NCBI GenBank assembly: GCA_011033025.1
Contig: WFMF01000093.1
Span: forward strand, 1 to 64,000
From: Beroe forskalii
Taxonomy: Eukaryota > Ctenophora > Nuda > Beroida > Beroidae
Direction of reading: 5' to 3'
Length of the DNA stretch: 64,000 nt
The notes under the pieces are model-generated. The model was given only the letters and a program-made list of their open reading frames with translations, was not told the DNA's origin and searched no databases. Position 1 is the stretch's first letter, and each line of letters begins with the position of its first letter. This document shows, in pieces, positions 1 to 64,000 of this stretch. The translations under genes and the position numbers were made by a program.

Positions 1-1008
1 TGTCACATCCTCACCAGACGATCTGCCTGCACTCAAAGCATGGACTACGCACCTTAATAAGATTATAGACTGGACAGTAGTGCTAGATAATACCTAATGC
101 ATTACAACAATTATAAATTAATTCAATTTCAATATAAGTTACTTATGCGGATATCAACCTGTAAATATATGAGATACAAAATGAAAATTGCAACGGATAA
201 TGGTCAGTGCAGTCTTTGCCATACCTCCTTAGAAACTCTAGAACATATATTCTAAAATGCCCCACACACACAGCTATTCCTAGATAAGCTGCAAAAATTC
301 ATTAAGAATAACATAGACGCCTATTAGTGATAGAAATAAGATATTCTTCATGCTGTAACCATATCGACCCGACCATTAATTATCTAAATCTATCTGCTAA
401 ATGGTACATAAGTAAGAACTTTCAAAACTAAGTCTCTAGATTGGCTAGAATATACGAGATATACGAAATTCGCGTTAAACGGCGATAGATCAAATATCCG
501 CGTTATTCTACTGGAGAAACTGACTCCGTGATCTAGATACTCTTCATCTCTCTCGATTATCTCGTTCTGCTCTTCCCTCCTGAATTCTATCTCTTTTTCT
601 GACACCTTCAGATCTTGTGCTGTGCCAGGGTTGGTAAATCTGACGTGGTGAGAGCTGTCTGCTGATGAGGTATTATATGAAATTACAAAAACCAAAAATC
701 GAAAAATGTAGAAAAACACAAAAAAAGAAAAATAAAGTAAAGAACGTAAAACAAAATAAAAAGAAAAGAAAAGAAAAATTTAGTTTATTTTAATTTATTT
801 TAATTTATTTTAATTTATTTTCATATTTACTTTTTATTTCAGGTATTTCAGATTTTGTGGGATGAGGGCTGAGGCAATAGACAATGGAAAAATGTCACTG
901 TTAAAGTCCATGTACACGATGATGAATGTGACAGGATGTGAGAGCGCCCTAACAAGGAGCTCAGTGATCATTCGCCACACTCTGAGTGAAAAAAAAGAAA
1001 AAAAAAAA
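1..1008. other. AT-rich spacer, no firm gene
   Basis: Mostly AT-rich sequence with an A/T simple repeat at about 783-838 and A-rich runs near 720-780 and 990-1010. A possible plus-strand exon follows a TTTCAG acceptor-like site near 848 and stays open to about 1000, but it has no recognisable family and no clear donor. A possible minus-strand exon is listed separately. Confidence 0.5.
525..661 (-). CDS. possible internal exon, unknown gene
   Basis: On the minus strand a CATCAG acceptor is followed by an open, charged stretch (motif VSEKEIEFRREEQNEIIERD) that ends at a GGA|GTCAGT donor-like site. The composition (many E, R, D) is more protein-like than its AT-rich surroundings, and both splice borders are plausible. 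No family was recognised and no partner exon could be placed in the window; it may be chance. Confidence 0.3.
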
Positions 1009-4000
1009 AGAAAATGCTGCTTTCAGAATTTTGAATTTCGGCCATTTTCACGATTTACAGCCTCTTAAAAACCCCATTTCTGGCCTAAAAAAGGACTTCT
1101 TTGTCAATAATTGTCCACAACGACCAAAAATAAGGCTGAAAACTGCTTTTCCCATGTTACTGCCTTGCAGGGAGTGTACTAGAACCAAATAATGATGCAT
1201 TTATACACAGAGTTTTCCCCAAGTCCAATTGTGTCAGAGTATTTTCTGAATTTTGATCAGTATCTCGGGGGGGGGGGGTCCTCCTAGTAAACTTACTAGT
1301 TAACTCATGAAATTTTGCAGGTCAGTACAGTTTGATCCAACTAAGAAAATGCTGCTTTCAGAATTTTGAATTTCGGCCATTTTCACGATTTACAGCCTCT
1401 TAAAAACCCCATTTTTGGCCTTAAAAAGGACTTCTTTGTCAATAATTGTCCACAACGACCAAAAATAAGGCTGAAAACTGCTTTTATCCATGTGACTGGC
1501 TTCCAGAGAGTGTACTAGAACCAAATAATGATGCATTTATACACAGAGTTTTCCCCCAGGTCCAATTGTGTCAGAGTATTTTCTGAATTTTGATCAGTAT
1601 CTCAGGGGAGGGGGTCGTCCTATTAAACTTACTAGTTAACTCATGAAATTTTGCAGGTCAGTACAGTTTGATCCAACTAAGAAAATGCTGCTTTCAGAAT
1701 TTTGAATTTCGGCCATTTTCACGATTTATAGCCTCTTAAAAACCCCATTTCTGGCCTAAAAAAGGACTTCTTTGTCAATAATTGTCCACAACGACCAAAA
1801 ATAAGGCTGAAAACTGCTTTTTCTATGTGACTGCTTTCCAGAGAGTGTACTAGAACCAAATAATGATGCATTTATACACAGAGTTTCCCCCAAGTCCAAT
1901 TGTGTCAGAGTATTTTCTGAATTTTGATCAGTATCTCGGGGGGGGGGGGTCGTCTAGTAAACTTACTAGTTAACTCATGAAATTTTGCAGGTCAGTACAG
2001 TTTGATCCAACTAAAAAATGCTGCTTTCAGAATTTTGAATTTCGGCCATTTTCACGATTTACAGCCTCTTAAAAACCCCATTTTTGGCCTTAAAATGGAC
2101 TTCTTTGTCTATAGTTGTCCACAACGACCAAAAAATAAGGCTGAAAACTGCTTTTCCCCATTTGACTGCCTTCCAGGGAGTGTACTAGAACCAAATAATG
2201 ATGCATTTAATCACAGAGTTTTCTCCATGTCCAATTGTGTCAGAGTATTTTCTGAATTTTAATCAGTATCTCGGGGGGGGTCCTCTAATAAACTTACTAG
2301 TTAACTCATGAAATTTTGCAGGTCAGTACAGTTTGATCCAACTAAGAAAATGCTGCTTTCAGAATTTTGAATTTCGGCCATTTTCACGATTTACAGCCTC
2401 TTAAAAACCCCATTTCTGGCCTAAAAAAGGACTTCTTTGTCAATAATTGTCCACAACGACCAAAAATAAGGCTGAAAACTGCTTTTTCCCATGTGACTGC
2501 CTTCCAGGGAGTGTACTAGAACCAAATAATGATGCATTTATACACAGAGTTTTCCCCAAGTCCAATTGTGTCAGAGTATTTTCTGAATTTTGATCAGTAT
2601 CTCGGGGGGGGGGTCGTCCTATTAAACTTACTAGTTAACTCATGAAATTTTGCAGGTCAGTACAGTTTGATCCAACTAAGAAAATGCTGCTTTCAGAATT
2701 TTGAATTTCGGCCATTTTCACGATTTACAGCCTCTTAAAAACCCCATTTCTGGCCTAAAAAAGGACTTCTTTGTCAATAATTGTCCACAACGACCAAAAA
2801 TAAGGCTGAAAACTGCTTTTTCCCATGTGACTGCCTTCCAGGGAGTGTACTAGAACCAAATAATGATGCATTTATACACAGAGTTTTCCCAAGTCCAATT
2901 GTGTCAGAGTATTTTCTGAATTTTGATCAGTATCTGGGGGGGGGGGTCGTCCTATTAAACTTACTAGTTAACTCATGAAATTTTGCAGGTCAGTACAGTT
3001 TGATCCAACTAAGAAAATGCTGCTTTCAGAATTTTGAATTTCGGCCATTTTCACGATTTAAAGCCTCTTAAAACCCCATTTCTGGCCTAAAAAAGGACTT
3101 CTTTGTCAATAATTGTCCACAAGGACCAAAAATAAGGCTGAAAACTGCTTTTTCCCATGTGACTGCTTTCCAGGGAGTGTACTAGAACCAAATAATGATG
3201 CATTTATACACAGAGTTTTCCCAAGTCCAATTGTGTCAGAGTATTTTCTGAATTTTGATCAGTATCTCGGGGGGGGGTCCTCCTATTAAACTTACTAGTT
3301 AACTCATGAAATTTTGCAGGTCAGTACAGTTTGATCCAACTAAGAAAATGCTGCTTTCAGAATTTTGAATTTCGGCCATTTTCACGATTTACAGCCTCTT
3401 AAAAACCCCATTTTTGGCCTAAAAAAGGACTTCTTTGTCAATAATTGTCCACAACGACCAAAAATAAGGCTGAAAACTGCTTTTTCCCATGTGACTGCCT
3501 TCCAGGGAGTGTACTAGAACCAAATAATGATGCATTTATACACAGAGTTTTCCCCAAGTCCAATTGTGTCAGAGTATTTTCTGAATTTTGATCAGTATCT
3601 CGGGGGGGGGGGGTCCTCCTAGTAAACTTACTAGTTAACTCATGAAATTTTGCAGGTCAGTACAGTTTGATCCAACTAAGAAAATGCTGCTTTCAGAATT
3701 TTGAATTTCGGCCATTTTCACGATTTACAGCCTCTTAAAAACCCCATTTCTGGCCTAAAAAGGACTTCTTTGTCAATAATTGTCCACAACGACCAAAAAT
3801 AAGGCTGAAAACTGCTTTTTCCCATGTGACTGCCTTCCAGGGAGTGTACTAGAACCAAATAATGATGCATTTATACACAGAGTTTTCCCCAAGTCCAATT
3901 GTGTCAGAGTATTTTCTGAATTTTGATCAGTATCTCGGGGGGGGGGGTCCTCTAGTAAACTTACTAGTTAACTCATGAAATTTTGCAGGTCTGTACAGTT

Positions 4001-4165
4001 TGATCCAACTAAGAAAATGCTGCTTTCAGAATTTTGAATTTCGGCCATTTTCACGATTTACAGCCTCTTAAAACCCCCATTTTTGGCCTAAAAAAGGACT
4101 TCTTTGTCAATAATTGTCCACAACGACCAAAAATAAGGCTGAAAACTGTTTTTTCCCATGTGACT
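1009..4165. repeat. satellite array, about 333-bp unit, about 9.5 copies
   Basis: Successive copies of AAAATGCTGCTTTCAGAATT recur near 1010, 1346, 1682, 2016, 2346, 2681, 3015, 3345, 3680 and 4014, so the unit is about 330-336 bp. Every unit contains a G-run of variable length (about 7-12), the string TTTTGCAG|GTCAGT that looks like an acceptor joined to a donor, and TTCCAG|GGAGTG. Copies differ by single bases and homopolymer lengths. The array ends abruptly at about 4165 within a unit. Short open frames inside it simply repeat with the unit and are not genes. Confidence 0.95.
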
Positions 4166-4340
4166 GCCATCCAAATTGTCCTTGTCCGTTTTTCATTTCA
4201 ATAAATCCAGTTATGGATTCAGTTCAATGCCTGGTTAACCAATATATCGAATTTGGTTTGGTTAACCAATCGTTTTCTAAACGGTTTATTGCATAATCAA
4301 TATATTGGGTTAGGGTATCATTTTTGGTTGGCTATGATTT

Positions 4341-4519
4341 GAAGCGCCCGTAACGTTCTTCGGTCGATCGAATGGAATTGGTCGATCGAAACAACTAAAT
4401 ATTGCTCATTTAAACACGATTCAAGTCATTAGGGACCAGTAAAACTCATCATTCGTTTCAATGGAGTCGATCAATCGACCAATTCCATTCGATCGACCGA
4501 CGAACGTTACAGGCGCCTG
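4341..4519. mobile_element. foldback MITE-like element
   Basis: Two inverted arms of about 45 bp (4344-4391 and 4455-4518) flank about 65 bp. The arms share GGTCGATCGAATGGAATTGG and an outer GCGCC(C/T)GTAACGTTC. There is no coding capacity. The structure is that of a non-autonomous DNA element; target duplication is not clear. Confidence 0.7.
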
Positions 4520-4697
4520 ATTTATGATGAAAAAATAAATTTTCTATTTACTGAAAATGCCTGGTTTAAATGCCCCGGTTTCGTTTGTGCCAATTGGCTT
4601 TTTGAATTTGGAACAATTGGTATAGTGGCACCCCCTTTTGGGGGCATCACATATTCATGATTTTTATTGCTAATTATGAGGTCAATAATGCTATCTA

Positions 4698-5549
4698 ATG
4701 ATTGAGGTCTTCATGGCAATGCTTCGGTTTGCCGGGGTGCAAATGCTTGTTACTGCTGACAAAGCACTGAACCTACAAAAAGCATCAGATTGTATAGCAA
4801 GAGCGGCCAAGGCAGGTGCCCAACTTGTTTCCTTGCCTGAGTGCTTTAACAGTCCATATGGGAATCAGTATTTTGCTGAGTATGCTGAAAAGATCCCTGA
4901 TGGACCAACCACAAAGTACCTTCAGAATTTAGCTAAAGAGCACAAAGTGTACTTGATTGGGGGTTCCATTCCAGAGGAATTTGACGGGGCTCTGTACAAT
5001 ACAAGCTTGGCATTCAACCCCAATGGGGACCTGGTTGCAAAACACCGGAAAGTGCACCTCTTTGACATTGATATCCCCGGAAAAATCCGATTTCAGGAAT
5101 CAGAAACACTTTCTCCAGGCAACTCAGTCACAGTCTTTGACGTTAATGAGTTCAAAGTTGGCATTGGTATCTGTTACGATCTCAGGTTTCCTGAACTCGC
5201 CCATCTTATGCGACTGAAAGGTGCCCACCTTCTCGTATATCCGGGAGCATTCAACATGACAACAGGTCCCATTTACTTCGAGCTGCTGACTCGATCCCGG
5301 GCAGTAGACAATCAGGTGTACTGTGCCAGTATTGCCCCAGCTCTGGATGAGAGCGCTTCTTACCACAGCTGGGGACACTCGACCATAAGTTCTCCTAGTG
5401 GGCAGATAGTCGATAGTGTAAAGCATGAGGAGGGAATTATTTACTGTGATATTGAGATGAGCGTGATTGATGGGGTTAGGGAGTCGATACCTACGTGGAA
5501 ACAGAAGAGGGAAGATGTTTATAAAGTCGTGAATGTGAGTGATCAGTGA
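4698..5549 (+). CDS. NIT2: omega-amidase / nitrilase-family protein NIT2
   Basis: Carbon-nitrogen hydrolase of the NIT2 branch; the family removes the amide of alpha-ketoglutaramate and alpha-ketosuccinamate, closing the glutamine transaminase cycle in cytosol and mitochondria. The frame gives 283 residues, close to the usual 276. The catalytic triad is visible: Glu48 in LPECFNSPYG, Lys118 in KHRKVHLFDIDIPGK, Cys159 in GIGICYDLRFPE. YPGAFNMTTGP and RSRAVDNQVY are also NIT2-like. The first Met precedes the family start by a few residues; Met6 (4713) or Met8 (4719) fits the family better, since FAGVQ is the normal first beta strand. The gene is uninterrupted, whereas vertebrate NIT2 has many introns and the next genes here are spliced; it could be an old retrocopy, but the frame is intact and no poly(A) scar is seen. 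Confidence 0.95.
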   Translation: MIEVFMAMLRFAGVQMLVTADKALNLQKASDCIARAAKAGAQLVSLPECFNSPYGNQYFAEYAEKIPDGPTTKYLQNLAKEHKVYLIGGSIPEEFDGALYNTSLAFNPNGDLVAKHRKVHLFDIDIPGKIRFQESETLSPGNSVTVFDVNEFKVGIGICYDLRFPELAHLMRLKGAHLLVYPGAFNMTTGPIYFELLTRSRAVDNQVYCASIAPALDESASYHSWGHSTISSPSGQIVDSVKHEEGIIYCDIEMSVIDGVRESIPTWKQKREDVYKVVNVSDQ

Positions 5550-6548
5550 TGTGGTCCATATTTGCAACGAATTCTAAATTAGTTAGTTGGATTTTTCGTG
5601 ATTTTAATGTATCATGTGAGTTAGTTGGATTTGATATTCATTGTTTGTTAAATATTTCGGTTCATTTATTGTGATTTAAATCTTTGATTTCAAATTAGTT
5701 ATTTTGTATTTTGTACTTGCATCTTTATTTTTATGGTCAAGTGTGTTTCTCAATATGTGAAATATTTGAATTCGCAACCTTTTTAAAGTTCAAATGATAA
5801 GCATCAAATTTCAAGGCAATTCAAATTCCTTAAAATTTCATTTGAGAAGGAACATAAGACAATAACATTGCACGTGCAAAACCACAAAATAACCTTGGAG
5901 TTAATCAGAATTATTTCAATTTGTCCCATTGTACCAAGATTGTATTGTTGAGTGCGACTTATCGGTAAAACGCTTCAAGATTCTTATTGTGCTATTGGCG
6001 CAAAAATTGCGCGCGCCGGTCGCGCGCATCTATACCGTGGGAATTTTCTGATAATGAAAACAAAAAAGGCAAAATCGCTGCTTTGGCGTCTTGAAATTGC
6101 AAGTTAAATGTACATAAAATGACGCCTGCTTATTTTTGTCAAATTGCCGATATTCAGATTTAAGACAAAAATGTACTAAATACTTATCATGACTTTCGAT
6201 TCATGTTTATCTTGATTTAGCAAGACTCAAAACAATGAATGATTTACCGATACTTTTTATCTTAGCAATGTGACATAAAGAAGAAGAAAGGAGAAGAAGA
6301 AGAAAAGGTTATGGCAGCTGGCAACGATGATAGTGAGTTTTGAATTAATGCTTCAACATACCCTTCAAAAAGTCTGATACCGTAAATTCAGTCCTTATTG
6401 CCTTAACAACTGTCCTATGTGTCAATGCAGATTACTGACTTAACAAAATAGTGCCTCGTTAGTAGCACAAATGCAATCTGCGATAGATAATCCTCTTCTA
6501 TTATTGGATTTATTTCAATGAAGCTGCTCTTAATATCAGTTATATAAT
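5550..6548. other. intergenic, nothing recognised
   Basis: AT-rich spacer between NIT2 and MED31. It holds one CG-rich patch near 6000-6035 (GCGCGCGCCGGTCGCGCGC) and a purine run near 6279-6308. No exon or repeat family was recognised. Confidence 0.5.
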
Positions 6549-6566
6549 ATGATATCCGCAGTTACC

Positions 6567-7629
6567 ATGGAAAGTTTCGACGAGGAAAGTCAGCGATTTA
6601 CTGTGGAACTGGAGTTTGTTCAGTGTCTAGCGAACCCAGATTACCTGAACTGTAAGTCTATTGGTTATTGTACCAATCCCGTTAAAATAGTACCATGCAA
6701 CTTATCAACACTTGGGTTCGTATCCATTGATTAGTACTCGGCTTATCCTCATGCAATTACTAAAAGTACCGCCATGTTAAATCAGCGTATAACTGATGAG
6801 TGGTATGCTTCTATGCTGTACAAGTGTAAATTGTGCCTTCCCCACTGTTCACTTTTTGCAATGAAGTAGAGTCTTCTGACCACGTTTTTAATCCTAAGTT
6901 AGCAACAAATTCCATCTTTTCAGACCTAGCGCAGCACAACTACTTTAAAGAGGATGAGTTTGTGAACTACCTGAAGTATCTTCTGTACTGGAAGGATCCG
7001 AAGTACGCAGCCTTCATTAAGTGAGTTAAGCCTAACCTTCTCGATAACAATCACACTTCCCTTAAACCAAATCAAACCCTGTAGACTTAAAAGCTCTTGA
7101 AATAAGTATTTTTCAGGAGTTACGTCATTATCATAGATAATGAAGGCACTCATTATAAATGGGAGACTACCAAGACCATCCCCAAATTCTTACTCTCGTT
7201 GGCAACTTGCTTTCTATCTAAACATAACACTCTTCACTTTTCCATTTTCCCAGGTTTCCCCAATGTCTGGCCATGCTGGACCTCCTACAAAACGCTAAGT
7301 TTAGAGACGAACTGGTCAATGTACCCTGCACCCGGTTCATTCAGACCCAGCAGATGCATCACTGGGCACATCATTTCAGAAGGAGGGCTAACATGGTTAA
7401 CAATACTGCGCCCAAAAAAGAAGAAGGTAAAATGAATTGAAATCAAATTGTGTTAGATAGACACCATAGTTGATTGTATACTTGTCAAATTACTACATCT
7501 GTTCGAAAAATATCAAATAATGTTTGTAATTTTTCCAGCTCTGGCACATAACCAGCGATATTATAACTTTTATTCATAGTTTCAGTTAAAGTTGAGCCCA
7601 GAGCTGTGAAAGAAGAGCCCAGAAAGTGA
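6567..7629 (+). CDS. MED31: Mediator subunit 31, four exons
   Basis: MED31 (SOH1) belongs to the middle module of the Mediator coactivator that links transcription factors to RNA polymerase II. Exons: 6567-6651, 6924-7020, 7254-7426, 7586-7629; all borders are GT-AG and phases agree (1, 2, 1). The joined protein has 132 residues, the length typical of animal MED31. Hallmarks in order: RFTVELEFVQCLANPDYLN, LAQHNYFKEDEFVNYLKYL, YWKDPKYAAFIK, FPQCLAMLDLLQ, FRDELVN. An upstream in-frame ATG at 6549 would add six residues; 6567 has the better context (ACCATGG) and fits the family. If intron 3 is retained, the frame stops at 7440 with a slightly different tail; the spliced tail (VKVEPRAVKEEPRK) is more likely. 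Confidence 0.92.
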
Positions 7630-7970
7630 GCAATAACCCTGACTTCTACAACAGAAGAAGTTTCTCTACGTTAAGCTCACGTCACCAAACAAGGGCTGAT
7701 ATTACCTCCAGAACGTTAGAATAATTTGGGTTAGAATGATGACAATAGCAAGCTTGATATCAGAGTAACACTTAAAATGAGCGCATTTTAACGTTATTTA
7801 TCTCCGGATCATCGAATCGTTAACATTGCTAAATTATTTAGATCCTGCCCATTATTTATGCTCCTAATCGGAAATCAATACTCTCTCGGCGTAAATTTAA
7901 ACCCAAAATAAGAATCATTGAGCTATGAATTCCGTGTCCTTTCCAAGTCGTTGGATTTAAAAGTTAAAGT

Positions 7971-9744
7971 TCAGTCTGCTTGAGACGACCTGCTCTGCCT
8001 CTTCTTCCTCTTGCTGGGGTCCCCACCACTGGAGGTCGCCCTCCTGTCTTTCCTGCGGTCTCCTGATGTGCCCCTGTAATTGTGAAGTAGAAATTAGTAA
8101 TAGTGAAGTAAACAGTAGTAGGTAGGTAGAGTGCGCTTCCTAGGAAGCGCTATGACATACGACAAATCTCCTGATAAAAGACGACTGAAGGGTAACGGGA
8201 TCATTTGGATCGAATATACAGAAATCGGTAAATCAAACCATTTAAAATTCAATTTCCTCATTATCTTCCTTTTAACTCAAATGTTCATATAGTACCTGGA
8301 GGAGCTTCTGTTTTTGCCGCTGGGTGGTTTCTGCTTCTTGTCGTGTGAAACTGAAACTGCCAGCTTGGTGGCCAGTCTCAGTCGGTTTAGTTTCCGTGTG
8401 CTACTCGCCACAGCCGCACCCTCGACCCATGTTGGAATGTCCAGATTATCTGGTTGGTGGGACGAAAATCGAAATAAATCAAATGTGTTTTAGCTTCACT
8501 TCCCTTTTATAGAGCACAATAAGTTCAATGAATGGTGGGGATTTGAAAATTGACTTTTAAGCACCATTTTGTCGTACGCGACGAAGGGGAAAGCATTTTC
8601 ATCCCTTGAAACATATATATCAGATATCTAAAACTATGAATTATGAAAGTTATGCTGTCGACTGCACTGGGAAGCAATTTAAACTATAAATTCATAGCAT
8701 AATATGCTCATATTAACCTAGTATGAGAGGAAATGTGAGACACGCTTTCTGAAGGAGAGGTATGTGGATTTGATTGCCAGTCTCGTCGTCTGAGGAGTAA
8801 TTTAGAGAATTAACAGGGATTTTGAATATGGGAGTTCTTTTAACATTTAAACAAAACGTTGTCTATGAAAGAATTCTAGGGAGAAAGAAAGAAGAAACGG
8901 CCTATTCATATCGTCTGCCATCAAAATGAACTCTTTAACTCTTTAAACCAATCCACTAGAGTTCAATCAGAGCATGAATGAGACCCCCATTCACTGGATG
9001 ATAAAACCTAAGTAACTCACACTCCAGTTTGACGAGAATGTATTCCCCTCTGTCTGTGTTAACCAGGTATTTTGAGGCGTCCAACTGGTGGAATTGGGAC
9101 AGGTAGTCCAGGTTCTGTAGGTTGCCCCGCGTGTCAGATAGGTCTATCATCTCTGGGGCGACAAATTGGGGCTGTGACAGCTATAATCCAACAAACTCAA
9201 AAACCTGTCCAAATTCACTGAAACCAGATGATTAAACATCTTCAATTGACAATTCCCTGTGACCATCACGGTTAAAATGGTGTCAGGAAATGATTTCCTA
9301 TTCCTTCTCCATTCTGAACTTTATTAAACTCGTGCCAGGGAAATTGATCCTTGCATCTTAACGAAACTTGAGGGCTTACCCGCCTGGTCTGGTCAGCAGG
9401 AGTACTTCGTCTTCTGATATCATCCAGAAGGTTCCTTACTTGACAGTTCGGATTACACACCAACTCCTTCTTTTCTGAAAAGAAATGTAATAGCCCATCA
9501 ATCATCAGGGTTTAACCCATGAGTGTGCAATCACTGATAACTTTTCTGTTCGTCATCGGAGTATTCTAATTATAATGTGCTTTTTAGTAAGTGTGTTGGA
9601 TTGAGTGCCCCAGGCTGGACTTCAGTTGATCTTGATCGGATCAGGCAATGAATCACAAGCAATTGACAGTTTAACTTAGAAATAAATCTTACCACCGTAA
9701 TGAACTCTGATGAAGGTCCCGTGGGTTTCTGCTACTTGAGTCAT
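7971..9744 (-). CDS. CXorf65 / C22orf15-like small protein, five exons
   Basis: Exons on the minus strand: 9744-9693, 9474-9380, 9171-9021, 8449-8296, 8073-7971. All are bounded by AG and GT, and the phases (1, 0, 1, 2) join into one frame of 184 residues, close to human CXorf65 (about 183). The N-terminal half shows the family pattern: a short beta strand (GTFIRVHYG), NPNCQVRNLLDDIRRR, then EMIDLSDTRGNLQNL and KYLVNTDRGEYILVKLE, a ubiquitin-like arrangement. The C-terminus is basic and low-complexity (KRKKRQSRSSQAD). Function of the family is unknown; vertebrate members are mostly testis or cilia associated by report. The gene converges on MED31, with stop codons about 340 bp apart. Family identity is from remembered motifs and needs a profile search; the exon structure itself is strong. 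Confidence 0.78.
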
Positions 9745-11030
9745 CTTGAAAATCTCACAGATTATGAAAAATAAAAAGGTGCAGTCGAAAGGTAAATCAA
9801 CTTATTGACTGAGTACCTCCATATATATCAAGGACTAAGGATACAAATTTAATTCCAAAGGTAATGACAAAGAAATCGTGATTGGGATGAGACCAAACGA
9901 CTTTTGCCGTTTACTATGGCGGAGGAATGGTGTGAAATAACCATGAATTGGGAAATCTGATCCCTGTAAAATACTCGATCTTGCAATCCGATGCTGTGGC
10001 GTGGCAGATTCGAAAAGTTAATAATTGAATCTGATGGTTCTATTAAGGAAATATTATTATCGTTAAAAACGCTGTGGTTACTATATAGTGACAATGACAT
10101 CTGGATGATAGTCAGAGCAGAACATTCTGGAAGACTGAAAACTTTCGATCAGATGAGGTCAGATGCTTCTCATCTGTTCGGCACAAAATTCTGGATTTTA
10201 GATTGCCAGTTGCATCGTATATAAGGAATTTAATAAATATCCCTGAAATCCGACTGTCCTGGATGCCCAATCACTTAACTAAACAACAAACTAAAAACTT
10301 TGATAAACAAACTGCACACTGGTTTGGAGAGTGTTTTATGAAAAACGCTGTGCTCTTTTATCACTGTGTTTATGATCCGCACTTTCACGAGTCATATCAA
10401 ACACAATCTGAAACAGCTGTCGCGTGTGATCGTGCTGATTACGTATTCACAAGTAAAATTACTTGGGGATCCGCAATATTCATCCAATCACGTTTTATTG
10501 ATAATTTCAAGTTAATTTCCGCCTGATATTATCGTAATTCCTGGCTACTTTTATGATGATTGGCATGTACATTGAACATTACGCATGATGATGGAATGAT
10601 GCAACTTCAAGATAAGAATATCGAAAATGGTGGTGAAATGGCAAGCGTGACAAATAGGAAATATTGTTTTGAACATATGGCTGTCTGTTTATTTTAATAT
10701 AGTACACTCCCATTATTTAATCATGTACAATGTATTTGTGATGGATATTGCTCTTGATATGCTTAAAAAGTGGATTCCTATTTAGTTTCCATGGCAACAT
10801 AATTTATTACGGGAGAAGTAGAGCAAAGGCGCCGTTGATGATGTTAATATGTTGACAAATTCATTTTATATTACTCAATTTCGATGATTTATCACTTATA
10901 ACATCATTTTGAATAGTTTCGGGACAGGCCCATATTATGTATTACGTAGTTCACGCGAATTTAGACATGCACTATAAAATAGCTGGATACATTATTGCAT
11001 GAGCTTCATAACATGAAGATCCTTTCTCTC
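9745..11030. other. unassigned region with one open frame
   Basis: A plus-strand frame is open from 10098 to 10526 and contains WMPNHLTKQQTKNFDKQTAH, which looks protein-like. A second frame (9991-10224) overlaps it. No family was recognised, no clear acceptor precedes either, and the two would need a frameshift to join. It could be a decayed gene or an exon of an unknown one. The remainder to 11030 is AT-rich and shows nothing. Confidence 0.3.
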
Positions 11031-11896
11031 TGCACCACTCCAAATACCCCCTTGTCTGCACATGTCCACCACTCCAAATACCCCCTTGTCTGCACACGTC
11101 CACCACTCCAAATACCCCCTTGTCTGCACACGTCCACCACTCCAAATACCCCCTTGTCTGCACACGTCCACCCCTCCAAATACCCCTTGTCTGCACACGT
11201 CCACCACTCCAAATACCTCCCTTGTCTGCACACGTCCACCCCTCCAAATACCCCCCTTGTCTGCACACGTCCACCACTCCAAATACCCCTTGTCTGCACA
11301 CGTCCACCACTCCAAATACCCCCTTGTCTGCACGTCCACCACTCCAAATACCCCTTGTCTGCACACGTCCACCACTCCAAATACCCCCTTGTCTGCACAC
11401 GTCCACCACTCCAAATACCCCTTGTCTGCACACGTCCACCACTCCAAATACCCCCTTGTCTACACACGTCCACCACTCCAAATACCCCCTTGTCTGCACA
11501 CGTCCACCACTCCAAATACCCCCTTGTCTGCACACGTCCACCACCAAATACCCTTGTCTGCACACGTCCACCACCTCCAAATACCCCTTGTCTGCACACG
11601 TCCACCACTCCAAATACCCCCTTGTCTGCACACGTCCACCACTCCAAATACCCCTTGTCTGCACACGTCCACCACTCCAAATACCCCCTTGTCTGCACAC
11701 GTCCACCACTCCAAATACCCCCTTGTCTGCACACGTCCACCACTCCAAATACCCCCTTGTCTGCACACGTCCTCCACTCCAAATAACCCCTTGTCTGCAC
11801 ACGTCCACCACTCTGAATACCCCCTTGTCTGCACACGTCCACCACACCAAATACCCCCTTGTCTGCACACGTCCACCACTCCAAATACCCCCTTGG
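11031..11896. repeat. 34-bp minisatellite array A, about 25 copies
   Basis: The unit is CCACCACTCCAAATACCCCC followed by TTGTCTGCACACGT, 33-35 bp because the C-run varies from 4 to 6. A few units lack CTCC or CA. Long frames on both strands exist only because 34-bp units cycle through all three frames without a stop; they are not genes. The same unit in the same orientation forms a second array at 18280-19557. Confidence 0.97.
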
Positions 11897-11904
11897 CACA
11901 TGCT

Positions 11905-12250
11905 ATGTCCCTGTTTGTTCGCGTTCTACGAACACGCGCGCTTGTCCTAAAACGTTGTAGGACCTATTTTGCGCACAGCGCGCGCGTGTGTTCGTAGAAT
12001 AAAGGCGCGTGCGCAACGTAGGACAAGGAACGTTGCGCCGAGCGCGCGAGGGTAGGGTAACATCTTACGATAAGCCTGCGGCATAGGCGTGCGTAAGCGC
12101 ACAGTTGCCAGATGTTGTCTACTTGTCTGCCCCATATCCTTTTTCAGACTCTTTAAACAAGTTGAAGCATATGCCTGTTCGTGTTGCGCTGCGCGTTTCC
12201 GTAGGGAAGCGCTGCGCGCGTAGGCACACCTATGCAGGCCTAGGAACTCA
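11905..12250. repeat. CG-rich dispersed repeat
   Basis: It contains GTAGGACCTATTTTGCGC, GCGCGCGTGTTCGTAGAA and many GCGC steps in an otherwise AT-rich setting. Closely related strings (GTAGGACCTATTT, CGCGCGTGTTCAGAGAACACGC) occur at 29155-29210 and, inverted, at 61165-61225. It is a member of an interspersed family; ends and coding capacity were not found. Confidence 0.6.
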
Positions 12251-12882
12251 AAGGTCGAGGTATCCAATTTGGAAAGACATCTCAAATTCACAATGAAATC
12301 CATATGTTATAACAAGTGTTAAAAATGTAATCGTATCATCATTTTCTCGCGGGCTGCGGCCCAGAATATCATTATCAACATAAAAAAGAAATAAATCAAG
12401 GAAGGTTCATGTTTTACTTATTTTAAACGTTCATGTTTGGGAGCTATGAACGAACATCCAGTGCACAGACTGAATTAAAAAGGTCTCTTGAACGTAGTTT
12501 TATCAATTTAATTTTCACTCCCAGCATGATACACTTTCAGCATAATATACTTCTAGTAAATACATTTTAGCACAAATTTATCTTGATAAAAGCAATTTTC
12601 CATGGTGGCACTATGTACGACTATTAACGCCACTTACAGGTACTTTTTTGCGGCGCGTGACAACAGGCTATTACACGCCGCAAAAACTAAAAGTACCTAT
12701 GCGCAGCGTATTCTATTAGAATTTATATTTAGCCCCGTTTGAAAAGGCCTAGGCAGTTTCAAGACTTCCAGTTTCTATCATCATCACGACATCATTACAT
12801 TTATCAATTTGAGTTATACTTTGACATTTAACAAGAAATTAAAACATTGTAAGCATTTCAACGATGACACTGACAGCAGTTC
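12251..12882. other. spacer with a small palindrome at 12637-12703
   Basis: Inside AT-rich spacer, AGGTACTTTTTTGCGGCG at 12637 and CGCCGCAAAAACTAAAAGTA near 12680 form an inverted repeat around about 20 bp, a possible short MITE remnant. The sequence on either side shows no exon. Confidence 0.5.
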
Positions 12883-13021
12883 TTAAACTGGGGAATGGGG
12901 ATGTTCATATGTAATTGTGAGCGCTCGAAGTTCAGTATTGTCAGCAGTGAGCAACTGGGCAGAGAACTGCAGTGCTTCTTTAGTTGGACGTCTGTATCCT
13001 ATGGTGGCGTGGTTCTCACGT
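12883..13021 (-). CDS. possible terminal exon, unknown gene
   Basis: On the minus strand a good acceptor (TTTCGTTTCAG) opens a 45-codon frame (starting RENHATIGYRRP, ending TYEHPHSPV) closed by TAA at 12885-12883. Composition and the pyrimidine tract suggest a real last exon. No upstream exon could be tied to it: the next gene upstream on this strand (YLPM1-like) has its own stop at 14694. It might be an alternative 3' exon of that gene or the end of an unrecognised one. Confidence 0.4.
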
Positions 13022-13091
13022 CTGAAACGAAATCAAAGTTATTATGAGTTCTTCCAGAATGAACTAATTACGAATGTACTATAATTATAAT

Positions 13092-13365
13092 TCCCAAAAC
13101 CAAAAAGGATTTGGTTGTGATGGTCCGCGGCGGTTTTAAGGCGTTCTTTACTGTAAAACCCATGATATGAGAAAGAACGCGACGGTTAAAACTGCTGCAA
13201 CGTCACTTATAAAATATACAGCATTCACGTAACTTTAATGCATCAAAAAAGTGCCGTTGCGGCAGTTCTAACCGTCGCGTTCTTTCTCATATCATGGGTT
13301 TTACAGTAAAGAACGCCTTAAAACCGCCGCGGACCATCACAACCAAATCCTTTTTGGTTTTGGGA
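13092..13365. mobile_element. foldback element with about 115-bp near-perfect arms
   Basis: The arms 13092-13205 and 13252-13365 are inverted copies. Each begins or ends with TCCCAAAACCAAAAAGGATT and includes GGTCCGCGGCGGTTTTAAGG and AACCCATGATATGAGAAAGA. The spacer is about 45 bp. No protein is encoded. The arms are almost identical, so the element is young or kept by conversion. Confidence 0.85.
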
Positions 13366-13379
13366 AAAACTATCACCCT

Positions 13380-14205
13380 TTTTCTGTGCCGAGATATTGA
13401 AATTTGGCGTCAAATCACGCGTAAAAATTCGCGTTACCTAGCATCACTGATGACGTCACAATTACGTCATAGAATTAGATAAGCTATCTGAGACCCATTC
13501 ATTTACACAGTTGGGACTATGACCGACAACATATCCAAAGATGAAGTTCTGGGGTGGTCCCGTTCTCTCTCCACTAGCTTCACAAGTTTTGCCAGTTTTT
13601 TGAATTTTTGTCCTGTCAAAGTGCTTCGAACAATCGCAAATATCTCAATGATGCCGTAGAGCCCGGAACTTTTTGACCACATCTTTGGAAAGTAAATCAA
13701 ATTTCCTTTCTGCGCTAACAGGAGCATTTTTTTTCTATCTCGAAAGCTTCATACCGAAAAATTGCGTTGAAAAACGCCTATTTTTGGGAAAATCGACATT
13801 TGAAGTTCTTAGTTTTGTGACGTCATTATGACGTCATAATCATGACGTAAAAAAGTTTTTAAGGTCACTATCTGCAAGTTCTATCTTTCTACTTTCCAAC
13901 GCTGGGTCGATGAGCTCTATATCTTTTATGGTTCCCGAGATATCGCCGTTTAAATAGGGTATACTTCTTTCATCAAAAAGTCTCTCGATATGTATATCTC
14001 TATGTCTATATGTATATATGTATATATGGTCGTAACCCAATTTAACAAGAACACCCTCGATTTTGGCAATATTCAAGTTGTAATAACTCAGCCATTATTC
14101 ATCCGATTGACCTGAAATTTTGACAGTTGCACCTTTGACCTCTAAACATGCGATGTTCAAATTTTAGTGCGATTTCGGCAACGGGAACTTGCTCAAATTC
14201 CAACG
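13380..14205. repeat. interspersed repeat rich in TGACGTCA
   Basis: Three perfect or near-perfect CRE octamers occur near 13451 and 13818-13842, embedded in sequence with ATATCTCGATG-like and CCGTTTAAATAGG-like phrases. The same vocabulary recurs at 43700-45940. Judged a dispersed, non-coding repeat family rather than a promoter. Confidence 0.5.
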
Positions 14206-14230
14206 TGAAATATGGCGAATCCATGGAAAC

Positions 14231-14537
14231 ATATAGTTGGGGGCTGGCAAGCAAAGTTACATAAACTCACTCCCGATGCAGGCTCGTGTACTGTTAGAAT
14301 AGCCGTCCAATGCTCGCCCTCGGACCCTTCGGGTCTCAGGCTCGCGCTCGGGCCTTCGGCCCTCGCACTGTTAGGTCCGCCGTCCAATGCTCGCCCTCGG
14401 ACCCTTCGGGTCCTCAGGCTCGCAGCTCAGGCCTTCGGCCCTCGCACTGTTCGGACCGCCGTCCAATGCTCGCCCTCGGGCCCTTCGGGCCCTCGGGCTC
14501 GCAAACCGCCGCGGGGGGCTTGCCAGCCCCCTGATAA
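14231..14537. mobile_element. GC-rich element with terminal inverted GGGGGCTGGCAAGC
   Basis: The left end GGGGGCTGGCAAGC (14237) and the right end GCTTGCCAGCCCCC (14518) are inverted. The interior has three 76-80 bp tandem units starting at 14305, 14381 and 14461, each with hairpins built on CCCTTCGGG and GGCCTTCGGCC. GC content is far above the neighbourhood. It is a non-coding DNA element inserted downstream of the YLPM1-like gene. Confidence 0.7.
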
Positions 14538-14693
14538 CACAGTAAGTCCTAGAATATTCTGCCTTTTCCGAACACAAGGAAATGTTTTCCTTGGGTAAGG
14601 AAAAAGGTGATCTGTAGACTATGCAGTAACTATGCACCCAATTAAAGAGCCCCACCGGTTTTCCTCGTACTTCTACCTGTGAGACTGACCGTG

Positions 14694-17239
14694 TTAAGAC
14701 TTTGGATTGTCTCGTGTAGCTGAGTACAGCTCTGGCAGCTCCTGACTCCATCCTCCCCCGATGTGGAACCCAATCTTCTGCCGTTTAAGGGCGGTCTGTC
14801 GGTCCTCCAGATCAGCCCAGTGGACCTGGCAGGGCGGAAGTTATCATTATATCGGCAGCGAATATAGCGAGTAATTGACAACTATTATATCGACCTAATA
14901 CTTGTAAAATTCCAAATGGCTTTCTCGTAGAACAGTTTGAGCTATAGCTTACGGTGGCAGTTTGGACTACAAGAGGTACAAGAGGTAGGTAGGTGCAGTT
15001 TGTGCGTCTTTTGAGTGAGCGGCGTACAGAAATATAAATAACAAGTACCTAGGTATGACTTTACTAACGTGTTTCTTCCCGTCGCTCCTGTTTGTACGTT
15101 TGTCAATCTGTTTGATGAGGTCCATAACGTCCGGACTAGCACTTCGGCCTCTCCTGCTCTTCAATCCGTCCAACTGATCTGAAATATGAGCGTCGAGTTG
15201 GAATGGGGAAAAGATATCGGGAGATTGGACGATATTTTTTCATTCCCAATATTTAATTCCTGTACGAATGTGATCTTTAGGAGGATCACATTCGTAACTG
15301 ATGAAGATCTCTTCTATTCTCATCCAAATCTTATTCAGGGCAACGCAGTTCATGGAAACTTCTGCTACAATATTATGGAGGTGCTCCGAAAATACTGTAG
15401 TTGAGGCATTTGGTTGTCAATCTTGAAGTTGTTCATGATCCAGAACCGGATGTTATAATTCAATTTGTGACGCAGTGTACCTGCAACTCCAATCCCAGAA
15501 GCAAGGGAAATGATAATGCGATGATCGTATTACATTTTGCGTGTGTTTATAATAAGCCCAGCTCCATCAATATATTGATCCGCACACACATTTTAATAAA
15601 ACTCACTGAGAGACTTCTCGTCATGTTCCCCCTGAGTCTCCTATCTACACTGCTTAACAGGACTGATCTGAAAACAACTAAGAGTTAGCAATCCGGGTGC
15701 ATCCGACGTGATGAGATATTGTGAGGCCACGCTCTCGGCCCTGCTATCTTTCAATCCGATTTATAGCTTGTAAAACTAACACTGGTGTCGCGATCTCGAG
15801 GAACGATAGTCATTATGAAATTTCCGAGTCGCGCGGCACCATTAACCTTCATGTACGCTGATGAATACATACCGACATATATCAGTATCACGTAAGTATA
15901 AAAATATAGTGATCATGTGGAAATTTCGGGGGTGTTCCAGAACTCGCTCCGAGTTGATTTCACGCACAGCAAAACCTCTCACAGGAGGTCTAACTCATCG
16001 ACCGATGAAGGAATTCATAAAGACCGTAGACTTGCATGTTACATTGCGCGCAATTTACTTTTCATAGAATTTCTGACGAAATTTGCGCTTTTTTATCGAT
16101 CAATTCATGTACAAACACAAAGTTTATTAACTCACAACGGAAGGTTTTGAGGTGGATGGTTGTGCTGGAGTTTCGCTGTCTGAGTCACTGTCCCCCATCT
16201 CCACCTAAGAAACAGTAGTGTCATTTGGGTGGGAGGTTTAGAGTAGGCGTACGAAGAAAATATGTGGGAAAGGTGGAAATAAGAGGTGGAAATGGAAAAT
16301 GGACAGGGAAGGTGGAAATGAAAGAGGCAGAAATAAAATGGGTAGGGGCGGAAATAAAAGGGGTGTTCATGAGGTACGACTAGCTGGTTAGAATACACAT
16401 GTGTAGTAAGCAAATGTACCTCTTCGATCTCGTTGCCCTGTATGACACCTCTCAGATCCAGCTTAATGTAGTTTGGAGGGGATTCTTCCCAGGTGCTGCG
16501 TATCTGAACATATAATATGGCTTGATATGGGACTTGAAATCTGGTCAGATGTGGAGGAAGGTCAAGGAGTCAAGACTAAGGTTGAAACAAACTTAAGGTT
16601 TGCTTTAACAAAAAGTGATTTATCTGAATGATGAAGAATGAGGAAAAGACCATTCTTTCAACCAGTTCTTTGGTTTAACAAACCTCAGTGATTTCCTGCA
16701 AGGATCGTTTGTGCATGCTACTTGCAGCGCAGTGATCTGGGAAGCTGTTTATCTCTGCTATGTAGACTTGGAATCCAGCCAACTTGGCAGCACTCCAAAT
16801 CCCAGAATAGTGGTCTGTCTGCGAATTCACCGCATCTGAGGGAGGGTCATTTATGGCACAATTTAAATCCATTTTAGTTCAGAAATTGGCCACAGACTCA
16901 CCTAGCTAGGATGATAACTTTGAACTCACCTACCTATGATGCAGAATTTGAACCACCCATCTAAATAATGGCTTTGAACCACTTACAACCCATCTAAATA
17001 ATGGCTTTGAACCACCCACCTATAATGATGAACTTGAACCACCTACCCATTATGATGAATTTGAACCACCCACCTATTATGATGAACTTGAACCACCAAT
17101 ACCTATGATAATGGCTTTGAACCACCCATCTATTATGATGAACTTGAACCACCCATCTGAGAGTGTCCTTTGGAAGGCTTTCACCATGCTGGTCCGATAG
17201 CTCTCCTCCAACTCTGCCTCGTATTCGTACTCGTTTACC
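14694..17239 (-). CDS. YLPM1: YLPM1-like protein, C-terminal exons (5' part not found)
   Basis: YLPM1 (ZAP3) is a nuclear PP1-binding protein with a C-terminal nucleoside-kinase-like domain. Minus-strand exons: about 17239 or 17220-17103, 16835-16684, 16503-16420, 16204-16136, 15173-15069, 14825-14694; phases agree. Diagnostic stretches in order: EESYRTSMVKAFQRTL, DGWFKFIIID, IWSAAKLAGFQVYIAE, NYIKLDLRGVIQGNEIEEVE, LDGLKSRRGR, VHWADLEDR with KRQKIGFHIG. These match the vertebrate C-terminus block by block, though the protein stops earlier. Oddities: the first exon has an apparent one-base excess near 17220, or its acceptor lies a few bases inside; its 3' end is copied into the following intron; one donor (CAC|GTTAGT) is weak. 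The N-terminal and P-loop exons should lie upstream but were not recognised before 18280. Confidence 0.8.
15176..16135. other. YLPM1-like intron with a CG-containing dispersed repeat
   Basis: This 960-bp intron shows no certain exon. At 15725-15765 a minus-strand string resembles the start of the next exon (CGGATTGAA followed by GCAGG and GGCCGA), possibly an old exon duplicate. At 16040-16075 TGCGCGC and TTACTTTTCATAGAATT recur in the element near 17955-17990. Confidence 0.4.
16908..17160. repeat. minisatellite grown from a YLPM1 exon end
   Basis: About eight units of 27-30 bp based on CATTATGATGAACTTGAACC. The first units are the coding sequence for DGWFKFIIID at the end of the exon; later ones lie in the intron. 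On the minus strand each unit ends in ATCATAATAG or ATCATAG followed by A/G-TGGG, so several units carry a possible G|GT donor. The phase-correct donor lies at 17103|17102, after one extra unit. Confidence 0.8.
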
Positions 17240-17240
17240 T

Positions 17241-17480
17241 GCGAGGGAGGAGGGGGTGAGGGGAGGAGGAGGGGTGAGGGGAGAGAGGAAGGGTGAGGGG
17301 AGGAGGGGTGAGGGGATAGAGGAGGTGTGAGGGGAGGGGTGAGGGAGGAGAAAAGGGTGAGGGAGGGAGGAGGAGGGTGAGGGGAGGGGTAAATGGTAGG
17401 TGAGGGAGGGAAATGGTAAGGGAGGAGGGGGTGAGGGGAGGGAGAAACGGTGAGGTTAGGAGGAGGGGTGAGGGGAGGAA
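17241..17480. repeat. purine-rich low-complexity tract (GAGGGGTGAGGGG)
   Basis: Irregular GAGG/GTGAGG repeats on the plus strand form a long polypyrimidine tract on the minus strand, directly 5' of the first visible YLPM1 exon. Frames inside it are compositional only. Confidence 0.85.
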
Positions 17481-18279
17481 AGTAAAGTGAATTCCCAATG
17501 TTTGTGGTAGTTTGCCCACAGCTTACTGATTTGTCGAGCCATGATGGAAGATGGCTTGTGGGTAAACTTGTGATACGCTGATCTGCCTACACTAATAGTC
17601 ATTGCCCAAACTCCACCTTCTGGGAGTTGTGACAATGATTTACTTTTTAAATGATGATTTGATATTAAGTTAGAGATAGTAGGTCCAGTCCCCGGTAAAT
17701 ATTTCGCAAAAATACTTTTTAAAGTATACTTTACTTATTAAACATACTTAAAAGAAACCGGAAAAATCCTGTGAACGCAATCAGATGAATTGTTAGTCTA
17801 GATTTGATCCCTCAATGACTCAATATAACCACAGGGGACACCGAGCCACACCATTTCTCATCCAGTTTCAGGTTAAGGGGAGTGTAACCCATATGTGTAA
17901 TGTGTACATGCATCGTTCGATGAGGGGATTGATAATTGATATAGACGCGCATTTTACAGTGCGCGCATTTTACTTTTCATAGAATTGCTGTCAAAATTAA
18001 AGTTTTTTCACGCGTTTTATCGATCGATCTGTGTGCACACATATGGGTAACTCCAAGTAATGGTTGGAAATTCAAAATTCAAATCATTTCCAATATGAAT
18101 ATACGCCTGACAATTTATTTGTCAGCGCTATCATTGACAGGGGCGGGGGAGGAATGAATGATATGAAAAGGAAAAATACGAATAGCGCGTAAATTAATTT
18201 CATGGGGGATATTTTTTGTTTTTATGCTCCGTAGAGGTAGCACACCTACTGTTTTATTGTTATTTACTGTAAAACAGAT
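17481..18279. other. spacer with a terminal-inverted element at 17888-18045
   Basis: ACCCATATGTGT (17888) and ACACATATGGGT (18038) are inverted ends of an about 160-bp element. Its interior shares GTGCGCGCATTTTACTTTTC with a second copy near 16050. No exon was seen in this stretch. Confidence 0.5.
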
Positions 18280-19557
18280 AATACCCCTTGTCTGCACACG
18301 TCCACCACTCCAAATCCCCTTGTCTGCACATCACGTCCACCACTCCAAATACCCCTTGTCTGCATAATGTCCACCACTCCAAATACTCCCCTTGTCTGCA
18401 CACGTCCACCACTCCAAATACCCCTTGTCTGCACACGTCCACCACTCCAAATACCTCTTGTCTGCACACGTCCACCACTCCAAATACCCCTTGTCTGCAC
18501 ACGTCCACCACTCCAAATACCCCTTGTCTGCACACGTCCACCACTCCAAATACCCCCTTGTCTGCACACGTCCACCACCCAATACCCCCTTGTCTGCACA
18601 CGTCCACCACCCAAATACCCCCTTGTCTGCACACGTCCACCACTCCAAATACCCCTTGTCTGCACACGTCCACCACTCCAAATACCCCCTTGTCTGCACA
18701 TCCACCACCCAAATACCCTTGTCTGCACACGTCCACCACTCCAAATACCCCTTGTCTGCACACGTCCACCACTCCAAATACCCCTTGTCTGCACACGTCC
18801 ACCACTCCAAATACCCCCTTGTCTGCACCACCACCAAATAAAATACCCCCTTGTCTGCACACGTCCACCACTCCAAATACCCCCTTGTCTGCACTCATCC
18901 ACCACTCCAAATACCCCCTTGTCTGCACACGTCCACCACTCCAAATACCCCCTTGTCTGCACACGTCCACCACTCCAAATACCCCCCTTGTCTGCACACG
19001 TCCACCACTCCAAATACCCCTTGTCTGCACACGTCCACCACTCAAATACCCCCCTTGTCCACCCACCACCAAATACCCCTTGTCTGCACACGTCCACCAC
19101 CCACAAATACCCCTTGTCTGCACACCACCACTCCAAATACCCCCTTGTCTGCACACGTCCACCACTCCAAATACCCCCTTGTCTGCACACGTCCACCACT
19201 CCAAATACCCCTTGTCTGCACACGTCCACCACTCCAAATACCCCCTTGTCTGCACACGTCCACCACTCCAAATACCCCTTGTCTGCACACGTCCACCACT
19301 CCAAATACCCCTTGTCTGCACACGTCCACCACTCCAAATACCCCTTGTCTGCACACGTCCACCACTCCAAATACCCCCTTGTCTGCACACGTCCACCACT
19401 CCAAATACCCCTTGTCTGCACACGTCCACCACTCCAAATACCCCCTTGTCTGCACACGTCCACCACTCCAAATACCCCCTTGTCTGCACACATCCACCAC
19501 TCCAAATACCCCCTTGTCTGCACACGTCCACCACTCCAAATACCCCCCTTGTCTGCA
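18280..19557. repeat. 34-bp minisatellite array B, about 38 copies
   Basis: The same unit and orientation as array A (11031-11896), with C-runs of 4-6 and more decayed units near 18820-18840 and 19040-19130 (for example CACCACCAAATA without CTCC). Frames of more than 400 codons on either strand arise from the stop-free unit. The flanks differ from those of array A. Confidence 0.97.
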
Positions 19558-20235
19558 GTGTACGGGCTTATGGGAATTTTTGATGATTGTAGGAATGGGA
19601 AGACTGACAATTTTCGGTGGTTTTAGGGACGGGATGAGCCAACAATGTTCGATTGTTTTGGGGATGAGAAGAGCCAGCAATGTACAATATTCAAGCAATT
19701 TTTGATGATTGTAGGAATGGGAAAACTGGCAAATGGCAATGTTCGATTGTTTTTGGGATGAAAAAACAGGCAATATTCAGTGGAGGTAGGGACGGGGAAA
19801 GCTGGCAATGTTCGGTGGTTGTAGGTACGGGAAGAGTCAGCAATTTTCGATTGCTTTGGGGATGGGAAAAGACGGAAATGCTCGATTGTTGAAGGTTGCT
19901 GGGACGGGAAGGGCGGGTGTAGGGCATTTCGTCTCAGGACACTTCATCTCCCTGTCCTGACCCTATTCATAACCCTAACCGTACAATTACTCTTATCCAT
20001 ACCCAAATTCTGCAACCCTAACGCAGACCCTTAACTTTGCGTAGAGTTGACGTAGGTATTGCGAGATAGAGTGTCGTGAGATGAAATGTCCGTTCCCCGG
20101 TGAGGGCCATTAATTTTCGTTGGTTTTTGGGACTGGAAGAGCTGATAATGTTCGATGGTTTTTGGAATGGGAAGGGCCGGCAGTGTTTAGTGTTTTTTTC
20201 GACAGAGAACCATCAATGATCGATGGTTTAAAAAA
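19558..20235. repeat. 36-40 bp minisatellite with an inserted MITE
   Basis: Degenerate units of the form TGTAGGAATGGGAAAACTGG plus CAATGTTCGATTGTTTT run from 19580 to 19915 and resume at 20100-20230. Between them, 19922-20095 has inverted ends (CATTTCGTCTCAGGACACTT and GTGTCGTGAGATGAAATG) and interrupts the array, so it is a later insertion. Inverted relatives of the units form the array at 57400-57745. Confidence 0.75.
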
Positions 20236-20755
20236 GTATGACTGCACCATTGACCATATCACATAACTATCACCGATAAACAATTACCTATCAGGGAGAG
20301 TCAAAACAAAACTGATAGGTAAAGGTATGTGATCGTGTCTTTATTAATGAGTGTATGATAGAATACATATCCAGGGAGAAATGCTAGTGTTACTGCTGCA
20401 ACAAGATATATGAGAAATATAACCCTATCACTTCGGTCGGCAGCAGCCAATCAGATATCATTATCTGTTAATTTCAAGCCTATCAACCAATGAAAAGGAC
20501 AAAGGCGACTTTGTAATGCTGAAAAGAAGAAGCTGAGCAGTGAGCCATGAGCCTATAACAGTTTTTATCGTCCGCGCATTCGCGTATTGAATTCAGTAAC
20601 GCCGCGCTTCTCGCTAAAGAGGATGAGTTTCGATAATTGGTTGATAATGGTTTGAAGAGTGATGGAACGCGCGAATTTCTATCAATTCCGGAAGTAGGAA
20701 GTAAATACGCTGCTACTAACTTTCTGCGCCTACTATAATATATTCATGATTTCAG
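20236..20755. other. flank of mitofusin copy 1
   Basis: No exon was found. The last part contains GCTGCTACTAACTTTCTGCG just before the point where mitofusin sequence begins (about 20732). The same string stands at 58078-58098, just before the inverted exon 1 block begins, so it marks a shared breakpoint sequence. Confidence 0.6.
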
Positions 20756-22121
20756 GTTTGGTTTTGCTAAGCGGCAAATCAATGAGATCTTTGAGAAATT
20801 CAAAGTTTTCCTTGAGGAACTAGATAGTTTCATTGGTAAGTGTATAATTTACATACTTTGTCACTGTCAATTGCCAGGTTTCACAACACTTTAATGTATA
20901 TAATTTCACAGTAAATCCTTTCTCATCAAATTGTTAATAATATTTTCACTTCATTAATATAAAGTTAGTGTAGTTGATATAGGTGGTTCTATATATATTA
21001 TTTCAATATGCTATAGAAATTGAAAATTGAATTGAAAAACCTAATGGTAGCTGGTGTTCTCTTATATGGGGAACAACAAAAACCCAAGAATCGACCTCAG
21101 ATACCTCCCCCCACCTGTTCCCCTTAAATATAATACATTCTATTTGACATTTCACTCCGCTGGATTACTTCCAAAGTTCCAATTGGGTAGGGAATCTGTG
21201 CAGGAAACTATGAAACCTGCAGTTCTGACATAACAATCATTACTCAGGTCAGTCCTACATCAAGACCAGTGAGGACCTGAAGGGAGAACACAACGACACT
21301 CAGAACATGTTGAGACAGATCGTCAGCATTGTGGAGATCATTGACAGGGATCACATGAAGGTAGGGAGATTAGAGTCTCGTGGAGCTTCTGAGGGCAGAG
21401 AAACTGAAAAAAGTTTCTGTGCAATCAAATGTGACTCTTTTGCCACAAATATATTCTGTTTATGGAAACTACTCACGAATATTTATTTTCACCTTGCTCC
21501 TCCTTTATGTTACAGTGAAGATTAATGTGTGCGCCACTATACAGTAGGTTTAAAGGAGTGGATATCAGCCCACAGGAGGTTGAGTTATTCAATAATTACA
21601 TGATTACATGCTTTGATATTTGAATCAAAGTCATCTTAAGTACATTTTAATCAATTAGAATCTAAAATCCATTTGGTGTTAAAATGCAAGTGCTTCTCAC
21701 TAAATTCTTTACTCTGTGTGCATGCCATCTTATACACGCAATACGACTATTGTGTTACATACACAAGGCAACTACTGACTTCTGCATTACTGATATCTGA
21801 GCATGACGAAATAACGGAAATAATAGTTAACAATTGCACCAGAGTACACAGCTGTAGAAGTATTAAAAAATTTCGAAATATCAATTGTCCTTTTCTTTCC
21901 CAAACTTCATTTCATCTTCACTCCACCTTATCACCCTCCAGGTTGCATTTTTCGGTCGTACCAGCAACGGTAAGAGCACCGTAATCAACTCCATGTTGAG
22001 AGACCAGATCCTGCCCTCTGGCATCGGACACACTACCAACTGCTTTCTCTCCATAACTGGGGTGGACGTGCAGGAGCCGTACCTCCTCAGACCTGACTCT
22101 CCGGACAAGAAGAACGCTCAG

Positions 22122-22640
22122 GTGGGACAATTAGTGGTAGAGTGGTAGGAAGTGGGGGGACAATTAGTGATGGAGTGGTAGGAAGTGGGGGGACAATTAG
22201 TGACGGAGAGGTAGGAAGTGGGGGGAACAATTAGTGGTGGAGTGATAGGAAGTGGTGGGACAATTAGTGGTAGAGTGGTAGGAAGTGGTGGGACAATTAG
22301 TGGTGGAGTGGTAGGAAGTGGGGGGACAATTAGTGGTAGAGTGGTAGGAAGTGGTGGGACAATTAGTGGTAGAGTGGTAGGGAGTGGGGGGTACAATTAG
22401 TGATGGAGTGGTAGGAAGTGGGGGACAATTAGTGGTGGAGTGGTAGGAAGTGGGGGACAATTAGTGGTAGAGTGGTAGGAAGTGGTGGGACAATTAGTGG
22501 TGGAGTGGTAGGAAGTGGGGGGACAATTAGTGGTAGAGTGGTAGGAAGTGGTGGGACAATTAGTGGTAGAGTGGTAGGGAGTGGGGGTACAATTAGTGAT
22601 GGAGTGGTAGGAAGTGGGGTGGAAGGGAAAATTAGTGACG
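22122..22640. repeat. 33-bp minisatellite filling mitofusin intron 4 (copy 1)
   Basis: Units of about 31-33 bp based on ACAATTAGTGGTGGAGTGGT plus AGGAAGTGGGG begin at the donor itself and continue for about 15 copies. The intron is framed by a direct repeat: exon 4 ends in AAGAAGAACGCTCAG and the intron 3' end reads AAGAAGAACGCTCAG before exon 5. Confidence 0.9.
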
Positions 22641-23352
22641 TATTTCGGCCTCGGGTAGATTTCTGATTTCACTCGAAATAAGTGAAGCTGATTATTTTCT
22701 TGCGAATATTATCTCAACTCAAGAAGAACGCTCAGACGATAAAAAGGCTGTCTCACTCTTTGAGCAAGGAGTGCTTGGACCCCAACGCTATTGTGAGGCT
22801 CTACTGGCCCAAGACGAAGTGTGCGCTTATCAGAGATGAGGTGGTCCTAGTGGATAGGTGGGTTTGCTAGTGATATCCTATAACTGGTATATCAAAGTAG
22901 TATAGACAGAACATCAATTTCTTATTAATTTAATCCAAATTACAACAACTCTCTGATAGCCCAGATATCGACATGTCTTCTCACTCTCTCAAACTCCCTC
23001 CCCTCTTTCTTGCACCCCGTAATTCTCGCACCCCCTTATCCGTTAATTAACTCTCTCGCCTTCCTTCACACCCTAAAAGTAGACAGAACATCTCATTAAT
23101 CCACTAACTGTCCTACAGTCCGGGTATTGACATGTCACCAGATGTAGACGGTTGGATTGACACGCATTGCCAAGACGCAGATGTGTTCGTCCTAGTCGCC
23201 AACTCGGAGAGCACTCTGATGCATTCTGAGAGTTGGAAGAAGTGTTGTGTGATTTGAGATATTACATTCTAGCTATCAAAAATATTGTGAACGTTGTCCT
23301 TACATCAGTTAACTGTAATTACACCAGGTAACTGTAACAGTGTAACTGATCA

Positions 23353-23472
23353 ATTAATCAAAGAATAAGTTAATTAATCAGTCAATTAATCAGTCAATTA
23401 ATCAGTTAATTAATCAGTTAATTAATCAGTTAATTAATCAGTTAATTAATCAGTTAATTAATCAGTTAATTG
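23353..23472. repeat. 12-bp repeat (GTTAATTAATCA), about 9 copies
   Basis: Located in mitofusin copy 1 intron 6, close to the acceptor of exon 7. The homologous intron of copy 2 has the same repeat expanded to about 48 copies and then split by a 13-kb insertion. Confidence 0.95.
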
Positions 23473-23580
23473 TGTTCCCCAGGAGAAGAATTTCTTCCGG
23501 AGAGTGAACGCTAAGCTTTCTCAGCCCAACATCTTCATTCTGAACAATAGATGGGACTGTAGTGCTGGCGAGGATGTCCT

Positions 23581-23700
23581 ACATAAGGAGGAGGCGAGTA
23601 GTTTATTACTTTACATAAGGAGGAGGCGAGTATTTTATTACTTTACATAAGGAGGAGGCGAGTAGTTTATAACTTAACTTAAGGAGGAGGCGAGTTATGA
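23581..23700. repeat. donor-containing 32-bp repeat, mitofusin intron 7 (copy 1)
   Basis: Exon 7 ends ACATAAGGAGGAG|GCGAGT. This junction is repeated at about 32-bp steps (four junctions in all), so several identical GC-type donors follow the real one. Joining GAG|GCGAGT to the exon 8 acceptor gives the conserved [11 protein letters not shown], which supports a GC-AG intron. Confidence 0.85.
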
Positions 23701-23944
23701 ATTCTAATTAATTGCACAATTTGCACGAAATACCCAAAATAATGCTAAAACTGCCGAGTTCTGATATCCATGATATTTACTTCAAAATGTCACACACTTT
23801 CAAAACACTGCCAAGTTTTTACCAAATCCTCCTCAGGTTCGGTCCCAGCATCAGGAGCGTACGATAGAGTTCATTGTGGATGAGTTGGGTTTAATGACCA
23901 GGAAGGAGGCCAACGAGAGGATCTTCTTCATTAGTGCGAAGGAG

Positions 23945-24070
23945 GTTAGTTAATTAGGTAGCTAATTACTAATGAGGTTAGTTAATGAGTTGGCTAATTA
24001 CTAATTAGGTTAAAGTTGATTAGGTGGCTAATTACTAATGAGGTTAGTTAATGAGTTGGCTAATTACTAA
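23945..24070. repeat. donor-anchored repeat after mitofusin exon 8
   Basis: GAG|GTTAGTTAAT at the exon 8 end recurs three times as GAGGTTAGTTAATGAG or AGGTTAAAG with TGGCTAATTACTAAT between, at 31-32 bp steps. The unit again includes the exon end and donor. Confidence 0.75.
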
Positions 24071-24716
24071 TTAGGAAAAAAGGGAAAAAGCAGGGGGTTC
24101 CAACCATCCAAAAAACTTTGGGGGGGGGGCCCCCCCTTTTGTAGACATCAGTTCTTAATTGGCAGGTGTCGCCACCTCAAAATGGGGTTTTTCAAATTTT
24201 TCAATTGTGGGCCCTTTCAGGTAAACACTGTTAAATCAGTATCAAAAAATTGTGGTTTTTAAAATTCAGACAATGATCTCAACATGGCGACACCTCAATT
24301 TACTTCTGTGATCCGATTTTGCTTTATAAGTGTTCTGAAAGACGGGGAACAAAAAAGAGGTATTTGTTTTATCATTTTCCCTGTGAACTTTTCTTGTTCA
24401 AAAAAATTGCAGGTTCAAAAAGTTCAGCAATGTTTCATCGAAGTCAGGACATTGGGGGAACAACTGAAAAGCCTCTAAGATTAAAAAAAGAAAAAAAAGG
24501 GGGAGCCAGAGTAATAAACACTTAATCAGTTTCCAGACCATAATTATGGAGGTGAAAAGAATGGAGGTGACTTTCTTTGCACATATTGATTTTGGTGTGT
24601 TATTAATATTTCCCTATGGTGAAATATTATTTTTTCATTTAAATATTTCGATGAAAATGATTTATTTTTCTACAAAGGGGGTTCATGAAATGGAAATTTT
24701 TTAATTTATAGAAATC
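24071..24716 (-). pseudogene. degraded, inverted copy of the 61.5-62.1 kb gene region
   Basis: Read on the minus strand this matches 61490-62110 in order: TAGACATCAGTTCTTAATTG, GTGGCGACACCT, GGGGGAGCCAG before AGTAATAAACACTTAATCAG, and TCATCGAAATATTTAAATGA. Many short insertions of G, A and T in homopolymers break the frames. It lies where the rest of mitofusin copy 1 would be expected. Confidence 0.6.
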
Positions 24717-27700
24717 GTTTCCCCGATTTGTTGAAAAAGTGCATGATTACAATTGATAATTTATTTAATTCTCTTTTGACTCAATGGTACAAATGTAAAC
24801 GATGTGGCTTTAATGACAATCAATTTCGTCGTTCGCATCTTCAGTCTTAAATACAATAAATTTAATAAAATAAAATCTAAACTCTAAACTCTTAAAACTA
24901 AGGATACCTTAAAATCGGGGGTTTTAGGGCTATCTTATCCCCCCAAATGTCAAAAACTTTTTAAGTAAAAATATTCATTTAAAAATCAAGTTGGGTTTTT
25001 TCATTTTAAAAAATGTCGTTTTCGTGTTATCCCTTTAAATTGATCGTTGTTTTGATACGTTTTTATCGTTTTCGTCAATTTTGGTTTTTTAGTTTTGTAC
25101 GGCAATTTTAGTTGTCGTATTTATTCATGAAATTTTAATTAATGAAGAGTTGTATTGAAACTAGATGCCCTAGAACCCGTATTTTGGTTTTCAAATTCTT
25201 AGGGTTAGGATTAATATGGTTTTTGGTTTAGGTTTTGATTTTATTCATATTAATTTAATATTCCAAAATTTTAAAAAATAAAGTTTTGACGAAAAAAAAA
25301 GGGGAAAAAAAAGGGCAATGGTACCTTTTTGCAGAAAAAGGCTTTTGGGGAAAATCACCCGTGAACCCCGTACCTAAGCTTTAGGTTTTTTCCCCGTCAA
25401 ACCAAATTATGGGGACCCTTTTTGGAAACCCCCAACTCCCCCCTAAAAATTTGGTACCTTTCTACCCTTTTTTTAACCTTTTTGGTACTTTCCCTAACTT
25501 TTTCCCAACAATAATGGGAACCTTTCCCCAACCAATTACACCAACTAATTATGGTCTTTTCCAAACCACCAGCCAATCCCAATTAGGGTACCTTTCTGAA
25601 CCCCCAGTTAATCCCCAATTATGGGACCTTTTAACCCACAGTTAACTAAACCCAATTATGGGTACCTTTTTGAACCCCCAGTTACAAAAATTATGGGTAC
25701 TTTTGAACCACCAGTTACACAAAAATTATGGTCCCAAAACCCTGACCCAAAATATTTAAAATTTTTGGGAACCTTAACCAACCAATTTGGGGGTTTTTTC
25801 AAACCACCAGTTCCTTTAACAATTTGGACCTTTAAAACCATTTTTAACCAACCAATTTTTGGGGTCTTTTCTAAACCCCTTTTTTAAAACTTAATTTTGA
25901 ACCCCAGTTACTAAAAATTTGGGTCCCTTTTTAAACCCCCCAGTTCACCAACCAATTTAAATTTCTAAAAACCATTCAAAAACCCAATTTTGGAATTTTT
26001 CTGAACCCCATTTTTCCCAACCAATAGGGGTCCTTTTTCCAACCAATTTTGGGGGTTTTTCTAAACCACCGTTAAAACAATATTTTTCTTTAAAAATACC
26101 AGTTACAATAACCAATTATGGGTACCTTTCTGAACCACCAGTTACACCAACCAATCATGGGTACCTTTCTAAAATACCAGTTACAATAACCAATTATGGG
26201 TACCTTTCTGAACCACCAGTTACACCAACCAATCATGGGTACTTTTCTAAAATACCAATTACAACAACCAATTATGGGTACCTTTCTGAACCACCAGTTA
26301 CACCAACCAATTATGGGTACCTTTTTGAACCACCAGTTACACTAACCAATTGTGGGTACTGTTCTGAACCACCAGTTACGCCAACCAATCATTGGTACCT
26401 TTTTTGAAAAACCAGTTACACCAACCAATTGTAGGTACCTTTCTGAAACTAATCTCCAATTACACCAACCAATTATGGGTACCTTTCTAAACACCAGTTA
26501 CACTAACCAATTATGGGTACCTTCCTGGCAACAGTTACAGCATCAACCAGGTACTTTTCTGACCAATTACACTAAACAATTATGGGTACCTTTCTGAACC
26601 ACCAGTTACACTAACCAATTATGGGTACCTTTCTGAACCAGTTACACTAACCAATTATGGGTACCTTTCTGAACCATCTATTACACTGCAACCAATTATG
26701 GGTACCTTTCGAACAACCACCAGTTACACCAACCAATTATGGGTACTTTCTGAACCACAGTTACACTAAACAATTATAGGAACCTTTCCGAACCACTAAA
26801 CAATTATGGGTACCTTTCTGAATTATGGTTACTAAGCTTTGGGTACCGCTGAACCACCAGTTACACCAACCAATCATGGGTACCTTTCGTACTGAATCAG
26901 TTACCAGTTATGGATACCTTTCTGAACCACCAGTTACACCAACCAATCATGGGTACCTTTCTAAAACTACCAGTTACAATAACCAATTGCGGGTACCTTT
27001 CTGAACCACCAGTTACACCAACCAATCATGGGTACCTTTCTAAAATACCACAATAACCAATTATACCTTTCCGAACCACCAGTTACACCAACCAATCATG
27101 GGTACCTTTCTAAAATACCAGTTACAATAACCAATTATGGGTACCTTTCTGAACCACCAGTTACACCAACCAATCATGGGTACTTTTCTAAAATACCAAT
27201 TACAACAACCAATTATGGGTACCTTTCTGAACCAATTGTAACACCAAACAATTATGGGTGAACCACCTTCCAAAAACCAATTATGGGTACCTTTCGAACT
27301 ACAAGCAATTATGGGTACTTTTCTGAACCACCAGTTACACTAAACAATTATGGTACCTTTCTGAACCACCAGTTACACTAACTCAATTATGGGTACCTTT
27401 CTGAACCACCAGTTACACCAACCAATCATGGGTACCTTTCTGAAATACCAGTTACAATAACCAATTTTGGGCTGAACCACCAGTTACACTAAACAATTAT
27501 GGGTACCTTTCTACCAACCAATTATGGGTACCTTTTTGATCCACCAGTTACACTAACCAATTGTGGGTACTGTTCTGAACCACCAGTCACGCCGAACCAA
27601 TTATGGGTACCTTTTCGAAAAACCAGTTACACCAAGCAATTATGGGTACTTTTCTGAACCACCAGTTACACTAAACAATTATGGGTACCTTTCTGAACCA

Positions 27701-28771
27701 CCAGTTACACTAACCAATTATGGGTACCTTTCTGAACCACCAGTTACACCAACCAATCATGGGTACCTTTCTGAAATACCAGTTACAATAACCAATTTTG
27801 AGTACCTTTCTGAACCACCAGTTACACTAAACAATTATGGGTACCTTTCTAAACCACCAGTTACACCAACCAATTATGGGTACCTTTTTGATCCACCAGT
27901 TACACTAACCAATTGTGGGTACTGTTTGGCACCACCAGTGAGCTTAACCACCTTTTCGAAAAACCAGTTACACCAACCAATTATGGGCACCTTTCTGAGC
28001 CACCAGTTACGTCTCCAATTACACCAACCAATTATGGGTACCTTTCTAAACCACCAGTTACACTAACCAATTATGGGTACCTTCCTCAAGCAACAGTTAC
28101 AGCATCAATTATGGGTACTTTTCTGACCCACCAGTTACACTAAACAATTATGAGTACCTTTTTGAACCACCAGTTACACTGAGCAATTATGGGTACTTTT
28201 TCGAATAACCAGGTAACTTTGGGTATTGGGTATTTTTTACTCTTATGCTCATCCTGCTAAGTATACTTTTTTAAACTGCACTAACGTCCATACCAATATA
28301 AGTACTTTTAAAAATTGAAATAGTGCCGATACCATCTTCAGCATTTCTGTGTTCCACAAAATACACAACTTTGCAGAAATTCGATAAACCCATCGATGAA
28401 GATGCAGCTTGTAATCCAAATGATGATTGATGAATCATTGATTCAGGCTACAGGTATACTAATCAATTAGAGTGTATTTATTTTTCCAACTCACCGATTT
28501 TAAAATCTCATTCCTATGATAAAGGAAAATATAGGTACCTTTCGGACTGATTTGCCCTGCTAAAGCAGGGCTCGGTTTGCAAAGCAGGGCAAAAAGAAGG
28601 GCAAAGCAGGGCACCCTGCGAAAGAAGGGCAAATTGGCAGCTATGTTAATTTATTGTATTTACAGACCTGAAGATGTCGTAGAACGACGAAATTGATTGT
28701 CATTAAAGAACCACATCGTTTACATTTGTACCATTGAGTCAAAAGAGAATTAACAAATTACTCATCAATTG
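24717..28771. mobile_element. 4-kb insertion with inverted ends and internal 39-bp array
   Basis: The ends are inverted: TTAATTCTCTTTTGACTCAA with CATTTGTACC... on the left (24765-24850) and its complement on the right (28660-28760), including GACAATCAATTTCGTCGTTC. ATAGAAATC flanks both sides (24708-24716, 28772-28780). The inverted homologue at 61450-61490 runs straight through this point with a single ATAGAAATC, giving the empty site and a 9-bp target duplication. The left end carries about 33 bp outside the inverted part. The interior is AT-rich, then repeat; no transposase was found. Confidence 0.75.
25390..28215. repeat. 39-bp minisatellite with GGTACC in each unit
   Basis: The unit is GGTACCTTTCTGAACCACCA plus GTTACACCAACCAATTATG (39 bp), clear from about 26100 to 28215 and recognisable but corrupted from 25390 to 26100. 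Sub-variants alternate (CAATCATG with AAAATACCAGTTACAATAA). Because 39 is divisible by three, long frames appear; they are not genes. Confidence 0.95.
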
Positions 28772-30881
28772 ATAGAAATCCACACAAAACTGATTACACA
28801 AAATTTATCAGTTTTGATTTTATTGGCAAGGTGAAATTATGTTTTTTTTTCCTGTGTGGCAACTGGTTTTACTATTTTTATACAATATTCTTAGAAGCCC
28901 TTGATCATATATCCAAAACTTCCCTAACTTCCCCTAACCAGGGGCGTGCGTTGTCAGACGACGTCAGACAAGGCGTGCGCGTAACCAGGGTCCTGGTTAG
29001 GGCAAATCCAAAACTAATTAGTTTTGGATGTATTAAATTTTTACTATTAAAATAAGCCTAGGTCCGATCCAACAACGTAGCACAAACCAAAATGATGCGG
29101 TTCAGCTTTTCAAAGCCCCAGTTTCGGGCCTTTTTCGCTTCCTCTAACTTTCCTATGTTGTAGGACCTATTTAATTGCGCGCGCAGGCGCGCGTGTTCAG
29201 AGAACACGCAAAATGTTTGTGACTTTTCGAAAAAAAAAGTGCGCGCGCAGACAAACAGGGACACATGACATATGGCAATCTTCTAACCAAGGGCGACGCG
29301 CACTCCGTGCGCGTAGGACAACTTCATTGGGCTAGTGTCCCATATAACTCCTGGCTCTTCATTTTCTATGATAATGACGTCAGTCAGAAAAATATAGTTA
29401 AGCGCACCTAGCGCGCTTTAAGGATTTGGGTTAGGGTCACGATTAGGGTCACGATTTGTTAGGTTTAGAGTTAGGATTAAGGTTAGGGTTTTGGTTAGGG
29501 TCATGGTTAGGTTTAGGATACAGAAAAAATTGACCTTTAGGTCTGTGACGTCACTCAGCCAGCGTTATATGGGACACATACCCTTCATTGTTCGCCCTAT
29601 TTTGCGCGCGCGGCGCCGTTGTTCTTCTTCAAAATAGTTGTTTGGTGTGGCGATACCAAACCCGCTGGTGCAGTTCGCCGAGCGGTGCGCGGCGCGTCGC
29701 TTGAAAGGGTCTATCATTGATAGACAATTGTTATCAATATGATCCATTGATATTTTTTTGGTCATGCCATATTTTCATTCGTAACTGACCATTATTATCC
29801 TTTCAATTGATTTCGCAATTCGCGTTGGCTCAGTGAGGTGTCTTATCATTGCTACGACATATCCTATGATTATAATTCATTATCTTTTGTGATTGTAATA
29901 CATTGTTTTTTATTATTAAATTGTCACTGAAATACATTTTCTTTGTAGAACAAATACAGTCATCTGAAATACATTATTAGAATATCTTTTCTTGACTCTT
30001 TTAGGGATCATTCACATATTATGTAATCAATTTTCGGCCAATTTTAACCCCTCCTCATAATCAAGTTTACAGTAGTTGTATTTGTTAGGTGGTTTCATTG
30101 TTCGGTGTTGATCAAATGGACTGATCAAATGAAAAACATGCACAACAAGCTTTCACAAAGATGTCTGCACAAAAAAAGCAAGCAGGAGCGATTGTGTGTT
30201 TTTCATTTGATCAGTTCATTCAATCTATGCCAAATGAGGCATGTGCCTTACAATAACATGTATTGTAATCATTCTGGACTATGGAATCAATCAATATCCT
30301 TCTCGATCTACATATCATAATAGTTGAATCTCTTCAGTGATTTATGAAAAAAAGTATGAAACTAGGTTGTGATGACATTGTGATATCCTCTTGCACAATA
30401 CCCAGAAGATGGTTAAATTGTTTTTGCAGTAAATTGACATATAGATAGATAGACATATGTAGATAGATATATGTAGATAGATATAGTTGATTGAGGTGTA
30501 CTAAGCCCAATTTAGTACCCCCCAACACCAGGGGCGTAGCCAGGTTTTTGGAAAGGGGTCAATGAGTTACATTCTAAACGTATTGAATGTCCTATTTTGC
30601 TTGGCTTCAAGCTGTAATCTTTTCAAAATGTCCACAATCTCTGTCCAAAATGGGAGAGGCAATTGCCTGTGTTGCTTTCCCCCTGGCTACTCCCCTGCCA
30701 ATCACAAGTACCATCCATATTCAGTAGAAAAAGTATACCATTTTGGCTGCAGAGGGGATCCAGACTTTTTACTTTCCCTGTATAAGCCCAACTGTTGGCC
30801 AACATGGTTCCTGAAAATGTTCTGTGAAACTTTAAAACTGTTTGGATTGATATAAAATACTCAAATTTTCTTTTTTTCTAG
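28772..30881. repeat. upstream part of inverted duplication, left copy
   Basis: This segment matches 59563-61480 inverted, with local differences. CG-rich blocks near 29150-29330 and 29600-29705 are shared. GGGGCGTAGCCAGG at 30531 (and its mate at 59905) is a motif seen at ends of invertebrate interspersed repeats. Small insertions distinguish the copies and are listed separately. No exon was found here. Confidence 0.8.
29330..29582. mobile_element. 253-bp MITE with 8-bp target duplication
   Basis: Inverted ends: GTGTCCCATATAAC (left) and GTTATATGGGACAC (right). It is flanked by CTTCATTG at 29322-29329 and 29583-29590. The inverted homologue near 60925-60940 has one such site and no element. 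An 8-bp duplication is typical of the hAT superfamily; the interior carries TTAGGGTTA-like repeats and TGACGTCA but no protein. Confidence 0.82.
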
Positions 30882-31421
30882 ATGGGCTCTGAGAAAGTAG
30901 AGAAGGAGCACAGAGGTATTCCTAAGGCAGTTTTTCTTGAAGATGTTGATGGGTACATGAATGCAACCACCCCTGAAAGAAGTGCCACTGCTGTTCTCAA
31001 AGACTTTGATGAACAACTTCAAAAATACAAATACATGGAGCTGAATCTAGTGCAGAGGAAAAAGCGTTTGCGAGCCCAAGTTCCAGATATAGAGAAAACA
31101 CTTGAGATAGTAAAACACATGTTACAAAAGAAAGAGGAATTTCAAACACACTTTATGTTGTCTGATCAAGTCCATGCTCTTGCAACAGTTCCTCCCACTG
31201 AAAATGTTTTTCTTTGGCTAGGAGCCAATGTTATGCTTGAATATAGCATTGAAGAAGCTGTAGTGCTATTGACAAAAAATCTCAATACTGCAACTGTTAA
31301 TGCAGATCAGCTAGAAGATGATCTTGGCTATCTTTCCAATCAAATTACTACAATGGAAGTGAATATGGCTAGAGTCTATAACTGGGACTTCAAGAGAAGG
31401 AAGGCTCTTACAGAGAAGTGA
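30882..31421 (+). CDS. PFDN3: prefoldin subunit 3 (VBP1), copy 1
   Basis: An alpha-type subunit of the cytosolic prefoldin hexamer, which passes nascent actin and tubulin to the CCT chaperonin. 179 residues, slightly shorter than vertebrate VBP1 (about 197) at the N-terminus. Recognisable blocks: RGIPKAVFLEDVDGYM, KYKYMELNLVQRKKRLRAQ, VPPTENVFLWLGANVMLEY and EVNMARVYNWDFKRRKA; heptad-rich helices on both sides form the prefoldin coiled-coil tentacle. The frame is intronless. A strong acceptor (TTTTTTTCTAG) abuts the ATG, so a 5' non-coding exon or a short upstream coding exon is possible. Mitofusin exon 1 follows 550 bp downstream on the same strand. A second copy with the same protein lies inverted at 59023-59562. 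Confidence 0.93.
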   Translation: MGSEKVEKEHRGIPKAVFLEDVDGYMNATTPERSATAVLKDFDEQLQKYKYMELNLVQRKKRLRAQVPDIEKTLEIVKHMLQKKEEFQTHFMLSDQVHALATVPPTENVFLWLGANVMLEYSIEEAVVLLTKNLNTATVNADQLEDDLGYLSNQITTMEVNMARVYNWDFKRRKALTEK

Positions 31422-31972
31422 AGAAACACAGTGTTGAGCAGTTTATATCTTTTGTAAATAATTATTTGAGATTTTCTGTGATAGATCTTGGAATATATCA
31501 ATTCCATTTGTTTTACTTCTAAACTAGCTAAAAATATACAATAATTATAGTGTAAGTCATAGAAATATTAGAAACTGCATTGGGGTAAGTACTAAGTGCA
31601 TGACACTTGAAAAGAATAGTTTTGGGTGTGCTTGATGATCCAAAACTCAATCTACACCCTTGAATTAACCTAATTACAATACAATTTGATTTCTTGCATA
31701 ACATCCATTTACCAGTATTTGGGGAATGATATTATTAATCATTGGTAAATAATAATAGTAGCACTATCAAATTTGAAATCATGAATATGATGCTGAACAT
31801 TACAATGTAAAAAAATTTGTTCTCTGTCATAGAACTGCTTCTTGAGTCTGCTCAGAAAGAACATATAATTTTGAAATTTTTTAGGGATGATAATGACAAT
31901 CATCATTGTTCTTTCAGTGACCTGTGACACACCACCAACCATTATATATTTTGAGTGAGTGATTCTAATGAC

Positions 31973-34900
31973 ATGACCCAGACTGTTGCTGGTTCTCCTG
32001 GGTTACGTCGCACACTCTCTCAGACTGATTATGAAGTCCTCAAGGCCATGCCTGACTTGTCAAGTATTCCCCCTCTTCAAAGGTAAAGTTCTAATACTGA
32101 GTATCTCATTATGATGACAAGCTATTGTTTTCCTTCTTGTAGTACTGGTTATTTTATTCCTATTGAGCTCATTATAAGTGATTTCAAATATAAAGTGAAG
32201 TCAATTGGAAGGAGTTCTCCATCATTTGATTGGTAATGTGATTAAGATTGTAATGAGCTACTTTCTAAAGTAAATATTCCCTGTGTGCTGGCATTATAAC
32301 CGCAAATTTCGTCCTCAGAGGAGTGGTTTTTATGTACTAATATATTCATGATTCAACATCTTCAGGTTTGGTTTTGCTAAGCGGCAAATCAATGAGATCT
32401 TTGAGAAATTCAAAGTTTTCCTTGAGGAACTAGATAGTTTCATTGGTCAGTTTGTAATTTCACAGTAAATCCTTTTTCATCAAATTGTTAATAATATTTT
32501 AACTTCATTGATATAAAGTTAGTGTAGTTGATATAGGTTGTTCTATATATTATTTCAATATGCTATAGAAATTGAAACTTGAATTGAAAAACCTAATGGT
32601 AGCTGGTGTTCTCTTATATGAGGAACAACAAAAACCCAAGAATCGACCTCAGACACCTCCCCCCACCTGTTCCCGCTTACATATAATGTTCTATTTGACA
32701 TTTCACTCCGCTGGATTACTTCCAAAGTTCCAATTGGGTTAGGTAGGTAATCTGTGCATGAAACTATGAAACCTGGCAGTTCTGACATAAAAATCATTGC
32801 TCAGGTCAGTCCTACATCAAGACCAGTGAGGACCTGAAGGGAGAACACAACGACACTCAGAACATGTTGAGACAGATTGTAAGCATTGTGGAGATCATTG
32901 ACAGGGATCACATGAAGGTAGGGAGATTAGAGTCTCGTGGAGCTTCTGAGGGCAGAGAAACTGAGAAAAGTTTTTTTCTGTGTAATCAAATGTGACTCTT
33001 TTGCCACAAATATCTGTTTATGGAAACTACTCACGAATATTTATTTTCACCTTGCTCCTCCTTTATGTTACAGTGAAGATTAATGTGTGCGCCACTATAC
33101 AGTAGGTTTAAAGGAGTGGATATCAGTCCACAGGAGGTTGAGTTTCCTTATTACATGAAATTAAGAAATCACTTAATTAAGGTGATCGAGTCGAATTTAA
33201 CCTTAATTAAGTGCTCGTAAATTTTTACCTACCTTATTTTAAATACACCTACCTTTTAAGTAACCTTAATTTTAAAAACAATGTGACGTCATACTGGAAA
33301 AAACTACCTGGATGATTTGATTGTGTACACTTAAACTATCCCAGTTGTAGGTTAACCCCTCTGTTACTGTGCACGGAAAACGAATTATAGTTGAAATTGT
33401 TAATTAATGAATGGAAGGGTTTTGCAGTTTCAGAATACCACAGCTATAACTCCAGGAAAGCTTACTTGACAAATTTTCGTCAAATTGTGGCAATTACGAA
33501 AAGTCGAACCAAAATTTAACCAACAAAAATTTTCATCGAACACTTAATCATAAGAGCACAAATGTAAGGTTACACAAAATTAAGGTTATGGCCATTAATT
33601 TCACCTTAATTAAGTGCCCGTAAATAATATTTAACCTTAGTTACTCGACAACCTTAATTTCATGTAATAAGGTATTCAATAATTACATGATTACATGCTT
33701 TGATATTTGAATCAAAGTCATCTTAAGTACATTTTAATCAATTGGAATCTAAAATCCATTTGGTGTTAAAATGCAAGTGCTTCTTACTAAATTCTTTACT
33801 TTGTGTGCATGACATCTTATACACGCAATACGCCTATTGTGTTACATACACAAGCCAACTACTGACTTATTATGATAACTGAGCATGACGAAATAACGGA
33901 AATAATAGTTAACAATTGTACTAGAGTACACAGCAGTAGTAGCATTTAAAACTTTCGATTTTCGAAATATCAATTGTCCTTTTCTTTCCGAAGCTCCACT
34001 TCAATCTTCACTCCATCTTATCACCCTCCAGGTTGCGTTTTTTGGTCGTACCAGCAACGGTAAGAGCACAGTAATCAACTCCATGTTGAGAGACCAGATC
34101 CTGCCGTCTGGCATCGGACACACCACCAACTGCTTCCTCTCCATTACTGGAGTGGACGTGCAGGAGCCGTACCTCCTCAGACCTGACTCTCCGGACAAGA
34201 AGAACGCTCAGGTTGGGACAATTACTTATTAGTAGTGGAGTGGTAAGTTGTGGGGGACAATTAGTGATAGAGTGGTAGAAAGTGGGGGGACAATTAGTGA
34301 TGGAGTGGTAGGAACTTGAGGTGGGACAATTAGTGATGGAGTGGTAGGAAGTGGGGGGACAATTAGTGGTGGAGTGGTAGGAAGTGGGGGGACAACTAGT
34401 GGTGGGGTGGTAGGAAGTGGGGGGAAAATTACTGATGGAGTGGTAGGAAGTGGGGGACGATTAGTGATGGAGTGGTAGGAAGTGGGGCGGGGACAATTAG
34501 TGATGGAGTGGTAGGAAGTGGGGGTGGGACAGTTAGTGGTAGAGTGGTAGAAAGTGGGGGTGGGACATTGATGGATTGTGTAAGATTTAGACTTCAGAGT
34601 TTAGGTACATACGTAACTTTGGTAGACTTTCGATTTTACTTGGAATATGTGAAGTTGACTATTTTCTTGCGAATATTATCACAATTCACAACTAACGCTC
34701 AGACGATAAAAAGGCTGTCTCACTCTTTGAGCAAGGAGTGCTTGGACCCCAACGCTATTGTGAGGCTCTACTGGCCCAAGACGAAGTGTGCGCTTATCAG
34801 AGATGAGGTGGTCCTAGTGGATAGGTGGGTTCGTTGTACCTGCTCTGTTCATACTTTTTAAACTGTTGTTTATTTACAGAACATCAATTTCTTATCAATT

Positions 34901-37900
34901 TAATCCATTATCCAAATTCCAACGACTATCTGATTGTCCAGAATCCAGATATTGACATGTCCCCTCACACTCTCAAACTCTCTTCCCTCCTTCTTCTTGC
35001 ACCCCCTCATTCCTACACCCCCTTATCCGTTTATCAAATCTCTCTCACCTTCCCTCACACCCTTAAAACACATAACAAAGTAGACAGAACATCTTATTAA
35101 TCCACTAACTGTCTTACAGTCCGGGTATTGACATGTCACCCGATGTAGACGGCTGGATTGACACGCATTGCCAAGACGCAGATGTGTTCGTCCTAGTCGC
35201 CAACTCGGAGAGCACTCTGATGCATTCTGTGAGTTAGATGAAACTATGAAAGAAGTTTTGTGTGATTTGAGATATTGCATTCTCGTTAGCAAAAATACTT
35301 GTGAAAAAGCTGATCAGATCTATTATTTCATTTGGACGGCCTGAGAAATGGAGCTTAATGTTCTGTGAACGTTTTCCTAACACCATTTAACTGTAATTCC
35401 ACCAGTTAACTGAAACAGTGTAACTGATCATTCAATCAGAGAATCAGTTAATTAATCAGTTAATTAATCAGTTAATTAATCAGTTAATTAATCAGTTAAT
35501 TAATCAGTTAATTAATCAGTTAATTAATCAGTTAATTAATCAGTTAATTAATCAGTCAATTAATCAGTTAATTAATCAGTTAATTAATCAGTTAATTAAT
35601 CAGTTAATTAATCAGTTAATTAATCAGTTAATTAATCAGTTAATTAATCAGTTAATTAATCAGTTAATTAATCAGTTAATTAATCAGTTAATTAATCAGT
35701 TAATTAATCAGTTAATTAATCAGTTAATTAATCAGTTAATTAATCAGTTAATTAATCAGTTAATTAATCAGTTAATTAATCAGTTAATTAATCAGTTAAT
35801 TAATCAGTTAATTAATCAGTTAATTAATCAGTTAATTAATCAGTTAATTAATCAGTTAATTAATCAGTTAATTAATCAGTTAATTAATCAGTTAATTAAT
35901 CAGTTAATTAATCAGTTAATTAATCAGTTAATTAATCAGTTAATTAATCAGTTAATTAATCAGTTAATTAATCAGTTAATTTATCAGTTAATTTATCAGT
36001 TAATTTATCAGTTAATTTATCAGTTAATTAAATAAATAAATAAATAAATGTTAAATACTTATAATACGCTTTATAGTTCTCTAGAATTCAAAGTTTAAAG
36101 AGAGTATCTTAAAACCTAACTCCACTATCTAAAGCGTCTCTTACAAACATGTCATAAATTATCAAAGTCAAACATTACATCCAGGACAATCAGTTACAAA
36201 ATGCAATAGAAAATAGGCGAGTTTTCAAGTTCTTCTTGAATAAAGAAATTTCATTTGAACATCTGATATAATATGGGATTGAGTTCCAAATTGATGGGGC
36301 AGCATGAGAGAAAGATCGAAGTGTCTGTTTCAGGCGAGGAAGAGGAGGGTGATCTAAAAGGAAGAAGTCTTTATCATGTCGTAGAGAGTGACTGAGTTGA
36401 CCTTTAGCACAAAGTAGCCTTTAAGGTATTCAGGTGCGATGTTATTCAAGCTTTTATAAACCATCAAGGCAATCTTAAAATCAATTCTTTGTTTGACCGG
36501 AAGAAAATGAGCTTTCTTCAAAAATGGTGTGACCCGGTCAAATTTCTTGATTTGTTTTCCAAAAAGGAATCTGATACAAGAGTTTTGTACCTTCTGAAGG
36601 CGTTGGAGTTGGTAATCAGGAAGATGGCAATACAAGCCATTACAATAGTCTAGTTTTGATAACAATAGACAGTGAATAAGCTGTTTCTTCAGGTCAAAAC
36701 TGAGTTTTGATGCAATAACCCAGAGGTTTCTAAGAGTGATATAGCATGACTGGACAACCTTGTCTATCTGATGACTGAGGGTTAGATGTTCATCTAGATA
36801 CACTCCCAAGCTCTTAACAACATCAGTACACGCAATTGTTTGTGATTGACTAAGTCTTACTTCAGTGATAACATCAGACTCAGAGGCAAAGTTATTTCTT
36901 GAACTCACAACCAGGCATTCTGTTTTTGATGGGTTTATTTTCAGCTTATTGTTGTACATCCAATTCTGAATATCATTAAAGCAGTTTGTGATTCTTGTTT
37001 CAATGTCACAGAAATTTTCAGATATTGGGCTGAATTCTATGTATATTTGGGTGTCATCAGCATAGAAATGAACATTGAATCCATGTTGTTTGGCCACTAC
37101 TTCGAGTTCTTTTGTATATAGAATGAAAAGAATAGGACCTAAGATCGATCCTTGTGGGACACCAATCAGAAAGCATCTGCTTGATTTATCCTTGTTTATT
37201 TGAACAGTAAATGAACGGTTGTTAAGGTAGTCTTCATCCACTTCAATGCTGTTCCAGATATGCCAAATTGATTGTTGAGCTTTTCAATAATGTTTCATGG
37301 CATACTGTATCAAAAGCTGAGCTCAAATCTAAAAGTAGTAGAATAACTTTTGTTTTTGCATCAGAGAGGCATAACAGATCATTATATAGTGATAATGTTG
37401 CTGTCTCACAACTATGAAATGTTCTATATCCACTTTGCTATTCAGCATGTAGATTATTTTGATTGAGGTGAGCACAAAGCTGCTTCTGAACACATTTCTC
37501 AATGATTTTTTGATATGAATGAGAGAGATTACTGATGGTCTATAATTTTCAAGTCATCCAAATCACCATGCAAGTCCTTCAGAGTTGGTCTAACAAGTGC
37601 TTCTTTAAGGACATTTGGAAAAGTGCCTGTGCTAAGGGAGTCATTAACAATAAACAGGATGATTCCCGCCCTGGCCAGGGCGGTAACCCCCCGCGGTAAA
37701 AAGAAAACTGGCCAGGGGTATAAGTTAGAAAATGGTGAAGGAAGCATCTGAGAGCTTTGAAACCTATCTTAAACGATTCCTCGTCAAATTTTACGTAGGA
37801 GTCGACCCCTCTCGAGTGAATGCGTATACCAAAATCTCGAGATATCCTCCCCTCGAACGTAACCTTGCCAGGACACTATACTAAAAGGGGGGGGTAAAGG

Positions 37901-40900
37901 CAAACTTTGAAAACTTTGGCAAACGCTTCCACTTTTGGAGTTTGCCAAAAAAGTGTTTTGCCAAAGTTGCCATAATTCTAAAGTTTGCCAAAATTTGCCA
38001 AAGTTTGCCAAAAATACCCCCAAAATTTTGTTATTTCTGATTTCCTGTCCACTGTGCATGCAGGACGTTTGCATAATGGTTTTTGAGGAAGCTGAATCGA
38101 TTTCCAATGCTTAATTTTCATTCATACCTTCCCCTTCGAGGCTTTACTGGTGTCCACGCCTGGACCTTCCTCTGCAAGCACCCCATTGTTTACAAAAAGG
38201 TATCGTCAGGACAAGGGTTAGAAAATTTCGAAACCTTTTTGGTTCAAGAAGAAAGATCTTTATAATTTCCAGGCATGGATCCATGTATCTACTATCTACT
38301 ACTAGTTCATAAGATAACGTGTCTTCGGCAAAATGGTACCACAGGAATATGACCAACATTAGCCTCCATTAGCATACATGGCAGCTGAGTGGAGGCTAAT
38401 TCAAGAATGAGCCTTCATGGAGGCTAATGGTTGCAATAGGCTAATTTTCGAAAAATAGCCTCCACTGTGATGGCTAATTAGCCTCCACTCAGCCTCAATG
38501 GAGGCTAAGATTTTGGTTTCACCTCCACTAGCCTCCACTGAAGTCTGAAGAATTAGCCTCCATTAGCCTCAACGGAAAATAAAATATAACATTTTCGTGG
38601 AGGCTAAAGCTTTAATTTATGGAGGCTAGTGGAAGCAATTTGGAGGCTGAGTGGAGCCTAAATCAATTAGCCTCCATAAAACTTGTAAAATGTGCACTAA
38701 AAACAATTCATGGATTCAAACTTTCAGACAGCCCCAACTATCCTCCACTCAGCCCATTAGGACCCACTCAGCCTCCCCTAGGCTCCACACAACCTCCACT
38801 CAGCATCCACTAGGCTCAATTCAGCATTCACTAGGCTCCACACAACCTCCACTAGGCACCACACAGCCTCCACTAGGCTCCACACAGCCTCCACTAGTCT
38901 CCACCCAGCCTCCACTAGGCACAAGTAGCCTCCTCTAGGCTCCACTCGGCCTCCACTAGACTCCATTCAGCCTCCACTATGCTCCACTAGGCTCCACTCA
39001 GCATCCACTAGGAATTACTCAGCCTCCACTAGTCTACGTTAAACCTCCACTAGGCACCAAGAAGCCTCCACTAGGCTCCACATGACCACAGCCTCCACTA
39101 GGCTCCACTCAGCCTCCTCTAGGCTCCACTAGACTCCATCCAGCATCCACTAGGCACCAAGTAGCCTTCACTAAGCTCCACACAGCCTCCACTAGGCTCC
39201 ATTAACCTCCACTAGGCTCCAGCTCCACGCAGCCTCCACTAGTCTCCATTAACCTTCAGTAGGCTCCACTAGGCACTATTCAGCCTCCATAGGCACCAAA
39301 TAGCCTCCACTAGGCTCCACAAAGTCTCCACTAGGTACCAACTATCCTCCAGTCAGTCTTCACTCGGCTCCACTCGGCCTCCACTAGGCTCCATTGAGCC
39401 TCCGCTAGGCTCCACTAGGCTCCATTCGGCCTCTACTAGGCACCAAGTAGCCTCCACTAGGCTACACTCAGCCTCCATTAGGCTCCCTTCAGATTCCATT
39501 AGGCTCCACTCAGCCTCCACTAGGCTACACTTATCCTCCATTAGGCTCCCTTCAGATTCCATTAGGCTCCACTCAGCCTCCACTAGACCCCACACAGCCT
39601 CCATTAGGCTCCCTTCAGATTCCATTAGGCTCCACTCAGCCTCCACTAGGCCCCACACAGCCTCTACTAGACTCCAACCAGCCTCAACTAGGCTCCACTC
39701 AGCCTCCACTGAACCACTAGTCCCCACACAGCCGCCACTAGGTTCCACTCAGCCTTCACTAGGCTCCATTCAGCCTCCACTAGGCTTCATTCAGTCTCCA
39801 CTAGGTTCCACCCAGCCTCTACTAGGCACCAAGTAGCCTCCACTAGGCTACACTCAGCCTCCATTAGGCTCCCTTCAGATTCCATTAGGCTCCACTCAGC
39901 CTCCACTAGGCCACTTAGCCTCCATTGAAACTCCCTTCAGATTCCATTAGGCTCCACTCAGCCTCCACTAGGCCCCACACAGCCTCCATTAGGCTCCCTT
40001 CAGATTCCATTAGGCTCCACTCAGCCTCCACTAGGCCCCACACAGCCTCCACTAGACTCCAACCAGCCTCAACTAGGCTCCACACAGCCTCCACTGAACC
40101 ACTAGGCCCCACACAGCCGCCACTAGGTTCCACTCAGCCTCCACTAGGCTCCATTCAGCCTCCACTAGGCTTCATTCAGTCTCCACTAGGTTCCACCCAG
40201 CCTCAACTAGGCTCCACTAAGCCTCCACTGAGCTCCACCCAGCCTCTACTAGGCTCCACTTATCCTCCACTAGGCTCCACACATCGTTCATTAGACTCTA
40301 CTCAGTCTCCAGTGACCACTAGGCTCCAATCAGCCTCCATAAGGCTCCACAAAGCCTCCATAAGGCTCCACTCAGTATCCACTCAGCCTCCACTAGGCCC
40401 CACACAGCCTCCATTAGGCTCCCTTCAGATTCCACCAGCCTCCTCAGGCCACAGCCTCCACTAGACTCCAACCAGCCTCAACTAGGCTCCATTCAGCCTC
40501 CACTAGGCTTCATTCAGTCTCCACTAGGTTCCACCCAGCCTCTACTAGGCACCAAGTAGCCTCCACTAGGCTACACTCAGCCTCCATTAGGCTCCCTTCA
40601 GATTCCATTAGGCTCCACTCAGCCTCCACTAGGCCCCACACAGCCTCTACTAGACTCCAACCAGCCTCAACTAGGCTCCACTCAGCCTCCACTGAACCAC
40701 TAGTCCCCACACAGCCGCCACTAGGTTCCACTCAGCCTTCACTAGGCTCCATTCAGCCTCCACTAGGCTTCATTCAGTCTCCACTAGGTTCCACCCAGCC
40801 TCTACTAGGCACCAAGTAGCCTCCACCCCACTAGGCTACACTCTCAGCCTCCATTAGGCTCCCTTCAGATTCCATTAGGCTCCACTCAGCCTCCACTAGG

Positions 40901-43900
40901 CTACACTTAGCCTCCATTAGGCTCCCTTCAGATTCCATTAGGCTCCACTCAGCCTCCACTAGGCCCCACATTTGGCCTCCATTAGGCTCCCTTCAGATTC
41001 CATTAGGCTCCACTCAGCCTCCACTAGGCCCCACACAGCCTCCACTAGACTCCAACCAGCCTCAACTAGGCTCCACACAGCCTCCACTGAACCACTAGGC
41101 CCCACACAGCCGCCACTAGGTTCCACTCAGCCTCCACTAGGCTCCATTCAGCCTCCACTAGGCTTCATTCAGTCTCCACTAGGTTCCACCCAGCCTCTAC
41201 TAGGCTCCACACAGCCTCCGCTGACCACTAGGCTCCACTCAGCCTCCACTAAGCCTCCACTGAGCTCCACCCAGCCTCTACTAGGCTCCACTTATCCTCC
41301 ACTAGGCTCCACACATCGTTCATTAGACTCTACTCAGTCTCCAGTGACCACTAGGCTCCAATCAGCCTCCATAAGGCTCCACAAAGCCTCCATAAGGCTC
41401 CACTCAGTATCCACTCAGCCTCCACTAGGCCCCACACAGCCTCCATTAGGCTCCCTTCAGATTCCATTAGGCTCCACTCAGCCTCCACTAGGCCCCACAC
41501 AGCCTCCACTAGACTCCAACCAGCCTCAACTAGGCTCCATTCAGCCTCCACTAGGCTTCATTCAGTCTCCACTAGGTTCCACCCAGCCTCTACTAGGCAC
41601 CAAGTAGCCTCCACTAGGCTACACTCAGCCTCCATTAGGCTCCTTTCAGATTCCATTAGGCTCCACTCAGCCTCCACTAGGCTACACTTAGCCTCCATTA
41701 CGCTCCCTTCAGATTCCATTAGGCTCCACTCAGCCTCCACTAGGCCCCACACAGCCTCCATTAGGCTCCCTTCAGATTCCATTAGGCTCCACTCAGCCTC
41801 CACTAGGCCCCACACAGCCTCCACTAGACTCCAACCAGCCTCAACTAGGCTCCACACAGCCTCCACTGAACCACTAGGCCCACACAGCCGCCACTAGGTT
41901 CCACTCAGCCTCCACTAGGCTCCCATTCAGCCTCCACTAGGCTTCATTCAGTCTCCACTAGGTTCCACCCAGCCTCTACTAGGCTCCACACAGCCTCCGC
42001 TGACCACTAGGCTCCACTCAGCCTCCACTAGGCTCCACTAAGCCTCCACTGAGCTCCACCCAGCCTCTACTAGGCTCCACTTATCCTCCACTAGGCTCCA
42101 CACATCGTTCATTAGACTCTACTCAGTCTCCAGTGACCACTAGGCTCCAATCAGCCTCCATAAGGCTCCACAAAGCCTCCATAAGGCTCCACTCAGTATC
42201 CACTCAGCCTCCACTTGGCTCCAACCAACCTCCACTAGGCACCAATCAACCTCCGCTAGACACCGCACAGCCTCCACTAGGCGTCACACAGCCTCCATTA
42301 GGCGTCACACAGCCTCCACTAGGCTTCATGCAGCCTCCACTAGGCTGAGAGGCTCCACCCAGCCTCCACTAGGCGCCACTAAGCCTTCATTAGGCAATAA
42401 GCATTCTAAAACCGTTGTGTTGGGTTATGCTGCAGGAATCCATGGAAACTGGTGACCAGTGGTTACGGTGGGGCCTTACCATTGACTTTAGGCTGCGTAT
42501 GTAGCGTAGATGCTTCGGTTTTAGGGCTTCATACAACTGTTTGATCCGTTGATAGGATTACTTAGTACTTAAATGCATAAAACTTAAAGTAAGAGATAGT
42601 GAAATATCGCATTTGTTACTGTAGCCTACTACTCTATTCAATGTGAATGTGCTCTCTGCTACAGCTTCTGGGTAACGTCAAAATGTGAAACAGACCTTGG
42701 GAATCGATTCAACATCCTTGAAAAGTATATTATGTGTACTTAAAGTGTTGCCAAAGTGCTCAAAAAGTTGTTTTATTTTTGGCAAACTTTGGCAAACTTT
42801 GGCAAATGCTTCCACTTTTTTTGGAGTTTGCCAAATAAAGTGTTTGCCAAAGTTTGCCATAGTTTGCCAAAGTTTGCCTTACCTCCCCCCCTAAAAAGAA
42901 ATAGATGGGAATATTTATATACTTATTAAACCACCAAAACCGTTGGACGGTTGGTCTAGTAACCCCCCGCTGGTTTGGATGTGATCAGCCCATTTTGTCT
43001 CTTTTCAGGTTCCGTTGTCACATCCAAACCCGCGGGGGGTTACTAGACCAACCGTCCAACGGTTTTGTGGTGATATCTTGACAGATAATGTAGTTTAAAC
43101 CCATGTTACTCGGACCCCCGTTATTCGGACCCCCGTTATTCGGACCCCCTTTATTCGGACCCCCGTTATTCGGATCCCCGTTATTCGGACCCCCGTTATT
43201 CGGACTCCCGTCATTTCGGGCGTTATTTACCCCGTTATGCGGACCCCTGTTATTCGGACCCCCGTCATTCGGACCCCCGTCATTCGGCCCCCCGTCATTC
43301 GGACCACCGTTATTCAGACCCCCGTTATTCAGACCCCCGTTAGTCGTATTTAAACTCATTTCAACATAATCAAGTCGAAAATCCCGTGTAAACATAAATT
43401 TCTTCAAATCCCCTAATTTCTACAAAACGTCCGTGTGTGTACTCACGTGCTGAAATATGGCAACTAGATCTAATTTCACGTGCATTAGTCGTATTTAAAC
43501 TCATTTCAACGTAATCAAGTCGAAAATCCCGTGTAAATATCAATTTCTTTAAATCCCCTAATTTCTACAAAACGTCCGCGTCAACTCACGTGCTCCACTA
43601 GTTCATCGTATATTTCCCATCCCTATTCACTGCAAGACATGGAGAAACCATTATCAGTGAACCATCGTATCACAGAATAGGATTACAGTACAATTTTTCG
43701 TCATAAACGTAATTTCAATCAATTTGCAGTTCAATTTTTAGAAGCCTCCCACGACAACAATCTTCGACCGATCGCCCTGAGACTCGTTTTATAGCTAAAT
43801 CGCAAGGTCTTAAAAGCAGCATATCAAAGTAAAACATAATCCGATGAAAACTATTGAGTTAGAGATGTCCAAAGTAGCGCAAAATAGCGTTCTATCGCAA

Positions 43901-46900
43901 AATACGCTATTTTAGTGGTTTTACGCGATTTTGATGACGTCATCACAGCACCCAAATAGACTCAAACCAACTTTCCATATAGCCTATAAGACAATTCCAC
44001 CTTAGTACAACATTCTTTGACCGTTCTCATCTCAAGATAAGTTGCAGTTCTTGACACCTCACTCATTTAACTTTCGTCCTATAATTTGGAAATCGATTTT
44101 CACCGTACCTTAGAAATCGCGTATATCTCGATGAAAAATCGAGATAGCCCAATAATCCGCGTATGATTTTTCGAAAGCTCTTTAAATTTGCTAAAAATTG
44201 TCCCGAAAAAATCAGACCGTTATCTCCTTTCCTTCTTGGTGAAAAATGCGCTCGAAATTAGCCTATTTTCGCTAAAAAGAAACAAAATTTCGCTAAGTTG
44301 ATGACGTCGTGACGTGAAAATGACGTCACCAGAACTTCTCTTATAGCCTATAACATTTTCCCATCTTAGATCAACAAAACCTGACCTCGATCATGGCTCT
44401 ACCATTTCCCGTTCTTGACATCTCATCGTTTTAAATTTGCTCCCAATTATCATGATATATATTATATATATATTATTATATATTATATCACCCTGTGACA
44501 CTCAAATCTCTAACTTATACCCCTGGCCAGTTTTCTTTTTACCGCGGGGGGTTACCGCCCTGGCCAGGGCGGGAATATACTTATATACTTATATATAGCT
44601 GATAATTTAGGACCAAATTTGAATCGCTGAGATATCGAGAACCACAAATGGTAGAGCCTTGATCGAGGGCGGGTTTTTTTTCAACTAAGATGGGAGAATG
44701 TAATAGGCTATGTAGGAAGTTTTGCGGATCGATTTTTTTGCTGTTATGACGTCATCAAAATCGATTAAATCACGATTTTTAGCGAAAAACGTAATTTTGG
44801 ACCACTTTGAAGCACTGTATCTGAAAAGTTTTCTACCGCGTCATGTTTTCCCGACTTATGTAGCATCAAGACCTCGAGATTTAGCCACAAAAAGAAGTTT
44901 CATGGTGATTGGTGAAAAATGAGGTCGTGGGGGCCTCCAAAAATCGAGGATCTTCACTAGGCCAAAATATGGTGACTTTGAGCATCTATATCTCAGCTCA
45001 CCAACATTGCTCCATCTTTTCCAGGCGTATCAATGTTATTTCTCAGTCAAATATCAAGGGTAAAAAGTTTCAAGTCTTCCCGATTTAAGGGGGAAGGTGT
45101 GGTGGCCCTCAAAAAACGTAAATTTGAGCCGCGCGAAAAGTCAAAAATTTGGCTAAGTCCAATTTCAGGCCGAGTTTCAAAGTGCAGGGCTGTTGTGCTA
45201 CATGATAGTGACTGAATCAACATTTTGATCTACTTGGTACTTGAATATCACAAGAAATGGCCCATGGAAATGAAGTGCACGTGAGTTCACGTGGATTTTG
45301 TGAAATTAGGCAAATTTGAAATTTGAGTCTTAAGACCGAATTTTCGACTTGATTTGATTGAAACAAGTCACAATGCAATAGACAAAAACCTCTTACAATT
45401 AAAAGGCGGCGCCCCTGTGACTCTGTGAGGGGGTTGCTATGACGACCGCTTGCGGTTTTGTCTGAGGTATAATATATAATAATATCATGATAATTGGGAC
45501 CCATCTTAAAACGATGAGATCTCAAGAACGGGAAAAGGTAGAGCCATGATCGAGGTTACGTTTTGTTCATCTAAGATGGGAGTGTGGCTTAGGCTATGTG
45601 AAGGTTCGGTGACGTCATTATGACGCTTTTATGACGTCATCAACTCAGCGAAATATTCTTGCTGGCGAAAATAGGCCATTTTCGAGCGCATTTTCACCAA
45701 AAAAGGAAAGAGATAGAGTTCTGATTTTTCAGAATGATTTTTAGCAAATTAAAAGAGCTTTCAGAAAATCATATGGATCATTGGGCTATCTCGATTTTTC
45801 ATCGAGATATACGCGATTTTCTAAGGTACGGTGAAAAATCGATTTCCAAACTTATTGGACAAAACTTAAACAGGTGAGATGTCCAAGAACTTCGACTTAT
45901 CTTGAGATGAGACCGGCCAAAGTATGTTGGCTAAGGGGTTTTGGTTAGGCTATTAATTTTTGATATTTTGGGGGGTGTGGCATCAAAATTGCAAAACCAC
46001 TAAAAAGGGATTTTGCGAAAAGCTATTTAGCCCCATTTTGGGCATCTCTCTCAAATGTTTCTGGTTTTTTTTACTTTTTCGCTTTTTAAAAAAGTTTGCT
46101 ATAAACAGTTTCAGGGAAAATTTTGAGGGCCAAAAATTGAACTGCAAATTGATTGAAATTATGTTTATGAAAAAAAATTTGGTTTTTAATCTATTCTGAT
46201 GTGGGAATGTTTTCCCCTTTTCCTTTGAAAAAAAAGGGGGGGGGAGCCTAGCGGGACTTTTGTGAAATTGGGGTTTTTAAAAAAATTAATTTACACCGGG
46301 GTTTTTTGTTGATTACGGAAATGAGTTCAAAAAACACTAATAATGAAATAGATGCATGTTTACTTAACATTAATTTTTTTAAAAAAAAAAATTGTATTTT
46401 GGGGTTTTCATTAGTTAGTTAAAAAGTTCAAATAAAGACTAATGCCCCTGAAATTAGATCTTTTTTATATTTGGGGGTGAGTTACGGGGGCGATTTAGAA
46501 AAAGAAATATTCAATTCTGTAATTTCCCAAGTTAGAATAAATGTTTTGGACTTCGTGAGGGTGAGTTACGTGGTTCCCTCGGGGTTTGGGCTAAATTGGG
46601 GGGTTCAACTACGTGAGGAAAAATAACGTGGCCCAAAACTCCCTTGGGAAATAACGGGGTTCAAACTAACTTCAAGATTCCCCACCAAAACCGTTGGACG
46701 GTGAAAAGTAACCCCCCATTTGGATTTTTAAACAAACCTGAAAGGAACAAAATGGGATATCACACCCAAAAACAGCGGGGTTACTGAACCCGAAAAAAGT
46801 TTTTTGGTGATTTAAAAATGAACATTCTTGAAATTAGGGGCGGGGCCGGGTTAATTTTTGTAATTTTCCAAAGGTTAACCTGATTTTTAGATAACGACAC

Positions 46901-49597
46901 CAGTCGGGGTTACATGGAGCACAGACACCAGTCTGATTTTATACGTATAACTGACACCAGTCTGACGTTAGATGAATCAATGACGCTAGACACAACACTG
47001 ACACCAGTCTGACTTATCACTATCATTGACACCCGTCCTACATATCACCTTGTAAAACCTTGTATCACTGACACCAGTCTGACGCATTATTGAAACCAAT
47101 TTGGAGTATCACTGACACCAGTCTGATCTTTCTTGACACGTTTCTGACGGATTGCTGACACCAGTCTGGCGTATCACTGACACCATTCTTATTTATCACT
47201 AACACCATTCTTACAGATCATTGACACCAATATGACATATCACTGATTCCAGTCGGATGTATCATCGAAATCAGACACATCACTGCCACCAGTTTGAAGT
47301 TAGACGTATCACTGAAACCAGTCTAAAATAAGACGTGTCAATGATACCAGTCTTAAGTTAGACGTATCACCGACACCAATGTGACGTATCTTTGATACCA
47401 GTCCGGAGTATCACTGACACCGGTGACCGGTCTGATGTATCGCTGACACAAGACCGGAGTATCACTGACACTGGTCTGATGTATCGCTGACACCAGTCTG
47501 GAGTATCACTGACACCGGTCTGATGTATCACTGACACCAGTCTGGAGTATCACTGACACCGGTCTGATGTATCGCTGACACCAGTCTGGAGTATCACTGA
47601 CACCGGTCTGATGTATCGCTGACACCAGTCCGGAGTATCACTGACACCGGTCTGATGTATCGCTGACACAAGTCCGGAGTATCACTGACATCGGTCTGAT
47701 GTATCGCTGACACCAGTCTGGAGTATCACTGACACCGGTCTCGATGTATCGCTGTTTCAGTCTGGAGTATCGCGACACAAGTCCGGAGTATCACTTACCG
47801 TCCGGTATCACTTATCGCTGACACAAGTCAGTATCACTGACACCGGTCTGATGTATCGCTGACACCAGTCTGGAGTATCACTGACACAGGTCTGATGTAT
47901 CGCTGACACCAGTCCGGAATATCACTGACACCGGTCTGATGTATCGCTGACACATGTCTGGAGTATCACTGACACTGGTCTGATGTATCGCTGACACCAG
48001 TCTGGAGTATCACTGACATCGGTCTGATGTATCGCTGACACCAGTCTGGGTATCACTGACTGGTCTGATATCGCTGACACCAGTCTGGTATCCTCCACAC
48101 ACCGGTCTGATGTATCGCTGACACAAGTCCGGAGTATCACTGACACAAGTCAGACGTATCACTGTCTCCAGTATGACACATTGCTGACACCAGTCTGACG
48201 TATCACTGACTAGGAAACTGCTGGTAACTGGTTAACCAAACCGTAACAGAAATAGTGGTTGACTGGACTTTTTTGCCAACTGTAACCGAAACCGTATCCG
48301 AATGTTTTTAAATGACTGATTACTTGATTAGGACAAACGGAAGGTTAACCGAACCCTAACCGAAAAACGGTTTAACTGGCCCTTTTGTCAAACCCAACCG
48401 TCTAACCGTCACCAGATTTATTGAAAAAGGTAACCGGTCATTTGCCATCAATGACACATTCTGACGTTAGACGTATCAGTGTCCAGTGATATCAATTACC
48501 AGTTTGAACTTTGACGTATCACTGAAGCCAGGTTGAAATTTCACTGATGTGTCGTTGTCGGTGGATCATATGATTCGGGCTACAAACAGGAACTGGTCGA
48601 TTCAAGCCGAATCAAGCCGAACAAGCGGAACAAACCACCCAGAACCACCCAAAAACTTCCCCAGATGTAGCCGAAATGATCCGAAACGAGCCGAAACAAG
48701 CGAATCAACCCGAGCCAACCCCAACCCTAACCATAACCTGGGTTGATTCGGGTTGATTCGCTTACAGTTTTGGATTTTTTCGTTTGTTTCGGATTGATTT
48801 GCATGTTTCGGTTTGTTTCGGCCTCGGGGAGGTTTTTGGATTGGTGCAGGGTGGTTTCTGATTGTTACGGCTTGATTTGGATAGTTCCTACTTGTAGTAT
48901 CGACGATGATTCTGTATAGAGGTCCTAGAGAGGTCATGGTCCTCTGTGATGGAAAGATAAAGAAAGAGTATTATTTATTCAGAATGCCGTGGCAATCACT
49001 TATAATATAGCCCATCCAACGGAAGAACGGAGTAATGAGCTCTGTACTAACAGACAGTTACCAAGCATTCACGGAATCAAGCATTATTTTGTTTCCACTT
49101 TCATTTTTACTTGCATTTCCACTTTTCGCCTGTCGATGTTCTTCCACTATATAAGTATATAGGCCATATCATGAGGAGTTAATTTACGAAGGAAAATAGG
49201 CTACAGTAAGATACCATGGCTATAGTCATATATGATATTAATTGTTGGATTGCATATTTAACTATGGAATTATAATTGATGAACTCATCCAAAGCTATAC
49301 ACCTTAAGAGTTGGAAGCAAAAAATGTCCAATTTTGTCCAAAGTTAACCTCATTTTTGAGAATTGGACAAAAAACCATTGGACAAAATTGGACAAAATTG
49401 GACAAAATTGGACTTGGCCCCGCCCCTAATTAATCAGTTAATTAATCAGTTAATCAGTTAATTAATGAGTTAATTGTGTTCCCCAGGAGAAGAATTTCTT
49501 CCGGAGAGTGAACGCTAAGCTGTCCCAGCCGAACATCTTTATCCTGAATAACAGATGGGACTGTAGTGCTGGCGAGGATGTCCTACATAAGGAGGAG
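31973..49597 (+). CDS. MFN: mitofusin copy 2, exons 1-7, giant intron 6
   Basis: Exons: 31973-32082, 32366-32445, 32805-32917, 34032-34211, 34703-34824, 35120-35228, 49487-49597. All phases join into one frame starting [20 protein letters not shown] and reaching HKEE. GTPase motifs are intact: GRTSNGKST (G1), DSPG (G3), NNRWD region (G4). The exon 6 donor is GT here, unlike copy 1. Intron 6 is about 14.3 kb because its 12-bp repeat was interrupted at 36031 by about 13.4 kb of foreign sequence, and the repeat resumes at 49434. Exon 7 ends at a GC-type donor followed by about 13 tandem copies of the same junction. Exon 8 was not found downstream, where a minus-strand gene begins, so the copy is truncated or rearranged. 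ATG 31973 is the first in frame; an acceptor-like AG just upstream (31954) suggests a 5' intron. Confidence 0.85.
33146..33672. mobile_element. 527-bp MITE in mitofusin copy 2 intron 3
   Basis: Ends CCTTATTACATGAAATTAAG and its complement are inverted. Copy 1 lacks it: the flanks GGAGGTTGAGTT and ATTCAATAATTACATG are contiguous at 21577-21602. The interior has repeated TTAACCTTAATT phrases and TTAAGTGC(T/C)CGTAAAT in both orientations. No protein is encoded. Confidence 0.85.
34212..34570. repeat. 33-bp minisatellite in mitofusin intron 4 (copy 2)
   Basis: The same unit family as copy 1 intron 4 but fewer (about 11) and more diverged units, again starting at the donor. The intron's 3' end repeats AACGCTCAG, the last nine bases of exon 4. 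Confidence 0.88.
35440..36030. repeat. 12-bp repeat (GTTAATTAATCA), about 48 copies
   Basis: Highly uniform 12-bp units; the last five read GTTAATTTATCA. The repeat is cut at 36030 by the 3' tail of a LINE and resumes for three units at 49434-49470 just before exon 7. Confidence 0.97.
36031..37664 (-). mobile_element. 5'-truncated non-LTR retrotransposon (CR1/L2-type reverse transcriptase)
   Basis: On the minus strand the frame 37241-36354 encodes reverse transcriptase with [29 protein letters not shown] and KINPSKTE; further upstream come [12 protein letters not shown] and [13 protein letters not shown]. The minus-strand 3' end is a TTTA microsatellite (36031-36049), as usual for CR1/L2 elements. 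The reading frame has an in-frame stop (AE*QSGYR) and frameshifts near 37240 and 37530, so the element is dead. The 5' truncation at about 37664 abuts the CCCGCCCTGGCCAGGGCGG repeat, and the 3' end sits inside the 12-bp array of mitofusin intron 6. Confidence 0.9.
38360..42400. repeat. 4-kb minisatellite (CCTCCACTAGGCTCCACTCAG)
   Basis: The basic unit is about 20-27 bp of the form AGCCTCCACTAGGCTCCACT. Longer blocks recur, for instance ACACATCGTTCATTAGACTC at 40269, 41312 and 42101, and AGGCTTCATTCAGTCTCCAC at several sites, so a higher-order structure exists. Near 38365-38640 the unit appears in both orientations (GTGGAGGCTAA). Frames rich in S, T and P or in W, E and G are products of the repeat. 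Confidence 0.95.
42930..43072. mobile_element. foldback MITE with about 63-bp arms
   Basis: The arms 42932-42994 and 43015-43072 are inverted: CCGTTGGACGGTTGGTCTAG, TAACCCCCCGC and GTTTGGATGTGA. A corrupted relative lies at 46680-46812, where the same phrases are recognisable with many small changes. Confidence 0.85.
43100..43345. repeat. 15-bp minisatellite (CGGACCCCCGTTATT)
   Basis: About 16 units with minor changes. As the unit is 15 bp the frame stays open on both strands (minus-strand NGGPN repeats); no start context or flanking domain suggests a gene. Confidence 0.95.
43342..43600. repeat. direct duplication of about 110 bp
   Basis: The segment starting TAGTCGTATTTAAACTCATT at 43342 recurs at 43486, both running through AATCAAGTCGAAAATCCCGT to TCTACAAAACGTCCG. 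Bases differ at a few positions. Confidence 0.85.
43900..45940. mobile_element. large imperfect foldback, about 470-bp arms
   Basis: The arm 44005-44480 is inverted at 45475-45935: shared phrases include ATCGATTTTCACCGTACCTT, TATCTCGATGAAAAATCGAG and CATCTTAGATCAACAAAACC. The part between contains a further related segment (44600-44760) and the right end of the 37.7-44.6 kb composite. TGACGTCA occurs repeatedly. No protein is encoded. Confidence 0.75.
45941..46900. other. error-like stretch, inflated homopolymers
   Basis: G-, A- and T-runs are unusually long and frequent (for example AAAAAAAAGGGGGGGGG near 46230). Known repeats appear corrupted by small indels, such as the MITE relative at 46680-46812. 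This looks like uncorrected long-read sequence rather than biology. Confidence 0.55.
46901..48215. repeat. 22-bp minisatellite organised in 44-bp dimers
   Basis: Alternating CTGACACCAGTCTGGAGTAT and CTGACACCGGTCTGATGTAT, each plus two bases, are clean from about 47380 to 48130 and degenerate outside. Confidence 0.93.
48216..48900. repeat. degenerate repeats and a foldback at 48582-48898
   Basis: 48220-48430 has repeated AACCGTAACAGAAA-like phrases. From 48582 to 48722 and 48738 to 48898 two arms are imperfect inverted copies (AATCAAGCCGAA, AACCACCC, CGAATCAACCCGA against TCGGGTTGATTCG, GGTGGTTTCTG). No gene. Confidence 0.65.
48901..49433. other. AT-rich spacer with TTGGACAAAA repeats
   Basis: The distal end of the insertion in mitofusin intron 6. 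ATTGGACAAA recurs near 49320-49410. At about 49434 the 12-bp mitofusin repeat resumes, marking the far edge of the inserted block. Confidence 0.6.
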
Positions 49598-50020
49598 GCG
49601 AGTATTTTATTACTTTACATAAGGAGGAGGCGAGTATTTTATTACTGTACATAAGGAGGAGGCGAGTAGTTTATTACTTTACATAAGGAGGAGGCGAGTA
49701 TTTTATTACTTTACACAAGGAGGAGGCGAGTAGTTTATTACTTTACATAAGGAGGAGGCGAGTATTTTATTACTTTACATAAGGAGGAGGCGAGTAGTTT
49801 ATTACTTTACATAAGGAGGAGGCGAGTATTTAATTACTTTACATAAGGAGGAGGCGAGTATTATATTACTGTACATGAGGAGGAGGCGAGTAGTTTATTA
49901 CTGTACATAAGGAGGAGGCGAGTATTTTATTACTTTACATAAGGAGGAGGCGAGTAGTTTATTACTTTACATAAGGAGGAGGCGAGTATTTTATTACTGT
50001 ACATAGGAGGCGAGTATTGA
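49580..50020. repeat. 32-bp array of exon-end plus GC donor, about 13 copies
   Basis: The unit is TACATAAGGAGGAGGCGAGT plus ATTTTATTACTT. The first copy is the real end of exon 7 (HKEE) with its GCGAGT donor; the others repeat the junction exactly, with T/G or A/T changes only in the intronic half. Copy 1 has only four junctions. Confidence 0.95.
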
Positions 50021-50222
50021 TTTTTGAAAATTTTATTTTTAGATGTGTTTAATCTAAAAAATAGAATGTTTAAAATTTTTTACAAGTAGGTATGTTTTAT
50101 GCAACATAGAAAAATTTCAGGAGTCAAGTTAGAACACATTTTGTACAGATGTGAATCCAAGGTTCGGGGTGGGGCTGCTATGTGTAACCAATTAGTTTAG
50201 AGTGTACATGTTATCATAACAT

Positions 50223-50640
50223 ACGGCGAATATTTTATTAACACGGCGAAAATATTTTCTAAGGCGAATATTTCCGAACACGGCGAAATATTCTCTAAGA
50301 ATAAATATGTAACCCAGTAGGCGAATACTTTCCAAACACGGCGAATTATTCTCTAAGAATGAATGTGTTACCCAGTAGGCGAATATTTTCCTAACACGGC
50401 GAAATAGAGTCTACGAAGATTGTTTATAAAACAGGCGAATAATTGCTTAGCATTGCGTGTGTTTACAAACATGCGACCACTTTGGCGAATATAATGCTAG
50501 TGTGGCGAATATTACCCATCACTTTACACGCATTCTTAGAAAGTTAACGCATAGGGTGTGGCCTGTGGCGAATATCATCTTAACAATGCGATCATTTTTA
50601 TAGTGTGGCGAATTCAATACCTAGTGTGGCGTTGTTCTAA
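50223..50640. repeat. diverged repeat around GGCGAATA
   Basis: GGCGAATA or GGCGAAATA occurs more than ten times at 20-60 bp spacing, with AACACGGCGAA and CTCTAAGAAT as companion phrases. An old, decayed minisatellite. Confidence 0.75.
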
Positions 50641-50879
50641 TCTGGCAGGGGGCTTTTGAAGTTAACTGATGAACGCTCAGAGCAGGTAAATAACTTGATT
50701 TAAACGACAGCAGTTCGCATTGCTGAGCAACTATATAACTATCGCGTATTCTACCGTCAGTATGGTCGGTAATATTTCAAGTTCCTTGATAAGTGCTTCA
50801 CGTTCAGCAATATCAAAGTTCAAAATCTAAATATTATCTTGGCCTTATTTCACAATATTTACTCCTACACTCACTGATT

Positions 50880-52618
50880 TCAGGATTCTAAGAATATATC
50901 CTGTTTTTTGAGATCTATAAGGGCCTTGTTGGCTTGTGAGTGTTGCAGTGGGGCCGCGTAAACCTGAACACAGGTAGCAGAGTGAGGAGAGTATCAAATT
51001 AATGATGCTGGATATACTGATGTATTCATTGATGCTGGTTCAAAATTCAATTGTGAATTGACTAATTGAGATCGTACAAGTATGCACAATTTTGCTTAAC
51101 ATTATTTTCTGAAATGTGAAAAGATAATTGCACAATAATTGTGAAACTATAGAGAGAGGTTGTGAAATCATAGCACTAAACTTACTTTCATCATGTCTTT
51201 GAGGGACATGATGTAGCGGTACTCGTGATCCAATATCTGTTGCAGGACTTTGTGCCGGTCTGTAACCATGTACGAGAGATGGGAGTTAACAGCTGCACCA
51301 CCGCCCACAACTTCTGAAGAGAGATGGGAGTCATAAATATTGAATATATTTGTGCATTATCTCAGTATTACTTGGGGGATCACGAAATCGACATAGCATT
51401 TGACCAATCAGCGTGCGAGTTTTGGGGGAGATTTCAGTCAGCTGATGCATAGATCATATTGGTCAAACGGACAAGTGGCTAGGCATAGGTCCGTTATCAA
51501 GCTTCTAGTTATTGGCTGACAGTTGACACCCTGTTCCGCTGTTTATGAGATGGAGAGTCGCCGAGGAGCGATCAGTGGACTGCTACTTTGCACTGGTATT
51601 CTACCATCAATACAATATGAATGTGAAAATTATTAACTTATGCTGCTATACATTGATCAAACATGGGTATTGGATGATATAGGCCTCATGGAAATATATA
51701 GCACGCTATTCCCTTGAGTTAATCACTATCCCAATTTCTCGAAAGAGAGAGATGAGGACTCTTCCAGTACCAACAAAAAGTATCTACAAGCGAGCTCAAC
51801 ATTCACAAAATCTCGATTACAATATACAGCATGCAAAATTAAAGCACTGCGTACTTGTCTTGCAGTGTTTGGTTGTCAGATCTCCTCCCCCACTCCTTTT
51901 CCCACTCGAATCTCCTCCCCCACTCCTTTTCCCACTCGAATCTCCTCCCCCACTCCTTTTCCCACTCGGGTCTCCCCCACTCCTTTTCCTACCCTGCTGA
52001 ACCCTCACTATCCCCGACCGAATAAAGCGTCTGGAGTGCTCGGAGAGCCTCTTAGCTCCGTGTTTCGTTGATGACGTCATCTTCTTGGTGGAGGTCGTCA
52101 CTTTCCGGACACCCTGGCTGGTGGAACGCTTGAGGCGTTTTGAGGAGGACGCAGCGATCCGGTGAGCTTCCTCCAGCACATTGAGTTGGGGGTTTTCACA
52201 CATTGTGTGGGGGAGGGTAGGAGGGGAGTGGGAAGTGGAAGAGGGGCTGGAGAATGGAGAGGGACTAGAGAAGATAGGAGGAGTGGGGTTTGAGAAAGGA
52301 GGAGTGGGGAAGGGAGGGGAGGTGAAACTGGAGATTGGAATGGGGTTGGAGAAGGGAGGGGGAGTGGGGAATGGAGGAGAAGTTGAGCTGGAGAAGGGAG
52401 TGCAGCTGAAGAAGGGAGTAGGGGGAGTAGGGGGAGAGGGAGCAGCGGATAACGTTGAAGAAGAGGCTACTGAAGTAGGAGAAGAAGTGGATGATTGGGT
52501 GGGTATCGGAGACAATGGAGGGCTCTTCAAAGAGTCCAGGAAATGCTTCTCTACTTTAGGGTTGCTCTTGTGACGCGTTAGGTACTTCGTACTTGCGGGC
52601 TCTTTGTAACACTGGTTT
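50880..52618 (-). CDS. RhoGEF (DH domain)-like gene, three exons visible
   Basis: Minus-strand exons: 52618-51993, 51313-51186, 50963-50880; phases agree. Exon 1 is Pro/Ser-rich (PPFPTPP runs) and then basic (SSKRLKRSTSQGVRK, STKHGAKRLSEHSRRFI). Exons 2-3 read TDRHKVLQQILDHEYRYIMS, LKDMMKVYAAPL and LKKQDIF, which fits the first helices of a Dbl-homology domain (IxxxExxYhxxL, then PL and IF). Dbl proteins activate Rho GTPases. In this reading exon 3 meets TGA at 50882-50880 just after DIFLES, whereas a one-base shift would continue ILKS to a GTGAGT donor; a frameshift or base error is likely. The rest of the DH and any PH domain were not found, so this may be a broken gene. Upstream exons beyond 52618 were not identified. 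Confidence 0.55.
51880..51992. repeat. 30-bp repeat directly behind the RhoGEF-like exon 1 donor
   Basis: On the minus strand, starting at the donor GTAGGAAAAGGAGTGGGGGA, three to four units of 30 bp (GAGTGGGAAAAGGAGTGGGG plus GAGGAGATTC) follow. The frame stays open through them, so read-through would add KRSGGGDSSG repeats. Confidence 0.85.
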
Positions 52619-55600
52619 CTGATAAACTGATGTTGCTTGGTGACGTAACTAGTCGCTCAACCAGTGAGGGAGGGGGAAGTGATGCCCTGCATTGCCTACG
52701 ATAGGTTATTTAGATGTTCAGAAGGCATAATAAAGTAATAAAACCTCTCTAACAAAGTCTACAATAAAATTGAATTGTTTAATGTATAGGTAGGTGTATG
52801 TTAGTATTTTATTAAAACTTTAGAAGCTGTTTATATCCATCCCAAGAAAATAAACATGGACTGAGCTCTTCAAAGGTATCTATTATACTAGTTTATAATT
52901 ATGCGTTCAGATATAGATTTTATGCTGCATATTTTGGTTAATATTAGAAAAACTGCTTGGGAGCTTGGGAATGTAAGGCTGCGAGTAGTAGGGATCCACA
53001 ACGAATATAAATACGATTAAACATCTGAAGTTCGCCATGCTAAGTTATGATAATGACGTAACATTGCAGGAACTACTTTTATCTGTGACATTCTAAGACA
53101 GAATTGTGAGAATGTTAGAGTGACAGTGATGACATTGTATAACTTATAATTAACAGTACACTATCATACTTAACATTGCGCTCATTCATACATTGCAAGG
53201 GAATCATTAATTCAAACTGTGATTCATTCATCATTTTATCAGAATTAGGTATCCTACTTAAGTTCTTAAATCTTAATTTAAGATAAAACCAAGACACGGA
53301 GTTGAAGTGTCGAATGGGAGTTTCTCCCAAAACATGCAAACTGCAAAGAAAAACAAACAAAAAGCAAACAAGACATACATGATACTTGTATAAGCCTATA
53401 AGACCTATATGCTGATTCTCAAGTAACAGAACTACAGAGCCTTTCACTGCTTCTAACATGGAAAGTACCTGCTATATCTCAATATGCACGGCTTGTAACG
53501 AATATTAACCACATTGTAACCAGTGAGAGATCGTCTTACTTTCTTAGATCCTACACAATACAAATGAACAACTAAAACCTTGCTAAAGATCTAAGAATAC
53601 TTAGATATTATCATCTTACGACAAACTTAGATGTTACATGGTAAAGATAGTATCTAAGCATAATGTACCAGCCTTCAAGATATCAAAAAACAAATCTAAG
53701 CTTTATTGAAGCAATAATGCAACTTAAATACTTAAACATTGCTAAAGATATATGAAGATATGACAGTGAATTTATTCCTGTATAACCACAAGTAAATAAT
53801 AAACTTTTTCTCGAAAATAGAAGAAAGTAGAACTACGTATAGTATCTAATATGGAAAGTACACAGCTTAAAAACTATCTACCCATAAAGTATAATAGTAA
53901 AACTATGATCGAAGCTAAAACTAGCACAGTAAAGTACAGCTATAGAAGAGGAATGAGGAACAATTAAACCGATCTTGCTGCTCTCTGGATCATATTGTGG
54001 GTATAACTCACAAATTAGTAATTAGTACATTCTACAGGCTGAGATACCGCATTCCTTGTACTGGTGATGGAGCATAGTAATATCATGCGCTATTATAGTA
54101 TCAGCGCCCAGCATCATGCCAGTCTTGCGTGTTGATTGGTTAAAACTCCACGTGCTATGGGTAAACTGATATTCCGTCGATGTAGCAAAGCTCGTAAACA
54201 TGCGATGTAGTTCGTAAAACTGTTTGTCATAGGATGCCGTTGTGCAACAAAAAATGCCAATGATTCAATGAGTTCACTATCAACAGTTACCAGACAAGCT
54301 ATGTAATGTGGTGATAGGAATATTTGTTTAATTGAGTGCTGAATTGGCTGACAGCAAAGGAAATTCTATATCATGAGAACAGGTCAGCTTTAAGGATACT
54401 AAAGAAACGCTACAAGAAATGTAGAGAGATCAGGAGAACAAAGCAAAGAGATCAAGGAATCATTCCTTGTACACAACAAATACACATAATTATCACACGT
54501 ATCCCGGAGTTGGCCAATGAGAGAGCAGATGCGAACTCAGAAGCCAATGACAAAGCGGATACGAAGAAACGGTGTAATTCACTGTGATTATTATTGTAGC
54601 TACTGATAATCATAATTCTGTTATATCTACAGAGCTACAAAGAATAATATGGTGTCCAAACTCCAAAGGGCACGCTCTGGTCATTTAATAACTTAATAAG
54701 TATTTAGGGTGCGTTTGAAGTGCATCGGCCGACTGGTCACATGTTACCAATTTCTAATGAGAAACTTTGAAACTTGCCTAGGATTAAACTAGTTATATCA
54801 AACCACACGTATTACGTTTATGTGACGCCTCATCGTTATCGTCAACCCGAAGATCATATTCCACACAAACTGAATACAACGATCAAGAGGAGAATGTGTG
54901 AATAATGCAGCCTCCTCCTTTAGACAATACAGCAGCATGCTCTTAATCAGGAATTTCAGGTTAATTTCAGGTTGCATGCCTGCATAATTTCAAGTTATAT
55001 GTCTGCTTAATTTCAGGTTACATGCCGCGTTATTTGATTTCTCTGCATAGTGTTATTTCAGGTGTTGATCATGGCTTGAACTCGTACTCTCTGAATAAAG
55101 AAGAACTTACACAGGACTTACAAAGAATATGTAGGCCGTTCGATTGGTGTCATCTACGAGCTACTGTAAGCTATGACTTGTGATGAGAATGATGACATTA
55201 AATGCAGATTACACATGGAGTCGAGATTAATAAGCTAGCTCACTATACAGTTTTTGGAATGAGAGGTTAACTTATGTTAAACTACGGCAAAGGGACAAGT
55301 TACCACGAGCCGAACAGCAAACGTCTATTAACGAATTCTTAAACGTTTCTGGCAATGACATTTCAAAAAGGTGAATAACAAACAAGCAAAAAATTAGACG
55401 GAAACAAGAAAATGGCAATTCCTATTTCCTGCCCAACAAAGCAACTCCTACAAAGGACTAAACTCTTATATCACAAAATATTTGAGCTTCAACAGGAATA
55501 TGTTTGAGCTTCAACAGGAACAGGAAGGCTGTTGGCGCGAATACATTGTATGTATACATCATGACTAATAGAATATTGCCGTGAATATCGCACACATCAT

Positions 55601-57389
55601 GGCTTTTTTAAACATACATAATAATGCGATTTATTCAGAAAACCCTAGAACCAAGTGATAAGTGAGACAGAAAGTTTAAGTCATGATAGTGTTAGAAGCC
55701 CTGATAGCTAGATAGTGCTAACATCAGCGTCACAACGTAGCATGGTATACACTGCTACAATCGTACAATGACCAATGTATGAGATCTAACTATACATTTA
55801 CTTCCAAACGATAATAAGATAATACAATCCAATGTCTTATCTATAGAGGTGTATGAGTATACTACAAACATAACAAAATACTGTACATCGATTTTCTAAT
55901 TTAAGGATTGACATAAGAGGCGGAAGAGACTAAACTGTGAATCATCAGCGGTTACCCTACAGTTGTAAGGTCTCCCACTGCCATCTGCGATGTCGGTGTC
56001 CCATCAGCAGGTGACAAAGGGAAACGGAGGGTTTCGGCCCACGTACCCCTCACAGCTTACAACTGCAGGGCTGGAGCCACCAGGACTCCGGATTCCTGAG
56101 CAACACAGTTTAGAGGAAGGGGAGAAAGAAAGAGTTCAGTAGAGGCAAAAGATCAATGAGTGTTAAATACGGGTGAAACATCTTAATGTTACTATCTAAA
56201 ACCTGAAAGTGAAAGTTATTAAAATGAATGGGAGGTTACAGGCATCTGCCTGTCAGCCCCACATTCAGTCCCAGACTAATCATACAGTAAGTTGCTCAAG
56301 GTCAGCAACAAGCTGCACAACTATCCAGTACAGAATGAAAGAACCTCGCGTGCCAATACCTAAACAAATTGATCTAAAATTGTACTGTTATCTAAAATTG
56401 CATATTTCTGAAAAACTAAGCTGTACATAGTACAATACGAAGTGTGCAAAATGGACAATGTACCATACAAAGTCTGTAAAATGGACCATAAAAACTTACA
56501 AACTATGTTCCGGATACTCAGAAAGTCACTTAATATTTCACAAGGTTTCAAGGTACGAATGATAGGTGTACTGAATACTGAAAAGTGCTCACTAATTTAT
56601 TATGGAATGTGGCAATAATATATAAAGAAGTCAATACTTGTAGAATAGACTGGAGATATTATTCAGATCCTATGGGTAATTCCTGTTGATTTGTTGATAC
56701 TATACTGCAATTTCTTACAACTTTACAAGCAAATATTTACTCAAAACAAACGTTTAAAATCGCTACGATGATGAGAAATAAAATAAAACAAAGAAAAAGT
56801 AGGAGTCCCACGCATATCTCTGAGCGATTGTGATTTGTTTGTTTTCGTTAGCATGTCAATTGACTGACAAGTGTCGTGTTCTGACAGGAGGGAAGCAACT
56901 CAACAAGTTTAGCAAGCAATAGAAAAGCTTTCAGATGTCAGTTAGAGGAGAAATAGTGTATCAATTAGAGAAACAGTGTATTAATTAGAGAAATAGTGTA
57001 TCAATTAGAGAAGCAGTGTATTAATTGAGCGAGTTCTGGGTACAATCAGACACAATGAGAATGAGCCAGCGGCAAAGAATGATAGAGAGAAAATTTAAAA
57101 TGCCAAAACAACTGATAAGAACAATAAATTCCAAGTAGCCGATTTCAGATGGTTATTTTCACAACCAAATGCTATGCCAGATGGCCAGGGCCACAGAAAT
57201 AAAGGAACAAAATTCATTGAATTTACAGATCGCTAAAAGCCCTAACACTCTGAATCCGTAACGTAGTCATTAGTGGTTTAAACACACTAAATTGAATAAA
57301 ACATACCACTGTAGCTGAAACACGCCTCAACTCTTTGCTAAACAGGTGCACATTAACTATACTAAAGTATTGAGAATACAATACCTATG
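52619..57389. other. AT-rich gene-poor region
   Basis: No exon with convincing borders was found. A 114-codon minus-strand frame at 53459-53115 is AT-driven and hydrophobic without a recognisable family. A 200-bp GC-richer island at 55920-56105 contains minus-strand frames bounded by CAG sites and could hide an exon, possibly a 3' exon of the RhoGEF-like gene's neighbour; nothing decisive. Short repeats: TTTCAGGTT(A/G)CATG(C)C near 54950-55070 and ATTAGAGAAA(T/C)AGTGTA near 56955-57025. Confidence 0.45.
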
Positions 57390-57745
57390 TACAAACTAAA
57401 CTATCATCGAACATTGCGGCTCTTATCCCAAAACCGAGCATTGCCAGTTTTTCCCATTCCTACAATCATCGAACATTGCCAGTTATTCCCATTCCTACAA
57501 CGACCCAACATTGCGACATTTTCCATTCCCTGCAACCATCGAACATTGCCGACTCTTCTTATCCCCAAAACCATCGAGCATTGTCAGTTTTTCCCATTCC
57601 TACAATTATCATCGAACATTGCCATTTATTCCCATTCCTACAACGACCCAACATTGCGACATTTTTCCATTCCTAAATTCTTACAACCATCTAAAATTAC
57701 CAGCTCTTCCCGTCCCAACAATCATAGAAAAGTGTCGTCCTTTAC
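57390..57745. repeat. minisatellite, inverted relative of 19.6-kb array
   Basis: Units such as CCCATTCCTACAATCATCGA plus ACATTGCCAGTT recur about eight times. They are the reverse complement of the units at 19580-19915. Confidence 0.8.
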
Positions 57746-58106
57746 CGTCTCCTTTTTTGCTACACATTTTGAGAAATAATCCTACATAGCACATAAATGA
57801 CTCTCAGAAATTTGCCAATTTCATAGATTTTGTTTTCTTTATAGATTGGGAGAACGTTCACTGTGATGCGTATTTGATAGTTCTACACCATTGTACACTG
57901 ACTGTGTAACGCCTAGAACACTGTATCAGTACTGAACAAACAAGTAAAAGAGTAATGTTACGACGGAACAAGATTAAGATTGTAGCGGCCCCATTACGGT
58001 ATCAATTACCATTAGCTCGTCACGTGTTAAAAGAAAGGGTCGTGATTAGTCGAAATTTTCTGGCCAATCACAGCACGCTGCTACTAACTTTCTGCGCCAA
58101 CTATAG
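57746..58106. other. spacer up to duplication breakpoint
   Basis: No exon. Ends with GCTGCTACTAACTTTCTGCG at 58078, the string also found next to the mitofusin copy 1 breakpoint near 20700. Confidence 0.6.
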
Positions 58107-58361
58107 TACATAAAAACCACTCCTCTGAGGACGAAATTTGCAGATATTATATAATGCCAGCACACAGGGAATATTTACTTTAGAAAGTAGCCCATTACAA
58201 TCTTAATCACAATACCAATCAATGGAGGACTACTTCCAATTTACTTCACTTTATATTTGAAATCACTTATAATGAGCTCAATAGGAATAAAATAACCAGT
58301 ACTACAAGAAGGAAAACAATAGCTTGTCAACATAATGAGATACTCAGTATTAGAACCAAAC

Positions 58362-58471
58362 CTTTGAAGAGGTGGAATACTTGACAAGTCAGGCATGGCC
58401 TTGAGGACTTCATAATCAGTCTGAGAGAGTGTACGGCGTAACCCAGGAGATCCAGCAACAGTCTGGGTCAT
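58362..58471 (-). pseudogene. MFN: mitofusin exon 1, orphan inverted copy
   Basis: Encodes the same 36-codon N-terminus as 31973-32082 ([20 protein letters not shown]...). A good acceptor (ATATTTCTAG) precedes it. The donor reads AAAG|GTTTGG, where copy 2 has AAAG|GTAAAG. No exon 2 follows on this strand, since homology ends at 58107; it is probably the missing first exon of copy 1, moved by an inversion. On its own it cannot make mitofusin. Confidence 0.8.
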
Positions 58472-59022
58472 GTCATTAGAATCACTCACTAGAAATATAT
58501 AATGGTTGGTGGTGTGTCACAGGTCACTGAAAGAAAATGATGATTGTCATTATCATCCCTAAAAAATTTCAAAATTATATGTTCTTTCTGAGCAGACTCA
58601 AGAAGAAGCAGTTCTATGAAAGAGAACAACTTTTTTACATTGTAATGTTCAGCATCATATTCATGATTTCAAATTTGATAGTGCTACTATTATTATTTAC
58701 CAATGATTAATAATATCATTCCCCAATTACTGGTAAATGGATGTTATGCAAGAAATCAACTTGTATTGTAATTAGATTAATTCAAGGGTGTAGATTGAGT
58801 TTTGGATCATCAAGCACACCCAAAACTATTCTTTCCAAGTGTCATGCACTTAGTACTTACCCCAATGCAGTTTCTAATATTTCTATGACTTACACTATAA
58901 TTATTGTATATTTTTCTAGTTATAGAAGTAAAACAAATGGAATTGATATATTCCAAGATCTATCACAGAAAATCTCAAATAATTATTTACAAAAGATATA
59001 AACTGCTCAACACTGTGTTTCT

Positions 59023-59562
59023 TCACTTCTCTGTAAGAGCCTTCCTTCTCTTGAAGTCCCAGTTATAGACTCTAGCCATATTCACTTCCATTGTAGTAAT
59101 TTGATTGGAAAGATAGCCAAGATCATCTTCTAGCTGATCTGCATTAACAGTTGCAGTATTGAGATTTTTTGTCAATAGCACTACAGCTTCTTCAATGCTG
59201 TATTCCAGCATAACATTGGCTCCTAGCCAAAGAAAAACATTTTCAGTGGGAGGAACTGTTGCAAGAGCATGGACTTGATCAGACAACATAAAGTGTGTTT
59301 GAAATTCCTCTTTCTTTTGTAACATGTGTTTTACTATCTCAAGTGTTTTCTCTATATCTGGAACTTGGGCACGCAAACGCTTTTTCCTCTGCACTAGATT
59401 TAGCTCCATGTATTTGTATTTTTGAAGTTGTTCATCAAAGTCTTTGAGAACAGCAGTGGCACTTCTTTCAGGGGTGGTTGCATTCATGTACCCATCAACA
59501 TCTTCAAGAAAAACTGCTTTAGGAATACCTCTGTGCTCCTTCTCAACTTTCTCAGAGCCCAT
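59023..59562 (-). CDS. PFDN3: prefoldin subunit 3 (VBP1), copy 2
   Basis: The same 179-residue protein as the copy at 30882-31421. The two reading frames differ at least at four codons, all silent (GTA/GTT, AAG/AAA, CTG/CTA, CGA/CGT), which implies purifying selection or recent conversion rather than decay. The sequence before the ATG is TTTTTTGAG instead of TTTTTTTCTAG, so the acceptor is weaker here. Mitofusin exon 1 follows 550 bp downstream, as in the other copy. Confidence 0.93.
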   Translation of the reverse strand: MGSEKVEKEHRGIPKAVFLEDVDGYMNATTPERSATAVLKDFDEQLQKYKYMELNLVQRKKRLRAQVPDIEKTLEIVKHMLQKKEEFQTHFMLSDQVHALATVPPTENVFLWLGANVMLEYSIEEAVVLLTKNLNTATVNADQLEDDLGYLSNQITTMEVNMARVYNWDFKRRKALTEK

Positions 59563-60763
59563 CTCAAAAAAATGACAATTTGAGTATTTTATATCTAATC
59601 AATACAAACAGTTTTAAAGTTTCACAGACATTTTCAGGAACCATGTTGGCCAACGGTTGGGCTTATACAGGACAAGTAAAAAGTCTGGATCCCCTCTGCA
59701 GCCAAAATGGTATACTTTTTCTACTGAATATGGATGGTACTTGTGATTGGCAGGGGAGTAGCCAGGGGGAAGGGGACACAGGCAATTGCCTCTCCCATTT
59801 TGGACAGAGATTGTGGACATTTTGTAAAGATTGGAGCTTGAAGCCAAGCAAAATAGGACATTCAATACGTTTTGAATGTAACTCATTGACCCCTTTCCAA
59901 AAACCTGGCTACGCCCCTGGTGTTGGGGGGGTACTAAATTGGGCTTAGTACACCTCAATCAACTATATCTATCTACATATATCTATCTACATATGTCTAT
60001 CTATCTATATGTCAATTTACTGCGAAAACAATTTAACCATCTTCTGGGTATTGTGCAAGAGGAAATCACAATGTCATCACAACCTAGTTTCATACTTTAT
60101 TTTTTTCATAAATCACTGAAGAGATTCAACTATTATGATATGTAGATCGAGAAGGATATTGATTGATTCCATAGTACAGAATGATTACAATACATGTTAT
60201 TGTAAGGCACATGCCTCATTTGGCATAGATTGAATGAACTGATCAAATGAAAAACACACACAATCGCTCCTGCTTGCTTTTTTTTTGTGCAGACATCTTT
60301 GTGAAAGCTTGTTGTGCATGTTTTTCATTTGATCAGTCCATTTGATCGACGCCGAACAATGAAACCACCTAACAAATACAACTACTGTAAACTTGATTAT
60401 GAGGAGGGGTTAAAATTGGCCGAAAATTGATTACATAATAAATGTGAATGATCCCTAAAAGAGTCAAGAAAAGATATTCTAATGATGTATTTCAGTGACA
60501 ATTTAATAATAAAAAACAATGTATTACAATCACAAAAGATAATGAATTATAATCATAGGATATGTCGTAGCAATGATAAGACACCCCACTGAGCCAACGC
60601 GAATTGCGAAATCAATTGAAAGGATAAAAATGGTCAGCTACGAATGAAAATATGACCAAAAAAGGTTATCAATGGATCATATTGATAACAATTGTTTATC
60701 AATGATAGACCCTTTCAAGCGACGCGCCGCGCACCGCTCAGCGAATTGCACCAGCGGGTCTGT

Positions 60764-60845
60764 TCCTAAGCGGCTAAGCCCACATAGGTGTGTGTACGCG
60801 CGCGGCCGCGACGCGCGACAATAACAGGGATATACGTGTTTAGCA
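60764..60845. mobile_element. small insertion flanked by GCGGGTCTG
   Basis: Present only in the right copy of the duplication. GCGGGTCTG stands on both sides, consistent with a 9-bp target duplication. The interior is CG-rich (GCGCGCGGCCGCG) with weakly inverted ends (CTAAGC and TTTAGC). Confidence 0.5.
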
Positions 60846-61009
60846 AGCGGGTCTGGTATCGCCACACCAAACAACTATTTTGAGGAAGAACGGCGGCGCC
60901 GCGCGCTGCGCGCGCAAAATAGGGCGAGTAATGAAGATGTCCTAAACAAAATTTTGGTTACGCGCACAGAGTGCGCGTGCGTCGCCCCTAGTTAGAAGAT
61001 TGCCATTTG

Positions 61010-61101
61010 CTTGTCAGACGTCGTCTGACCCCTTCGCCTTCGGTGGGCGCGCGCGCGAAGCGCGCGCGTCCGCCGAATAATGGTCAGACAACGTCTGACA
61101 A
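61010..61101. mobile_element. 92-bp MITE with CCATTTG duplication
   Basis: Inverted ends TTGTCAGACGTCGTCTGAC and GTCAGACAACGTCTGACAA. CCATTTG flanks it at 61003-61009 and 61102-61108. The left duplication copy near 29265-29280 lacks it. Another TTGTCAGACGACGTCAGACA fragment lies at 28949. Confidence 0.75.
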
Positions 61102-61689
61102 CCATTTGCCATGTGTCCCTGTTTGTTTGCGCGCGCGCACTTTTTCTTCAAAGAGTCACAAACATTTTGCGTGTTCTCTGAACACGCGCGCCTGCGCGCC
61201 CAAAATAGGTCCTACAACATAGGATAGTTAGAGGAAGCAAAAAAGACCCGAAACTGGGGCTTTGAAAAGCTGAACCGCATCATTTTGGTTTGTGCTACGT
61301 TGTTGGACCTAGGCTTATTTTAATAGTAAAAATTTAATACATCCAAAACTAATTAGTTTTGGATGTATTTTGGATGCAAGTTTTTGGATGCAAGAAAAAA
61401 ACATAATTTCACCTTGCCAATAAAATCAAAAATGATAAATTTTGTGTAATCAGTTTTGCGTGGATTTCTATCGAATTACAAAATTACCATTTCATCGAAC
61501 TCCTTCTTTGTAGAACAAATACAGTCATCTTTCATCGAAATATTTAAATGACAGAAAATAATTATTATTTCCACCATAGGAACTATTAATAACACACCAA
61601 AATTGAATATGTGCAAAGAGAAAGTCACCCTCCATCTCTTTTCACCTCCATAATTATGGTCTGGAAACTGATTAAGTGTTTATTACCTG

Positions 61690-62580
61690 GCTCCCCCTTT
61701 CTTTTCTTTTTCAATTCCTCAATGAGTAGGCTGTGTGCAGCTTGCTCCTCCAATGTCCTGACTGGTCTGATGAACACTGTGCTGAACTTCTCTGAACTCT
61801 GCAACTTTTTGCCTGAACAAGAACATGTCTCACAGTGCTGACACATGATAAAGCAACTTTCACTCTCTCTTCTTGCTCCCAGTCTTCCTCAGAAACACTT
61901 ATAAAAGCAAACACCGGATCACAGAGCAGCATAACTGAGGTGTCGCCACGTCTGAGATCATTGTCTGAAATTTCCACAAAACCACAATTTGTATGCGTGT
62001 GATACTGATTTAACAGTGTATTCACCTACGTACATGGTGCCACACAATTGAAAATTTCAAAAGAATCCTCATTTCTCGAGGTGGCGACACCTGCCTAATT
62101 AAGAACTGATGTCTACAGATGAAGTGGATGTTGACCCCTGCTGGGTCCTGTTCATGTGACCTATAGTCTTTGCATGCATAGAGCAAACCATACACCCAAT
62201 CAGCCCTACCACACAGTCTCAATCTTTCCATCCTTGCATGCTAGACATCTGTAGACGTCATTTTCTTGATACTGCTGTCTGCTATTCATTCCGTTCTTTG
62301 CTCTGACTCTCTTTGCCTTGACTGTGGTTGCCTTGACTGTGGTTGCCTTGATTTTGGTTGTCTTAACTCTGGTTGCCTTGACTCTGGTTGCTTTGACTCT
62401 GATCGCCTTGACTCTGGTTGCCTTGATCCTGGAAGATTGGGGTTTGACTATGGTTGCTAATTGACTCTTGATGTTGTAAAGTACCTTTCTTCCAGTACCT
62501 TTCCCCAGCATTTAACAACCTTAGACATAATGAAATCAAGTCCTTATTGTGGAATGTCTCCTCTAAAATCACTCCAAATC
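61690..62580 (-). CDS. unrecognised gene, several open blocks
   Basis: Three minus-strand blocks look coding: about 62570-62280 (DLISLCLRLLNAGERYWKKG, then Gln/Asn/Ser repeats), about 62260-62110 (NDVYRCLACKDGKIETV; LLYACKDYRSHEQDPAGVNI) and 62025-61690 (HTNCGFVEISDNDLRRGDTS, VMLLCDPVFAFISVSEED, then KKLQSSEKFSTVFIRPVRTL up to a CCAG|GTAATA donor). The last block needs a one-base shift or a short intron near 61840 to join its two parts. No family was recognised. An inverted, corrupted copy of the last block is at 24140-24540. Whether this gene is intact cannot be told. Confidence 0.4.
62305..62435. repeat. 15-bp repeat (TTGCCTTGACTCTGG), about 8 copies
   Basis: In-frame repeat inside the first block of the unrecognised gene; on the minus strand one frame reads NQSQG repeats and another KATRV repeats, so the coding frame cannot be chosen from this part alone. 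Confidence 0.85.
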
Positions 62581-62854
62581 ATACTGTTACAGACATGAGT
62601 ACAAAAATAATAATAATAAAGCACACATTTTTAACCCGCTTAACCATAATTAAGAAACTTAATTCTCTCGGCATCTAAGCGGTAACTGTTAAGTGACATT
62701 TTGCATCCTTTTGGATCCTTTTCAATGTATATTGTTAATTGATTGTAGATCTAACTCTTGTAGATTGTAAAATGGGATACAAATTTGATTAACTTGTTTC
62801 ATTGATTTACTTGTTTCATTTAAATTATTTATCGAACTTACTAAGTATTATCAG
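62581..62854. other. AT-rich spacer
   Basis: Separates the minus-strand gene from the plus-strand gene at 62855. Could contain a shared promoter or an upstream intron; no element was recognised. Confidence 0.5.
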
Positions 62855-64000
62855 GCATGGCATGGACATAGATAGTACCAATGCTTATATTGAAGATCCT
62901 GAAGAAACATATGATACTCCTATTCAGGTAATAAAGTAAGATTATTAAAGTATGTTCTCTTCAAGTCATACAGTGATCATTTGAAGTACTGTAAAATATT
63001 TTATGATGATAATTGAAGGTGAATAAAATGATTAAGTTAAAGAATTTGACTCAGTATAATGATAGAAATTTCATCAAAATGACAATTAAATTATAAAGAA
63101 ACATTTCAATATAGTGTGTTCTAAAAATGAAATGAAACCCTCACACTATACACCACTATTAAACTTACAGTTTTGAGAAAAAATATCACTTCTTCAGGAG
63201 CTCTACACAAAGTGTGACACAACATTTTCAAATTCTATTATATTATTATATTTATGAAATGAACTGTGAATTCAATCTGTGCTTTTCTCTCGTATTAAGT
63301 GGTGTTTACCACTAAGAATGTTAAATTTTTCTTTCAGATAAAGGGGCTAGCTGGTCCATCTGTTCAACACCAGAGCGCTCCTGCTCTTCAGTCCTTGCCT
63401 GTCCAATGTGACCAGAATATCCACAGCAGTGCCCCTAATCTCGAAAATGATGCTATTCATTGTGATGTTCTCTTTAAGAATGACAATGATACTCCAGCCA
63501 ATATTTGGCATGAAAAACAAAATTTCGAAGATGGGTTTTACATGAATACTTCATTGCATGCTGAGAGCAGAGTAATGTCAAGAAACAACTCTCTTGCAGA
63601 GATGGATTATTCATCAAGGAGTATTGTAAGCCAATCAACTTCTCAGGCTGAAAATGTGAACCTTCCAAATGAAGCTGTAACTTTTCATACAGAAAGACAT
63701 TATATGGCACCCCCTTCAGTAAGTAATGATGACCAGAACCTAGTGAGAGATGAGGGCAATGAAACCCCTCACATGGATGATGATGGTGCTTTTTATGATG
63801 AAATTCCTGTTGATAATAATCGACCTAGTGAAGATGATGAAGGAATATTATATGATGAGATCCCTACCATGGATGGAAATTCTGAACATGATCTGTTAGT
63901 TCAGCCACCTACACCAAATAATGTCATTGAAAGAGTTGTTGCTGCCAGAGAACAAGCTAATGCCTTTTATGATGAACCATCAAAATCAGAGAGTTACCAG
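62855..64000 (+). CDS. acidic protein with repeated YDE(I)P motifs, 5' or middle part
   Basis: Two exons: 62855-62927 and 63338 to beyond the window end; both borders are AG/GT and the join is phase 0. The visible protein has about 245 residues, is acidic and Ser/Asn-rich and probably unstructured. It carries four spaced tyrosine motifs: TYDTP, FYDEIP, LYDEIP and FYDEP. Such acidic Tyr-x-x-Pro/Val sites are typical ligands of SH2 domains (Crk or Nck type) once phosphorylated, so a docking or adaptor protein is a fair inference. ATG 62862 could be a start, but the acceptor just before (TATTATCAG) suggests this is an internal exon. No domain or family was recognised. Confidence 0.65.

Follow-up and report, generated by a model that had tools for sequence, protein, structure and literature searches.

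Genes and arrays of the window

The window, i.e. the whole 64,000-nucleotide stretch of Beroe forskalii contig WFMF01000093.1, carries a mitofusin (MFN) gene twice on the plus strand, with exons 2-8 of copy A at 20756-23944 (Pfam Dynamin_N; human MFN2) and exons 1-7 of copy B at 31973-49597 (exon mapping, Pfam and human MFN2). The exon ends KNAQ/T, EE/VR and SAKE all lie inside stretches aligned with human MFN2 (6jfk). Over exons 2-7, 19 of 715 coding bases but none of 238 residues differ between A and B, an indirect hint that regular splicing may be undisturbed at the MFN arrays. Two minus-strand genes were given working names: YLPM1-like, a tentative name given for likeness to the human sequence (the best Pfam match, E 0.1, is to another family), and RhoGEF-like, an assignment made by eye, with no Pfam match for the exon.

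Tandem Repeats Finder (TRF) combined with exon mapping confirmed an array at all five donors listed in a preliminary description, with periods of 33, 32, 32, 27 and 30 bp for MFN introns 4, 7 and 8, the YLPM1-like and the RhoGEF-like intron, respectively. The common unit size of 27-33 bp noted there holds for these five, but it characterises the window, where 9 of 38 arrays have it, rather than the other genome sequence sampled (2 of 60). Relative to the first intron base, the arrays start at -1, -14, -3, -53 and +3, in the same order.

The units were also said to contain exon end plus donor in MFN introns 7 and 8 and in the YLPM1-like gene, and for two of these they clearly do. In MFN intron 7, the unit comprises 14 exon bases, a GC donor and intron sequence (copy A, 23580-23695, plus strand, 32 bp; copy B, 49584-50010, plus strand), and the donor reads GAG/GCGAGT in 4 of 4 listed copies in A and 14 of 14 in B. 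In the YLPM1-like gene (16911-17155, minus strand), more than 50 exon bases are included, the 27-bp unit consisting of sequence coding for (D)GWFKFIII and the donor. The intron 8 array of MFN A (23942-24075, plus strand, 32/66 bp, exon end 23944), with units starting GAG/GTTAGT, holds just three exonic bases (GAG).

The remaining two arrays do not span the boundary, containing one exon base or none. The 33-bp array of MFN A intron 4 (22121-22619, plus strand; intron 22122-22735) begins at the donor CAG/GTGGGA, and its counterpart in B (34228-34560, plus strand; intron 34212-34702) begins 16 bp beyond the first intron base. The RhoGEF-like array (51880-51989, minus strand, 30 bp x 3.8) lies 3 bp past the first base of intron 1 (51992-51314, donor AGG/GTAGGA). 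Being almost devoid of exon sequence, these arrays may be mere intron arrays that halt at the exon. As copy B has the same intron 4 and intron 7 units as A, with differing copy numbers (intron 4, 15 in A vs 9.9 in B; intron 7, 3.6 vs 13.4; TRF), the two MFN copies were not treated as independent cases.

At its other end, intron 4 of MFN A closes with CAAGAAGAACGCTCAG (22720-22735, plus strand), a 16-bp direct repeat of the end of exon 4, of which 9 bp are kept in copy B. The protein match of exon 5 extends back into this repeat.

Beyond the five noted cases, the window has arrays on the acceptor side: in intron 6 of MFN A (23364-23471, plus strand, 12 bp x 9, stopping 11 bp short of the acceptor), in its B counterpart (49427-49475, plus strand; TRF), and upstream of the YLPM1-like exon that starts at 17238, where an array that is pyrimidine-rich on the minus strand (17246-17479, minus strand) ends 7 bp from the exon. 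A similar pyrimidine-rich array precedes the acceptor in a second YLPM1-like copy on contig C947.

The two YLPM1-like copies differ at the donor. In the window copy the first donor (17129) is AT, while it is intact in C947, and the junction-spanning array has 5.6 units vs 2.1 (27 bp; TRF). The next array donor of the window copy (17102) is GT and in frame, and its use is predicted to add nine codons; it could replace the one that was lost.

Counts against chance

Expected counts were obtained by shuffling arrays within their own introns. MFN intron 8 was excluded from the window shuffle because its acceptor was not located. Arrays cover 27.7% of the window. Among its 11 non-redundant introns, 4 donor-anchored arrays were seen vs 1.1 expected (P 0.004) and 2 donor-spanning arrays vs 0.33 (P 0.034); acceptor-anchored arrays numbered 1 vs 1.7 in the same kind of shuffle.

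For the rest of the genome, which is without annotation, introns of CCT and myosin genes were anchored by pairs of Pfam exons. Of 69 neighbouring exon pairs in a first set, 7 were skipped (order, overlap, distance), 3 had no solution and 59 were solved; of 10 in a second set, 2 were skipped, 1 had no solution and 7 were solved. The cut (profile deviation of at most 6 residues, donor score >2, acceptor score >-0.5) was passed by 54 of the 66 solved pairs (48 + 6), drawn from 18 segments, some of them mutual duplicates. Splice-site matrices were generic, and the anchoring windows were chosen after first counts had been seen; 12 settings were then compared. Thirty kinase loci, mostly with the domain in one open frame, served for array statistics alone.

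In these 54 introns, arrays make up 16.5% of the bases. Donor-anchored arrays numbered 3 vs 1.8 expected (P 0.26) and acceptor-anchored arrays 6 vs 2.6 (P 0.027), with P ranging over the 12 settings from 0.08 to 0.75 for donors and from 0.001 to 0.097 for acceptors. Arrays spanning the junction with at least 6 exon bases numbered 1 vs 0.5 (P 0.41) at donors and 2 vs 0.5 (P 0.08) at acceptors, so that this sample gives no clear sign of arrays arising more readily across junctions than elsewhere in the intron. The donor-anchored rate of 4 of 11 in the window differs from 3 of 54 outside (Fisher P 0.013), so the window, from which the pattern was first described, is not typical. Direct repeats of at least 6 bp between exon end and intron end occur in 4 of the 54 introns vs 0.28% of 2862 mismatched pairs, the longest being 13 bp (CCT locus C2), besides the 16 bp of MFN A intron 4.

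Junction-spanning units were found outside at both kinds of splice site. The acceptor array of the myosin locus C225 contains the exon start TTCAAC in its unit, and that of C163 contains 16 exon-start bases. On contig C558, two CCT duplicates each have a private array. In copy B, a 37-bp module of exon end plus donor (12 exon bases), present once in A, occurs about three times in tandem, with GAC at both breakpoints; in copy A, it is an acceptor module that occurs about four times, with AGAA at both breakpoints.

Units of the window arrays tested are private to their genes. At up to one mismatch, all 16 genome matches of the MFN intron 7 unit fall in the two intron 7 arrays, all 18 of the intron 4 unit in the two intron 4 arrays, and all 6 of the YLPM1-like unit in the two YLPM1-like copies. 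The acceptor motif CCCTCGTGTTTCAG, common to C225 and C558, has 15 exact matches in the genome, of which 8 lie at those loci.

Origin of the arrays

The arrays at donor and acceptor edges are probably mirage-type minisatellites, born by duplication across the junction. From the sequences we infer both the mutational step and the choice of the spliced copy, as follows. In a genome very rich in minisatellites, small tandem duplications would cross exon-intron junctions as they arise elsewhere in non-coding DNA, mostly in units of tens of bp and with 3-4 bp of microhomology at their ends (two cases, read by eye). A duplication across a donor would spare the protein if the 5'-most donor stays in use, and one across an acceptor would do no harm as long as splicing uses the 3'-most acceptor. 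Surplus junction copies would turn into intron and then grow or shrink by slippage or unequal exchange, leaving an array whose start lies at the border of an exon or slightly within it, on the donor or the acceptor side. The common mechanism proposed in the preliminary description is borne out in this form, as re-duplication across junctions, by coding sequence in the units, the single-copy state in duplicate genes and the gene-private units tested. Upstream copies of a multiplied acceptor are expected to compete, which counts against such an origin.

An explanation that we regard as possible, if clearly less likely, is that minisatellites arise anywhere in introns and that purifying selection trims them at exon edges, so that array edges pile up there. 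The large share of intron and window sequence taken up by arrays speaks for it, as does the fact that the MFN intron 4 and RhoGEF-like arrays stop at the donor and contain hardly any exon bases. Exon sequence in the units of MFN intron 7, the YLPM1-like gene, C558 B, C225 and C163 speaks against it and makes birth across the junction necessary in these cases. We are more doubtful still of an extended version of junction-crossing birth, by which minisatellites of this non-bilaterian genome would arise preferentially at donor and acceptor junctions, introns would continually gain new edges from duplicated splice sites, and the copies would form a reservoir that rescues broken donors (YLPM1-like) and seeds new introns with flanking direct repeats (MFN intron 4, CCT C2).

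Retention of repeated donors by selection as backups, also suggested previously, appears improbable. The YLPM1-like gene fits it, with a lost first donor, an in-frame replacement in the array and C947 keeping the first, and so does GCGAGT in every listed intron 7 copy of MFN B. However, those MFN B units are near-identical at most positions and not at the donor alone, which points to homogenisation; GT is lost in 5 of 10 recognised downstream copies in MFN intron 4 (TRF counts 15 units); 32-bp units shift the frame; and the broken intron 6 donor of MFN A (GAGAGT) has no array beside it.

Slippage or re-replication tied specifically to the 5' splice site, e.g. by R-loops or U1 binding, is if anything slightly less credible: it draws on the donor excess in the window, but the window is atypical, and in the small sample of 54 outside introns the excess is larger at acceptors. 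The claim of anchoring at the 5' splice site in particular, as first described, is not supported: arrays adjoin or span both kinds of splice site, and donors are not special.

Mobile introners, or a dispersed family of minisatellites that inserts at junctions, can practically be dismissed: a 33-34 bp array of CACCACTCCAAATACCCC recurs at 11033-11895 and 18280-19557, so some families do spread locally, but the three junction units tested are gene-private, two hold exon sequence of their own gene, and neither these (MFN introns 7 and 4, YLPM1-like) nor the CCCTCGTGTTTCAG motif has spread to many unrelated places.

Comparison with known systems

Human IFI6 (6-16/G1P3) carries, at the end of an exon, a minisatellite in which the donor is repeated; this is a single gene, and its units are shorter than those described here. 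The closest parallel is provided by the mirages of amphioxus (PMC3087553, PMC3902484), described for the globin genes BflGb6 and BflGb9, Adh3, TnC and PGBD5. There, both 5' and 3' boundaries are hit, AG/GT signals occur in many repeats, copy number varies among haplotypes, and a path to intron gain has been suggested. Junction-spanning units, both intron ends and variable copy number are shared with the present arrays. The clearest units here measure 27, 32, 34 and 37 bp, as compared to about 150-160 bp in the amphioxus globins and 10-72 bp in Adh3; births read from duplicate gene copies and a multiplied GC donor set the present case apart; and the amphioxus cases include RT-PCR, while the arrays here are known from genome sequence alone.

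The host is not a cephalochordate: its mitochondrial COX1 reads TGA as Trp and contains AGA/AGG, at positions where COX1 has Arg, and no Hox-type homeobox was seen among the 20 of 104 matches inspected by eye. The arrays match the mirages in an animal other than amphioxus, a non-bilaterian that is ctenophore-like in its 13.3-kb mitochondrial contig, code and homeobox set, the difference being one of host and not of structure. Searches of the open-access literature for ctenophore genome minisatellites and for sponge intron minisatellites returned nothing on the topic. The occurrence of mirages in a distant, minisatellite-rich animal suggests that the process is general where minisatellites are born rapidly. 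In addition, the arrays constitute natural competition tests, in which as many as 14 donors, or some eight acceptor modules, stand side by side in near-identical form, and duplicates such as those of C558 and the YLPM1-like gene make it possible to trace how splice sites arise, are lost and are rescued.

Two further systems share single features. Intron gain by tandem duplication (PMC4974935) leaves direct repeats at both intron ends, as in MFN intron 4 (16 bp) and C2 (13 bp), and repeat expansion has been described in intron gain in Cryptococcus (PMC2395259); the likeness here is confined to the direct repeats, and intron 4 is present in both MFN copies. Dual-specific AGGT splice sites in tandem repeats (PMC10809524) likewise involve repeat units that bear a splice motif, but there the introns lie within a gene's own tandem repeats, e.g. 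polyubiquitin, whereas the present repeats are mostly intronic.

Arrays at donor sites of the window

The tandem arrays that the preliminary description had placed at five donors were all recovered by TRF and exon mapping, with starts at offsets of -1 (mitofusin intron 4, MFN4), -14 (intron 7, MFN7), -3 (intron 8, MFN8), -53 (YLPM1-like gene) and +3 (RhoGEF-like gene) from the first intron base. Mitofusin copies A (exons 2-8, 20756-23944) and B (exons 1-7, 31973-49597) encode identical proteins across exons 2-7, with a Pfam match to Dynamin_N and exon ends consistent with a human MFN2 alignment. At 23228, the donor of intron 6 reads GAGAGT in A vs GTGAGT in B. The homopolymer-rich stretch at 24080-26100, adjoining the intron 8 donor of A, looks like poor consensus, so this intron was followed only part of the way.

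Repeat units containing exon end plus donor, proposed for three introns, were confirmed in two: the 32-bp MFN7 unit includes the coding-exon end and a GC donor (junction copies listed: 4 in A, 14 in B), and the 27-bp YLPM1-like unit codes for the exon end WFKFIII. Exon bases are limited to GAG in the MFN8 unit, and to none or one in the MFN4 and RhoGEF-like units. Since the MFN7 and YLPM1-like units hold exon sequence, exon sequence was copied into the intron. Allowing at most one mismatch, the MFN7 and MFN4 patterns had 16 and 18 genome matches, all within the two mitofusin copies, and the YLPM1 pattern had 6, within its two gene copies; for these three patterns no mobile element need be invoked.

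The second copy of the YLPM1-like gene (contig C947) has a whole first donor, ATAATAG/GTGGGT, leading to WFKFIIIDAVN. In the window copy this site is ATAATAG/ATGGGT, and the sole in-frame GT donor, located by eye, is that of the next array copy, whose use would add nine codons. The 27-bp TRF rows comprise 5.6 units in the window copy vs 2.1 on C947. The window copy fits a putative replacement of a broken first donor by a repeated one, though the AT may also be a sequence error.

Chance tests at donors and acceptors

Arrays were shuffled within their own introns, with an anchoring tolerance of ±12 bp. For 11 non-redundant window introns (omitting mitofusin B introns 2-6, which repeat those of A, and mitofusin intron 8, left outside the test for want of an acceptor), 4 arrays were donor-anchored vs 1.1 expected (P 0.004), 2 donor-spanning vs 0.33 (P 0.034) and 1 acceptor-anchored vs 1.7. 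All 16 introns gave 4 vs 1.3 at donors (P 0.018) and 2 vs 2.0 at acceptors.

The outside sample, built from exon-by-exon Pfam matches of CCT and myosin, is small (54 introns, two gene families, 18 segments, some of them duplicates of one another), and thresholds were set after a first look at the data. Arrays were present in 14 introns. The proposed donor preference, upheld in the window, did not extend to this sample: 3 arrays were donor-anchored vs 1.8 expected (P 0.26), and 6 acceptor-anchored vs 2.6 (P 0.027). Arrays spanning at least 6 exon bases numbered 1 vs 0.5 at donors (P 0.41) and 2 vs 0.5 at acceptors (P 0.08). Across 12 score/tolerance settings, P ranged from 0.08 to 0.75 for donors and from 0.001 to 0.097 for acceptors. 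Exons are thus abutted by arrays at both intron ends. The 27-33 bp unit length noted for all five arrays is commoner in the window (9 of 38 arrays) than in the other sequence examined (only 2 of 60).

Array births in duplicate copies

Contig C558 carries a CCT gene in two inverted copies about 36 kb apart. Their alignment shows, in copy B only, about three 37-bp units in tandem over a donor (TRF x2.9) that occurs once in copy A, and, in copy A only, about four 31-bp acceptor modules (x3.7), of which copy B has one; each module comprises a branch-like TAAC, pyrimidines and TTTCAG. By eye, the breakpoints show microhomologies GAC and AGAA. Exon-start sequence also lies inside acceptor arrays of C225 (34 bp, x7.9) and C163. 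Where a single contig holds an inverted, near-identical pair of genes, the assembly may have folded two haplotypes together; the argument for array birth is the same if such copies are alleles.

Inverted homeobox or CCT pairs with equal or near-equal match scores occur on one contig each in C558, C198, C695 and C573, as palindromic duplications or haplotype fold-backs in assembly (C558 alone was aligned).

Direct repeats at intron ends

Exon end and intron end share at least 6 bp in 4 of the 54 introns (13, 7, 6 and 6 bp), vs 0.28% of 2862 mismatched pairs. The clearest is the CCT C2 intron (13 bp); the two repeats of 6 bp could be coincidental. In window mitofusin intron 4 the repeat measures 16 bp in A and 9 bp in B. 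Such repeats would be the mark expected from introns born by tandem duplication.

Relation to known arrays

Amphioxus mirages, minisatellites crossing exon-intron boundaries, are described in PMC3087553 as hitting both boundaries, varying between haplotypes and apparently leaving splicing undisturbed, and are put forward as a route to new introns. The junction-spanning arrays share the anatomy described there and, judged by sequence, are filed as putative further members of this kind; MFN4 and the RhoGEF-like array fit only loosely. COX1 on C1134 (13,339 bp) has 4 in-frame TGA. Its AGA/AGG codons sit at positions that we take to be Arg. No Hox-type homeobox was seen by eye in 20 of 104 homeobox matches examined; one match (L086) resembles the POU class. 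COX1 code and homeobox set speak against an amphioxus and presumably fit a non-bilaterian such as a ctenophore.

At L071 (C225:1041609-1042105), two neighbouring myosin exons of differing sequence both map to profile positions of about 104-173, a duplicated motor-domain exon whose two versions may be mutually exclusive.

Repeat load of genome and window

The assembly comprises 216 Mb in 1134 contigs, and the window, which opens contig C1058, yielded 101 TRF rows in 64 kb. After merging, arrays with a period of at least 10 take up 27.7% of the window, compared with 9.8% of the sampled gene sequence and 16.5% of the introns in it; in PMC8527503, tandem repeats, also by TRF, make up 13% of the genome of the ctenophore Hormiphora. 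One 33-34 bp minisatellite (CACCACTCCAAATACCCCTTGTCTGCACACGT), with several frames open, occurs at two sites separated by roughly 6-7 kb, 11033-11895 (about 26 copies) and 18280-19557 (about 38). A 334-bp unit is repeated 9.5 times at 1008-4173 (96% matches); the period is similar (335 bp) in an array at L068. A 2.7-kb inverted repeat (29657-32339/60762-58104, 95% identity) contains mitofusin exon 1, a third copy of which lies at 58352-58471 (minus), and further inverted matches join 29006-29275 to 61364-61102 and 24140-24716 to 62117-61463. RT-like ORF pieces were seen by eye at 36193-37283 (minus), within the 14-kb intron 6 of mitofusin B.
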